NCBI RefSeq assembly: GCF_900103165.1
Contig: NZ_FNKY01000001.1
Span: 992,001 to 1,056,000 of the forward strand
Origin: Nitrosospira multiformis
Lineage (GTDB): Bacteria; Pseudomonadota; Gammaproteobacteria; Burkholderiales; Nitrosomonadaceae
Direction: 5' to 3'
Length of the DNA: 64,000 nt
The translations under genes were made by a program, and so were the position numbers. The notes beneath the pieces are model-generated. The model did no database searches. It was not told the origin of the DNA and saw only the letters and a program-made list of their open reading frames with translations. Shown one piece after another: positions 1-64,000 of the stretch; positions within the stretch are counted from its first letter, which is position 1; every line of letters begins with the position of its first letter.

Positions 1-75
1 GCCATAACCCAGAATGGTTACCTTCTTGTCCTTGATGAGCGACAAATCGGCATCTTTATCATAGTAAACGTTCAT
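1..75 (-). CDS. ilvC: Ketol-acid reductoisomerase, N-terminal fragment (cut by window edge)
   Basis: The 25 codons seen begin [14 protein letters not shown] and reach VTILGYG, the start of the NADPH-binding fold of ketol-acid reductoisomerase, second enzyme of valine and isoleucine synthesis. A good ribosome site (AAAGGAA) lies just before the ATG. It follows ilvI and ilvH on the same strand, the usual ilvIHC order. The rest lies beyond the window. Confidence 0.9.
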
Positions 76-158
76 AATTTCCTTTCCGCCCAAATTAGAA
101 GAGTGCCAAGAACTGGCGGGTGAGCACCCCGCTGCCCCATAGATCAAAAAAGATACTG

Positions 159-650
159 TTATATTTTTAGTATTCGTTCACCACGACCGATGCCGGAGGC
201 TCCGGTACGCACCGTTTCCAGAATCGTGCTACGCTCCATGGCTTCAACAAACGCGTCAAGCTTGGAGCCGGTGCCGGTCAGTTCGATGGTGTAGGATTTA
301 TCGGTAACGTCAATAATCCGGCCACGGAAAATATCGGCCATGCGCTTGATTTCTTCGCGATCGTTGCCGACGGCGCGCACCTTTATCAGCATCAGTTCGC
401 GCTCGATGTGAACACCGTCACTCAAATCCACCACTTTGACCACTTCGATAAGCTTGTTCAATTGCTTGGTGATTTGCTCAATCACATCATCTGATCCAGC
501 GGTAACCAGCGTCATGCGAGATAAAGTGGGATCTTCGGTGGCCGCCACGGTAAGCGACTCAATATTGTAGCCGCGGGAAGAGAACAAGCCGGCCACACGA
601 GACAAAGCCCCCGCCTCGTTTTCCATCAACAGGGAAATGATATGTCGCAT
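159..650 (-). CDS. ilvH: Acetolactate synthase small (regulatory) subunit
   Basis: At 163 residues it equals the usual length of the family. The N-terminal ACT domain (about residues 2-80) opens [19 protein letters not shown], with [11 protein letters not shown] further on. The protein binds the catalytic subunit IlvI and makes it sensitive to valine feedback. It lies between ilvI and ilvC, so co-transcription is expected. A repeat element (658-783) fills the gap to ilvI, and its terminal TTAGG is the only Shine-Dalgarno-like sequence before this ATG. Confidence 0.95.
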
Positions 651-657
651 TTTTTAA

Positions 658-783
658 CCTAAGCCCGGCAGTGGTAGCGAACCCACCAAAAAAGTGGAAG
701 TAAAGTGATGTAAAAAGTTATTGTGGATCATTTGCTAAAGTTGAAAAATGAGCGATCAGCTGCCAAAAGCTGCCAAAGGTAGG
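658..783. repeat. MITE-like repeat, copy E, in the ilvI-ilvH gap
   Basis: A 126-bp element starting CCTAAGCCCGG and ending GGTAGG (reverse complement CCTACC). It is flanked by the near-identical pentamers TTTAA (653-657) and TTTAT (784-788). Its interior shares the GTAGCGAACYCACCAA block and an AAAAATGAGCGATCA stretch with copy C at 36443-36548. It fills the whole gap between the ilvI stop and the ilvH ribosome site, so it must be transcribed with the operon. The terminal inverted repeats are poor here, so this looks like an old copy. Confidence 0.6.
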
Positions 784-784
784 T

Positions 785-2488
785 TTATACCAGAATCATT
801 TCAGAGAGGCCTTTGCCGCCAGGTACCATCGGGAAGACATTCTCGGTCTGGTCGGTAATGAAATCCATGAATACCAATCGGTCCTTGAGTTTAAACGCTT
901 CCTTTAACGCACCTTCGACATCGCCGGGTTGTTCGATTTTCATGCCGACATGACCATAACTCTCGGCCAGTTTGACAAAATTCGGCAGTGCATCCATGTA
1001 AGATTCAGCATAGCGGTTACCATGGAAGAACTCCTGCCACTGACGCACCATTCCCATGTAGCGATTATTCAAATTAACGATCTTGAGGGGAAGGTTATAT
1101 TGCTTGCAGGTGGACAGCTCCTGTATACACATCTGGATGCTGGCTTCGCCAGTCACGCAGGCTACCGCACCCTTAGGGTTGGCGAACTGCACCCCCATTG
1201 CTGCCGGAAGACCAAAGCCCATGGTTCCCAAGCCGCCGGAATTGATCCATCGGCGCGGCAAATCGAATTTGTAAAACTGCGCCGCCCACATCTGGTGCTG
1301 GCCGACATCCGAGGTAATGAAAGCGTTTCCCTTGGTCACTTTATAGAGTTTTTCAATCACCATCTGCGGCTTGATGATGGTGCTTGCACGATCATACTTG
1401 AGACAATCGCGCGCACGCCACAAATCAATCTGCGCCCACCATGCGTCAAGAGCGGATTGATCAAGCTTCTCTTTACCAGCCGTAAGTAATTTTATGAGTT
1501 CATCCAATACGTCGGAAATACTGCCGACAATGGGAACATCCACCTTCACGCGCTTGGAAATGGACGATGGGTCAATATCTATGTGTATGATCTTACGGTC
1601 TTCGTTGTAGAAATGCTTCGGGTTGCCGATCACACGGTCGTCGAAACGGGCGCCAACGGCCACTAGCACGTCGCAATGCTGCATGGCCATGTTGGCTTCG
1701 TAGGTACCATGCATTCCCAGCATCCCGACAAACTGTTTGTCGGTGGCGGGATATCCGCCCAGTCCCATCAATGTATTGGTGCAGGGAAAACCCAGCATGC
1801 GTACCAGATCAGTCAACCGTGTGGCGGCATCGCTCAAAATGACCCCGCCACCCGTGTACATCATCGGACGCTTGGCGCCCAATATGAGTTGTACCGCTTT
1901 TTTGATCTGCCCGGAATGCCCCTTGGTGACAGGATTGTAGGAGCGCATGCTGACCGTTTCCGGGTAAGTAAATCCGGTCTTCTGCTGGCTCACGTCTTTC
2001 GGTATGTCCACCAGTACCGGACCAGGGCGGCCGGTTGAAGCGATGTAGAACGCTTTCTTGATCGTAGTGGCGAGTTCGTTGATGTCTTTCACGAGAAAGT
2101 TATGTTTGACGCAGGGACGCGTGATGCCCACGGTATCGACTTCCTGGAATGCATCCAGCCCAATGGCATGAGTGGGCACCTGTCCGCTGATGATGACCAG
2201 CGGGATCGAATCCATATAGGCGGTGGCGATTCCGGTAACCGCATTAGTCACGCCAGGACCGGATGTTACCAATGCCACGCCTATTTTGTTGCTGGAGCGG
2301 GCGTAGCCGTCCGCCGCGTGCACGGCCGCTTGCTCATGACGCACCAAGACGTGCTTGACCTTATCCTGCTTGAACAACTCGTCGTAAATATACAGCACGG
2401 CTCCGCCGGGATAGCCAAATATATAATCCACCCCTTCTTTTTGCAAACAACGCACTGTAATTTCAGCGCCCGTTAATTCCGTGCTCAT
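785..2488 (-). CDS. ilvI: Acetolactate synthase large (catalytic) subunit
   Basis: This thiamine-diphosphate enzyme condenses pyruvate to acetolactate, or with 2-oxobutyrate to acetohydroxybutyrate, the first step of branched-chain amino acid synthesis. From the ATG at 2488 it has 567 residues: N-terminal ThDP-binding domain (GYPGGAVLYIYDEL, RHEQAAVHAADGYAR), central FAD domain and C-terminal ThDP/Mg domain. The Mg motif, usually GDGS, reads GEAS here. A TTG 33 bases upstream also opens the frame, but the ATG start MSTELTGAE fits the family better. First gene of the operon with ilvH and ilvC. Confidence 0.95.
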   Translation of the reverse strand: MSTELTGAEITVRCLQKEGVDYIFGYPGGAVLYIYDELFKQDKVKHVLVRHEQAAVHAADGYARSSNKIGVALVTSGPGVTNAVTGIATAYMDSIPLVIISGQVPTHAIGLDAFQEVDTVGITRPCVKHNFLVKDINELATTIKKAFYIASTGRPGPVLVDIPKDVSQQKTGFTYPETVSMRSYNPVTKGHSGQIKKAVQLILGAKRPMMYTGGGVILSDAATRLTDLVRMLGFPCTNTLMGLGGYPATDKQFVGMLGMHGTYEANMAMQHCDVLVAVGARFDDRVIGNPKHFYNEDRKIIHIDIDPSSISKRVKVDVPIVGSISDVLDELIKLLTAGKEKLDQSALDAWWAQIDLWRARDCLKYDRASTIIKPQMVIEKLYKVTKGNAFITSDVGQHQMWAAQFYKFDLPRRWINSGGLGTMGFGLPAAMGVQFANPKGAVACVTGEASIQMCIQELSTCKQYNLPLKIVNLNNRYMGMVRQWQEFFHGNRYAESYMDALPNFVKLAESYGHVGMKIEQPGDVEGALKEAFKLKDRLVFMDFITDQTENVFPMVPGGKGLSEMILV

Positions 2489-2703
2489 GCTTTCTTGGAT
2501 CCTAATGTTGGGTGCCGGCAAAATGATAAATAAAACACTGAACAGTAACGGTTAGCTCATCGTTGGTCAACCCCTTGACAGCGGATCAAGCGGCATTGAT
2601 GTTTACGCACGGACGCAATGGAGCGGGTCGTGCAAGTTAATCAAATAGATCTCCGCGATGAGGGTAGTGGAATCAAACCTCGCTTCTTTTTATTCCGTTT
2701 TTC

Positions 2704-3132
2704 TTATGTTTTCCGATGCGGGCATGCCGGCTTGGTGCAATCCGCGTAAAGTGCCAGTGAGTGCTCGTGTATGGTGAAGCCACGATCCTTGGCAATTCTA
2801 ACTTGACGCTTCTCAATTTCCGCGTCATAGAATTCCTCTACGCGACCGCATTGCAGGCATACCAGATGGTCGTGGTGACTGCTGCTGGCAAGTTCAAACA
2901 CCGCCTTGCCACTCTCAAAATGGTGGCGTTCAAGCAAACCCGCCTGCTCGAACTGTGTCAGCACCCGATAGACTGTGGCAAGACCGATATCCTCACCTTC
3001 ACCGATAAGTGTTCTGTAAATATCTTCCGCCGATAGGTGCCGTACTGGACTGTTTTCGAACAGCCCCAGTATTCTAAGCCGCGGCAGCGTGGCCTTCAGG
3101 CCCATGGTTTTAAGATCATTCGGCTTGCTCAT
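2704..3132 (-). CDS. fur: Ferric uptake regulator Fur
   Basis: A 142-residue metal-dependent repressor. The start [20 protein letters not shown] matches the family's winged-helix N terminus; an upstream in-frame codon would add 12 unsupported residues. The dimerisation domain carries the HHDH motif, a CLQC pair and a C-terminal CTKPACPH, all zinc or iron ligand positions. It is divergent from bamE with about 74 bases between start codons. The same fur/omlA arrangement with overlapping promoters is known in Pseudomonas, so mutual regulation is plausible. Confidence 0.95.
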
Positions 3133-3206
3133 GGCTATATCCATCCTGTAAGTGATTTGCTGTATCATATAACGTTAAGTCTGCTTTGGAAACATACGCT
3201 GCCGCG

Positions 3207-3911
3207 ATGCGCGCGAAAATACTCACGTTGCTTGTTTTGCAACTGCTCGCTGGATGTTCGTCTGTTCCATCTCTGGTCTACAAAATCGAGATTCAGCAGG
3301 GGAATGTTATTACCCAGGAAATGGTGGATAAACTAAAACCTGGCATGACCCGATCGCAAATACGCTTCGCGCTGGGTTCGCCAATGATTAGTGATGTTTT
3401 TCACGACAACCGGTGGGACTACGTTTATCGCCTTGAGCAAAAAGGTCATCTGGTTGAGCAACGGCAACTGACGGTGTTTTTCGAGGATGATAAAGTAGTG
3501 CGTGTGGGTGGCAGCTTTGCACCCACACTCGCTTTTGCTCCAACTCAACCCGTTGATCCAACCAGATCCATGGCTAACGTGGAAAGCGGCACTCCAGCCC
3601 CGGTTGATGCCACTGCGCTACGGGAGCCGGAGATGTCCAGCTTAAGGCAGGCACCTCCTTCGCAGGCCGCGATCCTGCCTCAGCCGGTAGATGAGGTGAT
3701 CAAACCCATCGCTAACGAAGGCAATGGTCCCGCTTTGAGTGCTATTTCGCCAGGCGATATTCCGGCTTCAAGCAGTGTTCCGGCATCCAGCGATTCTTCG
3801 ATGGTGAGCAAGGCTCCAGTTTCATCGGAACCGAAGCCGGTAGTTTCCAGGCAAACGCCATCGCAAGCGGGAGACAGGGGAAGTAGAGAAGCGGATCAGC
3901 CGAAAGAGTAG
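3207..3911 (+). CDS. bamE: Outer membrane assembly lipoprotein BamE with long C-terminal extension
   Basis: The ATG at 3207 gives a short signal peptide ending in the lipobox LLAGC, so the mature protein should be an outer-membrane lipoprotein of the BAM beta-barrel assembly complex. The BamE/SmpA fold covers about residues 25-105 (GMTRSQIRFALGSPMISDVF, WDYVYRLEQ, LTVFFEDDKV). The remaining 125 or so residues are rich in Pro, Ser and Ala and look disordered. E. coli BamE is only 113 residues, so this tail roughly doubles it. An earlier in-frame codon at 3186 is less likely because it would precede the signal peptide with seven extra residues. Confidence 0.92.
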   Translation: MRAKILTLLVLQLLAGCSSVPSLVYKIEIQQGNVITQEMVDKLKPGMTRSQIRFALGSPMISDVFHDNRWDYVYRLEQKGHLVEQRQLTVFFEDDKVVRVGGSFAPTLAFAPTQPVDPTRSMANVESGTPAPVDATALREPEMSSLRQAPPSQAAILPQPVDEVIKPIANEGNGPALSAISPGDIPASSSVPASSDSSMVSKAPVSSEPKPVVSRQTPSQAGDRGSREADQPKE

Positions 3912-3917
3912 AGGTTA

Positions 3918-3960
3918 ACCTGGCTAATCCAAGTTCGGTGGCTGGCCGCTCATTTTCGCT
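3918..3960. repeat. Possible decayed end of the MITE-like family, copy F
   Basis: Just after the bamE stop the sequence runs CCTGGCTAATCC, then TTCGGTGGCTGGCCGCTCATTTT. This resembles the end of copies A and B (CCTGAATCC, CGGTAGTTGACCGCTCATTT). No matching second end or target duplication was found, so this may be a half copy or chance similarity. Confidence 0.3.
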
Positions 3961-4014
3961 CATTTCTCATTTGTCTGGCTCGGTACGATGATTCACAGAA
4001 ACTTCAGAATATAG

Positions 4015-4824
<810 letters not shown>

Positions 4825-4892
4825 CTTCGGTTAACCCGGTTGGCAGATAAAACTGTCTAATGTTTTCCGGTTGATCGTACTGCCGCATTTCG

Positions 4893-4921
4893 TTGAAGGA
4901 TGCGCCTTTTGGGCGTATAAT
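4893..4921 (+). promoter_or_regulatory. Sigma-70 promoter of carAB
   Basis: TTGAAG (4893-4898) and a perfect TATAAT (4916-4921) are separated by 17 bases. Transcription would start near 4928, about 70 bases before the carA GTG. This is among the best promoter matches in the window. Confidence 0.75.
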
Positions 4922-4934
4922 CTCAGGTTCAGAG

Positions 4935-4964
4935 AAACGGGACAGGCGATAGCCTGTCCCGTTT
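4935..4964 (+). terminator. Perfect 13-bp hairpin with T run in the carA leader
   Basis: AAACGGGACAGGC and its exact complement enclose a GATA loop, followed by TTTT. It could terminate read-through from dapB. However, it begins only about 7 bases after the predicted carA start site, so it could instead act as an attenuator or as a 5' stabilising stem on carAB mRNA. Confidence 0.6.
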
Positions 4965-4996
4965 TCCACGCCTTGTCAGTATTCCAGGAGCTACCC

Positions 4997-6136
4997 GTGT
5001 CACAACGCCCGCATGCCGTTCTCGCGCTCGCCGACGGCACCATTTTTCGCGGCATATCCATCGGCGTGGAAGGCATCAGCACGGGCGAAGTGGTGTTCAA
5101 CACCGCTATGACCGGTTATCAGGAGATTCTGACTGATCCATCTTATTGCAGACAGATTGTCACACTGACTTATCCGCATATCGGTAATACGGGTACGAAT
5201 CCCGACGACGTTGAATCCGGCAGGATTGAGCGGGTATATGCCGCCGGTCTGGTGATCCGTGATCTGCCTTTGCTCTCCAGCAATTGGCGGCAAACCCGGA
5301 CTTTGCCGGAATATCTCAAGCAACAAGGCGTAGTGGCGATAGCGGATATTGATACCCGCAAGCTTACGCGCATCTTGCGGGAAAAGGGCGCGCAAGCCGG
5401 TTGTCTCATGACGGGCAATTTCAATGAAGCTGATGCGCTGGAGCATGCCAGAGAATTTCCCGGGCTGGTCGGAATGGATCTCGCCAAGGTGGTGAGTTGT
5501 GATCAGCCTTATGAATGGAACGAAGGTGAATGGGAACTGGGGTGCGGCTATCAAGTTCAGAAAAATTCGCGCTTTCATGTTGCCGCACTCGATTTTGGAA
5601 TCAAGCGCAACATACTTCGCAAGCTGGCGCAGCGCGGCTGCAAGGTTACGGTACTTCCCGCGCAGACATCGGCGGATGAAATTCTGGCATTGCAACCCGA
5701 TGGAGTGTTTCTTTCCAATGGGCCCGGTGATCCGGAGCCCTGTGATTACGCCATCGCCGCCACCAGGAAATTGCTTGAAAAGGAGGTGCCGATTTTTGGC
5801 GTTTGCATGGGACATCAATTGCTGGGACTGGCCAGTGGTGCCAGAACCATCAAAATGAAATTTGGCCATCACGGCGCCAACCATCCGGTGCAGGACCTGG
5901 ATACGGGAAGAGTCATGATTTCCAGCCAGAATCACGGCTTTGCGGTAGATATCGAGACGCTGCCGAAGCATGCACGGGTTACGCATGTATCGTTGTTTGA
6001 TGGCAGTCTGCAAGGATTTGAACTGATCGGCCAGCGTGCATTCTGCTTTCAGGGGCATCCCGAAGTCAGTCCCGGACCTCACGATCTGGATTATTTATTC
6101 GACAAATTTATCGGTTTGATGGAGGGGAAAAGGTGA
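4997..6136 (+). CDS. carA: Carbamoyl-phosphate synthase small subunit (glutaminase)
   Basis: Start is a GTG at 4997, six bases after AGGAG; the longer open frame upstream runs through the promoter and hairpin and is not used. The 379-residue protein has the CarA N-terminal domain and a class I glutamine amidotransferase domain (about residues 190-375) with the nucleophile Cys in [10 protein letters not shown] and the His-Glu pair in [13 protein letters not shown]. It supplies ammonia from glutamine to CarB for pyrimidine and arginine synthesis. Confidence 0.97.
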
Positions 6137-6196
6137 GACGTGGATATGAAGCGTACGCAGGGTGCGCCGCTTTCACATTTTGCATTTCACCGTGCT

Positions 6197-9100
6197 ATGC
6201 CTAAACGTACCGACATAAATTCCATCCTCATTATTGGTGCGGGGCCTATTATCATCGGCCAGGCGTGTGAGTTCGATTATTCCGGCGCGCAGGCGTGCAA
6301 GGCGCTGCGCGAGGAGGGTTATCGCGTCATCCTGGTGAATTCAAATCCCGCCACTATCATGACCGATCCCGAAATGGCCGATGCGACGTATATCGAGCCT
6401 ATTATCTGGCCCATGCTGGAAAAAATCATTGCCGCCGAGCGTCCCGATGCGTTGCTGCCGACGATGGGTGGACAGACGGCGTTGAATTGCGCACTCGACC
6501 TGGCAAAGAATGGCGTGCTGAAAAAATATGGTGTCGAATTGATTGGCGCCTCGCGTGAGGCGATCGACAAGGCCGAGGATCGTGAAAAATTCAAACAGGC
6601 CATGAGCAGAATCGGGTTGGGTTCCGCGCGTTCCGCCATCGCGCACAGCCTGGAGGAGGCGTTGCAGGTACAAGCGATGGTGGGTTACCCCGCCATTATC
6701 CGTCCGTCATTTACCATGGGCGGTAGCGGCGGCGGCATTGCCTACAACCGCGAGGAATTTCTCGGCATTTGTGAGCGTGGGTTGGAGGCCTCGCCCACCA
6801 GGGAATTGCTGATTGAGGAATCGGTGATCGGCTGGAAAGAATTCGAGATGGAAGTGATACGTGACAAGAAAGATAACTGCATTATCGTTTGTACCATCGA
6901 AAACCTCGATCCAATGGGCGTTCATACGGGTGATTCCATCACTGTTGCGCCGTCTCAGACATTGACGGACAAAGAGTACCAGATCATGCGTGATGCATCG
7001 ATCGCGGTGCTGCGCGAAATCGGTGTGGAAACTGGCGGCTCCAACGTACAGTTTGCGATTAATCCGCAAGATGGCCGTATGCTGGTTATCGAAATGAATC
7101 CGCGCGTGTCGCGCTCTTCCGCCCTGGCTTCGAAAGCAACCGGATTTCCCATTGCCAAGGTTGCGGCGAAACTTGCGGTAGGCTATACGCTGGATGAGCT
7201 CAGGAATGACATCACCGGCGGGGCGATGCCAGCCTCGTTCGAGCCGGCAATAGACTATGTCGTTACCAAGATACCGCGCTTCGCGTTTGAGAAATTTCCT
7301 CAGGCCAACGACCGTCTTACTACCCAGATGAAGTCAGTGGGCGAGGTCATGGCAATTGGGCGCACATTCCAGGAATCGTTGCAAAAAGCCCTGCGCGGAC
7401 TGGAAATTGGCGTTAATGGACTGGACGAGAAAACAACCGATATTGAAATTATCGAAACCGAATTGAGCGATCCCGGCCCCGAGCGAATCTGGTATGTGGC
7501 TGATGCGTTTCGTTGCGGCATGGCATTGGATGAAATTCACAAACTTACCCACATTGATCCCTGGTTTTTGGCGCAGATCGACGATTTGGTGAAACAGGAG
7601 CAGTCTCTTGCCGGCAAGACGCTGGATACGCTTGATCCGCAGGCGCTGCGCAACCTGAAACGCAGCGGTTTCTCCGACCAGCGTCTGGCGAAGCTGATGA
7701 ATACCACCCAGGTCGAAGTGCGCGCCAGGCGCCATCAACTCGATTTGCGTCCAGTATACAAGCGGGTTGATACCTGTGCTGCCGAGTTCGCTACCCGTAC
7801 TGCTTACATGTACTCTACCTATGAGGAGGAATGCGAGGCGCTGCCCAGCGGCAGAAAAAAAATCATGGTGCTGGGTGGCGGGCCTAATCGCATCGGTCAG
7901 GGCATCGAATTCGATTACTGCTGCGTCCACGCGGCGCTGGCCTTAAGGGAGGACGGTTTTGAGACCATCATGGTCAACTGCAACCCCGAAACCGTTTCGA
8001 CCGATTACGATACCTCCGACCGGCTATATTTTGAACCGTTGACCTTGGAGGACGTGCTGGAAATTGTCGCGGTGGAGAAGCCGCTGGGCGTCATTGTGCA
8101 ATATGGCGGACAGACCCCGCTGAAACTCGCGCGCGATCTCGAGGCTAATGGGGTGCCCATCATTGGCACCAGCCCCGACATGATTGACTGCGCAGAAGAT
8201 CGCGAGCGTTTTCAGAAGATGTTGCACCAGCTTGGGCTGAAGCAGCCATTAAATCGTACCGCGCGCAACCCGGAAGCGGCACTTGCCGCCGCAAATGAAA
8301 TCGGATATCCGCTGGTAGTGCGCCCCAGCTATGTGCTGGGGGGGCGTGCCATGGAAATTATCCACGAGCAGATGTACCTGGAACGCTATATGCGCGAGGC
8401 GGTGAAGGTTTCGCACGATTCACCGGTGTTGCTGGATCGTTTTCTCAATGATGCCATTGAAGTGGATGTGGACGCGATTTGTGACGGAGAGGCCGTGCTG
8501 ATTGGCGGCATCATGGAACACATTGAGCAGGCTGGTGTGCACTCGGGGGATTCCGCCTGTTCGCTGCCACCCTTCAGTCTTTCAACTGTCCTGCAGGATG
8601 AGTTGCGCCGCCAGACGTCAGCGATGGCGCGTGCACTTAAAGTGGTGGGATTGATGAACGTGCAATTCGCCATTCAGGATGATACGGTATACGTGCTGGA
8701 AGTCAATCCCAGGGCATCGCGCACGGTTCCTTTCGTGTCCAAGGCGACGGGATTGCAACTGGCAAAGATTTCCGCCCGCTGTATGACCGGGATGACGCTT
8801 GCCCGTCAAGGTGTCACCGGAGAGGTGATCCCGTCCTACTATTCAGTCAAAGAGGCGGTGTTTCCTTTTATCAAATTTCCTGGGGTGGACACCATACTCG
8901 GGCCCGAAATGAAATCGACGGGCGAGGTAATGGGCGTAGGACATACTTTTGCCGAAGCGTTCGTCAAGTCACAGTTGGCTGCTGGAGTCAAACTACCCAG
9001 CGCTGGCAAGGTCTTCATCAGCGTGCGCCAGTCGGACAAGCCCCGGGTGGTGGAAATCGCCCGCAATCTTGCGGAACTTGGATTCACCCTTTATGCTACT

Positions 9101-9418
9101 CGAGGTACCGCAACGGTGCTGATCGAAGCAGGACTGGTGGTAACGCCGGTAAACAAAATGGCGGAAGGGCGTCCCCATATCGTGGATATGATCAAAAATG
9201 GGGAAATGAATTTAATTATCAACACGGTGGAAGATAAGCGGAGTGCGATTCAGGATTCTTATTCGATCCGCCATGCCGTATTGCAGGCAAGGGTAACGTA
9301 TTACACCACGCTGGCGGGTGCGCGCGCCGCGTGCATCGGTATGGCGAGCCTACGAGAGTTGCAGGCCTATCGCTTGCAGGAATTGCATGCAGCGGCGGTG
9401 CCGCCCGGTGCGGTTTAA
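6197..9418 (+). CDS. carB: Carbamoyl-phosphate synthase large subunit
   Basis: From [17 protein letters not shown] the protein is 1073 residues, the same as E. coli CarB. It has two homologous ATP-grasp synthetase halves (about residues 1-400 and 550-935), the second opening with [20 protein letters not shown], plus a C-terminal MGS-type regulatory domain. It makes carbamoyl phosphate from bicarbonate, ammonia and ATP together with CarA. A GTG at 6140 and ATG at 6146, directly after the carA stop and preceded by AAAGGTGAG, could add 17-19 residues; the ribosome site there is better than at 6197, so the start is not settled. Confidence 0.95.
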
Positions 9419-9525
9419 TGAAAAAAGCAATCGCCTGTCAATCGCACTGGATTCGTCATGCCGAAATCTTGCGAAATAGTCTGGACGATGACATCGTATA
9501 CAATACAGGAAGGTGGTAATAGGCT

Positions 9526-10002
9526 ATGAGTACAATTCCATTGACCGTGATTGGCGCGGGAAAACTGCGTGCCGAATTGCAAGAAATGAAAACCGTGCAG
9601 CGCCCCGCTGTCATCGCCGCCATTGCGGAAGCTCGTTCCCACGGGGATCTTTCAGAAAACGCCGAATACGAAGCAGCCAAGGAACGGCAAGGTTTTATCG
9701 AGGGACGCATTGCCGAATTGGAAAGTAAACTTTCCAATGCTCAAATCATCGATCCGGCGTTGCTGGATGCCAGTGGCGCTTGTGTATTTGGCGCAACGAT
9801 CGATTTGCAGGACATCGCCAATGATACGGTAGTGACTTACCAGATTGTTGGCGACGATGAAGCCGATATAAAGGAGGGGAAAATCTCCATCAGCTCTCCC
9901 ATTTCGCGTGCCCTGATTGGCAAGTATGCCGGAGATATAGCTGAGGTCCTTGCGCCCGGCGGGGTGCGGGAGTATGAGATTCTTGGTGTGAGATATATCT
10001 AA
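9526..10002 (+). CDS. greA: Transcript cleavage factor GreA
   Basis: At 158 residues it is standard for the family. The N-terminal coiled-coil hairpin (about 1-75) carries the acidic tip motif [14 protein letters not shown], whose Asp and Glu chelate catalytic Mg in the RNA polymerase secondary channel. The C-terminal FKBP-like domain ends [10 protein letters not shown]. It rescues backtracked polymerase. A strong ribosome site (AGGAAGGTGG) precedes the ATG. It follows carB in the usual order. Confidence 0.97.
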
Positions 10003-10041
10003 TAAGCCTAATAAATTGGGCTCATCGGTTGCGGCCGCATG

Positions 10042-10392
10042 TCACGCTTGAAAGCTGCGTTTGGTTCGGCGTGATTCTCTTTTTTTACGGAATGCAGCGG
10101 TAGCCGGCTTTGCAATTTCGTCGGGTTTGGGACGATAGATTACCAGTATCTTGCCGATGTGCTGCACCGGCGCCGCTTCGAGGCGATGACACATTTCCTG
10201 GAGCAGCGCGTTCCTTATTTCCCGTCCATCGCTGAACACCCTGACTTTGATCAGTTCGTGACTTTTGAGTCCTTGATCCAACTCATGAATAACATTTTCC
10301 GACAAACCTTCCGCGCCTATCCGGACAATTGGCCGGATGGTATGGGCAAGCACCCGGAGCGCACGTCGATGATCCAGTGTAAGGGCTAGCAT
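10042..10392 (-). CDS. yhbY: YhbY family RNA-binding protein (CRM domain)
   Basis: The CRS1-YhbY domain covers about residues 1-90 ([54 protein letters not shown]). The family binds pre-50S ribosomal particles. A basic Lys/Arg-rich tail follows. I start at [10 protein letters not shown]; 24 further upstream residues are open but unlike the family. It is divergent from rlmE with only 30 bases between starts, a pairing common in proteobacteria. Confidence 0.93.
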
Positions 10393-10422
10393 GAGATTTC
10401 TCGGAAACCGGCATTTTACGCG

Positions 10423-11043
10423 ATGAAGCGCGCCAAAACCAGCAAAGCATGGATGAAAGAGCATGTGAATGATTTTTTTGTCCAGCAGGCAAAAAAAGAA
10501 GGTTATCGTTCACGTGCCGCGTATAAGTTGATTGAAATCGCCAGGCGTGATCATTTGCTCGGGCCAGGCATGACGGTGGTGGATCTGGGCGCGGCTCCCG
10601 GTGGCTGGTCGCAGGTGGCGGCGGAAAAGCTGGGCAGGAAGGGGAAAGTGATCGCGCTGGATCTCCTCGAAATGGCGCCGCTGCCGGGAGTGACGTTCAT
10701 CAGGGGCGATTTCGGTGAAGCGTCCATTTTGGCGGAACTGAAAAAAGAATTGGGGAAGTATCCTCCTGATCTTGTAATTTCAGATATGTCACCTAATATA
10801 AGTGGCATAGGAGTGAGTGATCAGGCGCGCAGCATGTATTTAGCCGAGCTCGCGCTGGAGTTCTCCCTGGAACAATTGAACTCTGGCGGCAATTTTCTCG
10901 TCAAAGTGTTTCAGGGTTCCGGTTTTGAGGAGTTCCTAAGCGCGATGCGTGCCGGGTTCGGCAAGGTGGTAACACGAAAGCCGGAAGCGTCTCGTGGCCG
11001 CAGTAGTGAAATTTATTTGCTGGGCTTGGGTAAGCGGAGTTAA
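10423..11043 (+). CDS. rlmE: 23S rRNA (uridine-2'-O-)-methyltransferase RlmE (FtsJ/RrmJ)
   Basis: A 206-residue Rossmann-fold methyltransferase. It has the SAM motif [13 protein letters not shown] (about 52-64), the DMSPNISG active-site stretch and a downstream Lys in NFLVKVFQG, consistent with the K-D-K-E tetrad. In E. coli it methylates U2552 of 23S rRNA late in 50S assembly. It is upstream of ftsH as in many gamma- and betaproteobacteria, where both are heat-shock genes; I did not find a convincing sigma-32 promoter. Confidence 0.96.
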
Positions 11044-11203
11044 ACCATTTTCATAGTTAGGCCAGATACGCCGCAGGAGATATATTTTACCGAAGCAAGG
11101 CGGCAGTGACGGCATTTATCCATGCTATTCGCTGTTATAAAACCTGAAATGGGTTTAGAATGAAATACTCAAGGATTTTGACGGCGCGAGCCAAGGAGCT
11201 ATC

Positions 11204-13099
11204 TTGAACAATCTCATTAAAAACATGGCCATCTGGCTAGTGATTGCTTTGGTGCTGATGACAGTGTTCAACCAGTTCAGCACGCGGCAGACTGCGCAAG
11301 CTCCGATGGAATATTCTCAATTCATCGAGGAAGTGAAGCAGGGCAGAATCGCCAAGGTGACCATCGAAGGCCGCACGCTGAAAGGCACTAAATCCGATGG
11401 TAGACGATTCACTACCTACACACCCTCCGATCCTTGGATGGTCAGTGACTTGCTTAAGGCCGGCGTCATTATCGACGCCAAACCGGAAGAAGAGCCGTCG
11501 CTGCTGATGAATATTTTCGTTTCGTGGTTTCCGATGCTGTTACTGATCGGCGTGTGGATTTTCTTTATGCGTCAGATGCAGGGCGGGGGCCGGGGTGGTG
11601 GCGCGTTCTCATTCGGGAAGAGCAAGGCACGCATGCTTGATGAATCTACCAATCAAGTGACGTTTGCCGACGTAGCGGGTTGCGAGGAAGCCAAAGAGGA
11701 AGTTTCCGAGTTGGTCGATTTTTTGCGCGATCCCAGCAAATTTCAGAAGCTGGGGGGACGTATTCCCCGTGGCGTTCTAATGGTGGGGAATCCTGGCACC
11801 GGTAAAACGCTTCTGGCGCGTGCCATTGCAGGCGAGGCCAAAGTTCCGTTTTTCAGTATTTCCGGCTCCGATTTTGTGGAAATGTTCGTCGGGGTGGGTG
11901 CTGCAAGAGTACGAGACATGTTTGAGCAAGCGAAGAAGCATGCACCCTGCATTATTTTCATCGATGAGATTGATGCGGTTGGCCGTCAACGTGGTGCAGG
12001 CTTGGGCGGTGGTAACGATGAGCGTGAACAAACGCTGAATCAGCTGCTTGTAGAAATGGATGGTTTTGAAGGGGCCGTAGGGGTGATTGTCGTTGCGGCC
12101 ACCAATCGGCCTGACGTGCTCGATCCGGCACTACTGCGCCCCGGTCGCTTCGATCGGCAGGTAACGGTACCGTTACCGGATATACGGGGACGCGAGCAGA
12201 TATTGCATGTACATATGCGCAAGGTACCGATTGCGCCCGATGTGCATGCAGAAATCATCGCACGTGGCACGCCCGGGATGTCGGGTGCCGATCTCGCCAA
12301 TCTGGTGAACGAGGCAGCACTGTTTGCGGCACGGAGTAGCAAGCGGCTCGTTGATATGGACGATTTCGAGCGTGCCAAGGATAAGATTTTCATGGGTGCG
12401 GAACGCCGTTCTGTGGTGATGCCGGAGCGCGAACGGCGCAATACGGCTTATCACGAATCTGGCCATGCGGTGGTGGCGCAACTGCTGCCTAAAACCGATC
12501 CGGTGCATAAAGTTTCCATTATTCCTCGCGGACGTGCGCTGGGCGTAACGATGCAATTGCCGACGGAAGACCGCTTCAGCATGGATCGCGAGGAGATCCT
12601 GCAGAACATTGCCGTGCTTTTTGGGGGACGTATCGCCGAGGAAGTGTTCATGGGGCAGATGACGACGGGTGCGTCCAACGACTTCGAGCGTGCCACCGAG
12701 ATGGCCCGGCGCATGGTCACGCAATGGGGCATGTCCGATTCTCTGGGTCCAATGGTATATGGAGAGAACGAGGGAGAAGTCTTTCTCGGTCGCTCCGTTA
12801 CGACGCACAAGAACGTAAGCGAAGCCACCATGCAGAAAGTGGACATAGAAATTCGTCGCATTATTGACGGACAATATGGCCTGGCACGCAAGCTGATCGA
12901 GGAAAACCGCGACAAGATCGAAGTCATGGCCAAAGCTCTGCTGGAATGGGAAACCATAGATTCCGATCAGATTGGCGACATTATGGAAGGTCGTGCGCCA
13001 CGGCCGCCCAAACCCACCAAATCTGCGCCTCCGCCGCCGAAAGACAATACACCTCCGGCGGCACCGGCAACAACAGCGACTCCCGCTCAGGAAGTTTGA
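11204..13099 (+). CDS. ftsH: ATP-dependent membrane zinc protease FtsH
   Basis: Start is TTG at 11204, five bases after AAGGAG. The 631 residues include a first membrane segment (about 8-25), a periplasmic part, a second segment (about 102-123), an AAA+ domain with Walker A GNPGTGKT (195-202), Walker B IIFIDEID (250-257) and a pore FVG motif, and the zinc site HESGH (417-421). The C-terminal tail is Pro/Ala rich. FtsH degrades misfolded membrane proteins and regulators such as LpxC. Confidence 0.97.
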
Positions 13100-13117
13100 G
13101 TGTAGAGAGGATACGAA

Positions 13118-13150
13118 ACAAATAAGGCGGGCTTGTCCCGCCTTATTTGT
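13118..13150 (+). terminator. Perfect 14-bp hairpin after ftsH
   Basis: ACAAATAAGGCGGG and its exact complement enclose a CTTGT loop; the A- and T-rich ends would let it work in both directions. It lies between the ftsH stop and folP, so folP likely has its own promoter or depends on read-through. Confidence 0.75.
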
Positions 13151-14032
13151 ATGTATACTCAGTCAACCCTGGGTCTCCTCCCGTCAACGAACTCTTCGGT
13201 GTCCGCGGTCTTTTCCTTGAGGCAATTTCAAAATCTCGTTTCATCCCGCCCTCTGGTTATGGGGATCATCAATGTAACGCCAGATTCCTTTTCTGACGGT
13301 GGTTTGTTTGCTTCGACCGAGAGTGCTCTGCGCCACGCGGCGCAACTCATTGAAGAGGGTGCTGATTTGCTGGATGTTGGGGGTGAATCCACTCGTCCCG
13401 GCGGCACTCCAGTGAGTGTGCAAGAGGAACTGCATCGTATCATTCCGGTGGTGAAGGCCTTATCAAGCATGAACACGCCTGTTTCAGTGGATACATCCAA
13501 GCCGGAGGTGATGCGGGCAGCAATAGAGGCCGGCGCGATCATGATTAATGACGTGAATGCTCTGAGGGCGCCCGGTGCGCTCGAGGCGATTGCGGAAGGC
13601 GGTGTCGCGGTGTGCCTCATGCACATGCAGGGCGATCCGCTCAGCATGCAGGCTAATCCTCAGTATAATGACGTGGTAGCAGAGGTGAAGGACTTCTTGC
13701 GGCAGCGCCTGAACGCGGCGGAAGCTGCGGGCATACCATGCGAGAGATTGGTAATAGACCCTGGCTTCGGTTTCGGCAAGACACTGAGCCATAATATCGA
13801 ATTACTGCGCCATCTCGATCAATTCATGGATATGGGTGTACCGGTGCTGGTGGGATTGTCGCGTAAATCCATGTTGGGAAAGATCACCGGCAATGAGGTG
13901 GGTGACCGGGTTCATGCCAGTGTTGCCGCAGCTTTACTGGCGAGAGCCAAGGGCGCTAGAATCCTGCGTGTACATGATGTCAAAGCGACTAGGGATGCGT
14001 TGGCGGTTTATGATGCGGTAAACATGGTTTAG
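13151..14032 (+). CDS. folP: Dihydropteroate synthase
   Basis: A TIM-barrel enzyme joining p-aminobenzoate to the pterin diphosphate in folate synthesis, the target of sulfonamides. Signatures are MGIINVTPDSFSDGG and LLDVGGESTRPGG, then DTSKPEVM, VIDPGFGFGKT and GLSRKSMLG. The start is uncertain: ATG 13151 directly after the terminator, or GTG 13199, which gives an N terminus closer to the family length. Neither has a clear ribosome site. A TTG at 13133 lies inside the hairpin loop and is unlikely. Confidence 0.94.
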   Translation: MYTQSTLGLLPSTNSSVSAVFSLRQFQNLVSSRPLVMGIINVTPDSFSDGGLFASTESALRHAAQLIEEGADLLDVGGESTRPGGTPVSVQEELHRIIPVVKALSSMNTPVSVDTSKPEVMRAAIEAGAIMINDVNALRAPGALEAIAEGGVAVCLMHMQGDPLSMQANPQYNDVVAEVKDFLRQRLNAAEAAGIPCERLVIDPGFGFGKTLSHNIELLRHLDQFMDMGVPVLVGLSRKSMLGKITGNEVGDRVHASVAAALLARAKGARILRVHDVKATRDALAVYDAVNMV

Positions 14033-14189
14033 CGTTTCAGGGATGCCGCCATTTAAAAACAGCCAGAAAATTGTCCCAATGCCTGCGTTATCCGATTGCA
14101 TATGAAGATCATGTGTTCGCAAGGTAAAACACCGAGGTGAACGCCATGCGCGCCTCTCACTCAATTCTGACCACTTAAGGAATTTTTCG

Positions 14190-15551
14190 ATGACCAGAAA
14201 ATATTTTGGCACTGATGGAGTGCGTGGACGTGTAGGAGAAATACCCATCACGCCGGAATTCGTTATGCATCTCGGCTATTCTGCCGGCAAGGTTCTGGCT
14301 TCCTCCGACTGGCACTTATCCAAGGGTGAACGTCCGGCAGTACTGATCGGCAAGGATACGCGCATATCGGGATATATGCTGGAATCGGCACTGCAGGCGG
14401 GATTGTCCGCGGCCGGGGTGGATGTACTGTTATCCGGCCCCACTCCGACACCAGCAGTGGCTTATCTTACCCGTGCATTGCGTTTGCAGGCGGGGATTGT
14501 CATTTCCGCTTCACATAATCCGTTTGAGGATAACGGCATCAAGTTCTTTTCCGCCGCGGGCAGCAAATTGCCCGATGCTACGGAACATGAGATAGAGGCG
14601 GGATTAAATGCTCCCATCAAGTCGATGCCTTCGGCGCAGCTCGGCAAAGCACGGCGTGTCGATGATGCAAGAGGGCGTTATATCGAGTTCTGCAAAAGTA
14701 CCTTTCCAAATCATCTCGATCTACGCGGCTTGCGCATCGTGATTGATTGCGCCCACGGGGCGGCATATCAAATTGCTGGGCACGTGCTGCATGAGCTGGG
14801 TGCGGATGTGGTTGCCATCGGGGTCCAGCCCGATGGTCTCAATATTAATCACGAATGCGGTGCAACCCATAGTGCCGCCCTGCGGGAAGCTGTCAGGCGG
14901 CATCGGGCCGATATCGGTATTGCACTGGACGGCGATGCCGATCGTGTAGTCATGGTCGATAATAAAGGTACCCTCTTTGACGGCGACCGGCTGATCTACA
15001 TTATTGCCGCACACCGTCAGCAGAAGGGATTGCTCAAGGGGGGTGTGGCAGGGACTCTGATGACCAATCTCGCGGTCGAAAATGGTTTGAAGAAACTGAA
15101 TATTCCCTTTGCCCGCGCTAATGTGGGTGATCGTTATGTATTGGAACTCATGCAGAAAGAAGGTTGGCAGCTGGGCGGTGAGGGCTCAGGCCATATTATT
15201 TGCACCGACAAGCACACCACGGGTGACGGCATTATTTCCGCGCTGCAAGTATTATATGCGCTGCGCGATACCGGCAAGACTTTGGCGGGGCTGACGCGCG
15301 GGGTAACGCTTTATCCGCAACAGTTAATCAACGTCAAGGTTCCCAAAGGATTCGATTCACGCGTCAATGTGGCGATCAAAATGGCGCAGGCGGAAGCTGA
15401 ACGCGATCTGGACGGTAGCGGCCGCGTGCTGCTACGTGCATCAGGCACCGAGCCACTGATACGGGTAATGGTGGAAGGTGAATCTAAGCAGAAGGTTGAA
15501 CATTGGGCGGAGAAGATTGCGGACGTTGTGCGGAGTGCCGCGGCGGATTAA
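14190..15551 (+). CDS. glmM: Phosphoglucosamine mutase
   Basis: A 453-residue alpha-D-phosphohexomutase. It carries the N-terminal signature [10 protein letters not shown], the phosphoserine motif SASHNP (106-111), the Mg loop DGDADR, and the sugar-binding and phosphate-binding motifs GEGSGH and [11 protein letters not shown]. It converts glucosamine-6-phosphate to glucosamine-1-phosphate for UDP-GlcNAc, peptidoglycan and LPS. The ribosome site AAGGAA lies before the ATG. It follows folP as in many proteobacteria. Confidence 0.97.
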
Positions 15552-15610
15552 GCAATTAAACAGTGGAAATGGCTGTTAATAAGATGTGCTCCCCGGAGCG
15601 TCGCAATTTT

Positions 15611-15712
15611 GTCACCCATATTTGCCTTTATGATCAAACCGTTCGATAGGCATAATCCATGAGTCGCAAATGCCGATTCGTGCCAATGTCGCAAAACGGT
15701 AATATGGGTGAC
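15611..15712. promoter_or_regulatory. Long-range inverted repeat upstream of pstS
   Basis: GTCACCCATATT (15611-15622) recurs as its exact reverse complement at 15701-15712, 78 bases apart, ending 56 bases before the pstS start. GTCGCAA also occurs three times in this interval. The arms could be paired regulator sites or a large stem. The TGTCAC at 15610 loosely recalls half of a Pho box, but I cannot find a proper PhoB repeat. Confidence 0.4.
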
Positions 15713-15768
15713 TTAGTATGGTCATATTGCGTACCTGACGATATCTGATCAATTAAATGGAGAATGAA

Positions 15769-16776
15769 ATGTTAAGATTGCCAACTGGAAAGGCGCTTGG
15801 GATATCGGCCGTACTGGGTATGTTAATCGGCGCTGCCGGCGTTGCAGGCGCCGCCGACGCGGTTGTCAAAATAGACGGCTCCAGCACCGTCTACCCCATA
15901 ACCGAAGCGGTGGCGGAAGACTTTCAAATAGCCAAGAAAGGTAAAATTAGAGTAACGGTCGGTATTTCAGGTACAGGTGGCGGTTTCAAGAAATTTTGCC
16001 GTGGGGAAATCGATATTGCCAATGCGTCGCGTCCCATCCTGAAAAAAGAGATGGATGACTGCAAAGCAGCCGGCGTGCAATATGTCGAAATGCCAGTGGC
16101 GTTTGATGCGTTGACGGTGGTGGTAAATCCGAAAAATGATTGGACCAAAACCATCACTGTCGCAGAGTTAAAGAAAATCTGGGAGCCGGCTGCGCAGGGC
16201 AAAATCATGAGATGGAATCAAGTAAATCCGGCGTGGCCTGACGAGCCGATGAAACTCTATGGTGCGGGTGCGGATTCCGGCACTTTCGACTATTTTACGG
16301 AAGCCATCGTCGGCAAGGCTAAGTCGAGCCGTGGCGATTTTACCGCATCCGAGGACGATAACGTGCTGGTGCAGGGAGTGGCAAGCGACAAGAACGCACT
16401 CGGTTTTTTTGGTTACGCTTACTATGTCGAGAATCAGAAGAAGGTCAAAGCAGTCGCTGTTGATGGAGGCAAAAGCGGCGTCCTCCCATCCGCCAAAACA
16501 GTGGAAGATGGGAGCTATCAGCCCCTGTCTCGCCCAATTTTTATTTACGTCAACGTCAAGGCAGCTGAGAAACCTGAAGTCAAGGAGCTTGTCGAGTTTT
16601 ATATGAACAATGCGGTAACACTGGTTAAAGAAGTTAAATTCTTCCCGCTACCTGCTCAAGCCTATAACACCAATCTGGAGCATCTCAGCAAAAAGAAGAT
16701 TGGGACCGTATTCGGAGGCCAATCGGAAGTGGGTCTCAAGATCGAAGAGCTGCTCAAGCGTGAGGCCAGCTTTTAA
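15769..16776 (+). CDS. pstS: Phosphate ABC transporter substrate-binding protein (PstS/SphX type)
   Basis: From the ATG at 15769, placed by GGAGA six bases before, the protein has 335 residues. A signal peptide (about 1-28, ending in small residues ...GVAGAADA) directs it to the periplasm. The phosphate-binding loops are visible: DGSSTVYPITEAVAE, GISGTGGGFKKFCRGE, IANASRP and AGADSGTFDYFTEA. The family captures phosphate for PstCAB. No pstCAB genes are next to it: glmM precedes, and a 570-base gap then thrS follow, so it stands alone here. Confidence 0.93.
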   Translation: MLRLPTGKALGISAVLGMLIGAAGVAGAADAVVKIDGSSTVYPITEAVAEDFQIAKKGKIRVTVGISGTGGGFKKFCRGEIDIANASRPILKKEMDDCKAAGVQYVEMPVAFDALTVVVNPKNDWTKTITVAELKKIWEPAAQGKIMRWNQVNPAWPDEPMKLYGAGADSGTFDYFTEAIVGKAKSSRGDFTASEDDNVLVQGVASDKNALGFFGYAYYVENQKKVKAVAVDGGKSGVLPSAKTVEDGSYQPLSRPIFIYVNVKAAEKPEVKELVEFYMNNAVTLVKEVKFFPLPAQAYNTNLEHLSKKKIGTVFGGQSEVGLKIEELLKREASF

Positions 16777-17348
16777 TTTCACATAGAACGATGGATTATC
16801 CAGCTTGGACCACCTCTGAATAAATTTGCGGATTTTGCCCGCAGTATGCACCACGGAAACCTATTCAGAGGTTCCGTAGCCTGAAAGTGATAGGTAAAGC
16901 AGGCGATCCAACAGGCGCAAAATTACCGGCCCGAGCGATGTTGTTTGGGTCTCCCCAAACTTTTCTTCTTAATCTTCTCTGGTTTATCAGAACCGGGCAG
17001 TTCCCTTGTGGAAATGTTCGTTTCGCATGCTTAATACAACCTGGCAGGCTTCTCAATACCGTCCTCGGTAGCAGTAAGACTGTATGCCACTTATCGGAGC
17101 ATGCGGGAATCGCTGTTTTTCCGCATCAGCTAAAGAACCTCTTCCGGGGCTCTTGTGCGAGCGGCGCTGCATTGGTCATGATGTTCGTAGGTCTCGACCA
17201 GCCACTGATTGGTGCATTGAGTTGTCGCTCAATGAGAGCTATGGGAGAATGCGGCTTGCACAACACGAGTCGTGCGGAAAAAATGCTGGCTTCCGCAAAT
17301 TTTGAGAATACTTGATAGCTTAGGCTACCCTTACGAAAGGAAGAAGTT
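16777..17348. other. 572-base stretch with no recognised gene
   Basis: Between pstS and thrS I see no convincing gene. A 142-codon open frame at 16887-17315 resembles nothing I know and has no ribosome site. Near the start, ACCTCTGAATA (16812-16822) and its reverse complement (16862-16872) form an 11-bp inverted repeat 39 bases apart, possibly the remains of a small mobile element. Confidence 0.5.
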
Positions 17349-19265
17349 GTGACTGTCATTCGTCTGCCGGATGGTTCGGAACGCAGGTATGAGCAACCGG
17401 TGACGGTGGGCGAAGTTGCGGCGTCGATCGGTGCGGGACTGGCTCGCGCCGCGCTGGCGGGAAAAGTGAATGGTAAATTGATGGACACATCCAGCCGCAT
17501 CGAGACCGACAGCGATCTGGCCATTGTTACCGAGAAAGATCCGGAAGGGCTGGAAATCATTCGCCACTCCAGCGCGCATCTGCTGGCACATGCGGTGAAA
17601 GAATTATTTCCGGAAGCCCAGGTCACTATCGGTCCGGTGATCGAAGATGGATTTTATTACGATTTTTCCTACAAGCGTCCGTTTACGCCGGAAGATCTGG
17701 AGGCGATAGAGAAGCGCATGGCGGAAATCAGCGCGCGTAATCTGAAAGTAGAGCGCAAAGTGTGGGAGCGCTCTGAGGCCATTAATTTTTTCAAGAATCA
17801 GGGTGAGCATTACAAGGCTCAGATAATCGAAGCCATTCCTGGCGATGAAGATGTTTCACTCTATTCCCAGGGGAATTTTACCGACTTGTGTCGCGGACCG
17901 CATGTACCAACGACTTCAAGGCTCAAGGTATTCAAGTTGATGAAGTTGGCGGGCGCTTACTGGCGCGGGGACTCGCACAATGAAATGCTGCAACGGATTT
18001 ATGGCACGGCCTGGACAAAAAAAGAGGATCAGGACGCCTATCTCCATCGTCTCGAGGAAGCGGAAAAACGCGATCATCGCAGGCTCGGCAAACAACTGGA
18101 TTTATTTCATATTCAGGAAGAAGCGCCGGGCATGGTATTCTGGCATCCAAAAGGCTGGGTCATCTGGCAACAGGTGGAACAGTACATGCGGCAAGTGTTT
18201 CGCGATAATGACTACCTGGAAATCCGTACACCATCGGTGCTGGACAAAGGTTTGTGGGAGCGTTCCGGTCACTGGGAAAACTTTCGCGAGAACATGTTCA
18301 TTACGCATTCGGAAGATCGTGACTTTGCCGTCAAGCCAATGAATTGTCCCGGTCACGTTCAAGTATTCAAGCAGGGATTAAAAAGTTACCGTGACTTGCC
18401 TTTGAGGCTGGCGGAATTTGGCTCGTGTCACCGGAATGAGCCATCGGGTGCGCTGCATGGTATCATGCGGGTACGCGCATTTACTCAGGATGATGCGCAT
18501 ATTTTCTGTGCCGAATCTCAGGTGCAGGATGAGGCGGTGCGATTTATTGACTTGTTACACAAGGTCTATACCGATTTCGGATTTAACGAGATCCTGGTGA
18601 AACTTTCAACCCGCCCGAAAAAGCGTGTTGGCTCGGAAGAACAGTGGGATAAGGCGGAAGCCGCATTGCAGTCGGCAATGAACCATAAAAAGCTCGATTG
18701 GGATTTGCAGCCCGGCGAAGGCGCTTTCTATGGACCCAAGATAGAATTTTCTCTTAAGGACAGCATCGGACGTGTGTGGCAGTGCGGTACGCTGCAACTG
18801 GATTTTTCCATGCCGGAGCGGTTAGGCGCTGAATACGTTGCCGAAGACAATTCCCGCCGCGTGCCGGTGATGCTCCATCGGGCGATCCTTGGTTCGCTGG
18901 AGCGCTTTATCGGCATTATCATCGAAAACCACGCAGGGGCGCTCCCGTTATGGCTTTCGCCGGATCAGGCGGTGGTGCTGAATATATCCGATGGACAAGC
19001 GGATTATGCCCGAAAAGTGGCCGATGAACTCAAGTACAATGGCATTCGAGTGCATGCGGACTTGAGAAATGAGAAAATAACTTATAAAATACGGGAGCAT
19101 AGTTTACAAAAACTGCCCTATCAGATCATAGTGGGCGACAAGGAAGTGGCGGCGAAAATGGTTTCCGTGCGAACCCGCGAGGGTTCGAATCTCGGCCAGA
19201 TGTCTTTGCAGACGTTGATTGAGCGGCTGAAAGCGGAAGCATCCATCAGAGCTGGCGCGGCTTGA
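17349..19265 (+). CDS. thrS: Threonyl-tRNA synthetase
   Basis: The GTG start at 17349 follows AAGGAAG. The 638-residue class II synthetase has an N-terminal TGS domain (about 1-62), an editing domain with [11 protein letters not shown], the catalytic core (motif 2 region [22 protein letters not shown], with zinc ligand Cys in NCPGHV) and a C-terminal anticodon-binding domain from about 540. It charges tRNA-Thr. It heads the thrS-infC-rpmI-rplT-pheS-pheT-ihfA cluster. Confidence 0.97.
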
Positions 19266-19291
19266 TTTATTAACAGACTTGGGGAACTACT

Positions 19292-19897
19292 ATAGTTCAG
19301 GAAAAAGCAGCGCGTATCAATCTGGAGATTAATGCGCCGGAAGTGCGCTTGATTGGTGTGGAAGGAGAGCAGATAGGTGTAGTCTCTCTGGCGATCGCCA
19401 ATAGCATGGCGGAGGAAGCCGAGGTGGATTTGGTCGAAATTGCGCCTACCGCCCAGCCACCGGTGTGCCGATTGATGGATTACGGCAAGTTTCGTTATCA
19501 GGAAAGCAAGAAAAAACACGAAGCCAAGCTCAAACAAAAACAAGTCCAGATCAAGGAAGTCAAGTTCCGGCCCAACACCGATGATGGCGATTACCATATC
19601 AAGCTGCGCAACCTGATCAGTTTCCTGGAAGAGGGTGACAAAGCTAAAATTACGTTGCGCTTTCGCGGCCGTGAAATGGCGCATCAGGAATTCGGTGTGC
19701 GCTTGCTGGAGCGGATAAGGGGTGATCTGGAGCCGCATGCGGTGGTGGAGCAGTTTCCCAGAATGGAGGGGCGGCAGATGGTAATGGTGTTGTCTCCCCG
19801 GAAAAAGGAAATAAAAGTAGCCAAGCCGAAGGAAAGCAAGCCGAAGGCGGAGACTGATGGCGCCACATCCGCAATGGATTCGGGTGCGGTACCATAG
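19292..19897 (+). CDS. infC: Translation initiation factor IF-3 with inferred ATA start
   Basis: The protein (201 residues) has the N-terminal domain ([38 protein letters not shown]), a basic linker and a C-terminal domain ([30 protein letters not shown]). The conserved N terminus [19 protein letters not shown] begins upstream of any ATG, GTG or TTG. The frame is closed by a stop at 19271, and the only suitable codon after GGGGAA (19281-19286) is ATA at 19292. IF-3 genes elsewhere use rare starts (AUU in E. coli) for autoregulation; ATA is inferred by analogy. Starting at GTG 19343 would delete 17 conserved residues. Confidence 0.9.
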
Positions 19898-20061
19898 CGG
19901 CTGGAGGTCTGGAAGGTGACGTTAGCAGGGATTGTCGAGCTCTGCGTCGATAGCAGCAAGCCCGGCACAGATACGTGGCGGGTGAACAACAAGTGATTTC
20001 CGGGTCTTAAAAGCGTTCCAACAGGAAACACCCGGCGTCATATTAAAACAGGAGTCGTGTC

Positions 20062-20259
20062 ATGCCAAAGATGAAAACCAAGAGTGGTGCGGCAAAGCGC
20101 TTTAAAGTGCGAGCCGGCGGCAGCGTTAAACGTTCGCAGGCATTCAAGCGCCACATACTTACCAAGAAAACCACGAAGAGCAAGCGCCAATTGCGTGGTA
20201 CCGCTGGCGTTCATTGCAGCGATGTGGCGTCCGTGCGCGCCATGATGCCTTACGCTTAA
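20062..20259 (+). CDS. rpmI: Ribosomal protein bL35
   Basis: A 65-residue very basic protein with the L35 signature [15 protein letters not shown] at its start and KRQLRGTA later. The ribosome site AGGAG lies nine bases before the ATG. A 164-base spacer follows infC. In E. coli the equivalent region is bound by L20 to repress rpmI-rplT translation; I did not try to fold it here. Confidence 0.97.
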
Positions 20260-20271
20260 GGAGAGACTGCC

Positions 20272-20631
20272 ATGCCAAGAGTAAAACGTGGTGTAACGGC
20301 TCACGCCCGTCATAAGAAAGTGCTGAATCTGGCGAAGGGTTATCGCGGGCGCCGCAAAAACGTCTATCGCATTGCCAAGGAAGCGGTGATGAAAGCGGGA
20401 CAGTATGCGTACCGTGATCGTCGCCAGAAGAAGCGTGAGTTTCGCGCCTTGTGGATCGCCCGTATCAATGCGGCTGCGCGCGAATGTGGCCTATCCTACA
20501 GCGTATTCATGAACGGTTTGAAGAAGGCCGCGATTGAAGTGGATCGCAAGGTGCTGGCTGATATTGCCGTATTTGATAAGCCGGCTTTCGTGAAAATAGT
20601 TGAACAAGCCAAGGCCAGCCTGGCCATATAG
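20272..20631 (+). CDS. rplT: Ribosomal protein bL20
   Basis: A 119-residue basic protein starting [18 protein letters not shown], the canonical L20 N terminus, and containing the [19 protein letters not shown] region. It binds 23S rRNA early in 50S assembly. AAGGAG precedes the start and rpmI ends 12 bases upstream, so the two are co-translated. Confidence 0.98.
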
Positions 20632-20652
20632 CCGGTCGTACCGAGAACCGCG

Positions 20653-20690
20653 AGGAGGCTAAAGGCAGATGCGCCTTGCCTCCTTTTTTC
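20653..20690 (+). terminator. Terminator or attenuator between rplT and pheS
   Basis: AGGAGGC and GCCTCCT form a stem around an 18-base loop that can itself pair (AAGGC with GCCTT), followed by a run of T. It separates rplT from pheS. In E. coli this position holds a Phe-leader attenuator; I see no Phe-rich leader peptide here. Confidence 0.7.
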
Positions 20691-20703
20691 TTGTGGTAAC
20701 TGA

Positions 20704-21768
<1,065 letters not shown>

Positions 21769-22035
21769 AGCGCTTCAGTCAATCGATCCAAATTCAATCC
21801 CGATTCCGGTAATCGCTGACTCTGTCATTGCCTCGGTTCTCAGAATAGGGTGGGCATAAAAATTTCGCTGCACTCTGTAGACGGATACTTGTGACACATT
21901 AAGGACTATTTTTCAGGCGCATGAGATTTTCATTAAACGAGACAGGCAACCGCACGGCGGACGCTCTCGTGGATTCAGATTGGTGGCAATACCCATAGAA
22001 CATGAACCGTTTCTTTCGCGGCAAACCAGGCGCTC

Positions 22036-24429
22036 ATGAAATTTTCTGAAAATTGGCTTCGTACTTTTGTTGATCCACCATTATCCACCCGTGATCTCGC
22101 CCATGCGTTGACCATGGCGGGTCTGGAAGTGGAAGCCATCGAGCCTGTCGCCCCGGCTTTCAACAAGGTGGTGGTGGCCGAAGTCCTGTCCGTGGAAAAA
22201 CATCCGGATGCCGATCACCTCAATGTCTGCCAAGTGAACGCTGGCTCCACCGCGAGTAACGAGCCGCTACAAATCGTCTGTGGTGCGATGAATGTTCGTG
22301 CCGGTATAAAAGTGCCATGTGCTTTAGCTGGTGCGCAACTACCCAAGGTTGTCATTGAGCAGACGAGGATACGCGGGGTCGAATCCTCCGGCATGCTGTG
22401 CTCAGCCAGGGAGCTCGGTTTGGAAGAAACCGAGGCGGGTTTGTTGCTGCTCCCTGGCGATGCGCCAATAGGTGTGGATTTCCGCGATTATTATGAACTG
22501 GATGATACCCTTATTACACTCAAGCTGACACCCAACCGTGCCGATTGCCTGGGGCTATCCGGCATAGCGCGGGAAGTGGCGGCGATTACTTCCGGAATGC
22601 TTAAGCCGCTCGAAATCGAACCGGTTCAGGATCGGATCGAGGAAAGTCTGGCGGTATACGTGGATGCGCCAGATGCCTGTCCACTTTATTGTGGGCGAGT
22701 AGTACGTGAAATATCTCTTGATGTTCCCACGCCGCAATGGATGATTCGCCGCCTGGAGCGCAGCGGGATACGCACGATCAACGCAGTGGTGGACGTGACC
22801 AACTATGTCATGCTGGAAACCGGCCAGCCGCTTCATGCTTTCGACCTGGCCAGGATTACGGGCGGGCATACGGGTGCGGGGGCAATCCATGTGCGCTATG
22901 CCGGATCCGGCGAAATGCTCCAATTGCTGAATGGTGAAGACCTCGTTTTGCAGCCCGACATGCTGGTGATCGCCGATGAGGCCAAGCCGCTGGCGCTCGC
23001 AGGTATCATGGGCGGGAATGAAAGTGGCGTGCAGCAAGGTACAACCGGCCTGTTTCTGGAAAGCGCATTTTTCAGTCAGGAGGTGATCGCCGGTAAATCA
23101 TTCCGCCTGGGCTTTAGTTCCGATTCGGCGCACCGTTTTGAACGCGGCGTGGACTTTGCCGCCACGCGCAATGCGATGGAACGCGCTACAAGTCTGGTGC
23201 TCGATATTTGTGGCGGCAGGGCGGGCCCGATTACTGAAGTCAGGGGTAAATTGCCGCAACGCAATCCGATTGATCTGCGGTTGGAACGGTCACGGAGAGT
23301 GCTGGGCATCACACTTGATGAGGCCACGGCCGCCACGCTATTACGGCGCCTGCAATTCAATTTTTCCTCTACGGCCGGCGTGGCTGGTGTATTTCGTGTA
23401 ACGCCGCCGAGTTACCGTTTCGATCTCGCCATAGAAGAAGACCTGATTGAAGAATTGGCACGCATTTACGGATACAACCATATTCCAGCGGCGTTTCCCC
23501 ATGCAAAGCTGGGCATGCTGCCCGCGTCTGAATCCGTACACGCATCGCCGCAGTTGCGGAAGATTCTGGTAGGACGAGACTACCAGGAAGTCATCAACTA
23601 TGCTTTCGTGGATGTCTCATGGGAATTGGAGCTGGCGGGGGAGAAAACACCGATAGCATTGAAAAATCCGCTATCCAGTCAGATGGGGGTGATGCGTAGC
23701 AGCCTGCTTGGCGGCCTGATATCAAACTTGCAATTCAATCTTAACCGCAAGCAGGCCAGAGTGCGACTGTTCGAGATCGGGTGTTGCTTCGTGAGAGAAG
23801 GTGAAACTTATGCGCAACCGGAGAAACTGGCTGGACTTTGCTATGGAGACGCCGTAGCGGAACAGTGGGGAATGTCCGCTCGCAGAGTGGATTTTTATGA
23901 TGTAAAGGCGGATATCGAGGCGCTCTTTTGGCCCGCACTGCCGAATTTTGAGGTAGTTTCCCATCCCACCCTGCATCCCGGTAAATCGGCCCGAATTCGT
24001 TTGGGTGAAAGAATCGCCGGCTATCTGGGAGAACTTCATCCCCGCTGGCAGCAAAAGCTTGGTTTGCCTGATTCCGCTGTATTGTTCGAATTGGATCTGG
24101 ATATCCTGCTGACACGAAAGCTGCCGATGGCTGCGGAGATATCAAAATTTCCGCTAATACGACGCGATATCGCTGTGGTGGTGGAGGAGGATATTACCGT
24201 GCAGGCGATGCTGGATGGTATGCAAGCGGAAAAATCACCCATGATTCTGGAAATTTCCCTGTTCGACGTGTATCGCGGCAAGGGGATGGAAAATGGCGAA
24301 AAAAGTCTTGCATTCCGGGTGTTATTACAAGATACTCAAAAAACATTGACTGACGCGGAAGTAGACTTGGTCATGACAAAATTGATAAATATTCTGGAAA
24401 ATCAGTTTGGCGCAAGGCTACGTAATTGA
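22036..24429 (+). CDS. pheT: Phenylalanyl-tRNA synthetase beta chain
   Basis: 797 residues, usual length. Order: N-terminal B1 domain, EMAP-type tRNA-binding domain (about 40-155; KHPDADHLNVCQV), the B3/B4 editing domain, B5, a catalytic-like core, and the C-terminal FDX-ACB anticodon-binding domain. The stop codon overlaps the target-site duplication of repeat copy A. Confidence 0.96.
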   Translation: MKFSENWLRTFVDPPLSTRDLAHALTMAGLEVEAIEPVAPAFNKVVVAEVLSVEKHPDADHLNVCQVNAGSTASNEPLQIVCGAMNVRAGIKVPCALAGAQLPKVVIEQTRIRGVESSGMLCSARELGLEETEAGLLLLPGDAPIGVDFRDYYELDDTLITLKLTPNRADCLGLSGIAREVAAITSGMLKPLEIEPVQDRIEESLAVYVDAPDACPLYCGRVVREISLDVPTPQWMIRRLERSGIRTINAVVDVTNYVMLETGQPLHAFDLARITGGHTGAGAIHVRYAGSGEMLQLLNGEDLVLQPDMLVIADEAKPLALAGIMGGNESGVQQGTTGLFLESAFFSQEVIAGKSFRLGFSSDSAHRFERGVDFAATRNAMERATSLVLDICGGRAGPITEVRGKLPQRNPIDLRLERSRRVLGITLDEATAATLLRRLQFNFSSTAGVAGVFRVTPPSYRFDLAIEEDLIEELARIYGYNHIPAAFPHAKLGMLPASESVHASPQLRKILVGRDYQEVINYAFVDVSWELELAGEKTPIALKNPLSSQMGVMRSSLLGGLISNLQFNLNRKQARVRLFEIGCCFVREGETYAQPEKLAGLCYGDAVAEQWGMSARRVDFYDVKADIEALFWPALPNFEVVSHPTLHPGKSARIRLGERIAGYLGELHPRWQQKLGLPDSAVLFELDLDILLTRKLPMAAEISKFPLIRRDIAVVVEEDITVQAMLDGMQAEKSPMILEISLFDVYRGKGMENGEKSLAFRVLLQDTQKTLTDAEVDLVMTKLINILENQFGARLRN

Positions 24430-24430
24430 A

Positions 24431-24503
24431 CCTGAATCCGGTAGTTGACCGCTCATTTAATAGACAGTGTTTTGATTCATCCCGTCCAATTACCGGTTTT
24501 AGG
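24431..24503. repeat. MITE-like repeat, copy A, at the pheT stop codon
   Basis: A 73-bp element with inverted ends CCTGAATCCGGTAGTTG and (reverse complement of the right end) CCTAAAACCGGTAATTG. It is flanked by exact 5-base duplications TTGAA (24426-24430 and 24504-24508). The left flank overlaps the pheT TGA. It shares CCGCTCATTTAATAG with copy B and looks like an internally deleted form of it. Confidence 0.75.
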
Positions 24504-24567
24504 TTGAAAGAAAAGGAATGGCTGATTAGCCACATCCAGAAACGTAAATAAACAGATGAGGGAGAGT

Positions 24568-24876
24568 ATGACCTTAACGAAGGCTGAGCTGGCGGATTTA
24601 TTATTCGAGAAAGTTGGGTTTAACAAGCGAGAGGCGAAGGATATGGTGGAATCTTTCTATGAAGAAGTCCGCGCCGCGCTGCAGAATGGAGATGCTGTGA
24701 AACTTTCAGGGTTCGGCAATTTTCAATTGCGCGATAAGCGGCAACGCCCGGGCCGCAATCCCAAGACCGGCGAAGAAATACCAATTACCGCACGGCGTGT
24801 GGTGACTTTCCACGCCAGCCAGAAACTGAAGGCAATGGTTGAACAGAATCAGCATGGAAAACATAACGCCCAGTAG
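24568..24876 (+). CDS. ihfA: Integration host factor alpha subunit
   Basis: A 102-residue DNA-bending protein of the HU/IHF family. It starts [17 protein letters not shown], with [10 protein letters not shown] and the beta-arm [14 protein letters not shown]; Pro in the arm intercalates DNA. GGGAGAG precedes the ATG at 24568; an ATG at 24556 is less well placed. It follows pheT as in enterics and overlaps the downstream merR-type gene. Confidence 0.96.
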
Positions 24877-25237
24877 CGCTTTGATGCCCATTCCGGCGAA
24901 GCGCTATTTCACGATTGGCGAAGTTAGCGAGTTGTGTGGCGTCAAGCCGCATGTATTGCGCTATTGGGAGCAGGAATTCGCACAATTGAAGCCTGTCAAG
25001 CGACGGGGCAACCGCCGTTACTATCAGCATCATGAAGTACTGCTGGTTCGCCGTATTCGGGAATTACTTTACGAGCACGGTTTCACCATCCACGGTGCTC
25101 GCAGCCGCCTGGGACAGGGTATGGTCGAGCCGGTATCCGGTACTAATGCCACCGTAGCCTTGGCGTCTCTCCCGGCAGTCGATTTGACATTGTTGCGGCG
25201 CGAGATCAAAAGTGTTGTGTCACTGCTTCGATCTTAA
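24854..25237 (+). CDS. MerR-family transcriptional regulator
   Basis: A 127-residue protein whose N-terminal winged helix-turn-helix reads [27 protein letters not shown], then [30 protein letters not shown]. The C-terminal part is short and has no metal-binding Cys, so the effector is unknown. The start (ATG 24854) overlaps the end of ihfA by 23 bases. A MerR-type gene after ihfA is conserved in betaproteobacteria, with no function I know of. Confidence 0.9.
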
Positions 25238-25384
25238 AGGATCTCGGAATAAATCCTCCGCGGGTCCGTGCCCATTCACTTTTTAGCTTTGATTCTTTAA
25301 GTTCGGCAGGTCGCTAGCGACCATGGAACTGTCTGTTGCGATGCGATGAGCTCTTCAACGCGTGAATTCAGCGTGCACCACGGG

Positions 25385-25960
25385 CTACTGAATTACGCGC
25401 GGATGGCTACCGCTCTTCAACGCTTGAATAGCCTCTTTCTCATTTCTTACAATAATATTAGCCGGGCAGAAGAAATATCTGGAAAGCGCCCGTTGTGCAT
25501 AGTGCTGGGATTTATCTTCGAGTTCCTCCCATTTCGATCCCCGCGCCCGTACCCAGGTCTTGTCGTCACGGCCAATGGCGTAAAGCCTTTTTTCAGTGAT
25601 CTGGAATTTCAAAATTAATAGTTCCGCTCTCACATTCTCCCTCACGCCGTCGGTCGCACATCGCATACCTTCGTAGCTTATGTTCATTGCTCCTTCAGGT
25701 GATTTGATTACCAGAGTGTAGCGGACTATGTCATCTTCTCCCACCACGATGGAGGGGGCATCAATGTAATGAAGATTATTGCTGGCGGGGCCGGCGTCAA
25801 ATGGCAGCAGATTCTCCGCTTTGGGGTAGGCAGGCAGTTGCACCTGCAGCTCAGCCCAGGATTTGCCGCCATCAAAATCACTATCGAATCCTTTCAGCAC
25901 CTTCTGGGGGGCGCATGCTGCGAGCGGCAGGAAGCATAGCAACAGCAGAATATTTTTCAT
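25385..25960 (-). CDS. CNP1-like family lipoprotein
   Basis: A 191-residue protein with a signal peptide ending in the lipobox LAAC at residue 16. The CNP1-like domain fills the rest, with RLYAIGRDDKTWVRARG and a later ALSRYFFCP. The name comes from a cryptic neisserial protein; the function is unknown. It is convergent with the merR-type gene, and a perfect 14-bp palindrome GGTCGCTAGCGACC (25309-25322) lies between them. Confidence 0.75.
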   Translation of the reverse strand: MKNILLLLCFLPLAACAPQKVLKGFDSDFDGGKSWAELQVQLPAYPKAENLLPFDAGPASNNLHYIDAPSIVVGEDDIVRYTLVIKSPEGAMNISYEGMRCATDGVRENVRAELLILKFQITEKRLYAIGRDDKTWVRARGSKWEELEDKSQHYAQRALSRYFFCPANIIVRNEKEAIQALKSGSHPRVIQ

Positions 25961-26135
25961 GATGAAGAATCAGTAGTGTCCGGCTAACTTTTTGAAGTGG
26001 GTATCTCTGAAAGTACGCCATGAATTTGGACAAGACGCCGTTTCATGCCACTTTACTATTATTTCATACCCCTTGCCCCGCCGCGCATCAATAGAGGTTC
26101 CTCACCCCCTGGCTTGTTTGCTATAATTTATACTT

Positions 26136-26213
<78 letters not shown>

Positions 26214-26292
26214 TCAGATCCGCAAGTCGATTGTTAAGCGTATGCTTGCCCCCTGATAAGTCACGCAATCACCTGGGTATTGTTCGAATCGA

Positions 26293-27039
26293 ATGCGCAT
26301 ATTGCTCAGTAACGACGACGGGTATTTTGCGCCAGGCCTTGCCTGTCTCGCGGAAGCACTTTCCGTGATTGCGGATATCATCGTGGTCGCACCGGAGCGC
26401 GACCGAAGTGGCGCCAGTAATTCACTTACGCTGGATCGCCCGCTCCATCTGCGCAAGTCCCATAATGGCTTTTACTACGTGAATGGCACCCCCACGGATT
26501 GCGTGCATCTGGCGGTTACGGGCATGCTGGACACATTGCCGGACATGGTCGTATCCGGCATTAATGATGGTGCCAACATGGGTGACGATACGGTTTATTC
26601 CGGAACCGTAGCCGCCGCTACCGAAGGTTTTTTGCTGGGCGTCCCCTCTATCGCTGTTTCCCTTGCCAGTTTGTCCGCCGGAAATTTTGCTACCGCCGCA
26701 CGTGTTGCAACAGAAATGGTGCAACGTTTTGAAGGCGACAAACTCCACGGACCGGTATTACTCAACGTCAACGTACCCGATATTCCCTATGACGAGCTGC
26801 AAGGCATCGAGGTAACCCGGCTTGGCCGCCGCCATAAGGCCGAAGCGGTAGTCAAATCGCAAAGCCCACGGGGGGAAACAGTTTACTGGGTAGGTGCCGC
26901 AGGTCCCGCCCAGGATGCCGGAGAGGGTACAGACTTTCTTGCGATTGAGCGCAACCGGGTATCGGTAACACCGTTACAAATCGACCTGACCCGATATGGG
27001 CAGCTGGATGCGGTAAAACAGTGGTTGAAGTTGCAGTAA
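26293..27039 (+). CDS. surE: 5'/3'-nucleotidase SurE
   Basis: A 248-residue metal-dependent phosphatase acting on nucleoside monophosphates. The family's metal site is visible as SNDDG (residues 6-10), then [15 protein letters not shown] and [21 protein letters not shown]. It is first of the surE-pcm-nlpD-rpoS cluster linked to stationary-phase survival. Confidence 0.97.
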
Positions 27040-27100
27040 AGTATCTCAACGTTGTGTTCCATGGTGACAAACCCTCTGTTCAAGTTCAAGGTATTTTAGT

Positions 27101-27763
27101 TTGAACACTCATCATTCCGGAATCGGCATGACTTCCCAGCGTACCCGTGCGCGCATGATCGAGCGTCTGCGCAAGCAAGGTATCGTTGATGAAGTGGTTC
27201 TGGGGGCGATGAATGCCATTCCTCGTCATATTTTTATTGAAGAGGTTCTGGCAAATCGCGCCTATGATGATATCGCCTTGCCGATCAATTTTGGGCAGAC
27301 CATTTCCAGTCCATTTATTGTGGCGCGTATGAGCGAATTGCTGCGCGCAGGTTCCAGTCTCGGTAAAGTATTGGAAATCGGCTCGGGCTGCGGCTATCAG
27401 ACAGCCATACTGGCACAGCTTGCACGCGAGGTTTATTCGATCGAACGCATTGGACCGTTGCTGACCCGTGCCCGCGTTCGTCTACGGCAATTACATCTCG
27501 GTAATGTTCGTCTGAAGCATGCCGATGGTCTGCTCGGACTGCCGGAGTTCGCGCCGTTTGACGCCATCATTCTCACCGCCGCGGCTGCGCATATCCCTTC
27601 GTCATTGCTCGGGCAATTGGCGGTTGGCGGTAGAATGGTTTTTCCTAAAGGAAGTCAGGAGCAGTTTCTGTGCGTTATCGCACATAATTCGCAGGGTTAC
27701 ACTGAGACAATACTCGATGAGGTCAGGTTCGTACCCATGCTACCGGGTATCTTGAAAGGTTAA
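27101..27763 (+). CDS. pcm: Protein-L-isoaspartate O-methyltransferase
   Basis: A SAM-dependent repair enzyme that methylates isoaspartyl residues in aged proteins. Motifs are SGIGMTSQRTR at the N terminus, FGQTISSPFIVARM, and the SAM loop VLEIGSGCGYQTA. I take the TTG at 27101 (AAGG nine bases upstream) because the conserved SGIGMTS motif would be cut by starting at ATG 27128. The C-terminal segment differs from the usual fluid-end but keeps VRFVPML. Confidence 0.94.
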   Translation: MNTHHSGIGMTSQRTRARMIERLRKQGIVDEVVLGAMNAIPRHIFIEEVLANRAYDDIALPINFGQTISSPFIVARMSELLRAGSSLGKVLEIGSGCGYQTAILAQLAREVYSIERIGPLLTRARVRLRQLHLGNVRLKHADGLLGLPEFAPFDAIILTAAAAHIPSSLLGQLAVGGRMVFPKGSQEQFLCVIAHNSQGYTETILDEVRFVPMLPGILKG

Positions 27764-27786
27764 GCACGCATAACAAGAGATAAAGA

Positions 27787-28881
27787 ATGACAAGTAAAGG
27801 AATCGAGCAGAATTTTCCGAACCCTGGCGAACTCCCTCTAACGATTATCATGAGTTCCATGCTTCCATCCCCCCAAGAGAGGTCTTTTTCTTCGGTACGC
27901 TATCATCCCTTTCTCATACTTTTACTGTTGATTGCGGGTTGTGAATCTACCCCGCACCGCGCACCGGTGATTGAGAGCGCCGCAGTAGAGTCTCAGGCGG
28001 GTAAAATAGGTGTAGGCGCGGAAGCGGAGCCGGCGGGGCGCTCCGAGTTCCATACCGTACAAAAGGGGGATACCCTCTACAGTATTGCGCGAAGCCGTGG
28101 CATTGATCAAAAGGATCTGGCGGAGTGGAATAACATCCAGGATCCTGGCGCTATCAATATCGGTCAACAACTCACATTATCTTCGCCATCCCGCCTGTCA
28201 CAACCTTCCCTGTTCGCACTTCCTCAACCGGTGCAACCATCGGCGGCCGTAGCGGCTGCGCCTACTACCGTACCAGTACTCGAAGAAAAACCGGGGACTA
28301 ATACCGATAAGCTTAAAGTCGAACCGAAGGCACTCAAGCTGCCGTATTCGGAACAAGCCGTAGCACAGTTGAAGGGATTGACGATCTCCCCCCCGATAGT
28401 GGTTGCGAAGATTGCTCCAATGACTGCTGAAAAAACGGTGGGTACCGAAATAAGTCCGGTGACACCCATAGCACCCCTGGCGCCCGCGACGGATGCTATC
28501 GATAATGTTGACCGTGTGGAATGGATCTGGCCGGCCAAAGGCAAGGTACTCGAGCCATTCTCGGAAAGTACCAAAGGGATCGATATCGCGGGTAATCCGG
28601 GGCAGTCGGTGGCAGCATCCGCGGCGGGCAAGGTGGTATATAGCGGTGCGGGCCTGCGCGGCTATGGCAAGCTCATTATCATCAAGCATAACAATACCTA
28701 TCTCAGCGCTTATGCCCACAATGACAAAATTCTGGTGAAAGAAGGACAAACGGTGGCCAAAGGACAGAAAATCGCCGAAATGGGAAATACCGATACCACC
28801 ATGGTAAAACTCCACTTTGAAATTCGCAAGAATGGAAAACCGGTGGACCCACTGAAATATTTACCGGAGTTATCCGGATGA
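27787..28881 (+). CDS. nlpD: Lipoprotein NlpD (LysM plus LytM-like domain)
   Basis: Order: lipoprotein signal with lipobox LIAGC (about residues 41-51), LysM peptidoglycan-binding domain ([17 protein letters not shown]), a long Pro/Ala-rich linker, and a C-terminal M23/LytM domain. The M23 metal ligands are missing (KGIDIAG instead of HxGxD; LHFEIR instead of HxH), so it should not be an enzyme but an activator of cell-wall amidases, as NlpD is in E. coli. The start may be internal (ATG 27850 or 27859), which would give a normal signal peptide. It overlaps rpoS by ATGA. Confidence 0.93.
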
Positions 28882-29837
28882 GACAGCGCGACTATACTGA
28901 CGATGACGAATCATTCGATGCAGACCCGGTAGAGCCGGATGAGGTAACACCTGACGTCGCCACAGAAAGAATCTCCAATGTTGGAAACGAAACGCTCAGC
29001 GACGTCCTGCTGACCGATGTCACCCAAATTTATTTCAACGAAATTGGTCATAATGCCCTGTTGAGCGCACGGGAGGAGGGAGTGCTGACACGCCTGGTCA
29101 GGCAGAACGATTTCGACGCGCGTCAGAAAATGATTGAATGCAACCTGCGGTTGGTGGTGAATATCGCCAAACACTATACCAACCATGGCGTTGCGCTACT
29201 GGATCTGATCGAAGAAGGCAACATGGGGATGATGCACGCGCTGGACAAATTTGACCCGGAACGCGGGTTCCGTTTTTCAACTTATGCCACGTGGTGGATA
29301 CGCCAGAACATTGAACGCTGCATCATGAACCAGTCCCGCACGATTCGGCTGCCGGTGCATGTCATCAAGGATCTGAACATTATTCTGCAAGCGTCCCGCC
29401 ATCTGGAAGCGCATACCGGCAAGGATCCCAAACCGGAAGATGTTGCGTATTTATTGGGGCGTCCGGTAAAGGAAGTACAGCGGATGCTGTCCTTGAACGC
29501 GAGCATGATGTCATTGGACGCGCCGCTCGATGTCGATCCGTTGCTGTGCATTGGCGATGTCATGGCGGATGATAACACTCCCGGTCCCGACCTCATGCTG
29601 GAGCAGTCCGAGATCAAGGATCGTTTGCGAGAGTGGCTTGGCCGGTTGAATGACAAACAACGATATATCATCGAGCAGCGTTACGGGCTCAATGGCAATG
29701 ACATTCAGACACTGGAGCAATTGGCAAAGCATCTCGATCTTACCCGCGAGCGTGTACGGCAGATTCAGCTGGAAGCGCTGCAAACATTGCGCGTGATGTT
29801 GAGGGGCGATGGTGTATCAAGGGATGGGGTGTTTTAG
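28878..29837 (+). CDS. rpoS: RNA polymerase sigma factor RpoS
   Basis: A 319-residue group 2 sigma factor. Region 1.2 is near [21 protein letters not shown], region 2 has [12 protein letters not shown] and [14 protein letters not shown], region 3 follows, and region 4.2 has the helix-turn-helix [20 protein letters not shown]. It directs stationary-phase and general stress transcription. Start ATG overlaps the nlpD stop. In other bacteria the main rpoS promoter lies inside nlpD. Confidence 0.96.
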
Positions 29838-29906
29838 AGGTGCGGGAGCTTGTGTTCACTTTAAGCCCGTCTCGAATCCGCTTGGAACACTTGGTCAAAT
29901 AACTTG

Positions 29907-29945
29907 TGACATTTTCTTATGTTTAAAGTAAAATGTTACTATAAT
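29907..29945 (+). promoter_or_regulatory. Dyad overlapping the promoter of the truncated haemoglobin gene
   Basis: TGACATTTT (29907-29915) and AAAATGTTA (29930-29938) are inverted repeats (8 of 9) flanking a T/A-rich centre, followed at once by TATAAT (29940-29945). The -35 position falls inside the dyad, so a bound regulator would control the promoter. Which regulator is unknown; NO- or oxygen-sensing repressors are candidates given the gene. Confidence 0.45.
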
Positions 29946-30037
29946 TGGTGTTCGTGCAACATCAGCCTGTATGATCAGGTCTTTTTAACCCATAGCCGCA
30001 TCCGCTGGTCGCGGTGAATCTTGTATTTAAATCAATT

Positions 30038-30469
30038 ATGAATATGTCACAACCCGAGTTTTTGGCACCTCATCCCGATCTTTGTACTGAGGAGGAGATT
30101 TCCTGGCTGGTCCATGCTTTTTATGCAAGAGCCAGAAAAGATCCATTGCTGGGCCCAATCTTTGAAGGACATGTTACCGACTGGGACGCGCATTTTGTGC
30201 AGATGACTAATTTCTGGTCAATGAAATTGCGGGGAACCAGCCATTTCCGGGGTGCTCCCATGCCCAAGCACGTAGCTCTGCCGGGACTTACTTCTGAATT
30301 GTTCGAACGGTGGCTGCAGCTTTTCCGGCAAACGACGAGCGAAATGGAAAATCCAGTTTTGCAATTCAACGCGGATACCCTGGCATTGCACATCGGCGGC
30401 AGGCTGTGGTTAAGATATCAGATGGAGCGTTATCCGGATAAGCAACTGGTTGATCTTCACGGAGCATAG
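30038..30469 (+). CDS. Group III truncated haemoglobin
   Basis: A 143-residue 2-over-2 globin. It matches the group III pattern: VHAFYARARKDPLLGPIFEGHV early, DWDAHFVQMTNFWSMKL, then FRGAPMPKHVALPGL with the proximal His. Such proteins bind O2, NO or sulfide at haem; in an ammonia oxidiser, which makes NO, a role in NO handling is reasonable but inferred. A GTG at 30014 would lengthen it by 8 residues. A dyad-containing promoter lies upstream. Confidence 0.9.
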   Translation: MNMSQPEFLAPHPDLCTEEEISWLVHAFYARARKDPLLGPIFEGHVTDWDAHFVQMTNFWSMKLRGTSHFRGAPMPKHVALPGLTSELFERWLQLFRQTTSEMENPVLQFNADTLALHIGGRLWLRYQMERYPDKQLVDLHGA

Positions 30470-30485
30470 TTGCACGGCCGGTAAG

Positions 30486-30524
30486 AGGCGCTTTGAAGGG
30501 CAATTTGCCGAACAGAAAGCGCCT
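30486..30524. terminator. Stem-loop between convergent genes
   Basis: AGGCGCTTT and AAAGCGCCT form a 9-bp stem; inside, GGCAA/TTGCC forms a second small stem. It lies between the globin gene and the convergent glyoxalase-fold gene. There is no clear T run, so terminator function is uncertain. Confidence 0.35.
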
Positions 30525-30547
30525 ATCCGAGCATTAGGGAGTGCAGG

Positions 30548-30955
30548 TTAACCTTGATCTTCCGCGGTCGGCTCCATGTATATCAGTTCCCAAAGATGTC
30601 CGTCCAGATCCTCGAAGCCATGTTGGTACATAAACCCATAGTCGCCCGAGTCCATGGGAGTGGCTCCGCCAGCAGCGACGGCTTTGCGAACCATATCATC
30701 GACTTCATCCCGGCTTTCGCATGTCAGGCAAACAAGAACCTCCGTGCTTTTCGTGGCATCACAAACTTCTTTGGGGGTAAAAGTCCCAAATTTTTCCCGG
30801 GTCAACAACATGACGAATATGTCCTCGCTTACGATCATGCAAGTGGCGGTTTCGTCAGTAAACTGGGCATTAAAAGTGAAGCCGAGTTTGGTAAAAAATG
30901 CGATAGACTTTTTGAGATTGCTTACGGGAAGATTCACGAAAATCTTGGTGGTCAT
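30548..30955 (-). CDS. Glyoxalase/VOC family protein
   Basis: A 135-residue vicinal-oxygen-chelate fold: FVNLPVSNLKKSIAFFTKLGF, FVMLLTREKF, and DGHLWELIYMEP at the end. The exact reaction cannot be read from sequence. GAGAGGAA precedes the ATG at 30955. It is the last gene of the minus-strand group of VOC, YCII and DUF1579 genes downstream of an ECF42-type sigma factor, the set such sigma factors often accompany. Confidence 0.85.
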   Translation of the reverse strand: MTTKIFVNLPVSNLKKSIAFFTKLGFTFNAQFTDETATCMIVSEDIFVMLLTREKFGTFTPKEVCDATKSTEVLVCLTCESRDEVDDMVRKAVAAGGATPMDSGDYGFMYQHGFEDLDGHLWELIYMEPTAEDQG

Positions 30956-31183
30956 GGTTTTTCCTCTCGAAAATTCATTGTACGATAAAGTATCCCGCAA
31001 CACAGCGTTAACAATAGACTCACTTGCCGGCGTGCGCGCGGCAAGCGCCGGTAATCGTGTGAAACCGGGAAACCGGTATTATGCCCCATCAGGCGCAGTA
31101 TCTTGTCAGGCGTTTGACCTTCGCCATTTTAATAATCCTTGCCGCACCTGATGCGTCTGATCAAAGTGGCAACACTTCGGTCG

Positions 31184-31666
31184 CTACGTTTTTCGCCGAT
31201 AGTTTGCCGTCATGAATTGACGCCATTCGCCATCATCACCCAGCATATGTGACGTCAGTATCCGGTGGTTGGGATTCTTTATCTCAATGACGTCCTTGTA
31301 TTTCGCCAGCTTCCCCTCTTCCGTGAAGGTTGGGCCTTCGGTGCTGAGCGTCAGCACCTTTTCCTCTGCGTCCAGTGAGCCGGCGTACACCCATAAGTGG
31401 GTCATCATCGATCCCACCCAGGTTCCCAGGTACTGTTTCTTCTGCGGATCATAGCCGAGTGTCATTAACATTGCCGCCATTTCTCCGCCAGGCATTTCGC
31501 CGCGGCCCTCGCACAGTATCCAGAGACCGCCGAGCGAACGCACGGTCTCCGATCCTGCAAATTTCTCCGGCGACTTGCCCGGTTCTGTCGGACACTCGCT
31601 TTCATAGGTCCATTCACCTACAAGCTTCTGCAGCCACTCATGTTCCTTCTGTGGTTCTACCTTCAT
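31184..31666 (-). CDS. DUF1579 family protein
   Basis: A 160-residue protein with LVGEWTYESECPTEPG near the N terminus, LGYDPQKKQYLGTWV and SLDAEEKVLTLSTEGP. This is the DUF1579 pattern, a lipocalin-like beta barrel with no known ligand. No signal peptide. It sits between two genes of the ECF42-linked set, 104 bases after the YCII gene. Confidence 0.82.
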   Translation of the reverse strand: MKVEPQKEHEWLQKLVGEWTYESECPTEPGKSPEKFAGSETVRSLGGLWILCEGRGEMPGGEMAAMLMTLGYDPQKKQYLGTWVGSMMTHLWVYAGSLDAEEKVLTLSTEGPTFTEEGKLAKYKDVIEIKNPNHRILTSHMLGDDGEWRQFMTANYRRKT

Positions 31667-31770
31667 GGTTGTCTCCTATGGTCTGGTAATTTATCAGTAC
31701 TGCTTCGGTGGTCAATGTGCCCGGCCAGGGTTTTCACTTGACTACGTTTGACTACTTTTGCCGCTGCGGG

Positions 31771-32127
31771 CTAATCAGCCGGCAGGCCCGCGATCTCTAT
31801 CACCGGCCGGATCTCGACTGTACCCTTGCGGGCCATGGGAATTCGTGCGGCGATGCCGATCGCCTCATCGAGATCTCCGGCGTCGATCAGGAAGTAACCG
31901 CCCAGCTGCTCACGTGTTTCTGCGAACGGACCATCCGTCACGAGCCGTTTGCCTTCGCGCATCCGCACGCTGGTTGCCAAAGCGGTGGGGTATAAGGGAT
32001 TGGCGGCCAGATATTGTCCGTTCGATTTGATCTCATGTGCGAGCTGAGTGGATTCCACGTAGCATGCTTCCCGTTCAGACTCGCTCAATGCCGTTTCGTC
32101 ACCATAAATCAGCAACATGTATTTCAT
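31771..32127 (-). CDS. YCII-related (DGPF domain) protein
   Basis: A 118-residue YCII/DGPF protein beginning MKYMLLIYGDE with VTDGPFAETREQLGGYFLID in the middle. Start set by GGAGG before ATG 32127. The family is a ferredoxin-like fold with a conserved His/Asp pair; function is unknown. DGPF proteins are the known neighbours and probable targets of ECF42 sigma factors. Confidence 0.9.
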   Translation of the reverse strand: MKYMLLIYGDETALSESEREACYVESTQLAHEIKSNGQYLAANPLYPTALATSVRMREGKRLVTDGPFAETREQLGGYFLIDAGDLDEAIGIAARIPMARKGTVEIRPVIEIAGLPAD

Positions 32128-32235
32128 GCGTGCCTCCATTGTAACGCTGTCCGGTTCGGGGCCGTGAAAGCGTGGAAATTTGCAATAGCCGGGGGCCATA
32201 CTCCGGTTGAACGGAAGGCCAGGCGTGCCGTCGGC

Positions 32236-32712
32236 TCACGCCTTGTGCGCCGTGCAATGAGCCTCCATCCTGCTTTGGAGCTCGCTCGGATCAACAGCTT
32301 CGATATGTGTGGCGATGAGCCATTGATGGCCAAAAGGATCGGCCAGCTTGCCCATGCGGTCTCCCCAGAATTGATTTGCGAGAGGCATCGTTTCTTTAGC
32401 TCCCGCTTTGATTGCGTCGGAAAAAGTGGCGTCGGCATCGGTAACATAGAGATGCAGCGTTACTGGACTACCACCCAGTGTTTCAGGACACGTAGAAGCA
32501 CATTCTGGATTCTCATCCGAAATCATGAATATCGAATCGCCGATTTTGAATTCGCCGTGGGCTATCTTTCCATCCGGCATATTAAGCCGGAATAACTCGG
32601 TGGCTCCAAAAGCTTTTTTGTAGAACTCAATTGCATCCGAAGCTCCCCGGACCGTCAAGTATGCGGTAAGCGTGTGGTAACCATTTGGTATGGGTTTGAT
32701 TTTTGTGGCCAT
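32236..32712 (-). CDS. PhnB-like VOC family protein
   Basis: A 158-residue glyoxalase-fold protein of the PhnB type: LTAYLTVRGASDAIEFYKKAF, IAHGEFKIGDSIFMISDE, then WGDRMGKLADPFGHQWLIATH. No enzyme activity can be assigned. AAGGAG is 8 bases before ATG 32712. It lies about 75 bases after the predicted start of transcription from the ECF42-type promoter at 32795-32821. Confidence 0.88.
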   Translation of the reverse strand: MATKIKPIPNGYHTLTAYLTVRGASDAIEFYKKAFGATELFRLNMPDGKIAHGEFKIGDSIFMISDENPECASTCPETLGGSPVTLHLYVTDADATFSDAIKAGAKETMPLANQFWGDRMGKLADPFGHQWLIATHIEAVDPSELQSRMEAHCTAHKA

Positions 32713-32794
32713 GGTCATTCTCCTTTCAAGGTTTAATGTTTAAAATTCCAGTTTGAGGTTCAAGGTTGCTTCCGCTTTGCCTGTGCACTGTTTA

Positions 32795-32821
32795 GTCGAA
32801 ATGACGAGTACCGGATCGACA
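32795..32821 (-). promoter_or_regulatory. ECF42-type promoter before the PhnB-like gene
   Basis: On the minus strand TGTCGA is followed after exactly 17 bases by CGAC. This agrees with the ECF42 promoter signature reported in Streptomyces as I recall it (TGTCGA at -35, CGA/TC at -10). The same motif with the same spacing precedes the YCII gene at 33292. Confidence 0.65.
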
Positions 32822-32899
32822 TGCCTGCTGAAATTTCTTTATCTAAAGAAAAGCCGGGCAAAACGGGAAGGACGGCAGCCTGTTTTCACTGCCTTCTGT

Positions 32900-33292
32900 C
32901 TATTGCGGGGTGGCTGTAGCGCCACATCCAAGTGCACGGAGCGTACGTTCGTCCTCCGCAATGGGCCGCACTTCGACGCACCCGATCCGTGCCCCCGGGA
33001 TTCGTGAGGCGATCTGTATCGCCTCGTTCAAATCCTTGGCCTCGATGACATAATAGCCCCCGAGTTGTTCCTTGGTCTCCACAAAGGGACCGTCGGTCGT
33101 CGTGACTTTACCCTTCCGCACCCGGACCGTAATCGCGGCATCAGGAGGCTGCAGCCGGTTGCAGCCGAGAAGGTGGCCGCTCTCCCTGATGGCTTCCGTG
33201 AATTCGGAGTATTCCTCATAGTGCTTTTCCGCTGCGGTTTCTGTCATCTGCTCCATGACCGTTTCGGCACAGATCAGGCATAGGTACTTCAT
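32900..33292 (-). CDS. YCII-related (DGPF domain) protein
   Basis: A 130-residue protein, MKYLCLICAETVMEQM at the start and TTDGPFVETKEQLGGYYVIE in the middle. GGAGGTG precedes the ATG at 33292; the frame runs further upstream without support. It is a paralogue of the YCII gene at 31771-32127. It is the first gene after the ECF sigma gene and has its own ECF42-type promoter 47 bases upstream. Confidence 0.9.
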   Translation of the reverse strand: MKYLCLICAETVMEQMTETAAEKHYEEYSEFTEAIRESGHLLGCNRLQPPDAAITVRVRKGKVTTTDGPFVETKEQLGGYYVIEAKDLNEAIQIASRIPGARIGCVEVRPIAEDERTLRALGCGATATPQ

Positions 33293-33338
33293 GGGCAACA
33301 CCTCCGGTTTGGCTTGGAAAACTGGTTGACATCCCATA

Positions 33339-33365
33339 GTCGTTTGGGAAAGACCAAATTCGACA
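33339..33365 (-). promoter_or_regulatory. ECF42-type promoter before the first YCII gene
   Basis: TGTCGA on the minus strand (33365-33360), 17 bases, then CGAC (33342-33339). Transcription would start near 33331, about 39 bases before the YCII start codon. It lies just downstream of repeat copy B, between the sigma gene and its probable target. Confidence 0.7.
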
Positions 33366-33415
33366 TCGGGAGCGTTGCGTGCAAGGGTGTTTTTGTTGTA
33401 GGGAGGCAGAATGAT

Positions 33416-33651
33416 CCTAAATCCCGTAGTTGACCGCTCATTTAATAGATCAGTATTATGATTAATAACGATATTTCGTATTATTTAACTCCCACCTTTT
33501 GGGTGAGGCCGCTACGGGATGAATTGCACAGTTTTTGCGGCACATGGCTGCGTTGCAACTTCTTGGAATGGAACGACCATTCCGCGTCGTTGCGCCTTGC
33601 CCTGTACCCCAAAAACCGCACACTTCACCCCGTCCAACTACCGGATCTAGG
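33416..33651. repeat. MITE-like repeat, copy B (longest, 236 bp)
   Basis: Ends CCTAAATCCCGTAGTTG and (reverse complement of right end) CCTAGATCCGGTAGTTG match at 15 of 17 positions. The exact 5-base direct repeats ATGAT lie at 33411-33415 and 33652-33656. No open frame of transposase type is inside. The stretch 33293-33705 between the YCII and sigma genes holds only this element and the promoter at 33339-33365. Confidence 0.8.
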
Positions 33652-33705
33652 ATGATCGGACCGCCCTGCATAGTTCCGCAGACTAAGTAAGAGGCGGGAG
33701 CTGTT

Positions 33706-34929
33706 TTAACCCGGCAGTTCACGCAATCTGCGCTTAAGAAACCGCCGTTCGGGTTCCTGCCGGGCGAGTTCGTGGGCGCGCTCGTAGGAGGCTCGTGCTT
33801 CCGCCGCTCGCCCGAGCCGCCGGCACAAGTCAGCGCGTGCCGAGTGCGCCAGGTGGTAGTCAGCGAGATCACCCCGCATCAGGATGGCATCAATGAGCGC
33901 CAGACCTGGCAGGGGTCCGTCACGCATTGCCACCGCCACGGCGCGGTTCAGTTCGATCACAGGGGATGGGTCGATGCGCAGCAGTAAATCATAGAGTCTG
34001 GTGATTTCAGCCCAGTCTGTCGCCGCGGCGTTGGGCGCATTGGCGTGTACCGCCGCAATCGCGGCTTGCAGCGTGTATGGACCGAACCGCCGCGACGATA
34101 GCGTCCGCTCCACCAGCGCCGATCCTTCCGCAATGTAATGCCCGTTCCAGAGTGAACGATCCTGGTCGGCCAGCAGGATCAGATCACCGGTCGGCGCACT
34201 GCGCGCTGCGCGCCGCGATTCCTGCAGCAGCATCAGTGCCAGGAGTCCAAGCGCTTCGGGCTCAGGCAATAATTCAATCAACAGCCTGCCTACGCGAATC
34301 GCTTCACCCGAGAGATCGGACCGCATCAGCGCTTCCCCTGAAGATGCGGAGTAGCCTTCGTTGAATACCAGATAGATCACACGCAGGACGCTGTCCACTC
34401 GATCCGGTAGCTCGACCGGGGGAGGCACCTGGTAAGGAATGCGCGTGTCGCGGATTTTCGCCTTGGCGCGCACGATACGCTGGGCCAGCGTGGGCGCGGC
34501 GGTCAGGAAAGCGCGTGCAATCTCCTCGGTCGTCAGGCCGCATACTTCGCGCAAGGTGAGCGCCACCTGAGCGTCCGGAGACAGGGCCGGATGGCAGCAG
34601 GTGAAGATCAGCCTAAGCCGGTCGTCCTCGAGTCCTTCGCCGTCCAGTTCATCGCCACCATCGGCTGCCAGCCGTTCTTCCACGTCGTCCGGCAACGGCT
34701 CGAACCGGGCTCTTCTGCGTATGCCATCGATCGCTTTGAAACGGCCCGTTGAAACAAGCCATGCCTGAGGATTGGCCGGCACGCCTTCGCGCGGCCATTG
34801 CTCCAGCGCCGCCCTGAAGGCATCGTGCAGCGCTTCTTCGGCGACATCGAAGTCGCCAAGGAGGCGGATCAACGTGGCAAAGATATGGCGCGAGCGGGAA
34901 CGGTAGATGGCGTCTACCGTCTCACGCAC
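33706..34929 (-). CDS. ECF42-type RNA polymerase sigma factor with TPR-like C-terminal extension
   Basis: A 407-residue protein. Sigma region 2 is at about 10-75 (IFATLIRLLGDFDVAEEALH, NPQAWLVSTGRFKAIDGIRR). Region 4 is at about 105-165 (LTLREVCGLTTEEIARAFL). A long C-terminal domain of the DUF6596/TPR type follows (VIYLVFNEGYSAS, DWAEITRLYDLLLRIDPSPV). This architecture, without an anti-sigma gene, is that of ECF42, whose C-terminal extension replaces the anti-sigma. The start is uncertain: GTG 34929 lacks a ribosome site, and the frame stays open upstream past an AGGGAG. Two matching promoters lie downstream, none upstream. Confidence 0.9.
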   Translation of the reverse strand: MRETVDAIYRSRSRHIFATLIRLLGDFDVAEEALHDAFRAALEQWPREGVPANPQAWLVSTGRFKAIDGIRRRARFEPLPDDVEERLAADGGDELDGEGLEDDRLRLIFTCCHPALSPDAQVALTLREVCGLTTEEIARAFLTAAPTLAQRIVRAKAKIRDTRIPYQVPPPVELPDRVDSVLRVIYLVFNEGYSASSGEALMRSDLSGEAIRVGRLLIELLPEPEALGLLALMLLQESRRAARSAPTGDLILLADQDRSLWNGHYIAEGSALVERTLSSRRFGPYTLQAAIAAVHANAPNAAATDWAEITRLYDLLLRIDPSPVIELNRAVAVAMRDGPLPGLALIDAILMRGDLADYHLAHSARADLCRRLGRAAEARASYERAHELARQEPERRFLKRRLRELPG

Positions 34930-35090
34930 ATGCTGGGTAGCCAGGGTATCCTTATGTTCAGGTATCAGAATCTCCCTGCTTGCTCCGTAGCATCATGGTC
35001 TTCGCAAAATAGAAATACTCCTCCGGCCTATGTGGATAGAGAGTTCTGGCGGGCGACAAAGCACAGTGCTTATGGGTCCGCTGGAAAAAA

Positions 35091-36377
35091 TTATGACAAA
35101 GGTTCGTCGTTCAAGCCCAGGCTCTTCAGCTCAAGTCCCTCGATTTCCTGCAGCGATTTGCCCGCAATCCCCTGCAAGTCTCCATACATACCCACCGTTG
35201 CACCCATCACGCGCATAATTTGCTCTTCTCGCTTCGCCCATTGCTTCATTATTACCTTGCGCTCCTTGTCGAGATCGTCCTGCATGGTGGAAAACGCTTC
35301 GACGATCGCTTCGACACGCTGGCGGAAACGCGGCCCGGTGAGATACTGGTAGATCATCTCCGTTTTAGTTTGCAGACCTTCGGATGATTGCCGCGCCAGG
35401 GCAAGTTCCAGCAATGACTGGCGCAGGATAAGCGCCACCGGCAGTGCAGCGCGAGGATGTGTTACCCAGACACCCTCAACCATTTCGAAGGTTTCAACGC
35501 CTTTTGGCAATGTATGGCTTACCATTACGGCAATTTCCGCTTTGGCGGTACGCTGGTCTTCCCGCAATTTGGCTAGCCACATATCGCTCCAGTTTCGGGT
35601 GCGCTTGGTTTCCCACAGAATAGTGCCGCCGGGCTGCCCGTCCGTGCCGACGACGCGATGCAGTACATCCCCGCCGTAGTCGCCCTTGGGCACCGGTTCG
35701 ATCGCATCGAAAGGGAACTTGGCACGCAGCAGGTTTTCAAGCGCCAGTTCCTGCACTTCTCCCTGAAGCTGCTGTGACCCCTGTTCGGCTCTGCGCTTCA
35801 GCTCTTCAATTTTTTGCTGCATGGATGCGATAGTCTGATCTTTCTCCATTACCTTGAGCTTAAGTCCCTCTTCCGCTTCCAGCCTGGCCTTCGCGCGCAC
35901 TTCGCCGAGCCCATCCTGTATGCGTTTTTCCACGGTAAGTTCGAGTTCGCGCCTGGCATCGTCGAGCTCCCGCTGTTTTTTGGTGAGCTCGGCTTGCACT
36001 TTTTGTGCCGCGGCCAGCTTTTCGTCGCGGCCTTTGAGCACTTCCTGAAGTTCCGTGAGCTCGCGTGCCTTGTTTTCCAGCTCGGCGGCACTGGCAAGCT
36101 TTGCTTTTCTGGATTCTTCGGCAATCACATGAACACGTTCGGTATTCAACTGTGCGGCGACCCGATCGGCTATCTGGATATCCAGCGTGCGTCTCGCCTC
36201 CGTAACTTCTTTCTCCTTCTCTCGAATACCTTGTTCGCGCCTTGCGATCTCGTCATCCTTTCGCGAAAGCTGCTGTTCGAACTGTTTGCGCGTGGCGGCT
36301 ATCAACGGCGCGGCAAGCGACTCGGTGAGCCGGATTTCGGTTTTGCAATGAGGGCAGGTAATAGTGGGTTCCGTCAT
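35091..36377 (-). CDS. DUF2130 coiled-coil protein
   Basis: A 428-residue cytoplasmic protein. It opens MTEPTITCPHCKTEI with a single CxxC, possibly half a zinc ribbon, then a long charged coiled coil (about 25-220), then a globular C-terminal domain. That domain contains DYGGD and WETKRTRNW, which recall the D...ExK core of PD-(D/E)XK nuclease folds; this is my reading, not a proven activity. AGGA precedes ATG 36377. Function unknown. It is downstream of repeat copy C. Confidence 0.8.
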   Translation of the reverse strand: MTEPTITCPHCKTEIRLTESLAAPLIAATRKQFEQQLSRKDDEIARREQGIREKEKEVTEARRTLDIQIADRVAAQLNTERVHVIAEESRKAKLASAAELENKARELTELQEVLKGRDEKLAAAQKVQAELTKKQRELDDARRELELTVEKRIQDGLGEVRAKARLEAEEGLKLKVMEKDQTIASMQQKIEELKRRAEQGSQQLQGEVQELALENLLRAKFPFDAIEPVPKGDYGGDVLHRVVGTDGQPGGTILWETKRTRNWSDMWLAKLREDQRTAKAEIAVMVSHTLPKGVETFEMVEGVWVTHPRAALPVALILRQSLLELALARQSSEGLQTKTEMIYQYLTGPRFRQRVEAIVEAFSTMQDDLDKERKVIMKQWAKREEQIMRVMGATVGMYGDLQGIAGKSLQEIEGLELKSLGLNDEPLS

Positions 36378-36442
36378 AGTTGTTCCTGGGAGGGATTCAC
36401 CACCCTCTGTCTCCATGAAAGCGGGTTGGTATTTCAGGTTAT

Positions 36443-36548
36443 CCTAAATCCGGCGATGTAGCGAACTCACCAAGGTCGCGCGATGCGAAAATTCCTGGTG
36501 GATCCTGGCGTCGAGCTAAAAAATGAGGGGTCAACTACCGGATTTAGA
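36443..36548. repeat. MITE-like repeat, copy C, upstream of sodB
   Basis: A 106-bp element from CCTAAATCCGG to CCGGATTTAGA, so the terminal 10 bases are inverted repeats. Flanking pentamers are GTTAT and ATTAT, four of five the same. The interior matches copies D and E (GTAGCGAACTCACCAA). The right end (reverse complement CTAAATCCGGTAGTTGACC) matches the left ends of A and B. The remaining sequence 36549-36796 before sodB shows nothing I recognise. Confidence 0.7.
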
Positions 36549-36796
36549 ATTATAGGTTAAACCGGGTGATAGGCACTTGCACTCATGCAGGGTTTAGTTT
36601 CTGCGCCGGTTCCAAGTGCGATGGCGCACATATTTTCGGATATACTTGCCTGGATAATTGCCGGATTGGCCGTATAGTCAATCACGCATCGACTCGTTCC
36701 CCTTTACATATTGTTTATATGGGTTCGATTCGTTTGTGTTTCCACACAAGAGCAATAGAACGGATATTTTTCATGTCACCACATAGGAGCGAAAAG

Positions 36797-37414
36797 ATGA
36801 GCGATCAAAAAACTGGAAGTGTGCCCCACATTCTACCGCCGCTACCTTACGCGGATAACGCGTTGGACCCCGTCATTTCGGCCAACACGCTGAGCTTTCA
36901 TTACGGCAAGCATCACAAGACTTATGTCGACAATCTGAACAAGCTGGTAGCGGGTACGGAGCTTGCGGATTTATCATTGGAGAAGGTCATTGCCGCCACA
37001 GCTGGCCAGGCGGATAAGGCCGGGGTTTTCAACAATGCGGCGCAAATCTGGAACCACACATTCTACTGGAATAGCCTGTCCCCCAAGGGGGGTGGTGAGC
37101 CTCCCGCGGCGTTGAAGAAAAAAATTGAGGCATCATTCGATACTGTGGAAGCGTGCAAGAAAGAACTGGCAACGGCGGCGGCGACCCAATTCGGCAGTGG
37201 CTGGGCGTGGCTGGTGCAGGATGGCGACAAGCTCAAGGTGGTCAAGACGAGCAATGCGGATTTGCCGTTGACCCATGGACTCAAGCCGCTACTGACCATC
37301 GACGTGTGGGAGCATGCCTACTACCTTGATTACCAGAACCGTCGCGTGGATTATGTCAACGCTGTACTCGACAAACTGATCAATTGGGGTTTTGCGGCGG
37401 ATAACCATGGGTAG
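36797..37414 (+). CDS. sodB: Superoxide dismutase, iron type
   Basis: From [18 protein letters not shown] (TAGGAG upstream) the protein has 205 residues. Metal ligands are seen in [19 protein letters not shown], and [13 protein letters not shown]. The Gln in [14 protein letters not shown] is the position that marks Fe rather than Mn enzymes. It has no signal peptide, so it acts in the cytoplasm. The open frame extends 77 codons upstream but that part is unlike any SOD. Confidence 0.95.
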
Positions 37415-37432
37415 CACGCCCAACGCGCCGCT

Positions 37433-38635
37433 GTGACCGGGCAGATAACGGAACAACTGGAGATCATCAAGCGCGGCTGCGGCGAGCTCCTTGTGGAAGA
37501 GGAGCTCGCGCAAAAGCTTGCTTTGGATCGTCCACTCAGGATCAAGGCTGGATTTGACCCAACCGCGCCGGATTTGCACCTGGGTCACACTGTTCTGCTT
37601 AACAAGATGCGTCACCTGCAGGATTTAGGGCATCACGCCTTGTTCCTGATTGGCGATTTCACCGGAATGATCGGTGATCCCAGTGGTAAGAACACGACTC
37701 GTCCTGCCCTCACTCGGGAACAAGTGGTCGAGAATGCGCAATCCTACGCAAATCAGGTTTTCCGGATACTCAGGCCCGAGCAGACCGATGTCGTGTTTAA
37801 TTCCACGTGGATGGACAAGCTCAATGCCGCCGATCTGATCAAGCTGGCGGCTACCCATACCGTTGCACGCATGCTGGAGCGGGACGATTTTGGCAAGCGC
37901 TATGAAAGTAACAAGCCCATAGCGATTCATGAATTTTTGTATCCGCTCATTCAAGGCTATGACTCGGTTGCACTCAGAGCGGATATCGAGCTGGGAGGCA
38001 CCGACCAGAAATTCAACCTGCTGGTGGGACGGGAATTGCAAAAGTATTTCGGGCAATCGCCGCAGTGCATTCTCACCATGCCGCTTCTGGAAGGATTGGA
38101 TGGCATCAATAAAATGTCCAAATCCTCCGGTAACTATATCGGCATCGCCGAGACCCCAACCGAGATATTCGGCAAGCTGATGTCTGTTTCCGATGAACTG
38201 ATGTGGCGTTATATCGAGTTATTGTCGTTTGAGCCGATCAGTGTTATTCGCCAGTGGCAGCAGGAAGTGCGGGACGGGCGCAACCCGCGCGACATCAAGG
38301 TCCTGTTCGCTCAGGAGATTGTTGCGCGTTTTCACAGCAGGCACGATGCGGAAAGGGCATTGGCTGACTTCGAGGCGCGCTTCAGGCGTGGCACGATACC
38401 GGATGACATTCTTGAGAAAGTGCTGCATGCGGGAACCGAAGGATTACCCATTGCTCAAGTACTCAAGCAGGCCGGATTAACGGCCAGTACGACCGAAGCA
38501 TTGCGCATGATCGAGCAGGGCGGTGTCAAATTAAATGGCGAAAAGGTTGGCGATAAAGCGCTCAGGCTCAGTCGCGGAGAGACCGCCGTGGTACAAGTAG
38601 GCAAGCGAAAATTCGCCAGGATAACCCTCGCCTGA
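37433..38635 (+). CDS. tyrS: Tyrosyl-tRNA synthetase
   Basis: A 400-residue class I synthetase with the HIGH-type motif [10 protein letters not shown], the KMSKS loop ([11 protein letters not shown]) and a C-terminal S4 RNA-binding domain ([16 protein letters not shown]). It charges tRNA-Tyr. The GTG at 37433, 18 bases after sodB, has no good ribosome site. A tyrS gene upstream of the rRNA operon is common in betaproteobacteria. Confidence 0.95.
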
Positions 38636-38665
38636 TAAAGAGTATGAGAAAGTTCCAGAAACTCC

Positions 38666-38693
38666 TTGACCCCCTGTCTGGTATCTGTATAAT
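38666..38693 (+). promoter_or_regulatory. rRNA operon promoter
   Basis: TTGACC (38666-38671), 16 bases, then perfect TATAAT (38688-38693), with a pyrimidine/GC-rich discriminator typical of growth-rate controlled rRNA promoters. The 16S starts about 225 bases downstream. Confidence 0.75.
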
Positions 38694-38732
38694 TCCGCCT
38701 TCGTTGTCTGGCCTGTAGTTTGTAGCAGGCAT

Positions 38733-38746
38733 TGTTCTTTAAAAAT
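38733..38746 (+). promoter_or_regulatory. boxA antitermination site in the rRNA leader
   Basis: TGTTCTTTAAAAATTT resembles the Nus-factor boxA (TGCTCTTTAACA). A second boxA-like GTTCTTTAACAATTT is at 40893-40908, before the 23S gene. Confidence 0.55.
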
Positions 38747-38923
38747 TTACAGCCGATAGGTGTGGGCACTTGACCAGGACACCCGGAATTATTTTGTCTT
38801 TCGGGGCGAAATACCGGGTAGCTTAAGAGTCGAAGTGCTCGCACGATGTAAGTAGGTTCCGGGGGCTATCTCGATAGAAACCGGAATCGCAGTAACACGT
38901 CAAGCGAGAGTTTTACCAGTATT

Positions 38924-40462
<1,539 letters not shown>

Positions 40463-40580
40463 GAGAAAATTCCTGATCGAGTGTCCACAACCTATCGGTT
40501 GTTCTATAAAGCAGAGCTGGGGGCTCAGGCGTAGGGCTGGAAAAACGAGAAGCCCCGGCCCTTAATTTGAGCTCTGCTCA

Positions 40581-40657
<77 letters not shown>

Positions 40658-40663
40658 GCTAAC

Positions 40664-40739
40664 GGGGGTGTAGCTCAGATGGGAGAGCACCTGCTTTGCA
40701 AGCAGGGGGTCATCGGTTCGATCCCGTTCACCTCCACCA
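40664..40739 (+). tRNA. tRNA-Ala (anticodon TGC)
   Basis: A 76-base cloverleaf; acceptor GGGGGTG with CACCTCC, anticodon loop TTTGCAA, encoded CCA. Six bases after tRNA-Ile. The remaining spacer 40740-41135 holds a boxA-like site (40893-40908) and the left arm of the 23S processing stem, nothing else that I see. Confidence 0.98.
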
Positions 40740-41123
40740 ATTCTGCGATTAAGAATGACGCATCTTTAGAAAATAGAAGTAAACGAAAGCGTTTACTTCT
40801 GGTTTTTAACCAGCGGCTGTATTTTGGGAATAACGGAAAGAAGTTGTGAGGTGCTCTGCACCAATTTTTGCTTCTTCATTCTGTTTTCCCTGCGTTCTTT
40901 AACAATTTGGAAGAAGTAAAATATTTCGTATTCAGCGAATGCGTGGCTTTTTTTGGCTCCGCGTTTGGGGGTGCGAAATAATGGGTTAGATTGTATCGAC
41001 GCATTGTGTTTTTAGTCGGATGCAGTGCGAGCAAACACCTGTAACCAAATTGGTTTGGAATAGAGATTCAGAGTTGGACCGGGTTTTTGACCGGACTCAA
41101 TCCTGATTTTTGGTTCCCGAGCC

Positions 41124-41135
41124 CTTAAGGTTATA

Positions 41136-41144
<9 letters not shown>
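41124..41144 (+). other. 23S precursor processing stem, left arm
   Basis: The 21 bases here are the exact reverse complement of 44017-44037, so the two ends of pre-23S form a 21-bp perfect helix, the expected RNase III processing stalk. Confidence 0.8.
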
Positions 41145-44026
<2,882 letters not shown>

Positions 44027-44222
44027 ATAACCTTAAGTAGTAAGATATAAGGCATAAGGTGTGGAAAGTGGAGTGCAAGGGTGCAAGTCGACCCCGAAAT
44101 TCCCTCAGATGCCGAATGAGGTGTTTGCCCGGTACAATCTTCCCAATTTACTTCTTCCAGAACGTGGCTCGCGATAAGACAACCAGGATCCATTGGTGTC
44201 CCGCTTGCCATGATTAAAGTTA

Positions 44223-44339
44223 CGCTTGGCGGTCATAGCGCTTTGGACCCACCCCTTCCCATCCCGAACAGGGCCGTGAAACGAGGTCGCGCCGATGATA
44301 GTGTGCATTCGCATGCGAAAGTAGGTCACTGCCAGGCAC
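44223..44339 (+). rRNA. 5S ribosomal RNA
   Basis: About 117 bases. GCTTGGC at the 5' end pairs with GCCAGGC at the 3' end; the internal CCCATCCCGAACAGGGCCGTGAAAC and CGCCGATGATAGTGTG are typical. It lies 197 bases after 23S; the 23S-5S spacer holds no tRNA. Confidence 0.95.
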
Positions 44340-44347
44340 CTATAATT

Positions 44348-44384
44348 AAAAAAGCCCTAACTCTTACGAGTTGGGGCTTTTTTA
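44348..44384 (+). terminator. rRNA operon terminator
   Basis: AAAAAAGCCCTAACTC and GAGTTGGGGCTTTTTT form a long stem with one G-U pair and a TTAC loop, ending in a T run. Placed just after 5S. Confidence 0.85.
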
Positions 44385-44448
44385 TTGTATAAACGCACGA
44401 ATGAAATCAAAGCGGAAGCAGGTATTTGAGTATGGCGAACTCCCTTAA

Positions 44449-44558
44449 CTTAAGTCCGTCCGGTAGCGACTCGTCACAAAGGCGAGGTTGGTAGCGTAAA
44501 GAGTCTTGCGGAGCATCGTGCCAAACTGAAAAATAAGTGGTCAACCGCCGGATTCGGG
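44449..44558. repeat. MITE-like repeat, copy D, at the cysA stop codon
   Basis: The right end reads, on the minus strand, CCCGAATCCGGCGGTTGACC, like the left end of copy A. The interior matches copies C and E (GGTAGCGACTCGTCACAAAGG, GAAAAATAAGTGGTCAAC). On the right the flank is TTCAA (TTGAA on the minus strand, the same pentamer as copy A), overlapping the cysA stop codon. The left boundary is not clear. Confidence 0.5.
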
Positions 44559-44559
44559 T

Positions 44560-45633
44560 TCAATGCACCTGATTAGGGAACAGATCAAAACGAGAGGGCT
44601 TAATAAAAACCTGATCGCCTCGCACCAGCTGCAATTCACGAAAGCGCTCTTTTGTGATTTCGACCTGGATCAGCTCCTGTTCCGCGCTGTCGTCGCGAGT
44701 CAATTCAAGACGGACCACCGGGCCAACCGAAAGAATATGAAATACGTGCGCCGCAAGCGCCCCACCATCGTGAATCACCCGATCGACATGGATATCGTGA
44801 GGGCGCACATAGGCAACAGCGGGTAGCTCCTCGGCTTCGGCGTGTTCAGGCGCGTCGACTTCAATTTCGCCTATCCGGGCGCGTCCATGGTGCAACCGGC
44901 CATGGAACAGATTCACCTTGCCGAGAAACTCATAGACGAAGGGACTCGCGGGCTGCTCATAGACTTCATCCGGCGTGCCGATTTGCTCAATGCGGCCTTC
45001 ATTCATCACCACTACGCGGTCTGCCACCTCTAGCGCCTCTTCCTGATCATGGGTAACGAACACGCTGGTAATATGCATTTCGTCATGAAGCCTGCGCAAC
45101 CAGGAACGCAGTTCTTTGCGCACCTTGGCATCAAGGGCTCCAAAAGGTTCGTCCAGCAGTAGCACCTTTGGTTCCACCGCCAGTGCCCGTGCCAGGGCAA
45201 CGCGCTGACGCTGGCCCCCGGAAAGTTGATGTGGATGCCGGTCAGCTAACCAGTCCAGCTGTACCAGCTTAAGCAAATTGTGCACGCGGTCGCGAATATC
45301 CGCGTCCGAAGGACGTACACTCTTTGCTCGTACACGCAATCCAAATGCAACATTCTCGAAAATTGTCATATTGCGGAACAGCGCGTAGTGCTGGAATACA
45401 AAGCCCACCTGCCGATCGCGTACATGTTGCTTGGTCGTATCCTCCCCCTGAAACAACACCTGGCCGGTATCCGCTACTTCCAACCCTGCGATCACGCGCA
45501 GCAGGGTGGTTTTTCCGGAACCCGAGGGGCCAAGCAGTGCCAACAATTCACCCGAATGCACTTCCAGGCTGACATCCCGCAGCGCGGCGAAAGTTCCGAA
45601 TTGTTTGGAAAGACCGCGTATTTCAATGCTCAT
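44560..45633 (-). CDS. cysA: Sulfate/thiosulfate ABC transporter ATP-binding protein
   Basis: From [13 protein letters not shown] (AGGAG seven bases upstream) 357 residues: ABC ATPase domain with Walker A GPSGSGKT, signature [15 protein letters not shown] and Walker [13 protein letters not shown], then a TOBE-type regulatory domain ([10 protein letters not shown]). It powers the CysTW channel. It overlaps the end of cysW by 11 bases. Confidence 0.95.
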
Positions 45634-46501
45634 TGACATTCTCCTGATGCTGCTCATTTCTGGATTCAACGAATGTTTTCAGCGCGAGCGTCACCAATGC
45701 AAGCAATGCCAGAAGCGACGCTACAGCGAATGCAGCCGCGAAATTATATTCGTTATAAAGGATTTCGACGTGAAGCGGCAGGGTGTTGGTACTACCGCGG
45801 ATGTGGCCGGAAACTACCGATACCGCGCCAAATTCGCCCATCGCCCGCGCATTGCAAAGAATGGTACCGTACAAAAGACCCCACTTGATGTTTGGAAGCG
45901 TGACGCGGAAAAAGATCTGCCAGCCGTTGGCGCCCAGCACCACCGCAGCCTCCTCCTCCTCGGTACCCTGTGCCTGCATCAGCGGAATCAATTCACGGGC
46001 GATAAAGGGAACCGTCACAAAAATCGTGGCTAGCACAATGCCGGGCACCGCGAATATGATCTTGATATCATTCTCCGCCAGCCATGGCCCAAGCCAACCC
46101 TGCAAGCCGAAAATGAGCACGTAAATCAGCCCTGAAACCACGGGAGACACCGAGAATGGCAAATCAATCAGGGTGATTAACAGACTCTTGCCGCGGAACT
46201 CGAACTTGGCCACAGCCCAAGCCGCCGCTACGCCGAATATCAGATTGACCGGTACGGCGATCGCCGCGACAGTCAGGGTAAGCTTGATTGCCGACAGCGC
46301 ATCGGGTTCGGTGATGGCCGCAAGGTAGACATCTGTGCCCTTCTTCAGCGCTTCGTAAAAAACAGAGATCAGGGGTATAAAGAGGAACAGCGTCAAAAAC
46401 GCGAGCGCGAGTCCGATCAAAGTTCTACGCACCCAGACGGGCTCATCGGTGGCTGCCCTGCGGCGTATCCCGGCAGACGCCGGAAGAGCGACAGTAGTCA
46501 T
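45623..46501 (-). CDS. cysW: Sulfate ABC transporter permease CysW
   Basis: A 292-residue inner-membrane protein with about six membrane segments and the EAA loop [17 protein letters not shown] that contacts CysA. GAGGAT lies before the ATG. It pairs with CysT to form the sulfate channel. It is located between cysT and cysA with an 11-base overlap at its end. Confidence 0.95.
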
Positions 46502-46511
46502 TGATAGATCC

Positions 46512-47345
46512 TCATGTGGCGATGCTCTGGCGGCGGCTCCACCATTGCAGCAGGTTGATGATCAGCAGCATCACAAACGAAATGACCAGCATGACCACCG
46601 CCAGGGCGGTAGCGCCGGCGTAATCGTACTGCTCAAGCTTGGTGATGATCAAAAGCGGCGTAATCTCGGAAACCATGGGCATATTGCCGGCAATGAAAAT
46701 AACCGATCCATACTCGCCGATTGCGCGTGCAAACGCCAGCGCAAAACCCGTCATCAATGCCGGGAAAAGCGTGGGAAAAATCACCCGCGAGAACGTTTGG
46801 AACCGGTTCGCGCCCAGCGTTGCCGCGGCTTCCTCCAATTCCGATTCAATATCTTCGAGTACCGGTTGCACCGTGCGCACCACGAACGGCAAACCGATAA
46901 AAGTCAATGCGACAAAAATGCCGATCGGCGTGAAAGCGATTTTGATGCCGAGCGGCTCAAAAAATTGACCGATCCAGCCATTTCCGGCGTAAAGCGCGGT
47001 CAGCGCAATGCCAGCCACCGCCGTTGGCAACGCAAACGGAAGATCCACCAGCGCGTCCACCAACTTCTTGCCCGGAAAGCGATAGCGTACCAGTACCCAT
47101 GCAACCAGAAGGCCGAATACGGCATTGACCAGTGCGGCCGCAAATGAAGCACCGAAGGTCAACCGGTAGGAAGCCACGACACGTGGCGTCGTCACCGCGG
47201 TCCAGAATTCCGGCCACGTGAGCGCAGACGTACGGATAAACGCCGCCGACAGCGGGATCAGCACGATGAGGCTCAGATAAAGGAGGGTAAACCCGAGCGC
47301 CAGATTAAAGCCTGGCAAAACGCTATGTTGCTTGAACGTACTCAA
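46512..47345 (-). CDS. cysT: Sulfate ABC transporter permease CysT
   Basis: A 277-residue permease, about six membrane segments, EAA loop [18 protein letters not shown]. The start is TTG at 47345, seven bases after AGGAG. It pairs with CysW. First of the three ABC genes, ten bases before cysW and 41 bases after the EAL-like gene. Confidence 0.95.
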
Positions 47346-47386
47346 CTTAAAGCTCCTGTCGATCCAGTTTTACCATCATGCGCTTC

Positions 47387-48211
47387 TCACTCGCGTGCCC
47401 CAGGGCTCCCACCCGCCACGGCACGTGGCCTGCTTGCTTCAATCATACGGGCCGGTTCCCCGAGGAAACGGCCCTGCAATAAATGAGCACCTGCGCGAAT
47501 CGCGGCTGTCATCTGCTGGCTGGTCTCGATATCCCGTATCAGCAGAGAGGCCCCAAAACGATGAACCGTATCCAGCAGCGAATCCGAGCCGTTGTGTTGC
47601 AACAGGTCAGAGGCATCCTGCCGGACAATATCCGGATACAGGCTTCCAAGTTCCGCCATCCAACTGTCACTTGCCCCGCTGTGATTCGCCGCGATCCGAT
47701 AGCCGCGTGAACGATAGTTGCCGATCACGTGCCTGAGCAGCCGCCAATCGCGATTCACCTCGGACGGGATTTCAATCACTACGCGAGAGGTAGCCACTCC
47801 GATGAGATCGAGGACCTCCGCGAACGCGCGGCCATGATCGTCCTTGACGCTTTCCAGCAGGCGCGGCTGCACGCTGACGAAAAGATCGCCCGGCCCGGAA
47901 GCAGTATTAAAGTAATTGATGGCATGCACCGTGCGGCACAAACGATCAAGATTGACCAGTAGCGTATCCTCCGTCGCCAGCGCAAAAATGCCCCACGGCG
48001 ACAATACATTAGTATTGTCCGTCTCGGAACGAATATAAGCGGCATGCCCAATAATGTGCCGGGTATTTGCATCGACCACCGGCTGAAAGACGCTTGACAA
48101 ACGATTACTGGAGAAATGCCCGATTATCCAGCCATCTTCCGAGGGCTGCAGCAGATAATCGGTAGTCGCCTGAACCCGCCTCAGTTCGTCATGCGCATTC
48201 CTTGTTTTCAT
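47387..48211 (-). CDS. Degenerate EAL-domain protein
   Basis: A 274-residue protein with an EAL-type fold: FQPVVDANTRHIIGHAAYIR early and HLLQGRFLGEPA at the end. The catalytic Glu of the EAL motif is Ala (HAAYIR for YEALLR). The Asn of NxS (SVQP) and the DDFG loop (ANHSG) are also lost, so it should not cleave cyclic di-GMP. It may bind c-di-GMP or another protein. AAGGAA precedes the start, which overlaps the DUF2325 gene by 23 bases. Its place before cysTWA suggests a role in sulfate uptake control, which is inference. Confidence 0.8.
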   Translation of the reverse strand: MKTRNAHDELRRVQATTDYLLQPSEDGWIIGHFSSNRLSSVFQPVVDANTRHIIGHAAYIRSETDNTNVLSPWGIFALATEDTLLVNLDRLCRTVHAINYFNTASGPGDLFVSVQPRLLESVKDDHGRAFAEVLDLIGVATSRVVIEIPSEVNRDWRLLRHVIGNYRSRGYRIAANHSGASDSWMAELGSLYPDIVRQDASDLLQHNGSDSLLDTVHRFGASLLIRDIETSQQMTAAIRAGAHLLQGRFLGEPARMIEASRPRAVAGGSPGARE

Positions 48212-48608
48212 ACCGGTGCTTTTTCCTTTGTTCGGGCATTAAGATAGCCGAAGCTGCCAGGCAGCTCCATTGTCCAACGATAAGTATTAGGGATCGGATA
48301 GCGTCGCCGCCGCGACAGGGAATCTCGCTTAATTCCATACTTTCCAGCTTCCTGCGCAACTCATGCGTTGAGTTTCTGCAAAACACCAGGGGTACGCCAC
48401 TTTTATTTGCCTGCTGCTTCAAAGCATTCGATACGCTGTGGCTGACATAATCGTACAGTATCACCACCAGCCTGGCGCTGCCGGGGATTGTACGCTTGGT
48501 AATTCTCGACTGTCTGCCATCCCAGTGTTCGACATCAGTCAGGCCATGTGCGAGGAGCTCCCGCTTCAAGGTTTGTATGTAGTCTCCACCCACGATCAAT
48601 GCAGTCAT
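48189..48608 (-). CDS. DUF2325 family protein
   Basis: A 139-residue small protein beginning MTALIVGGDYIQTLKREL, with VEHWDGRQSR and VVILYDYVSHSVSNALKQQA. This is the DUF2325 pattern, a Rossmann-like fold of unknown function. AGGAG precedes the ATG. It lies between sbp and the EAL-like gene in the sulfate operon and is probably translationally coupled to the latter. Confidence 0.8.
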   Translation of the reverse strand: MTALIVGGDYIQTLKRELLAHGLTDVEHWDGRQSRITKRTIPGSARLVVILYDYVSHSVSNALKQQANKSGVPLVFCRNSTHELRRKLESMELSEIPCRGGDAIRSLILIVGQWSCLAASAILMPEQRKKHRYENKECA

Positions 48609-48652
48609 GCTGACTCCTGAATTATATGATGATGCCCTGACGCCGAAGGCTG

Positions 48653-49648
48653 CTATTTCTGATAAATCTGATCAAACGTTCCGCCATCTGAAAAATGAAC
48701 CTTGTGTGCATTTTTCCAGCCGCCAAACGCATCATCGATCTTGAACAGCTTGATGGCAGGAAACTGGCTGGCATACTTTGCGGCAATCTTGGTGTCGGTA
48801 GGGCGGTAGAAATTTTTTGCGGCGATCTCCTGGCCTTCTTCCGAGTATAAATACTGTAGATAGGCTTCAGCGAGATCGCGCGTGCCCTTCTTGTCCACTA
48901 CTTTATCTATTATCGCGACCGGCGGCTCCGCAAGTATGCTGAGTGACGGCACCACGATTTCAAACTTGCCGGAACCGTACTCCTTGATCGCAAGGAATGC
49001 TTCGTTCTCCCAGGAAATGAAGACGTCACCGACACCGCGCTCGACAAAAGTCGTTGTTGAACCGCGTGCACCCGAATCAAGTACCGGAACATTCTTGTAG
49101 ATATCGGCAACAAATTCTTTTGCTCTGGCCTCACCAAAGTTTCGCTTGCCAAATTCCCACGCCGCCAGATAATTCCATTGTGCGCCCCCGGAGGTTTTCG
49201 GATTGGGTGTAATCACAGCCACACCGGGTCGAGCCAGATCGTTCCAGTCCTTAATCCCCTTGGGGTTGCCTTTGCGCACCAAAAAAATGATGGTCGAGGT
49301 ATAAGGCGTGCTGTTGCGCAAAAATCGTTTCTGCCAGTCTTCCGGTAGCAGTCTGGCCTTTTCCGCGATGGCGTTGATGTCGTTGGCCAAGGCGAGCGTC
49401 ACCACATCTGCCTCAAGACCGTCGATCACGGAACGCGCCTGTTTGCCAGAACCGCCGTGGGATTGCTTCACGGTCACTTTTTCGTTGGTCTTGGCCTGCC
49501 ACTGTTTTATGAATGATTCATTGAACTCCTGATAAAGTTCACGCGTTGGATCATAGGAAACATTAAGCAAAGTCCGGTCTGCAACAGCGTGGCCACTGAT
49601 TAATAAACTTGATAGTAAGGCCGATGTCACCCATGTTTTGATTTTCAT
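48653..49648 (-). CDS. sbp: Sulfate-binding protein, copy 1
   Basis: A 331-residue periplasmic protein, signal peptide about 1-23 (cleavage after AVA). Sbp hallmarks: [58 protein letters not shown] and FDQIYQK at the end. It delivers sulfate to CysTWA. AGAGGAAAA precedes the ATG. It is similar along its length to copy 2 at 53782-54774. Confidence 0.95.
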
Positions 49649-49690
49649 TTTTCCTCTGATGTAATGATTAAATGAACCTGGTCAGCTCGA

Positions 49691-51352
49691 TCAAAAAGCG
49701 CTGACGACTACTTCCATGTAAAGAAAATTGGAGCTCCCCGGACTTTTGCCAAGTGCCGCTATTTGCCGGTTACGCGTGAAGTTTCCGCTGACAAAGTGTG
49801 AATAACCCACAGTGGCATCGATATTGGCCGTGAGTTTATAACGCGCACGGATATCAAATGCATGTCCGATGAAGTCGCCACTCCTCCCGGTGGGATCACG
49901 ATTGAAACCCGGATTCCGAATCGCGCTGTTATTGCCATCGAGCAAGTTATTAAAGCGGTCAGTGCTGCTGGCGAGCCAGAACCAGCCGTAACCACCGTCT
50001 ATGCGCAGGTCTTTGGCCGGCTGAAACTCAAGCTTGATTTTAGGCGCTTTGATATTCTCAAAAACAATGTAGTCGTCCGCCGACCAAGGCCGCGCGAAAC
50101 CAAAGAAGCGTTCAAACCGGTTATTCACGTTGTCATTGGGATGACGATCGCCGCTGGCGTAGCCATAAAAGGCGCTGATACGCGGTTTCCAGTCGTGTTT
50201 GAAGGTATATCCCGCCTCAAGCGTATAACCGTGCGCCTCATGCCGCTCCGCACCGTTTCTGCCGAATTGATAGATCAGGTTGAAATCATAATCCAGGTTG
50301 GTATTGCCTATCTTCCCATAGCCCCGCAGGGCAGGCGCGTGGATCTCGCGATCGACTTGCCCTGGCATCTTGCTGCCGTCCTGTATGAGGCCCATATAAT
50401 ATGGCTGGAGCGTGATAATGTCCGACCACTTGCGCCAGTGGCCAATAACCCCGTAAAACCACTGATTTTCGATGCGTTGATCGAAAGTGGTCAGGAAGCG
50501 TTTAACAGGTTGATAGGCCCATAAATCAACTTCCCAGTCGTTGACTTCCCGGCCCAGGTTGATGCGAAAGCCCTCGAAAGTATTGGTGGTGTTGCGCCAT
50601 TCGTTACGCCCGATCAAACGCCGGTCAAGAGCCTCATAGGCCATACGGCCTATCCGGAACCTGATGGGACGGTCCTGGTTCCGATCGTCCTGACCCAGCG
50701 CGTGCTTGAAATACAGTTCACCATACCCCTGGATCAGTTCGTGCTCATTAAAATCACGGTCGTCATGCGGGAACTTGCCGTTGTAACGCCGGGAATCCTG
50801 AAATTCGATCGCGCCGCGAAATGGGTCCAGAAGTTCCCTTATTCCGACATATGCCCGTGAGCGTAGTAAAAAAGGCTGGTCAAGCGTGAGGTTGGTGCGT
50901 CGTATATCATTACTCCGAAACTCATATCGGGTACGGTGATCCAGACCAACATCCAGCCAGGTAATATCCTTGAAGGCCTCGATCCCGGTTTTGCTCAAAG
51001 TCTTCACATATCTGGGTGGATCGGACTCCGGTTGTGTGGAATAACTGCTGGAAGGTTGAAAATAGCTCGTGGATTTTTTGCTGGCTTCCGGTTTGACCGC
51101 AAGCGGGGTAGCGGGGTTATCCAATGCGGCAGGGTTAGCCGATGGCGGTATCGCCCATTTGTAATTATTGTCTGATAATTTTATCGACCAATTATCTGAA
51201 TCAAATATCCCGGCCTGAGCCAATTGCTGCGCCGCTTGCTGGGTTGCCACCCGGGATTCTCCCATTGGCTGGTTGTTTTCCCTCGCCTGAATCGAGCTTA
51301 CGGGTAATGTGCTGATCGCCGATGCAAGCGCGATTTGCCAATAGTACTTCAC
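49691..51352 (-). CDS. AlgE-like outer-membrane porin, copy 1
   Basis: About 553 residues. A signal peptide (cleavage near SIQA), a low-complexity Ser/Pro-rich segment (about 40-110), then a beta-barrel of the alginate-export porin type, rich in alternating aromatic residues and ending in SAF. The GTG at 51352 aligns with the start of copy 2 and follows GGAGAG; an ATG 12 bases upstream has no ribosome site. It sits between the sulfate-binding genes. I infer it admits sulfate or a related anion through the outer membrane; alginate export is unlikely here. Confidence 0.88.
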   Translation of the reverse strand: MKYYWQIALASAISTLPVSSIQARENNQPMGESRVATQQAAQQLAQAGIFDSDNWSIKLSDNNYKWAIPPSANPAALDNPATPLAVKPEASKKSTSYFQPSSSYSTQPESDPPRYVKTLSKTGIEAFKDITWLDVGLDHRTRYEFRSNDIRRTNLTLDQPFLLRSRAYVGIRELLDPFRGAIEFQDSRRYNGKFPHDDRDFNEHELIQGYGELYFKHALGQDDRNQDRPIRFRIGRMAYEALDRRLIGRNEWRNTTNTFEGFRINLGREVNDWEVDLWAYQPVKRFLTTFDQRIENQWFYGVIGHWRKWSDIITLQPYYMGLIQDGSKMPGQVDREIHAPALRGYGKIGNTNLDYDFNLIYQFGRNGAERHEAHGYTLEAGYTFKHDWKPRISAFYGYASGDRHPNDNVNNRFERFFGFARPWSADDYIVFENIKAPKIKLEFQPAKDLRIDGGYGWFWLASSTDRFNNLLDGNNSAIRNPGFNRDPTGRSGDFIGHAFDIRARYKLTANIDATVGYSHFVSGNFTRNRQIAALGKSPGSSNFLYMEVVVSAF

Positions 51353-51394
51353 TGCTCTCTCCATAGTTTTTATCTGGCTGCTGCCCCGAATAAT

Positions 51395-51535
51395 GAGAAG
51401 GCACCGCCGGGGTGGCAGGTGCCTTTTAATTAAAGTGCAGGATTATCGACAGAACAGAAGTTACCAGTCCCTCCTTATATGAGGAACTAATAAGATTAGA
51501 TTTGTTTATCTCTTTTTCTCATATAGGGAGTTTAG
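51395..51535 (-). promoter_or_regulatory. Leader/promoter repeat, copy 1 (before porin 1)
   Basis: About 140 bases shared with 53440-53580 and 54805-54950. The shared core on the coding strand is GAGAAAAAGAGATAAACAAATC, AATCTTATTAGTTCC, ATAAGG, then GGTAACTTC. It contains the near-dyad CCTCATATAAGG. A hairpin AAGGCACC/GGTGCCTT near the gene end is found only in this copy. Likely a shared regulatory region, perhaps CysB-controlled, but I could not place a CysB site. Confidence 0.6.
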
Positions 51536-51581
51536 GCAGCTGATTCTTGCGAAATGACCAAGTTACGCATCCGCGAAATAT

Positions 51582-53296
51582 CTAAAAGGCGCTCATCAGC
51601 ACTTCAACGTAGAAAAAATCGGTGTTGCCTGAGCGCTGTGCGATGTGGTCAGGTTGCGCCGCTATCCTGTTTTTTACGAAATCACCTGCAGTGAAATGAG
51701 TATAGCCGATCACGGTATTAATCCGCGACGTGAGCTGATAGCGCAAGCGCAGTTCCACCGCGCTCCCGACATAATCTCCACTCCTGCCTGTTTTATCCCG
51801 ATTGAACCCGGGATCCTTGACGACACTGATGTTGCCATCGAAAGAATCGAAAAGACGATCTGTGCTGCTGGCCAGCCAGAACCAGGCATAGGCTGCTTCA
51901 AATCCCAGTTTTTGGGTTGGCTGAAGGTCAAACCTGATTTTAGGGGCCTTGATATTCTCATAAATAACGTAATGATCCGCAGACCAGGGGCGCGCAAAAC
52001 CAAAGAAACGGTCGAAACGATTATTTACATTGTCGTTGGGATTCCGGTCCCCGGTAGCATAACCATAAAAAGCACTCACACGCGGTTTCCAGGAGTAATT
52101 AAAGTTCTTCCCTATTTCGGTAGTGTAACCATACGCGTCTTGCCGCTGCGTACCATTAGTACCGAACTGATAGCTGAAGTTGATATCATAATCCAGCAAG
52201 TTTCCAATCTTGCCGTAGCCACGCAGCGACGGCATGTGAATTTCCCGGGGGAGCTGGCTTGTCGCTGTATGGCCATTGACGTCAGGTGTTTGTAACTGGC
52301 CCATGTAGTAGGGTTGCAACGTGATGATGTCGGACCACTTGCGCCAGTGGCCAATTGCACCAAAAAACCACAGGTGATCGTTGCGCCTGTCAAATTCAGT
52401 TTGGAGACGTTTGACCGGTTGATACCCCCACATATCGATTTCCCAGTCATTGGCTTCCCGGCCCAGATTTAGACGAAAACCTTCAAAAGTATTAGTTGTA
52501 TTGCGCCATTCGTTGCGCGCGATAAAACGCCGGTCCAGCGTTTCGTAGGCCATGCGCCCCACCCTGAATCTAAGAGGCCGGTTCTGTTTGCGATCATCTT
52601 CACCCAGCGCGTTTTTGAAATATAATTCGCCGTATGCCTGGATCAGATCATAGGGGTTGTTCTCCTGATCAGTAGACGGAAATTTGTTATTGTAGACTCG
52701 TGAATCCTGAAATTCGACAGCGCCACGAAACGGATCGAGGATCTCTCTTATGCCTAAATAGGCGCGGGAGCGCAGAAAGAAAGGATTGTCGACTCCCCCT
52801 TCAACACGGCGTATGTCGTTGTGACGCATTTCGTAACGGGTGCGGAACTCAAAGCCAATATCCAGCCAGGTGATATCCTTGAACGCCTCAATGCCGATGT
52901 CGCTCAACCGGCGCACATATCTGGGCGGATCGGTGTCGGGATTAGTGGCATAGCTGTTGGAACGCCGGTGATAGCTGGTGGGTTTTGGGGGGCTTCCGTT
53001 TTAGCCGCAGCAGATTTTTCCCACCAGTCATACTCGCGATCCGTATTCATAGCGGGTCTCGGAGGAGACGGTTCAGCAGGTCGATGCCCCGGTTTGATCG
53101 ACCATTTGAAGTTTCCGTCTGTTGAATCGACCGCTTTTTTATCTGCAACCAATATTCCTGCTTGACCTATCTGCTGCGCTCTTTGTTGGATCACCCCGGA
53201 TTTGCCTGATGGAATGTTGAATTCCTCCGCTTGAATCGAACCCATAGGTAATACGCTGATCGCGGATGCAAACGCGATTTGACAATAGCATTTCAT
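51582..53296 (-). pseudogene. AlgE-like outer-membrane porin, copy 2, frameshifted
   Basis: Two open frames are one gene: the N-terminal frame (53296-52904, signal peptide MKCYCQIAFASAISVLPMGS) and the C-terminal barrel frame (52916 to 51582). They join in another frame, where PKPTSYHRRSNSYATNP and DPPRYVRRLSDIG match TSY...DPPRYVKTLSKTG of copy 1. The break is at a run of six G on the plus strand (52987-52992; six C then AAAA on the coding strand). Seven would restore the frame. It may be a pseudogene, a phase-variable gene, or a sequencing error. The barrel otherwise looks intact and close to copy 1. Confidence 0.85.
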
Positions 53297-53354
53297 TGAT
53301 ATGTTCCAAAAGGACTCTCCCGGTATTCCGGATAGGTCGTCTGCGTCGTTTTCG

Positions 53355-53400
53355 CGCTTGTGCTGCGCCGATCAGCAACAAGCCCGCGACCCATATAAAA
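53355..53400 (-). pseudogene. Fossil sbp signal-peptide sequence
   Basis: The coding strand reads VAGLLLIGAAQA in one frame, matching LIAGLLLMGIAQA of sbp copy 2. At DNA level GGCTTGTTGCTGATCGGC plus AGCACAAGCG agrees at about 24 of 30 bases with 54722-54751. It lies between the second leader copy and porin 2, as expected if an sbp gene once stood here and was mostly deleted. Confidence 0.6.
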
Positions 53401-53439
53401 ATATGCTCTCTCGTAATCCTGTTTGGCTACCGCTGCGGG

Positions 53440-53580
53440 ACAAGAAAAGGCACTGCTTGGCGACAGGTCCTTGAAATAAACCAAGGAGCTGTGACGGAAT
53501 GGAAGTTACCAGTGTGGCCTTATGCAAGGAACTAATAAGATTTGATTTGTTTATCTCTTTTTCTCATATGAGGGAGTTGC
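53440..53580 (-). promoter_or_regulatory. Leader/promoter repeat, copy 2 (before the sbp fossil and porin 2)
   Basis: Same core as the other two copies (GAGAAAAAGAGATAAACAAATC, CTTATTAGTTCC, ATAAGG, GGTAACTTCC). The dyad is less perfect here. The 485-base gap 53297-53781 holds this, the sbp fossil (53355-53400) and a fossil pseudopilin end (53682-53747). Confidence 0.6.
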
Positions 53581-53681
53581 GCGGAGATTCTGCAATGCGA
53601 ACAACGGCGATCGTTTTTATGTGAATAATCTTTCGCGACTCTATCCCCCCTTGAATTGTCTAAAATGAATTAAGAATTCCG

Positions 53682-53747
53682 CTATTTATGTAAAGAAGCC
53701 CCATGAGCATCGGAGTCCGCGGCAAAACAGGCATCGCAGGCAGGTCT
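53682..53747 (-). pseudogene. Fossil 3' end of the pseudopilin gene
   Basis: On the minus strand the reading PACDACFAADSDAHGASLHK and stop parallels the last residues of the intact pseudopilin at 55062 (PACHACFDAASDARRACLRN and stop). Upstream of it the frame is closed at once. It lies just after sbp copy 2, the same relation the intact gene end has to the leader in front of sbp copy 2, so it marks a tandem duplication. Confidence 0.65.
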
Positions 53748-53781
53748 ACATTATTGGGCGGCTTCGCTGTATTCGTCGTTG

Positions 53782-54774
53782 TTACTTCACGTGATAAATT
53801 TGATCGAACAGACCGCCATCGTCGAAATGCCTAATCTGGGCCGCTTTCCAACCACCGAATATCTCGCCGATGGTGAACAGATCCAGTTCTTTGAATGTCG
53901 CGTGATGGTGTGCAAGAATCACTGCATTACGGGGTCGGAAGTAATGTCTGGCGGCAAGTTCCTGGCCCTCTTCTGAATAAAGATATTCCAGGTATGCGAC
54001 AGCGAGTTTGCGAGTGCCGCGTTTTTCGACCACCTTGTCCACGATGCTGATCGGGTTCTCGGCCAGAATGCTTATCGATGGGTACACCACATCGAATTTA
54101 TCGTCACCGAGTTCTTTTCGGGTAAGGAATGCCTCATTTTCAAAAGTCAGAAGGACGTCGCCGATGTTCCGCTGAACGAATGTTGTGGTAGCCGCCCGTC
54201 CTCCACCGTCCAGCACGGGCACATTCCGGAATAACTTGGCAACGAAGTCTTTCGCGCCCCGCTCGTTGCCGCCCCTCTTGATCACATATCCCCATGCAGC
54301 AAGATAGCTGTAACGGCCGTTCCCGGAAAGCTTCGGGTTGGGAATCACCACGGACACACCAGGTTTGACCAAATCACCCCAATCATGAATGTTCTTGGGA
54401 TTGCCCTTGCGAACAAGAAATACGGTAGTGGATGTATAAGGTGCGCTGTTGTGTGGGAAACGCTTCTCCCAATCTTGTGGAATCAATCCTCTTCGTTCTG
54501 CAAGGAGATCGATATCATTTGACTGATTCATGGTAATTACGTCGGCCTCCAAGCCATCCAGAACTGCTCGGGCTTGCTTGCTCGATCCACCATGAGATTG
54601 ATTGACGGTCACTGTCTCTCCGGTTCTTTGCTTCCAGAACGCGGCGAAGGCCGGATTGTAATCTTTATAGAACTCGCGGGTCACGTCGTAGGAAACATTC
54701 AGCAGAGAGATTTCTCGAGATTCCGCTTGTGCTATGCCCATTAGCAGCAAGCCGGCAATCAGTGTTCGATACAT
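53782..54774 (-). CDS. sbp: Sulfate-binding protein, copy 2
   Basis: A 330-residue periplasmic protein, signal peptide about 1-18 (cleavage after AQA). Motifs match copy 1: [58 protein letters not shown] and FDQIYHVK at the end. GGAGGAAG precedes the ATG. It is divergent enough from copy 1 to suggest an old duplication; a different anion or affinity is possible but not visible. Confidence 0.95.
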   Translation of the reverse strand: MYRTLIAGLLLMGIAQAESREISLLNVSYDVTREFYKDYNPAFAAFWKQRTGETVTVNQSHGGSSKQARAVLDGLEADVITMNQSNDIDLLAERRGLIPQDWEKRFPHNSAPYTSTTVFLVRKGNPKNIHDWGDLVKPGVSVVIPNPKLSGNGRYSYLAAWGYVIKRGGNERGAKDFVAKLFRNVPVLDGGGRAATTTFVQRNIGDVLLTFENEAFLTRKELGDDKFDVVYPSISILAENPISIVDKVVEKRGTRKLAVAYLEYLYSEEGQELAARHYFRPRNAVILAHHHATFKELDLFTIGEIFGGWKAAQIRHFDDGGLFDQIYHVK

Positions 54775-54804
54775 GCTTCCTCCATGGTTTTGTCTGACTT
54801 AGCC

Positions 54805-54950
54805 TCCCGGATCAATGAGCAGTGTCGCCGGGGGGCAGGCGCCTTGAATTAAATGTCAGGGAGTGTTGAAAAAGCAGAAGTTACCAGCTCCTCCTTATAT
54901 GAGGAAACAATAAAATCGGGTTTACTTATTTCTTTTTTATCATAGGCGAG
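54805..54950 (-). promoter_or_regulatory. Leader/promoter repeat, copy 3 (before sbp 2)
   Basis: Third copy of the shared region. It carries the dyad CCTCATATAAGG, GGAGGAGCTGGTAACTTCTG, and CGGCGACACTGCTCATTGATCC nearer the gene, aligned with copy 1 right up to the start codon. The core is more diverged (AAGAAATAAGTAAACCCG). Confidence 0.6.
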
Positions 54951-55061
54951 GTTGCGTCCCCGATAGCGCCACCGACCAAAATTATGGACTCACGCATTAG
55001 TGTGGGGTGGATGATGATTTTCATCCCAGCCATTTTTACTCGGTAGCTGGGAATATCGTGG

Positions 55062-55796
55062 CTAATTACGCAAGCAAGCCCGGCGAGCATCGGATGCGGC
55101 GTCAAAGCAGGCATGGCATGCCGGTCCGGTCAAATCTCCGCAACTTTCCCGGCATTGGGCATTTGCGATGGTGAGCTGACTTCCGCACAACGCGAAACGG
55201 TTGCCCGGTTTTGCCGGTGCGACAGGTCCGGAAGGGCCGCTGGGGTTGGGCCGCGCAGGACCTGACGGAGGCGTGCCGGCATTCCCTGGCTGGGTTGCCG
55301 CGATAGCGGATAAGGCTGCGGCATTTTGCGTGTAGATAAAACGCCAATCCGTATATTCTTCGGCGTTGGTGAAATCGACAAATTCACGCAGGAATCCATC
55401 CCGCTTGAAGGGCTTGGCGGTGGATAGGCTGTGTACCCCGGTAATGCGCCCTTGTTCCCTGACCAGTCCCCATTGAACCGTTCTGGTAATCGGATCACGG
55501 TAGATCCTGCGCAAATGGTGTCGCGTTTTGACGAAGCGCTTATCATCCAGCAGATCTTGCAGCGTGAGCGGATAGTGTTTGACCCCGCCTGGGGTATTTT
55601 CATAATAACTTCCTATGGCTTTGCGAAATTGTTCGCCGATGAACAGGAGTTCCCTTTCTTTTTCCCGCTGGGCTTCGGCATGCCAGACTTGACCGGTAGA
55701 GGCGAGGGCAATGCCGGAGATAATGATAAACATCAGTAGCCCGAGATAAGTGAAGCCTTGCTGGTGCCTGACGAATGTATGCCTACCAGTCGCCAT
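55062..55796 (-). CDS. Pseudopilin-like protein lacking Glu5, with Cys-rich C-terminal tail
   Basis: A 244-residue protein with a prepilin leader (MATGRHTFVRHQQG) and the membrane helix FTYLGLLMFIIISGIALAS. The fifth residue after cleavage is Gly, not the usual Glu, a feature known in tip pseudopilins such as GspK. A globular domain follows (AQREKERELLFIGEQFRKAI), then a Pro/Gly linker and six Cys in the last 45 residues (CGSQ, QCRESC, ACHAC, ACLRN), likely disulfide-bonded. ATG 55796 overlaps the preceding pseudopilin gene by 14 bases. Last gene of the secretion operon. Confidence 0.85.
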   Translation of the reverse strand: MATGRHTFVRHQQGFTYLGLLMFIIISGIALASTGQVWHAEAQREKERELLFIGEQFRKAIGSYYENTPGGVKHYPLTLQDLLDDKRFVKTRHHLRRIYRDPITRTVQWGLVREQGRITGVHSLSTAKPFKRDGFLREFVDFTNAEEYTDWRFIYTQNAAALSAIAATQPGNAGTPPSGPARPNPSGPSGPVAPAKPGNRFALCGSQLTIANAQCRESCGDLTGPACHACFDAASDARRACLRN

Positions 55797-56160
55797 AGCT
55801 TGATCCATCCATAGCGGCACCGGGGGCGCCGCTATGCAAATCGTACACACCGCCCGGGGTATCGTCCGACGGCGGAACAATAACCCAGGTTGTTGCGCTT
55901 TCCGTTACGGGATCCACCGGTATGCTGCGAATATATTTACGCTCCGCCAATTCTTCCAGCGTGTGGGGATAGCGTGCCTGATCACCATAAAACTTGTCCA
56001 CCGCTTCACGCATCACGGTAAGGTTCTGCTTCAGCGCGGCTTCTTTTGCCCGATCCACCCCGCTAAAATAGCGAGGTGCAGCCACTGTCAGCAGGAGCAT
56101 CAGGATGGCCAGCACCACCAGCAGTTCGATCAGCGTGAAACCTGGAAATGCGCGGCCCAT
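55783..56160 (-). CDS. Type II secretion-like major pseudopilin (GspG type)
   Basis: A 125-residue protein with a short leader (MGRAFPG), cleavage site G/FTLIELLVVLAILMLLLTV and the GspG-type globular domain (FYGDQARYPHTLEELAERKYI, IPVDPVTESATTWV, GGVYDLHSGAPG). Four bases after the preceding pseudopilin gene. Needs a prepilin peptidase, not found in this window. Confidence 0.9.
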   Translation of the reverse strand: MGRAFPGFTLIELLVVLAILMLLLTVAAPRYFSGVDRAKEAALKQNLTVMREAVDKFYGDQARYPHTLEELAERKYIRSIPVDPVTESATTWVIVPPSDDTPGGVYDLHSGAPGAAMDGSSYGDW

Positions 56161-56164
56161 GTCA

Positions 56165-56629
56165 TCACCATTCGTTGTAGGCGATACCGTTCAGTCCGAT
56201 TTCCCGGCTGAAGGAATAGACGTCGAACACGTTGTCCCCGGCTTGGGGAGAATCCTGACCACTTTCGTAGCTGCGCTTGCCCCATGTCTCCTGCGGACTG
56301 GCGCCCGTGTCAGGATTCATCGGATCGCGAGGCACGCGGCGTAAAAAGCGTACAAGCCGCTTCTTGGGATCGCGCGCATCCGGAATGCCTTGGGCAAGCA
56401 TATCCAGTGACGCCGGGTAGCCAGAAGTCTCCGCCGCTTTTTCCACACGGCCTTCGTCGGCAGCCTTCTTGTAAGCATCCAGTGCTGTCCGGATGTCGCG
56501 CAACGCGGCGCGCAATTCCGCTTCCTTCATGCGCTTGACGCTTAACTGGCCGAGTGGCAGCAACGCCATGGCAAGGATGCCCACGATAGTCACCGTCACC
56601 ACCAGTTCGATCAGGGTAAAGCCTTTCAT
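56165..56629 (-). CDS. GspG-like pseudopilin
   Basis: A 154-residue protein starting MKGFTLIELVVTVTIVGILA with only two residues before the cleavage Gly. The soluble domain (LRDIRTALDAYKKAADEGR, VPRDPMNPDTGASPQETWG, DVYSFSREIGLNG) resembles GspG with an insertion. Start overlaps the secretin stop (ATGA). Confidence 0.88.
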   Translation of the reverse strand: MKGFTLIELVVTVTIVGILAMALLPLGQLSVKRMKEAELRAALRDIRTALDAYKKAADEGRVEKAAETSGYPASLDMLAQGIPDARDPKKRLVRFLRRVPRDPMNPDTGASPQETWGKRSYESGQDSPQAGDNVFDVYSFSREIGLNGIAYNEW

Positions 56630-58584
56630 GGGATATTGGTTGGAGAACGAAATGGATCGGGAGGCTGAGGTTGTCCGCCGCCTGCAGGGCTGGAACTGTC
56701 CGCAGGCGGACTGACGGCCGGTGATGGAGCCGCCGGTGTTTGCGGCTGATCCTGAATGACCTCCTGCGGTAAAGGTTGTTCGATCGGAAGAGACGGGCGT
56801 TGCGACGAATTACGTCCGGTGCCGCTTCCTCCGGCACCTGGAACAACGATCTGCGGCCGGTCATTAATACTCAGTTCCGTGCCGGACCAGTATTCTGAAA
56901 GTTCTGATTCCGGACGCCGGATGTTATTGATAACACGTGGCGTTATCGCCAGCACGATTTCTGTTTTGTTCTTTTTATCTTCCTGGTTGGAGAACAATCG
57001 CCCCAGCACCGGGAGATCTCCCAGCCCGGGCACCCTGCTCGCATTCTTCCGTTCATCATCCGAAATCAGGCCTGCCAGCACCTGAGTTTCGCCATCCTTG
57101 AGGCGCAGCAGCGTATTGGCGTTCCGCGTGCCGATCTGAAATACTCGGGAGCCGTTGGTTAAAACTGTGGGGACTCCCAGCGAACTCACTTCCAACCCCA
57201 CCTTGATATGGACATGATTATCAAGGGCAATGCGAGGCTCCACCTCAAGCTTGAGACCCACGTCGATATACTGAACACTCTCGGAAGAGGTGCCGGTAGT
57301 GCCTGCCACATTAGTAGTTATCAGGGGAATCTTGTCCCCGACCTGTACCCTGGCTTTTTCGTTATTGCGCACGCGGACGCGCGGATTCGCAAGTATATTG
57401 ATATCGCTTATGACTTTCCTGAAAGTGGCTTGTGCATTCTGGTTGATGGTAAGAAATTCGAGCGGGGCCGATGCCATATTGGCCGTAATTGCACTCAAAG
57501 TAAGTCCTGCCGTACTGGTTAACGTCGTTGGCCATGCGATTCCCAGTTCCTGCAAGCGATTGCGGCTTATTTCCAGTACATCTATTTCAAGCATGACTTC
57601 TGGATCGGCCATGTCATTGGCGGCCACCAATTTTTCCGCAATGCGGATCACCTCTGGCGTATCGCGAATCACCAGCATGTTAAGACGCTCGTCTATATGA
57701 ACATCCTTGCTCTTGAGCATGGTTTTAAGTAGCGCTGACACATGTTTGGCACTGGCATTGGTGAGAAAGAAGCTACGGATCATCAGATCCTGGTAATCTT
57801 TGAGTTTCTGCAATGTATTGGGAAACACCAGTGCAGTGGTTTCGGATAAGGCTTTTTTCTGCAAGCCATTGGTCGCCAGTACCATTTCTATGGCATCCTC
57901 AATGCGGGCATTGGAAACAAATACCGTCGCCTTGGCATCCTGTTTGATGTCCTTGTCCAGAATAAAGTTAATCCCGGTGGTACGCGAAAGCGCCTCGAAT
58001 ACCATTTTGATATTGGCGTCCCGTAATTCCAGCGAAATGGGTTTGTCGAAAGGCGACTTGAGGCGAGGCGGTTCATTACGCACAAACTCGCGCTTGCGGC
58101 GAATCTCCCCCTGTAACTCAAGTGCCCCGCCATGGGAAGGGGTTTCGAGCAGCACCGTCCGCAACACGGCCTGCGCTGCATCCAGATTACCTTCATTCAA
58201 CAGGTTGCGTGCGGACTCCACCCGATCGGCATGTTTACGCTCGCTTGTTATCGCATGCTGGCCTGTCAAAGCACGTGCATTAGCCGGGTCTGCGAACAGC
58301 ACGCGTGCAAAAAATGCCTCTGCCTCGGCAGTCCGTCCATCGCGCAACGCCCGGTCAGCTTCCTGCAGCAATTCATAGACGGCCCGCTCATGCGTGACAT
58401 GCACATCCCTGCGCGTGGGCATATCCTCCGGTTTTGCACGCCGCGCTGCATCCGCATTGGCTATGCGCTCCTCTGGGGTGTCGCCCGGCACGCCCTCCTT
58501 CGGCCACGGCGAAAAGGCGCAAGAGGAAATCATCAGCATCAGCACGCAGACCGCCAGACTGCGCGCCCCGAAGGTAGAGTTCAT
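56626..58584 (-). CDS. Outer-membrane secretin (GspD/PilQ type)
   Basis: A 652-residue lipoprotein: lipobox ISSC near residue 22, TPR-like segment (about 60-160), N0 domain from about 180 (PISLELRDANIKMVFEALSRT), N1 domain (about 250-340), and the secretin pore (VRVRNNEKARVQVGDKIPL, VGLKLEVEPRI, GETQVLAGLIS, GLGDLPVLGRLFS, TEIVLAITPRVI). A Pro/Gln-rich tail follows. GGGAG precedes ATG 58584, which shares one base with the stop of the upstream gene. It forms the outer-membrane channel. Confidence 0.93.
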   Translation of the reverse strand: MNSTFGARSLAVCVLMLMISSCAFSPWPKEGVPGDTPEERIANADAARRAKPEDMPTRRDVHVTHERAVYELLQEADRALRDGRTAEAEAFFARVLFADPANARALTGQHAITSERKHADRVESARNLLNEGNLDAAQAVLRTVLLETPSHGGALELQGEIRRKREFVRNEPPRLKSPFDKPISLELRDANIKMVFEALSRTTGINFILDKDIKQDAKATVFVSNARIEDAIEMVLATNGLQKKALSETTALVFPNTLQKLKDYQDLMIRSFFLTNASAKHVSALLKTMLKSKDVHIDERLNMLVIRDTPEVIRIAEKLVAANDMADPEVMLEIDVLEISRNRLQELGIAWPTTLTSTAGLTLSAITANMASAPLEFLTINQNAQATFRKVISDINILANPRVRVRNNEKARVQVGDKIPLITTNVAGTTGTSSESVQYIDVGLKLEVEPRIALDNHVHIKVGLEVSSLGVPTVLTNGSRVFQIGTRNANTLLRLKDGETQVLAGLISDDERKNASRVPGLGDLPVLGRLFSNQEDKKNKTEIVLAITPRVINNIRRPESELSEYWSGTELSINDRPQIVVPGAGGSGTGRNSSQRPSLPIEQPLPQEVIQDQPQTPAAPSPAVSPPADSSSPAGGGQPQPPDPFRSPTNIP

Positions 58585-59177
58585 CAAAAAGCTCCCTGGT
58601 TACCATCTTCGGCGGGTAAGGCGGGCTTAGCGGTTTTTAGGAGCGTCCGTGGCTGCCCCAGGGGCAAGTAGGTGAGATTCAAGGTAGTTGCATCTTCTGT
58701 GTCAAGGCGCCACATGCTGTCGATATTCTGGCCAGCTACAACCGAATATACTTTATTGTTTTCGGAGAGAAAAAATGTCGTCCCCTGCGGACTATCCTCG
58801 AGTTTTCCAAGATAGGAAAATGGTGCCTCCGGTGCCACCGGCTTGGGGGGCGGCGCAGGCGCTTCAAGGGGTTTGGAAGCCACATACCAGTCGTGCGGCT
58901 TGAATAAATCCGCGGATCGGCTGTCTTGTTCCTGTACAAGGCGTGTACGTCCACTCAGCACGCTCCAGTTCAATGCAGCGGAAAGTTCCTGAGATGCCGC
59001 TCCGCTTGCGGTGGCATCCGAGGTGGCGGTCCTGGAGCGATCAGGCGTTCGCTGGGTTGAATGCGCAAGCTGAATCACGCCTTCTTCATCTTGATCATCG
59101 ACCTGAATGGCGAGCCAACCTGTGAGGGCTAAGGCTGCCGCCATTGCCATCCGGCGTTTGATTAATGCTGATGTCAT
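58584..59177 (-). CDS. PilP/GspC-like inner-membrane protein (secretion operon)
   Basis: A 197-residue protein with one N-terminal membrane helix (about 10-24), a variable linker, and a small C-terminal domain FSYLGKLEDSPQGTTFFLS, NKVYSVVAGQNIDSMWRLDTEDATT, LNLTYLPLG. This is a homology-region/PilP-like beta fold that would contact the secretin. Assignment rests on position between PilO-like and secretin genes and on the fold pattern; direct homology is weak. Starts in an ATGA overlap with its neighbour. Confidence 0.65.
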   Translation of the reverse strand: MTSALIKRRMAMAAALALTGWLAIQVDDQDEEGVIQLAHSTQRTPDRSRTATSDATASGAASQELSAALNWSVLSGRTRLVQEQDSRSADLFKPHDWYVASKPLEAPAPPPKPVAPEAPFSYLGKLEDSPQGTTFFLSENNKVYSVVAGQNIDSMWRLDTEDATTLNLTYLPLGQPRTLLKTAKPALPAEDGNQGAF

Positions 59178-59722
59178 GTGCGTTTTCTCACAAAGAATAC
59201 AAAACGCAAAATGACCGCGGCCTGCCCGTCCGCCACCTTTCCTCGTTCCAATGCAATGTCAGCGAGCGCTGTTGAGGGAAGTTTCTCCAGTACATCCAGA
59301 ATAAGGCCATGAATCTGTGAATAAGTCCCCGTTACCGGCAGCGTGACCTCGAAGCGTCGCAAGGCTCCTCCCGCTTTCTCCACCAGCGCGTATTCCCCCT
59401 TATTCAGCTCCAGTCCTTTATCCCTGGTCAATATAAACAGCGCGTCCAATTCGTCGGAAAGCTCATCCACTGTGGGAAACCTCGCCTGAAATACCGCGAG
59501 CTCCTGCGCCAGAATCTGGTCCGGCGGCAAAACCGGGACCACTGGAAGGGGATTCAAAGGGCGCGCAGCCAATTCCGTGCGCAAGCTGTCGATCTCGTCG
59601 CGCAGAGGAAGTATTCCGATGAACAGGACAGCCAACGTAACCGCAAGGAGCGTGATCCCGGTCAGTCCAGCCGGACCGAGCCGGCGCGTCAGATGCCTTA
59701 TCTTCCAGGTCATCGCGTCCAT
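59174..59722 (-). CDS. PilO-like inner-membrane protein
   Basis: A 182-residue protein: one membrane helix (about 17-38), then a coiled coil (LPLRDEIDSLRTELAA) and a ferredoxin-like domain (LEVTLPVTGTYSQIHGLILDVL, LRFVFFVRKR). This is the pattern of PilO/GspM, which holds the assembly platform. It follows the PilN-like gene and overlaps the PilP-like gene. Confidence 0.75.
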   Translation of the reverse strand: MDAMTWKIRHLTRRLGPAGLTGITLLAVTLAVLFIGILPLRDEIDSLRTELAARPLNPLPVVPVLPPDQILAQELAVFQARFPTVDELSDELDALFILTRDKGLELNKGEYALVEKAGGALRRFEVTLPVTGTYSQIHGLILDVLEKLPSTALADIALERGKVADGQAAVILRFVFFVRKRT

Positions 59723-59723
59723 A

Positions 59724-60245
59724 TCAGCCAGCCCACCGCGCGCTCAGCGCAAAACGAACAGGTCTCTGCTGATCCGAAGCGACCACCTCGTGTTCCTCCA
59801 GAACCACGTCAGTCATGTGCCCGGTAGCTGCCAGTTTGCGCGTATACTCCAGCGCATCGGCCAGTCGCCGCGCCTCGCCCGCGATACGCAAACGTCCTTT
59901 GGCGGCATCAGGGCGTATGGCCAGCAGTGCGATCTCGGGTTGAGTGGTTTCTTCCAGTATCGAGAACAGTGTTGGCCACGGCCGGCCCAGCTCGCTCAGC
60001 ACGGCGTTGGCCTGACGGACCTGCTCTTGCAGCGCTTTCTGAATCTCAGGGGAAGGTGGCACATTCGAGGTGCGAGCCGCGTGAGGATCATTTCGAACTC
60101 GCGATTGCAGATTTGTACGTTCGCTTTCCAGGCGGAGGTACCCCAAACCGGCAGTGGAAAAAAGTAGCAGGGCTGACAGCAAAAGTCCCCACGCCCAGAA
60201 TGGAACGGCATGTTGGGCCTTGGCGTGATCAAGATGGATTTTCAT
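59724..60245 (-). CDS. PilN-like inner-membrane protein
   Basis: A 173-residue protein with start MKIHLDHAK, one membrane helix (about 17-35), a coiled coil and a small alpha/beta domain (LAIRPDAAKGRLRIAGEARR). It fits PilN or the C-terminal half of GspL. PilN binds PilM through a conserved N-terminal INLLP motif in pili; here I see IHLD instead, so that link is inferred from position. It starts 14 bases after the PilM-like gene. Confidence 0.7.
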   Translation of the reverse strand: MKIHLDHAKAQHAVPFWAWGLLLSALLLFSTAGLGYLRLESERTNLQSRVRNDPHAARTSNVPPSPEIQKALQEQVRQANAVLSELGRPWPTLFSILEETTQPEIALLAIRPDAAKGRLRIAGEARRLADALEYTRKLAATGHMTDVVLEEHEVVASDQQRPVRFALSARWAG

Positions 60246-60258
60246 GTAGGCTGTTCCA

Positions 60259-61128
60259 TCAGGACAACACCAGCATGGCGCCAGCAAAGACCCGGTCCTG
60301 GATTGGCGTCAATCCTGAAGGCCATGCCGGCTTAGCCATTTGGACTTCCCAGTCATTCCCCGCGGATACGAGATCGCCAGATTCTCCATCGACCAGCTCC
60401 GGTGCGCACAGCCGCAGCGAATGGTGGTCGTGTAGTCCGGCGGTAATCGTCAAGCGATCCAGTATGCTGGGCAGGCTGCTGCCCCAGTCATTTATTGCAT
60501 AAACCTGTTGTACTCCGCACCAGCCTGCCTGCTTCCACGCCAGCAGACTGAGCCGTTCGGGCTCCGCCAGTACAAATATTCCATTGGGTGTCCGCAGGGT
60601 GCGATGCAGATGGTTGAACGCCGCCATCAGGTAAGGCTGAATCGAAATCAGCCGTGCGCCCGATGCAGCCACTGCATCGCGCAGGGTGACGACGAGTTCG
60701 CGATCCACGGCGCTTGCCAGAGCGGGATGGCCGGGTGCGGCATCACTCAACCTGACATCCCAGCCGGCGACAACATCGCCGTGCGCCCGCTCAAAGGCAT
60801 GACGCGTGAGTACATCCAGTTCTTCGCGGTTGCGTGCGCTATCCGGATTGGGAACAATCGCATACCGCAGCAAGCGATTGGAAAGCATTGCCGTGACCCG
60901 CATCCCCCCTGCCTGCACTGAGCGCAAAATCTCCGGTAGGATGGATAGCGCGCCGCGCCAGGACGTGGCTTTGTCCACGGCGCACGAAATCGTATCCTTG
61001 GCGGTGACATGCGGATGTAAGCCACCGGTTGCGTGCAGCCATACCACGCGATCCGGATAGATCGCCAGAACAAGCCGGTCACGCCACAAACGTGACACGA
61101 TTGATCTCCTCGAGAGTGGTTTTGCCAT
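60259..61128 (-). CDS. PilM-like actin-fold protein
   Basis: A 289-residue cytoplasmic protein, no membrane helix. It is poorly conserved but has LVLAIYPDRVVWL near the N terminus, an RYAIVP strand and MAAFNHLHRTLR, compatible with the ASKHA fold of PilM or the cytoplasmic part of GspL. It overlaps the gspE end by 50 bases (ATG 61128; an upstream frame is less likely). The role, linking the ATPase to PilN-like protein, is inferred from gene order. Confidence 0.65.
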   Translation of the reverse strand: MAKPLSRRSIVSRLWRDRLVLAIYPDRVVWLHATGGLHPHVTAKDTISCAVDKATSWRGALSILPEILRSVQAGGMRVTAMLSNRLLRYAIVPNPDSARNREELDVLTRHAFERAHGDVVAGWDVRLSDAAPGHPALASAVDRELVVTLRDAVAASGARLISIQPYLMAAFNHLHRTLRTPNGIFVLAEPERLSLLAWKQAGWCGVQQVYAINDWGSSLPSILDRLTITAGLHDHHSLRLCAPELVDGESGDLVSAGNDWEVQMAKPAWPSGLTPIQDRVFAGAMLVLS

Positions 61129-62770
61129 CTGCCACGGTTGCCAACGCCGCCTCACGCAAGTTTTTCATGCCGCGCGTACGGCCCGCTTCTTTAAGTTTTC
61201 TTAACGGCTCACGGGCGATTATCATTTCCCTGAGTTCATCATCCAATGCCAGCAATTCCGCCACCGCTTTCCGGCCTCGATACCCGCTGCCACGGCACTG
61301 TCCGCATCCGCGGCCCCGGCGGAAACGGAAGTCTTTCGTGGCCTCCGGCAGCAAGCGGGACGCCGCCAGCAGCTGCGCAGAAGGCGTATAGTCTTCAACG
61401 CAGTGCGGGCAGACCAGACGTACCAGGCGCTGGGCCATTACGCCGTTCAGCGCCGCCACCAGGCTGTAGGGCTCCACATTCATGTGCAGGAAGCGGCTGA
61501 TCACGTCAAATACATTGTTGGCGTGTAGCGTGGTGAAAACCAGGTGTCCAGTCAATGCCGACTGCACCGCGATCTGGGCGGTTTCGGCATCACGAATTTC
61601 ACCCACCATGATTTTGTCCGGGTCATGCCGGAGGATGGAGCGCAAACCTCGCGCAAAGGTCAGTCCCTTCTTTTCATTGACGGGGATTTGCAGCACGCCA
61701 GGCAACTGGTATTCGACCGGATCCTCGATGGTGATGATCTTGTCATGGCCGTGATTCACTTCGCTGATCGCCGCATACAGAGAAGTGGTTTTGCCGGAAC
61801 CGGTGGGACCTGTGACCAGCACCATACCGTAGGGCTCGCTTACGAGTTGGCGAAAGCCTTCAATGATGTAGTCGTCAAAACCCAGTTGTGCCAGGGACAG
61901 GCCGGTGGCCTGATCCGACAGAGATTTGCGGTCGAGCACCCGCAGTACCGCATCTTCTCCATAGATACTGGGCATGATGGAAACCCGAAAATCCACGTCC
62001 CGCCCCTGCATCATCACCTTGAAGCGGCCATCCTGCGGTACCCGGCGCTCGGCGATATCCAGTTCTGACAAGACTTTCACACGAGATACCGCCTGTTCGG
62101 CCATCTCCGCCCCCTGCATGGCGCCAACCTGTGCGAGAACGCCATCAATACGATATTTGATGACCAGCCCCGAGGCTACGCTCTCCATGTGGATATCACT
62201 CGCTCCACTTTTAAGTGCGTCATACAACGTAGAGTTGACCAGCCGGATGATCGGACTGGCATCCGCATTAATATTTTTCAGCGAGAGATGCTCTATATCG
62301 CCGGCGTGAGTTTTCCCGGTTTCCGCTGAAGTCAGCATGGCCCCGTCCATCGCGTGCAGACTCTCTTCGTGGCGCGCCAGATAGGCCAGAATATCGGCGC
62401 GATGGGCCAGGTAGAGATCAAAGGGTTCGTGTACGCATTCCATCGCCCAGTCGAAAAATTCAATATGAAATGGATCGGCTACAACCAGGCGTAGCCGTTT
62501 CCCTGGAGCGCGCAACGGGAGGCACTCATGCCGGGTTGCAAGTGTAAAACTCATGATGTCGAAAGCCGGGCTTAACGCATGCAGGGCTGCCATATCCATC
62601 GCTTGCAAGCGTGCCGCGCGTGCCAACTCGGCGACAAAATGGGAGGTATCCAGTTCCGAATTGGTTTCCAGCACATCCACCACGGAACGTCCGCTGCGTT
62701 GTGCCAGCAAGCGGGCCTCGGCAATGCCCTGAGGCGAGAAAAGCGTCATCGCGGCTGACGGCGTGCTCAT
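61079..62770 (-). CDS. gspE: Secretion/pilus assembly ATPase GspE
   Basis: A 563-residue type II/IV secretion ATPase: N-terminal MshEN-like domain (about 1-150), then ATPase with Walker A GPTGSGKTTSLY, the Asp box (ITIEDPVEYQL), Walker B (IMVGEIRDAETAQIA) and His box. The four-Cys zinc motif (CPHC ... GCGQC) and the RKAVAELL stretch follow. It powers assembly of the pseudopilus. Starts in ATGA overlap with the gspF end. Confidence 0.94.
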   Translation of the reverse strand: MSTPSAAMTLFSPQGIAEARLLAQRSGRSVVDVLETNSELDTSHFVAELARAARLQAMDMAALHALSPAFDIMSFTLATRHECLPLRAPGKRLRLVVADPFHIEFFDWAMECVHEPFDLYLAHRADILAYLARHEESLHAMDGAMLTSAETGKTHAGDIEHLSLKNINADASPIIRLVNSTLYDALKSGASDIHMESVASGLVIKYRIDGVLAQVGAMQGAEMAEQAVSRVKVLSELDIAERRVPQDGRFKVMMQGRDVDFRVSIMPSIYGEDAVLRVLDRKSLSDQATGLSLAQLGFDDYIIEGFRQLVSEPYGMVLVTGPTGSGKTTSLYAAISEVNHGHDKIITIEDPVEYQLPGVLQIPVNEKKGLTFARGLRSILRHDPDKIMVGEIRDAETAQIAVQSALTGHLVFTTLHANNVFDVISRFLHMNVEPYSLVAALNGVMAQRLVRLVCPHCVEDYTPSAQLLAASRLLPEATKDFRFRRGRGCGQCRGSGYRGRKAVAELLALDDELREMIIAREPLRKLKEAGRTRGMKNLREAALATVADGKTTLEEINRVTFVA

Positions 62771-63948
62771 TGCAGGCTACCCGCCAATTCAAAAATAGGC
62801 ATGTACAGCATGAGTACCACGACACCTATCACAAGCCCGATAAAAATCATCAGCAGCGGCTCGAACAGGCGTGTAAACCATTCCAGCCAGCGCGCGATTT
62901 CTTCATCATGCAGCGTGGCGATATGCTCCAGCATGGGACCCATTTCGCCGCTTTTTTCTCCGACCCGGAGCATGCGCAACGATACGGGTGTGACCAGCCC
63001 GGCAGCTTCCATCGCCTCGGAAATGGCGCGGCCTTCACGGATCAGCGCGCTGGCGCGGGTGAGGCTGACGTGAAAGGAAACGGCCAGCAGTCCGCGCGCC
63101 ATTTCCAGTGCCTGCGACACCGTGATGCCGCTTACCAGCAGCATGCTCAAGGTGCGGTAGAAGCGAGCCAGCTGAAAAATTCGCATCTGTTCACCAATCA
63201 TGGGAAGGCGCCATAGCAGTCCCACCAGATAGCCGCGTACTTCCCGTATCGACAGTGCGTAACCCATGGCCGTAATAGCAATAAGCGCGGATATCAGGAT
63301 GGTGTTCCCATACTGATCGATCAATCCCGCCCAGGCCAGCACCATGCGCAACATCCAGGATTGTGAAGTTCCGGCGTCCGCATAGATCTGGGAGAATCGC
63401 GGCACCACGTAGCCAAGGAGAAACAGGATTACCAGGCTGCCGACCGTTATCAGGAGAAATGGGTAAATCGAGGCAGCCACCAGTTTCTTCTTGAGTATTT
63501 CGACCTGCTGCTCGTAGCCGATATAGCGCATGAGCGCCTCCGGCAGGTCACCGGTTCTTTCGCTGGCTCGTATCATGGCCGAATAGAGGAGCGGAAACTG
63601 CTTGGGATGGCCCGCCAGCGCGGCAGAGAATGTCTGCCCTGCGTATAGGGCATCGAGTATGCCTTGCAAGGTGGCGCGTACTTCAGGACGATGCTCCTTT
63701 TCGGCAATGCCCTCCAGTGATTCGATCAGGCCGAGCCCGGCTTTCATCAACGCATACAGTTCCCGGCTGAACAAAAGCAATGGAAATCGCCCATGCCTTC
63801 CCATGCGCAGCTTATCGGGCCGTGCTTCCGTCGAGATGACTTCGTATCCCTGACTTTGCGCTTGCCGGGCGGCATCCTCTTCATGCGGAGCATCAAGGTC
63901 CAGCGATATCAATTGACCGGCGGAAAGGGCGCGAACGGTATATCGCAT
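62767..63948 (-). CDS. gspF: Inner-membrane platform protein GspF
   Basis: A 393-residue protein with two homologous GspF/PilC domains, each a cytoplasmic four-helix bundle (FSRELYALMKAGLGLIESLE; FYRTLSMLLVSGITVSQALE) and membrane helices at about 165-190, 220-240 and 370-395. Start chosen at 63948 (MRYTVRALSAGQL); a longer frame from 63981 would overlap the end of an upstream gene. It anchors the ATPase at the inner membrane. Confidence 0.93.
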   Translation of the reverse strand: MRYTVRALSAGQLISLDLDAPHEEDAARQAQSQGYEVISTEARPDKLRMGRHGRFPLLLFSRELYALMKAGLGLIESLEGIAEKEHRPEVRATLQGILDALYAGQTFSAALAGHPKQFPLLYSAMIRASERTGDLPEALMRYIGYEQQVEILKKKLVAASIYPFLLITVGSLVILFLLGYVVPRFSQIYADAGTSQSWMLRMVLAWAGLIDQYGNTILISALIAITAMGYALSIREVRGYLVGLLWRLPMIGEQMRIFQLARFYRTLSMLLVSGITVSQALEMARGLLAVSFHVSLTRASALIREGRAISEAMEAAGLVTPVSLRMLRVGEKSGEMGPMLEHIATLHDEEIARWLEWFTRLFEPLLMIFIGLVIGVVVLMLYMPIFELAGSLQ

Positions 63949-63949
63949 T

Positions 63950-64000
63950 TTACCAATTGACGATATCCGCACTCTCTTCATCGCCCCCGGGTTGGCCGTC
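63950..64000 (-). CDS. C-terminal end of an upstream gene (cut by window edge)
   Basis: Only the last 16 codons are seen: DGQPGGDEESADIVNW then TAA, ending one base before the gspF start, so it would be in the same operon. Nothing can be said about the product. It could also be a chance reading. Confidence 0.35.
   Translation of the reverse strand, partial: DGQPGGDEESADIVNW

Follow-up and report, generated by a model that had tools for sequence, protein, structure and literature searches.

A MITE family of Nitrosospira multiformis with a probable source in a divergent clade of IS1380-related insertion sequences

The window, a 64,000-nt stretch of contig NZ_FNKY01000001.1 from Nitrosospira multiformis assembly GCF_900103165.1, contains five short elements with common ends, all of which had been picked out in an initial annotation and were located again here. 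The fullest is element C (33416 to 33651, forward strand), a 236-bp form flanked by perfect copies of ATGAT (33411 to 33415 and 33652 to 33656). Within it lie a small hairpin, CACCTTTTGGGTG, at 33493 to 33505 (forward strand; element base 78) and a long inner hairpin at 33514 to 33634 (forward strand; about element bases 99 to 219), which carries ∼150 extra bases at its tip in some copies of the family and is missing from short forms. Elements A, D, and E are like C but lack the inner hairpin. Element A (658 to 783, reverse strand) is an old, 126-bp copy flanked by TTTAA (653 to 657) and TTTAT (784 to 788), element D (36443 to 36548, reverse strand) measures 106 bp and is flanked by GTTAT (36438 to 36442) and ATTAT (36549 to 36553), and element E (44449 to 44558, reverse strand), also old, measures 110 bp and has the flanks CTTAA and TTCAA, equal at three of five bases. 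Element B (24431 to 24503, forward strand) is a 73-bp remnant between two copies of TTGAA (24426 to 24430 and 24504 to 24508), and the TGA closing an 807-codon open frame sits within the left copy. Element E lies 111 bp after a 5S rRNA gene (44225 to 44337); Rfam matches at the gathering threshold in the window numbered six, to rRNA and tRNA.

The ends of the family were described by a degenerate 20-mer, CCTRAATCCGGYAGTTGRMC. With up to three mismatches allowed, the end pattern matched the window five times (left end of B, both ends of C, one end each of D and E) and 100 shuffles not once; weaker ends were seen at the right of B (4 mismatches), the left of D (6), and the left of A (7). Global alignment against the genomic copy at 1865544 gave identity in 86 of 127 columns for element A, 83 of 116 for D, and 82 of 119 for E, and tied B to short copies elsewhere in the genome. 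In each of these four comparisons, none of 500 two-base-block shuffles reached the observed score.

Further copies, which the initial annotation had suggested looking for in this genome and its relatives, were abundant. The N. multiformis genome holds 131 ends within one mismatch of CCTRAATCCGGYAGTTGRMC (backwards control, 0) and 122 within two mismatches of a 16-mer (backwards control, 1). Element C had at least 46 BLAST matches in the genome, at least 33 of them spanning 231 or more of its 236 bases, at 74 to 100% identity; these counts are lower bounds, since scoring covered 40 of the 121 first-look candidates. From the paired ends we kept 47 elements in which at least three of five flanking bases were equal and both ends together had no more than six mismatches. 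They range from 54 to 408 bp, have inverted terminal ends of ∼20 bp, and contain no transposase gene, which supports their earlier designation as MITEs. The five window elements are confirmed as members of one MITE family scattered through the genome. Across 23 genomes of the genus, this one included (among the others were G001, G003, G005, G009, G010, G013, G014, and G015), exact matches to the degenerate 16-mer end occurred in 15 and were absent from 8. Element C had no DNA match in the plasmids and phages searched. In a local search of the collected loci, near-full copies of the ∼150-bp tip insert occurred only in loci of family members, and partial matches in others (L186, L039, L057, L352, and L354 among them).

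The five-base target duplications proposed earlier, perfect at B and C and nearly so at A and D, recur throughout the family. Among the 47 elements, a set prefiltered for flank agreement, 32 have perfect duplications; all 32 read NTNAN and 31 read WTNAW. In G001 and G003, 20 of 31 regions carry perfect duplications, and all 20 are NTNAN. When all flanks of the 47 MITEs are counted, perfect or not, 89 of 94 follow this pattern; some pairs (587938, 3002829) have unlike flanks. Comparison with close relatives, in which empty sites with a single pentamer had been anticipated, revealed one TTGAA at the site of element B and one ATTAT at that of element D, each in both G003 and G009. The copy at 2591532 also has an empty site with one pentamer in a near relative, and the site of element C holds no insert in G003 or G009. 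Element E is present in G003 as well, and the site of element A is occupied there too, by a longer sequence that matches it in parts; at 1790189, the G003 counterpart is too different for an empty-site comparison. Insertions avoid reading frames, as only 9 of 47 insertion points lie inside a frame of at least 90 codons, compared to 1,592 of 2,107 control sites. We also considered stop-codon targeting, but the overlap of duplications with the stop of a frame of at least 100 codons (5 of 47, versus 109 of 2,995 control sites) is too weak.

This intergenic bias, together with the folding of element C, could indicate that the 236-bp hairpin is kept for some service to the host, as a terminator, an RNA stabilizer, or a protein-binding site, rather than being just a passenger. 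Element C as a whole folds far better than its shuffles (z = −6.4), and two-sided changes affect 14 of the 74 pairs, against 8.6 in shuffles, and 49 cells, against 25.6. Yet further pair types show no excess (53, versus 53.8 in shuffles), palindrome arms can stay alike through copying, and related copies inflate such counts. The bias is what selection against gene disruption would be expected to produce, elements A, B, D, and E have no unusual folding as DNA (z = −1.5 to 0.0), and the exact end is lacking in those 8 of the 23 genus genomes. We therefore consider a host function for the hairpin unlikely.

Having no transposase gene, the elements were expected to be moved by an IS1380-type transposase encoded elsewhere in the same genome. 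This was not supported: a profile search of the genome returned no match to PF13701, and two proteins of the clade presumed to be the mover (described below) also had no match. The genes adjoining the eight unpaired ends examined are ordinary-looking host genes, and two 2.8-kb end pairs tried as autonomous copies (166.7 to 169.5 kb in this genome; 2.7 to 5.5 kb in G001) enclose only host-like genes. A typical IS1380 element, similar to ISEcp1 or L107, would belong to the same superfamily, has AT-rich five-base duplications, and does occur in the genus, where G014 carries it intact and other genomes, among them G001, G010, and G013, carry fragments. However, the ends of the G014 copy differ from those of the MITEs, and an 8-kb stretch around the G001 fragments contains no end-like sequence even with five mismatches allowed. 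The ends of ISEcp1 are of the type CCTAGATTCTACGT, and by eye only their first bases agree with CCTRAATCCGGYAGTTGRMC. Fragments in G001, G005, G010, and G015, tried as a source, yielded no useful end pair; a 144-bp family member lies on the G015 contig that bears the weak fragment. That a typical IS1380 in this genome moved the elements is very improbable.

A better candidate is a clade of IS1380-related elements whose whole copies were seen only in other genera of Betaproteobacteria. Five of its proteins (503 to 545 aa) match PF13701 with 67.5 to 90.6 bits, above the cut-off of 34.7, and NF033539 is the best NCBIfam model for each; as their scores for that model (130.7 to 155.5 bits) do not reach its equivalog cut-off of 180, we call the clade IS1380-related. 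The earlier assignment to IS1380 is thus upheld at the level of the superfamily, for a divergent clade. Of 79 clade loci, 72 were examined for ends (L229, L231, L234, L250, L252, L285, and L289 were left out); 61 of these yielded a credible end pair and 11 did not. UKL13-2 alone supplies 13 of the 61 copies. In 28 of the 61, the better end agrees with the MITE end at 17 to 19 of 20 bases, and 45 have perfect duplications (11 from UKL13-2), although both figures are inflated because selection required a match of at least 13 of 20 and rewarded equal flanks. The closest end (19 of 20) belongs to L260, whose frame holds a stop, followed by L262 (flanks TTGAA/TTGAA) and UKL13-2 at 18 of 20. An IS1380-family element with the same inverted repeats, which the initial annotation had advised seeking, was approximated in other genera by similar, not identical, ends. 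The NTNAN motif is not inflated by the selection, and all 45 perfect duplications display it, as do 120 of 122 flanks overall; pooled with 52 from MITEs, the count is 97 of 97.

The two groups also share the position of a small hairpin. In 56 of the 61 autonomous copies, a CACC-N-GGTG hairpin lies over the transposase start codon at base 77 to 79 (53 at base 78), and it occupies base 77 to 78 in 22 of 45 MITEs, compared to 14 of 3,680 control windows; in the other 23 MITEs the repeat is not recognizable. A second motif, NTGGGYGA, was found in only 15 of the 45, 13 of them at base 84. Beyond the ends and this hairpin, element C has no significant DNA match among the 61 autonomous copies (best E = 0.065, at the ends), and no counterpart of the inner palindrome was seen in them. 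Since no autonomous copy was found that matches closely in both ends and subterminal DNA, the case for descent rests on the ends, the target rule, and the place of the hairpin. Short forms do occur beside whole copies of the clade. A 146-bp form in UKL13-2 joins bases 1 to 92 and 1586 to 1639 of a 1,639-bp autonomous element at 98 to 99% identity, and so keeps the same left part with its hairpin; others measure 473 bp (UKL13-2, TTGAT/TTGAT), 140 bp (Ideonella), and 234 bp (a Polaromonas plasmid).

Spread by another type of transposase, of the Tn3 (TIME elements) or IS630/ERIC-like kind, would be very unlikely, as the ends, the target rule, and the place of the start-codon hairpin all fit the IS1380-related clade. 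Tn3-type ends are ∼38 bp long and begin GGGG, unlike the MITE ends, CCTRAATCCGG..., of about 20 bp. In favor of such a source, TIMEs are also reported to duplicate 5 or 6 bp of AT-rich target DNA (PMC4133298). The family resembles hairpin-type MITEs such as ERIC, Correia, Chunjie, and QMITE in being short, gene-less, mostly intergenic, and present in many copies, with inverted ends, duplications, and a hairpin; Chunjie-1, at 235 bp, is near the length of element C, and the review describing it, on bacterial MITEs, does not contain the term IS1380 (PMC10969869). The presumed mover clade is like the IS1380 family (NF033539, PF13701) in its protein matches and five-base duplications. It departs from that family in its subthreshold NCBIfam scores, its protein length (503 to 545 aa in the five), its NTNAN rule, its CCTAAATCCGGCAGTTRCC-type ends, and its start-codon hairpin near base 78.

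We conclude that this divergent clade of DDE insertion sequences, related to IS1380, very probably gave rise to the MITEs and mobilized them in trans. On this model, the MITE would enter NTNAN sites, mostly WTNAW, through a clade transposase bound to its ∼20-bp ends, and five bases would be duplicated. The MITE would have retained both ends and, presumably by inheritance from a clade element, a left part with the small hairpin at the place of the autonomous start codon, while the transposase gene would have been swapped for the long palindrome or simply be missing. We infer that this transposase has been lost from the N. multiformis genome, whose copies probably no longer move. In a study of the piggyBac superfamily, which used IS1380 transposases as the outgroup of its tree, the target is TTAA and the ends are often CCC.. 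(PMC10813416); this four-base target differs from the five-base NTNAN. We offer as speculation, with low confidence, that the clade obeys NTNAN as a stretched counterpart of TTAA, that the start-codon hairpin ∼78 bases from the end restrains the transposase, and that short forms keep the left stretch (bases 1 to 92 in UKL13-2) because that stretch doubles as a cis signal for transposition.

Titles and abstract openings of the open-access papers searched yielded no description of an IS1380-linked or Nitrosospira MITE family. The family adds a sound new case to an established class of element and is ordinary in kind. Its recognition accounts for a large group of intergenic repeats in the genus, and some in other Betaproteobacteria, points to where they came from, and provides a clean target rule together with a testable transposase-MITE pair.

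The five elements that the initial annotation had described in the window, A (658-783), B (24431-24503), C (33416-33651), D (36443-36548) and E (44449-44558), are present, and the evidence supports well that they and copies elsewhere in the genome form a new MITE family linked to a divergent clade of IS1380-related insertion sequences. The end pattern CCTRAATCCGGTAGTTGACC matched five times in the window at up to 3 mismatches, compared to 0 in 100 shuffles; the remaining element ends are weaker matches. The claimed 5-base duplications were likewise legible, perfect at B (TTGAA/TTGAA) and C (ATGAT/ATGAT) and near-perfect at A (TTTAA/TTTAT) and D (GTTAT/ATTAT), and E is flanked by CTTAA/TTCAA. 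A search of the whole genome (3.52 Mb, 2 contigs) uncovered many further copies, as had been anticipated: AATCCGGTAGTTGACC occurs at 122 places with ≤2 mismatches (1 for the same pattern reversed in order), and a degenerate 20-mer at 131 places with ≤1 mismatch (reversed control, 0).

Element C, the fullest window copy, gave at least 46 BLAST matches in its own genome, at least 33 of which cover ≥231 of its 236 bases, both counts being lower bounds drawn from 40 scored candidates of 121 at first look. Best within-genome identity had a median of 94% and a maximum of 97% among the 38 elements having a partner across 90% of their length, and therefore no very recent burst was seen. A, B, D and E each align to short copies with scores reached by 0 of 500 shuffles. 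These short copies are best modeled as element C minus its middle, with approximately bases 97-109 to 213-219 removed in four of five. Four other copies, of 377 to 386 bp (C1:1199156, 1551933, 2050713 and 2061406), are lengthened by ∼150 bases at the tip of the hairpin, as are several in the relative G001 (L325, L328, L331, and others). Copy 2050713 has just 76% identity to C in its left part, whereas its tip insert and that of 1551933 agree at 95%, a contrast that hints at exchange between copies.

As RNA, element C folds at -82 kcal/mol, compared to -53.9 (standard deviation, 4.4) for shuffles. Across 26 copies (24 own, plus one each from G238 and G425), 14 of 74 pairs had changed on both sides (8.6 in shuffles), and cells with both-side change numbered 49, against 25.6 in shuffles and 10 to 17 when slid; further pair types showed no excess (53 versus 53.8). 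These comparisons moderately support maintenance of the palindrome, through either selection or arm-to-arm copying. Folded as DNA, the hairpin-less A, D and E and the 73-bp remnant B showed no excess over shuffles (z, -1.5 to 0.0). In one copy from another family of the order (G238, L166:3539-3775), the hairpin half closely resembles our genome's copies and the left part has diverged.

Insertion follows a clear target rule, NTNAN. From all end pairs ≤500 bp apart in the segments analyzed we kept 47 own elements (flank equality, ≥3/5; end mismatches, ≤6), a filter that inflates the share of perfect duplications (32/47) and selects no motif. The second base is T and the fourth is A in each of the 32, of which 31 fit WTNAW; with every flank counted singly, 89 of 94 fit NTNAN. 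Among the close pairs of exact ends listed for relatives (28 in G001, 3 in G003), 20 of 31 duplications were perfect, every one NTNAN. The insertion points avoid open frames of ≥90 codons (simple frames, not annotation), with 9/47 inside one versus 1,592/2,107 control WTNAW sites.

Aligned to the window, G003 is nearly collinear and G009 partly so, with an identity of ∼82 to 93%. Empty sites with a single pentamer, which the initial annotation had proposed looking for, were seen for B (TTGAA in both relatives, against TTGAA-element-TTGAA here), D (ATTAT in both) and own copy 2591532 (CTGAA in G003). C is absent from both relatives, where divergence of the site has obscured the pentamer. A and E look like older insertions, because both sites are also occupied in G003. 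At nearly the same site as B, G010 carries another inverted repeat (GGAAGCTCTGAACAAATC ... GATTTGTTCAGAGCTTCC; L176), and in the gap of B two further genomes, G020 (L181) and G001 (L184), share a similar long extra stretch. More broadly, a degenerate 16-mer is matched exactly in 15 of 23 genus genomes (≤92 matches per genome), and the 20-mer at ≤1 mismatch in 9 of 399 genomes of the order, 7 of them outside the genus, in a table that includes two genus members only. Elements of 234 to 237 bp lie in G134, G238, and G425; in G163, G278, G331 and G478 the matches are to lone ends, as is one of the three in G134.

The suggestion of an IS1380-type transposase elsewhere in the genome was not supported: PF13701 (present in 42 of 120 genomes of the taxonomic family) and the proteins of clade loci L116, a 545-amino-acid branch whose ends resemble those of the MITE, and L262 all had 0 matches there. 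In a search across 120 family genomes, L116 matched nothing in the genus beyond a distant copy of typical type (G014) and fragments (G005 and G015), and L262 matched in the same three genomes and weakly in G010 (E, 0.22). A fragment in G001 (L160, C1:2695897-2696218) matches the typical IS1380 domain and not the 545-amino-acid protein. Eight unpaired own ends lead, within 2.2 kb inward, into what we take by eye to be ordinary genes, ones resembling ArgS, FumC, GlnD, XerC, AceF, FolC and MutS among them.

The IS1380-type character of the mover stands insofar as the related, though divergent, clade has similar ends and NTNAN duplications. A profile search of a species-genome collection returned 459 relatives; the best 80 gave 79 loci, of which 72 were examined and 61 passed as autonomous copies (1,621 to 1,802 bp; end identity 12/20, both ends CCT, better end ≥13/20 against the MITE pattern). 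With equal flanks rewarded in that choice, 45 have perfect duplications, all NTNAN, as are 120 of all 122 flanks; one genome, UKL13-2, accounts for 13 of the 61 copies and 11 of those 45, and Dechloromonas agitata for 4 of the 45. The better end agrees with the 20-mer at 19 bases in L260 and at 18 in several, including L262, which does so at both ends and is flanked by TTGAA/TTGAA. The ends of a copy on a Polaromonas plasmid (L172) are CCTATTTTCGGCAGTTAGCG / CCTAGAAACGGCAGTTAGCC, its duplications are TTAAA, and a gene-less 234-bp element lies 357 bp beyond it.

Some MITEs also share motifs of the left part. NTGGGYGA starts at base 84 in 52/61 autonomous copies, enclosing the start codon where the frame was checked (L116 and L172), and occurs in 15 of 45 MITEs, 13 times at base 84. 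The surrounding inverted repeat CACC-N-GGTG starts at base 77 to 79 in 56/61 autonomous copies and at 77 to 78 in 22 of the 45 MITEs of this genome that reach 100 bp (control, 14/3,680 overlapping windows of own segments). Counting against descent from the clade, comparison of element C as DNA with the 61 copies gave no significant similarity apart from the ends (best E, 0.065). This comparison lowered our confidence in the mover slightly; on sequence grounds we still consider the clade very probably the source and trans mover of the family. A 146-bp form in UKL13-2 joins bases 1-92 and 1586-1639 of a 1,639-bp element at 98 to 99% identity, an independent example of a short form built like the hairpin-less MITEs.

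Over element bases 77-91, most autonomous copies (L213-L226 and further loci of the clade) carry TCACC-N-ATG-GGTGA across the start codon of the transposase, a hairpin that would likely act as a brake on translation. The MITE family is ordinary in kind, and what stands out is its clear target rule and the interesting hairpin at the start codon.
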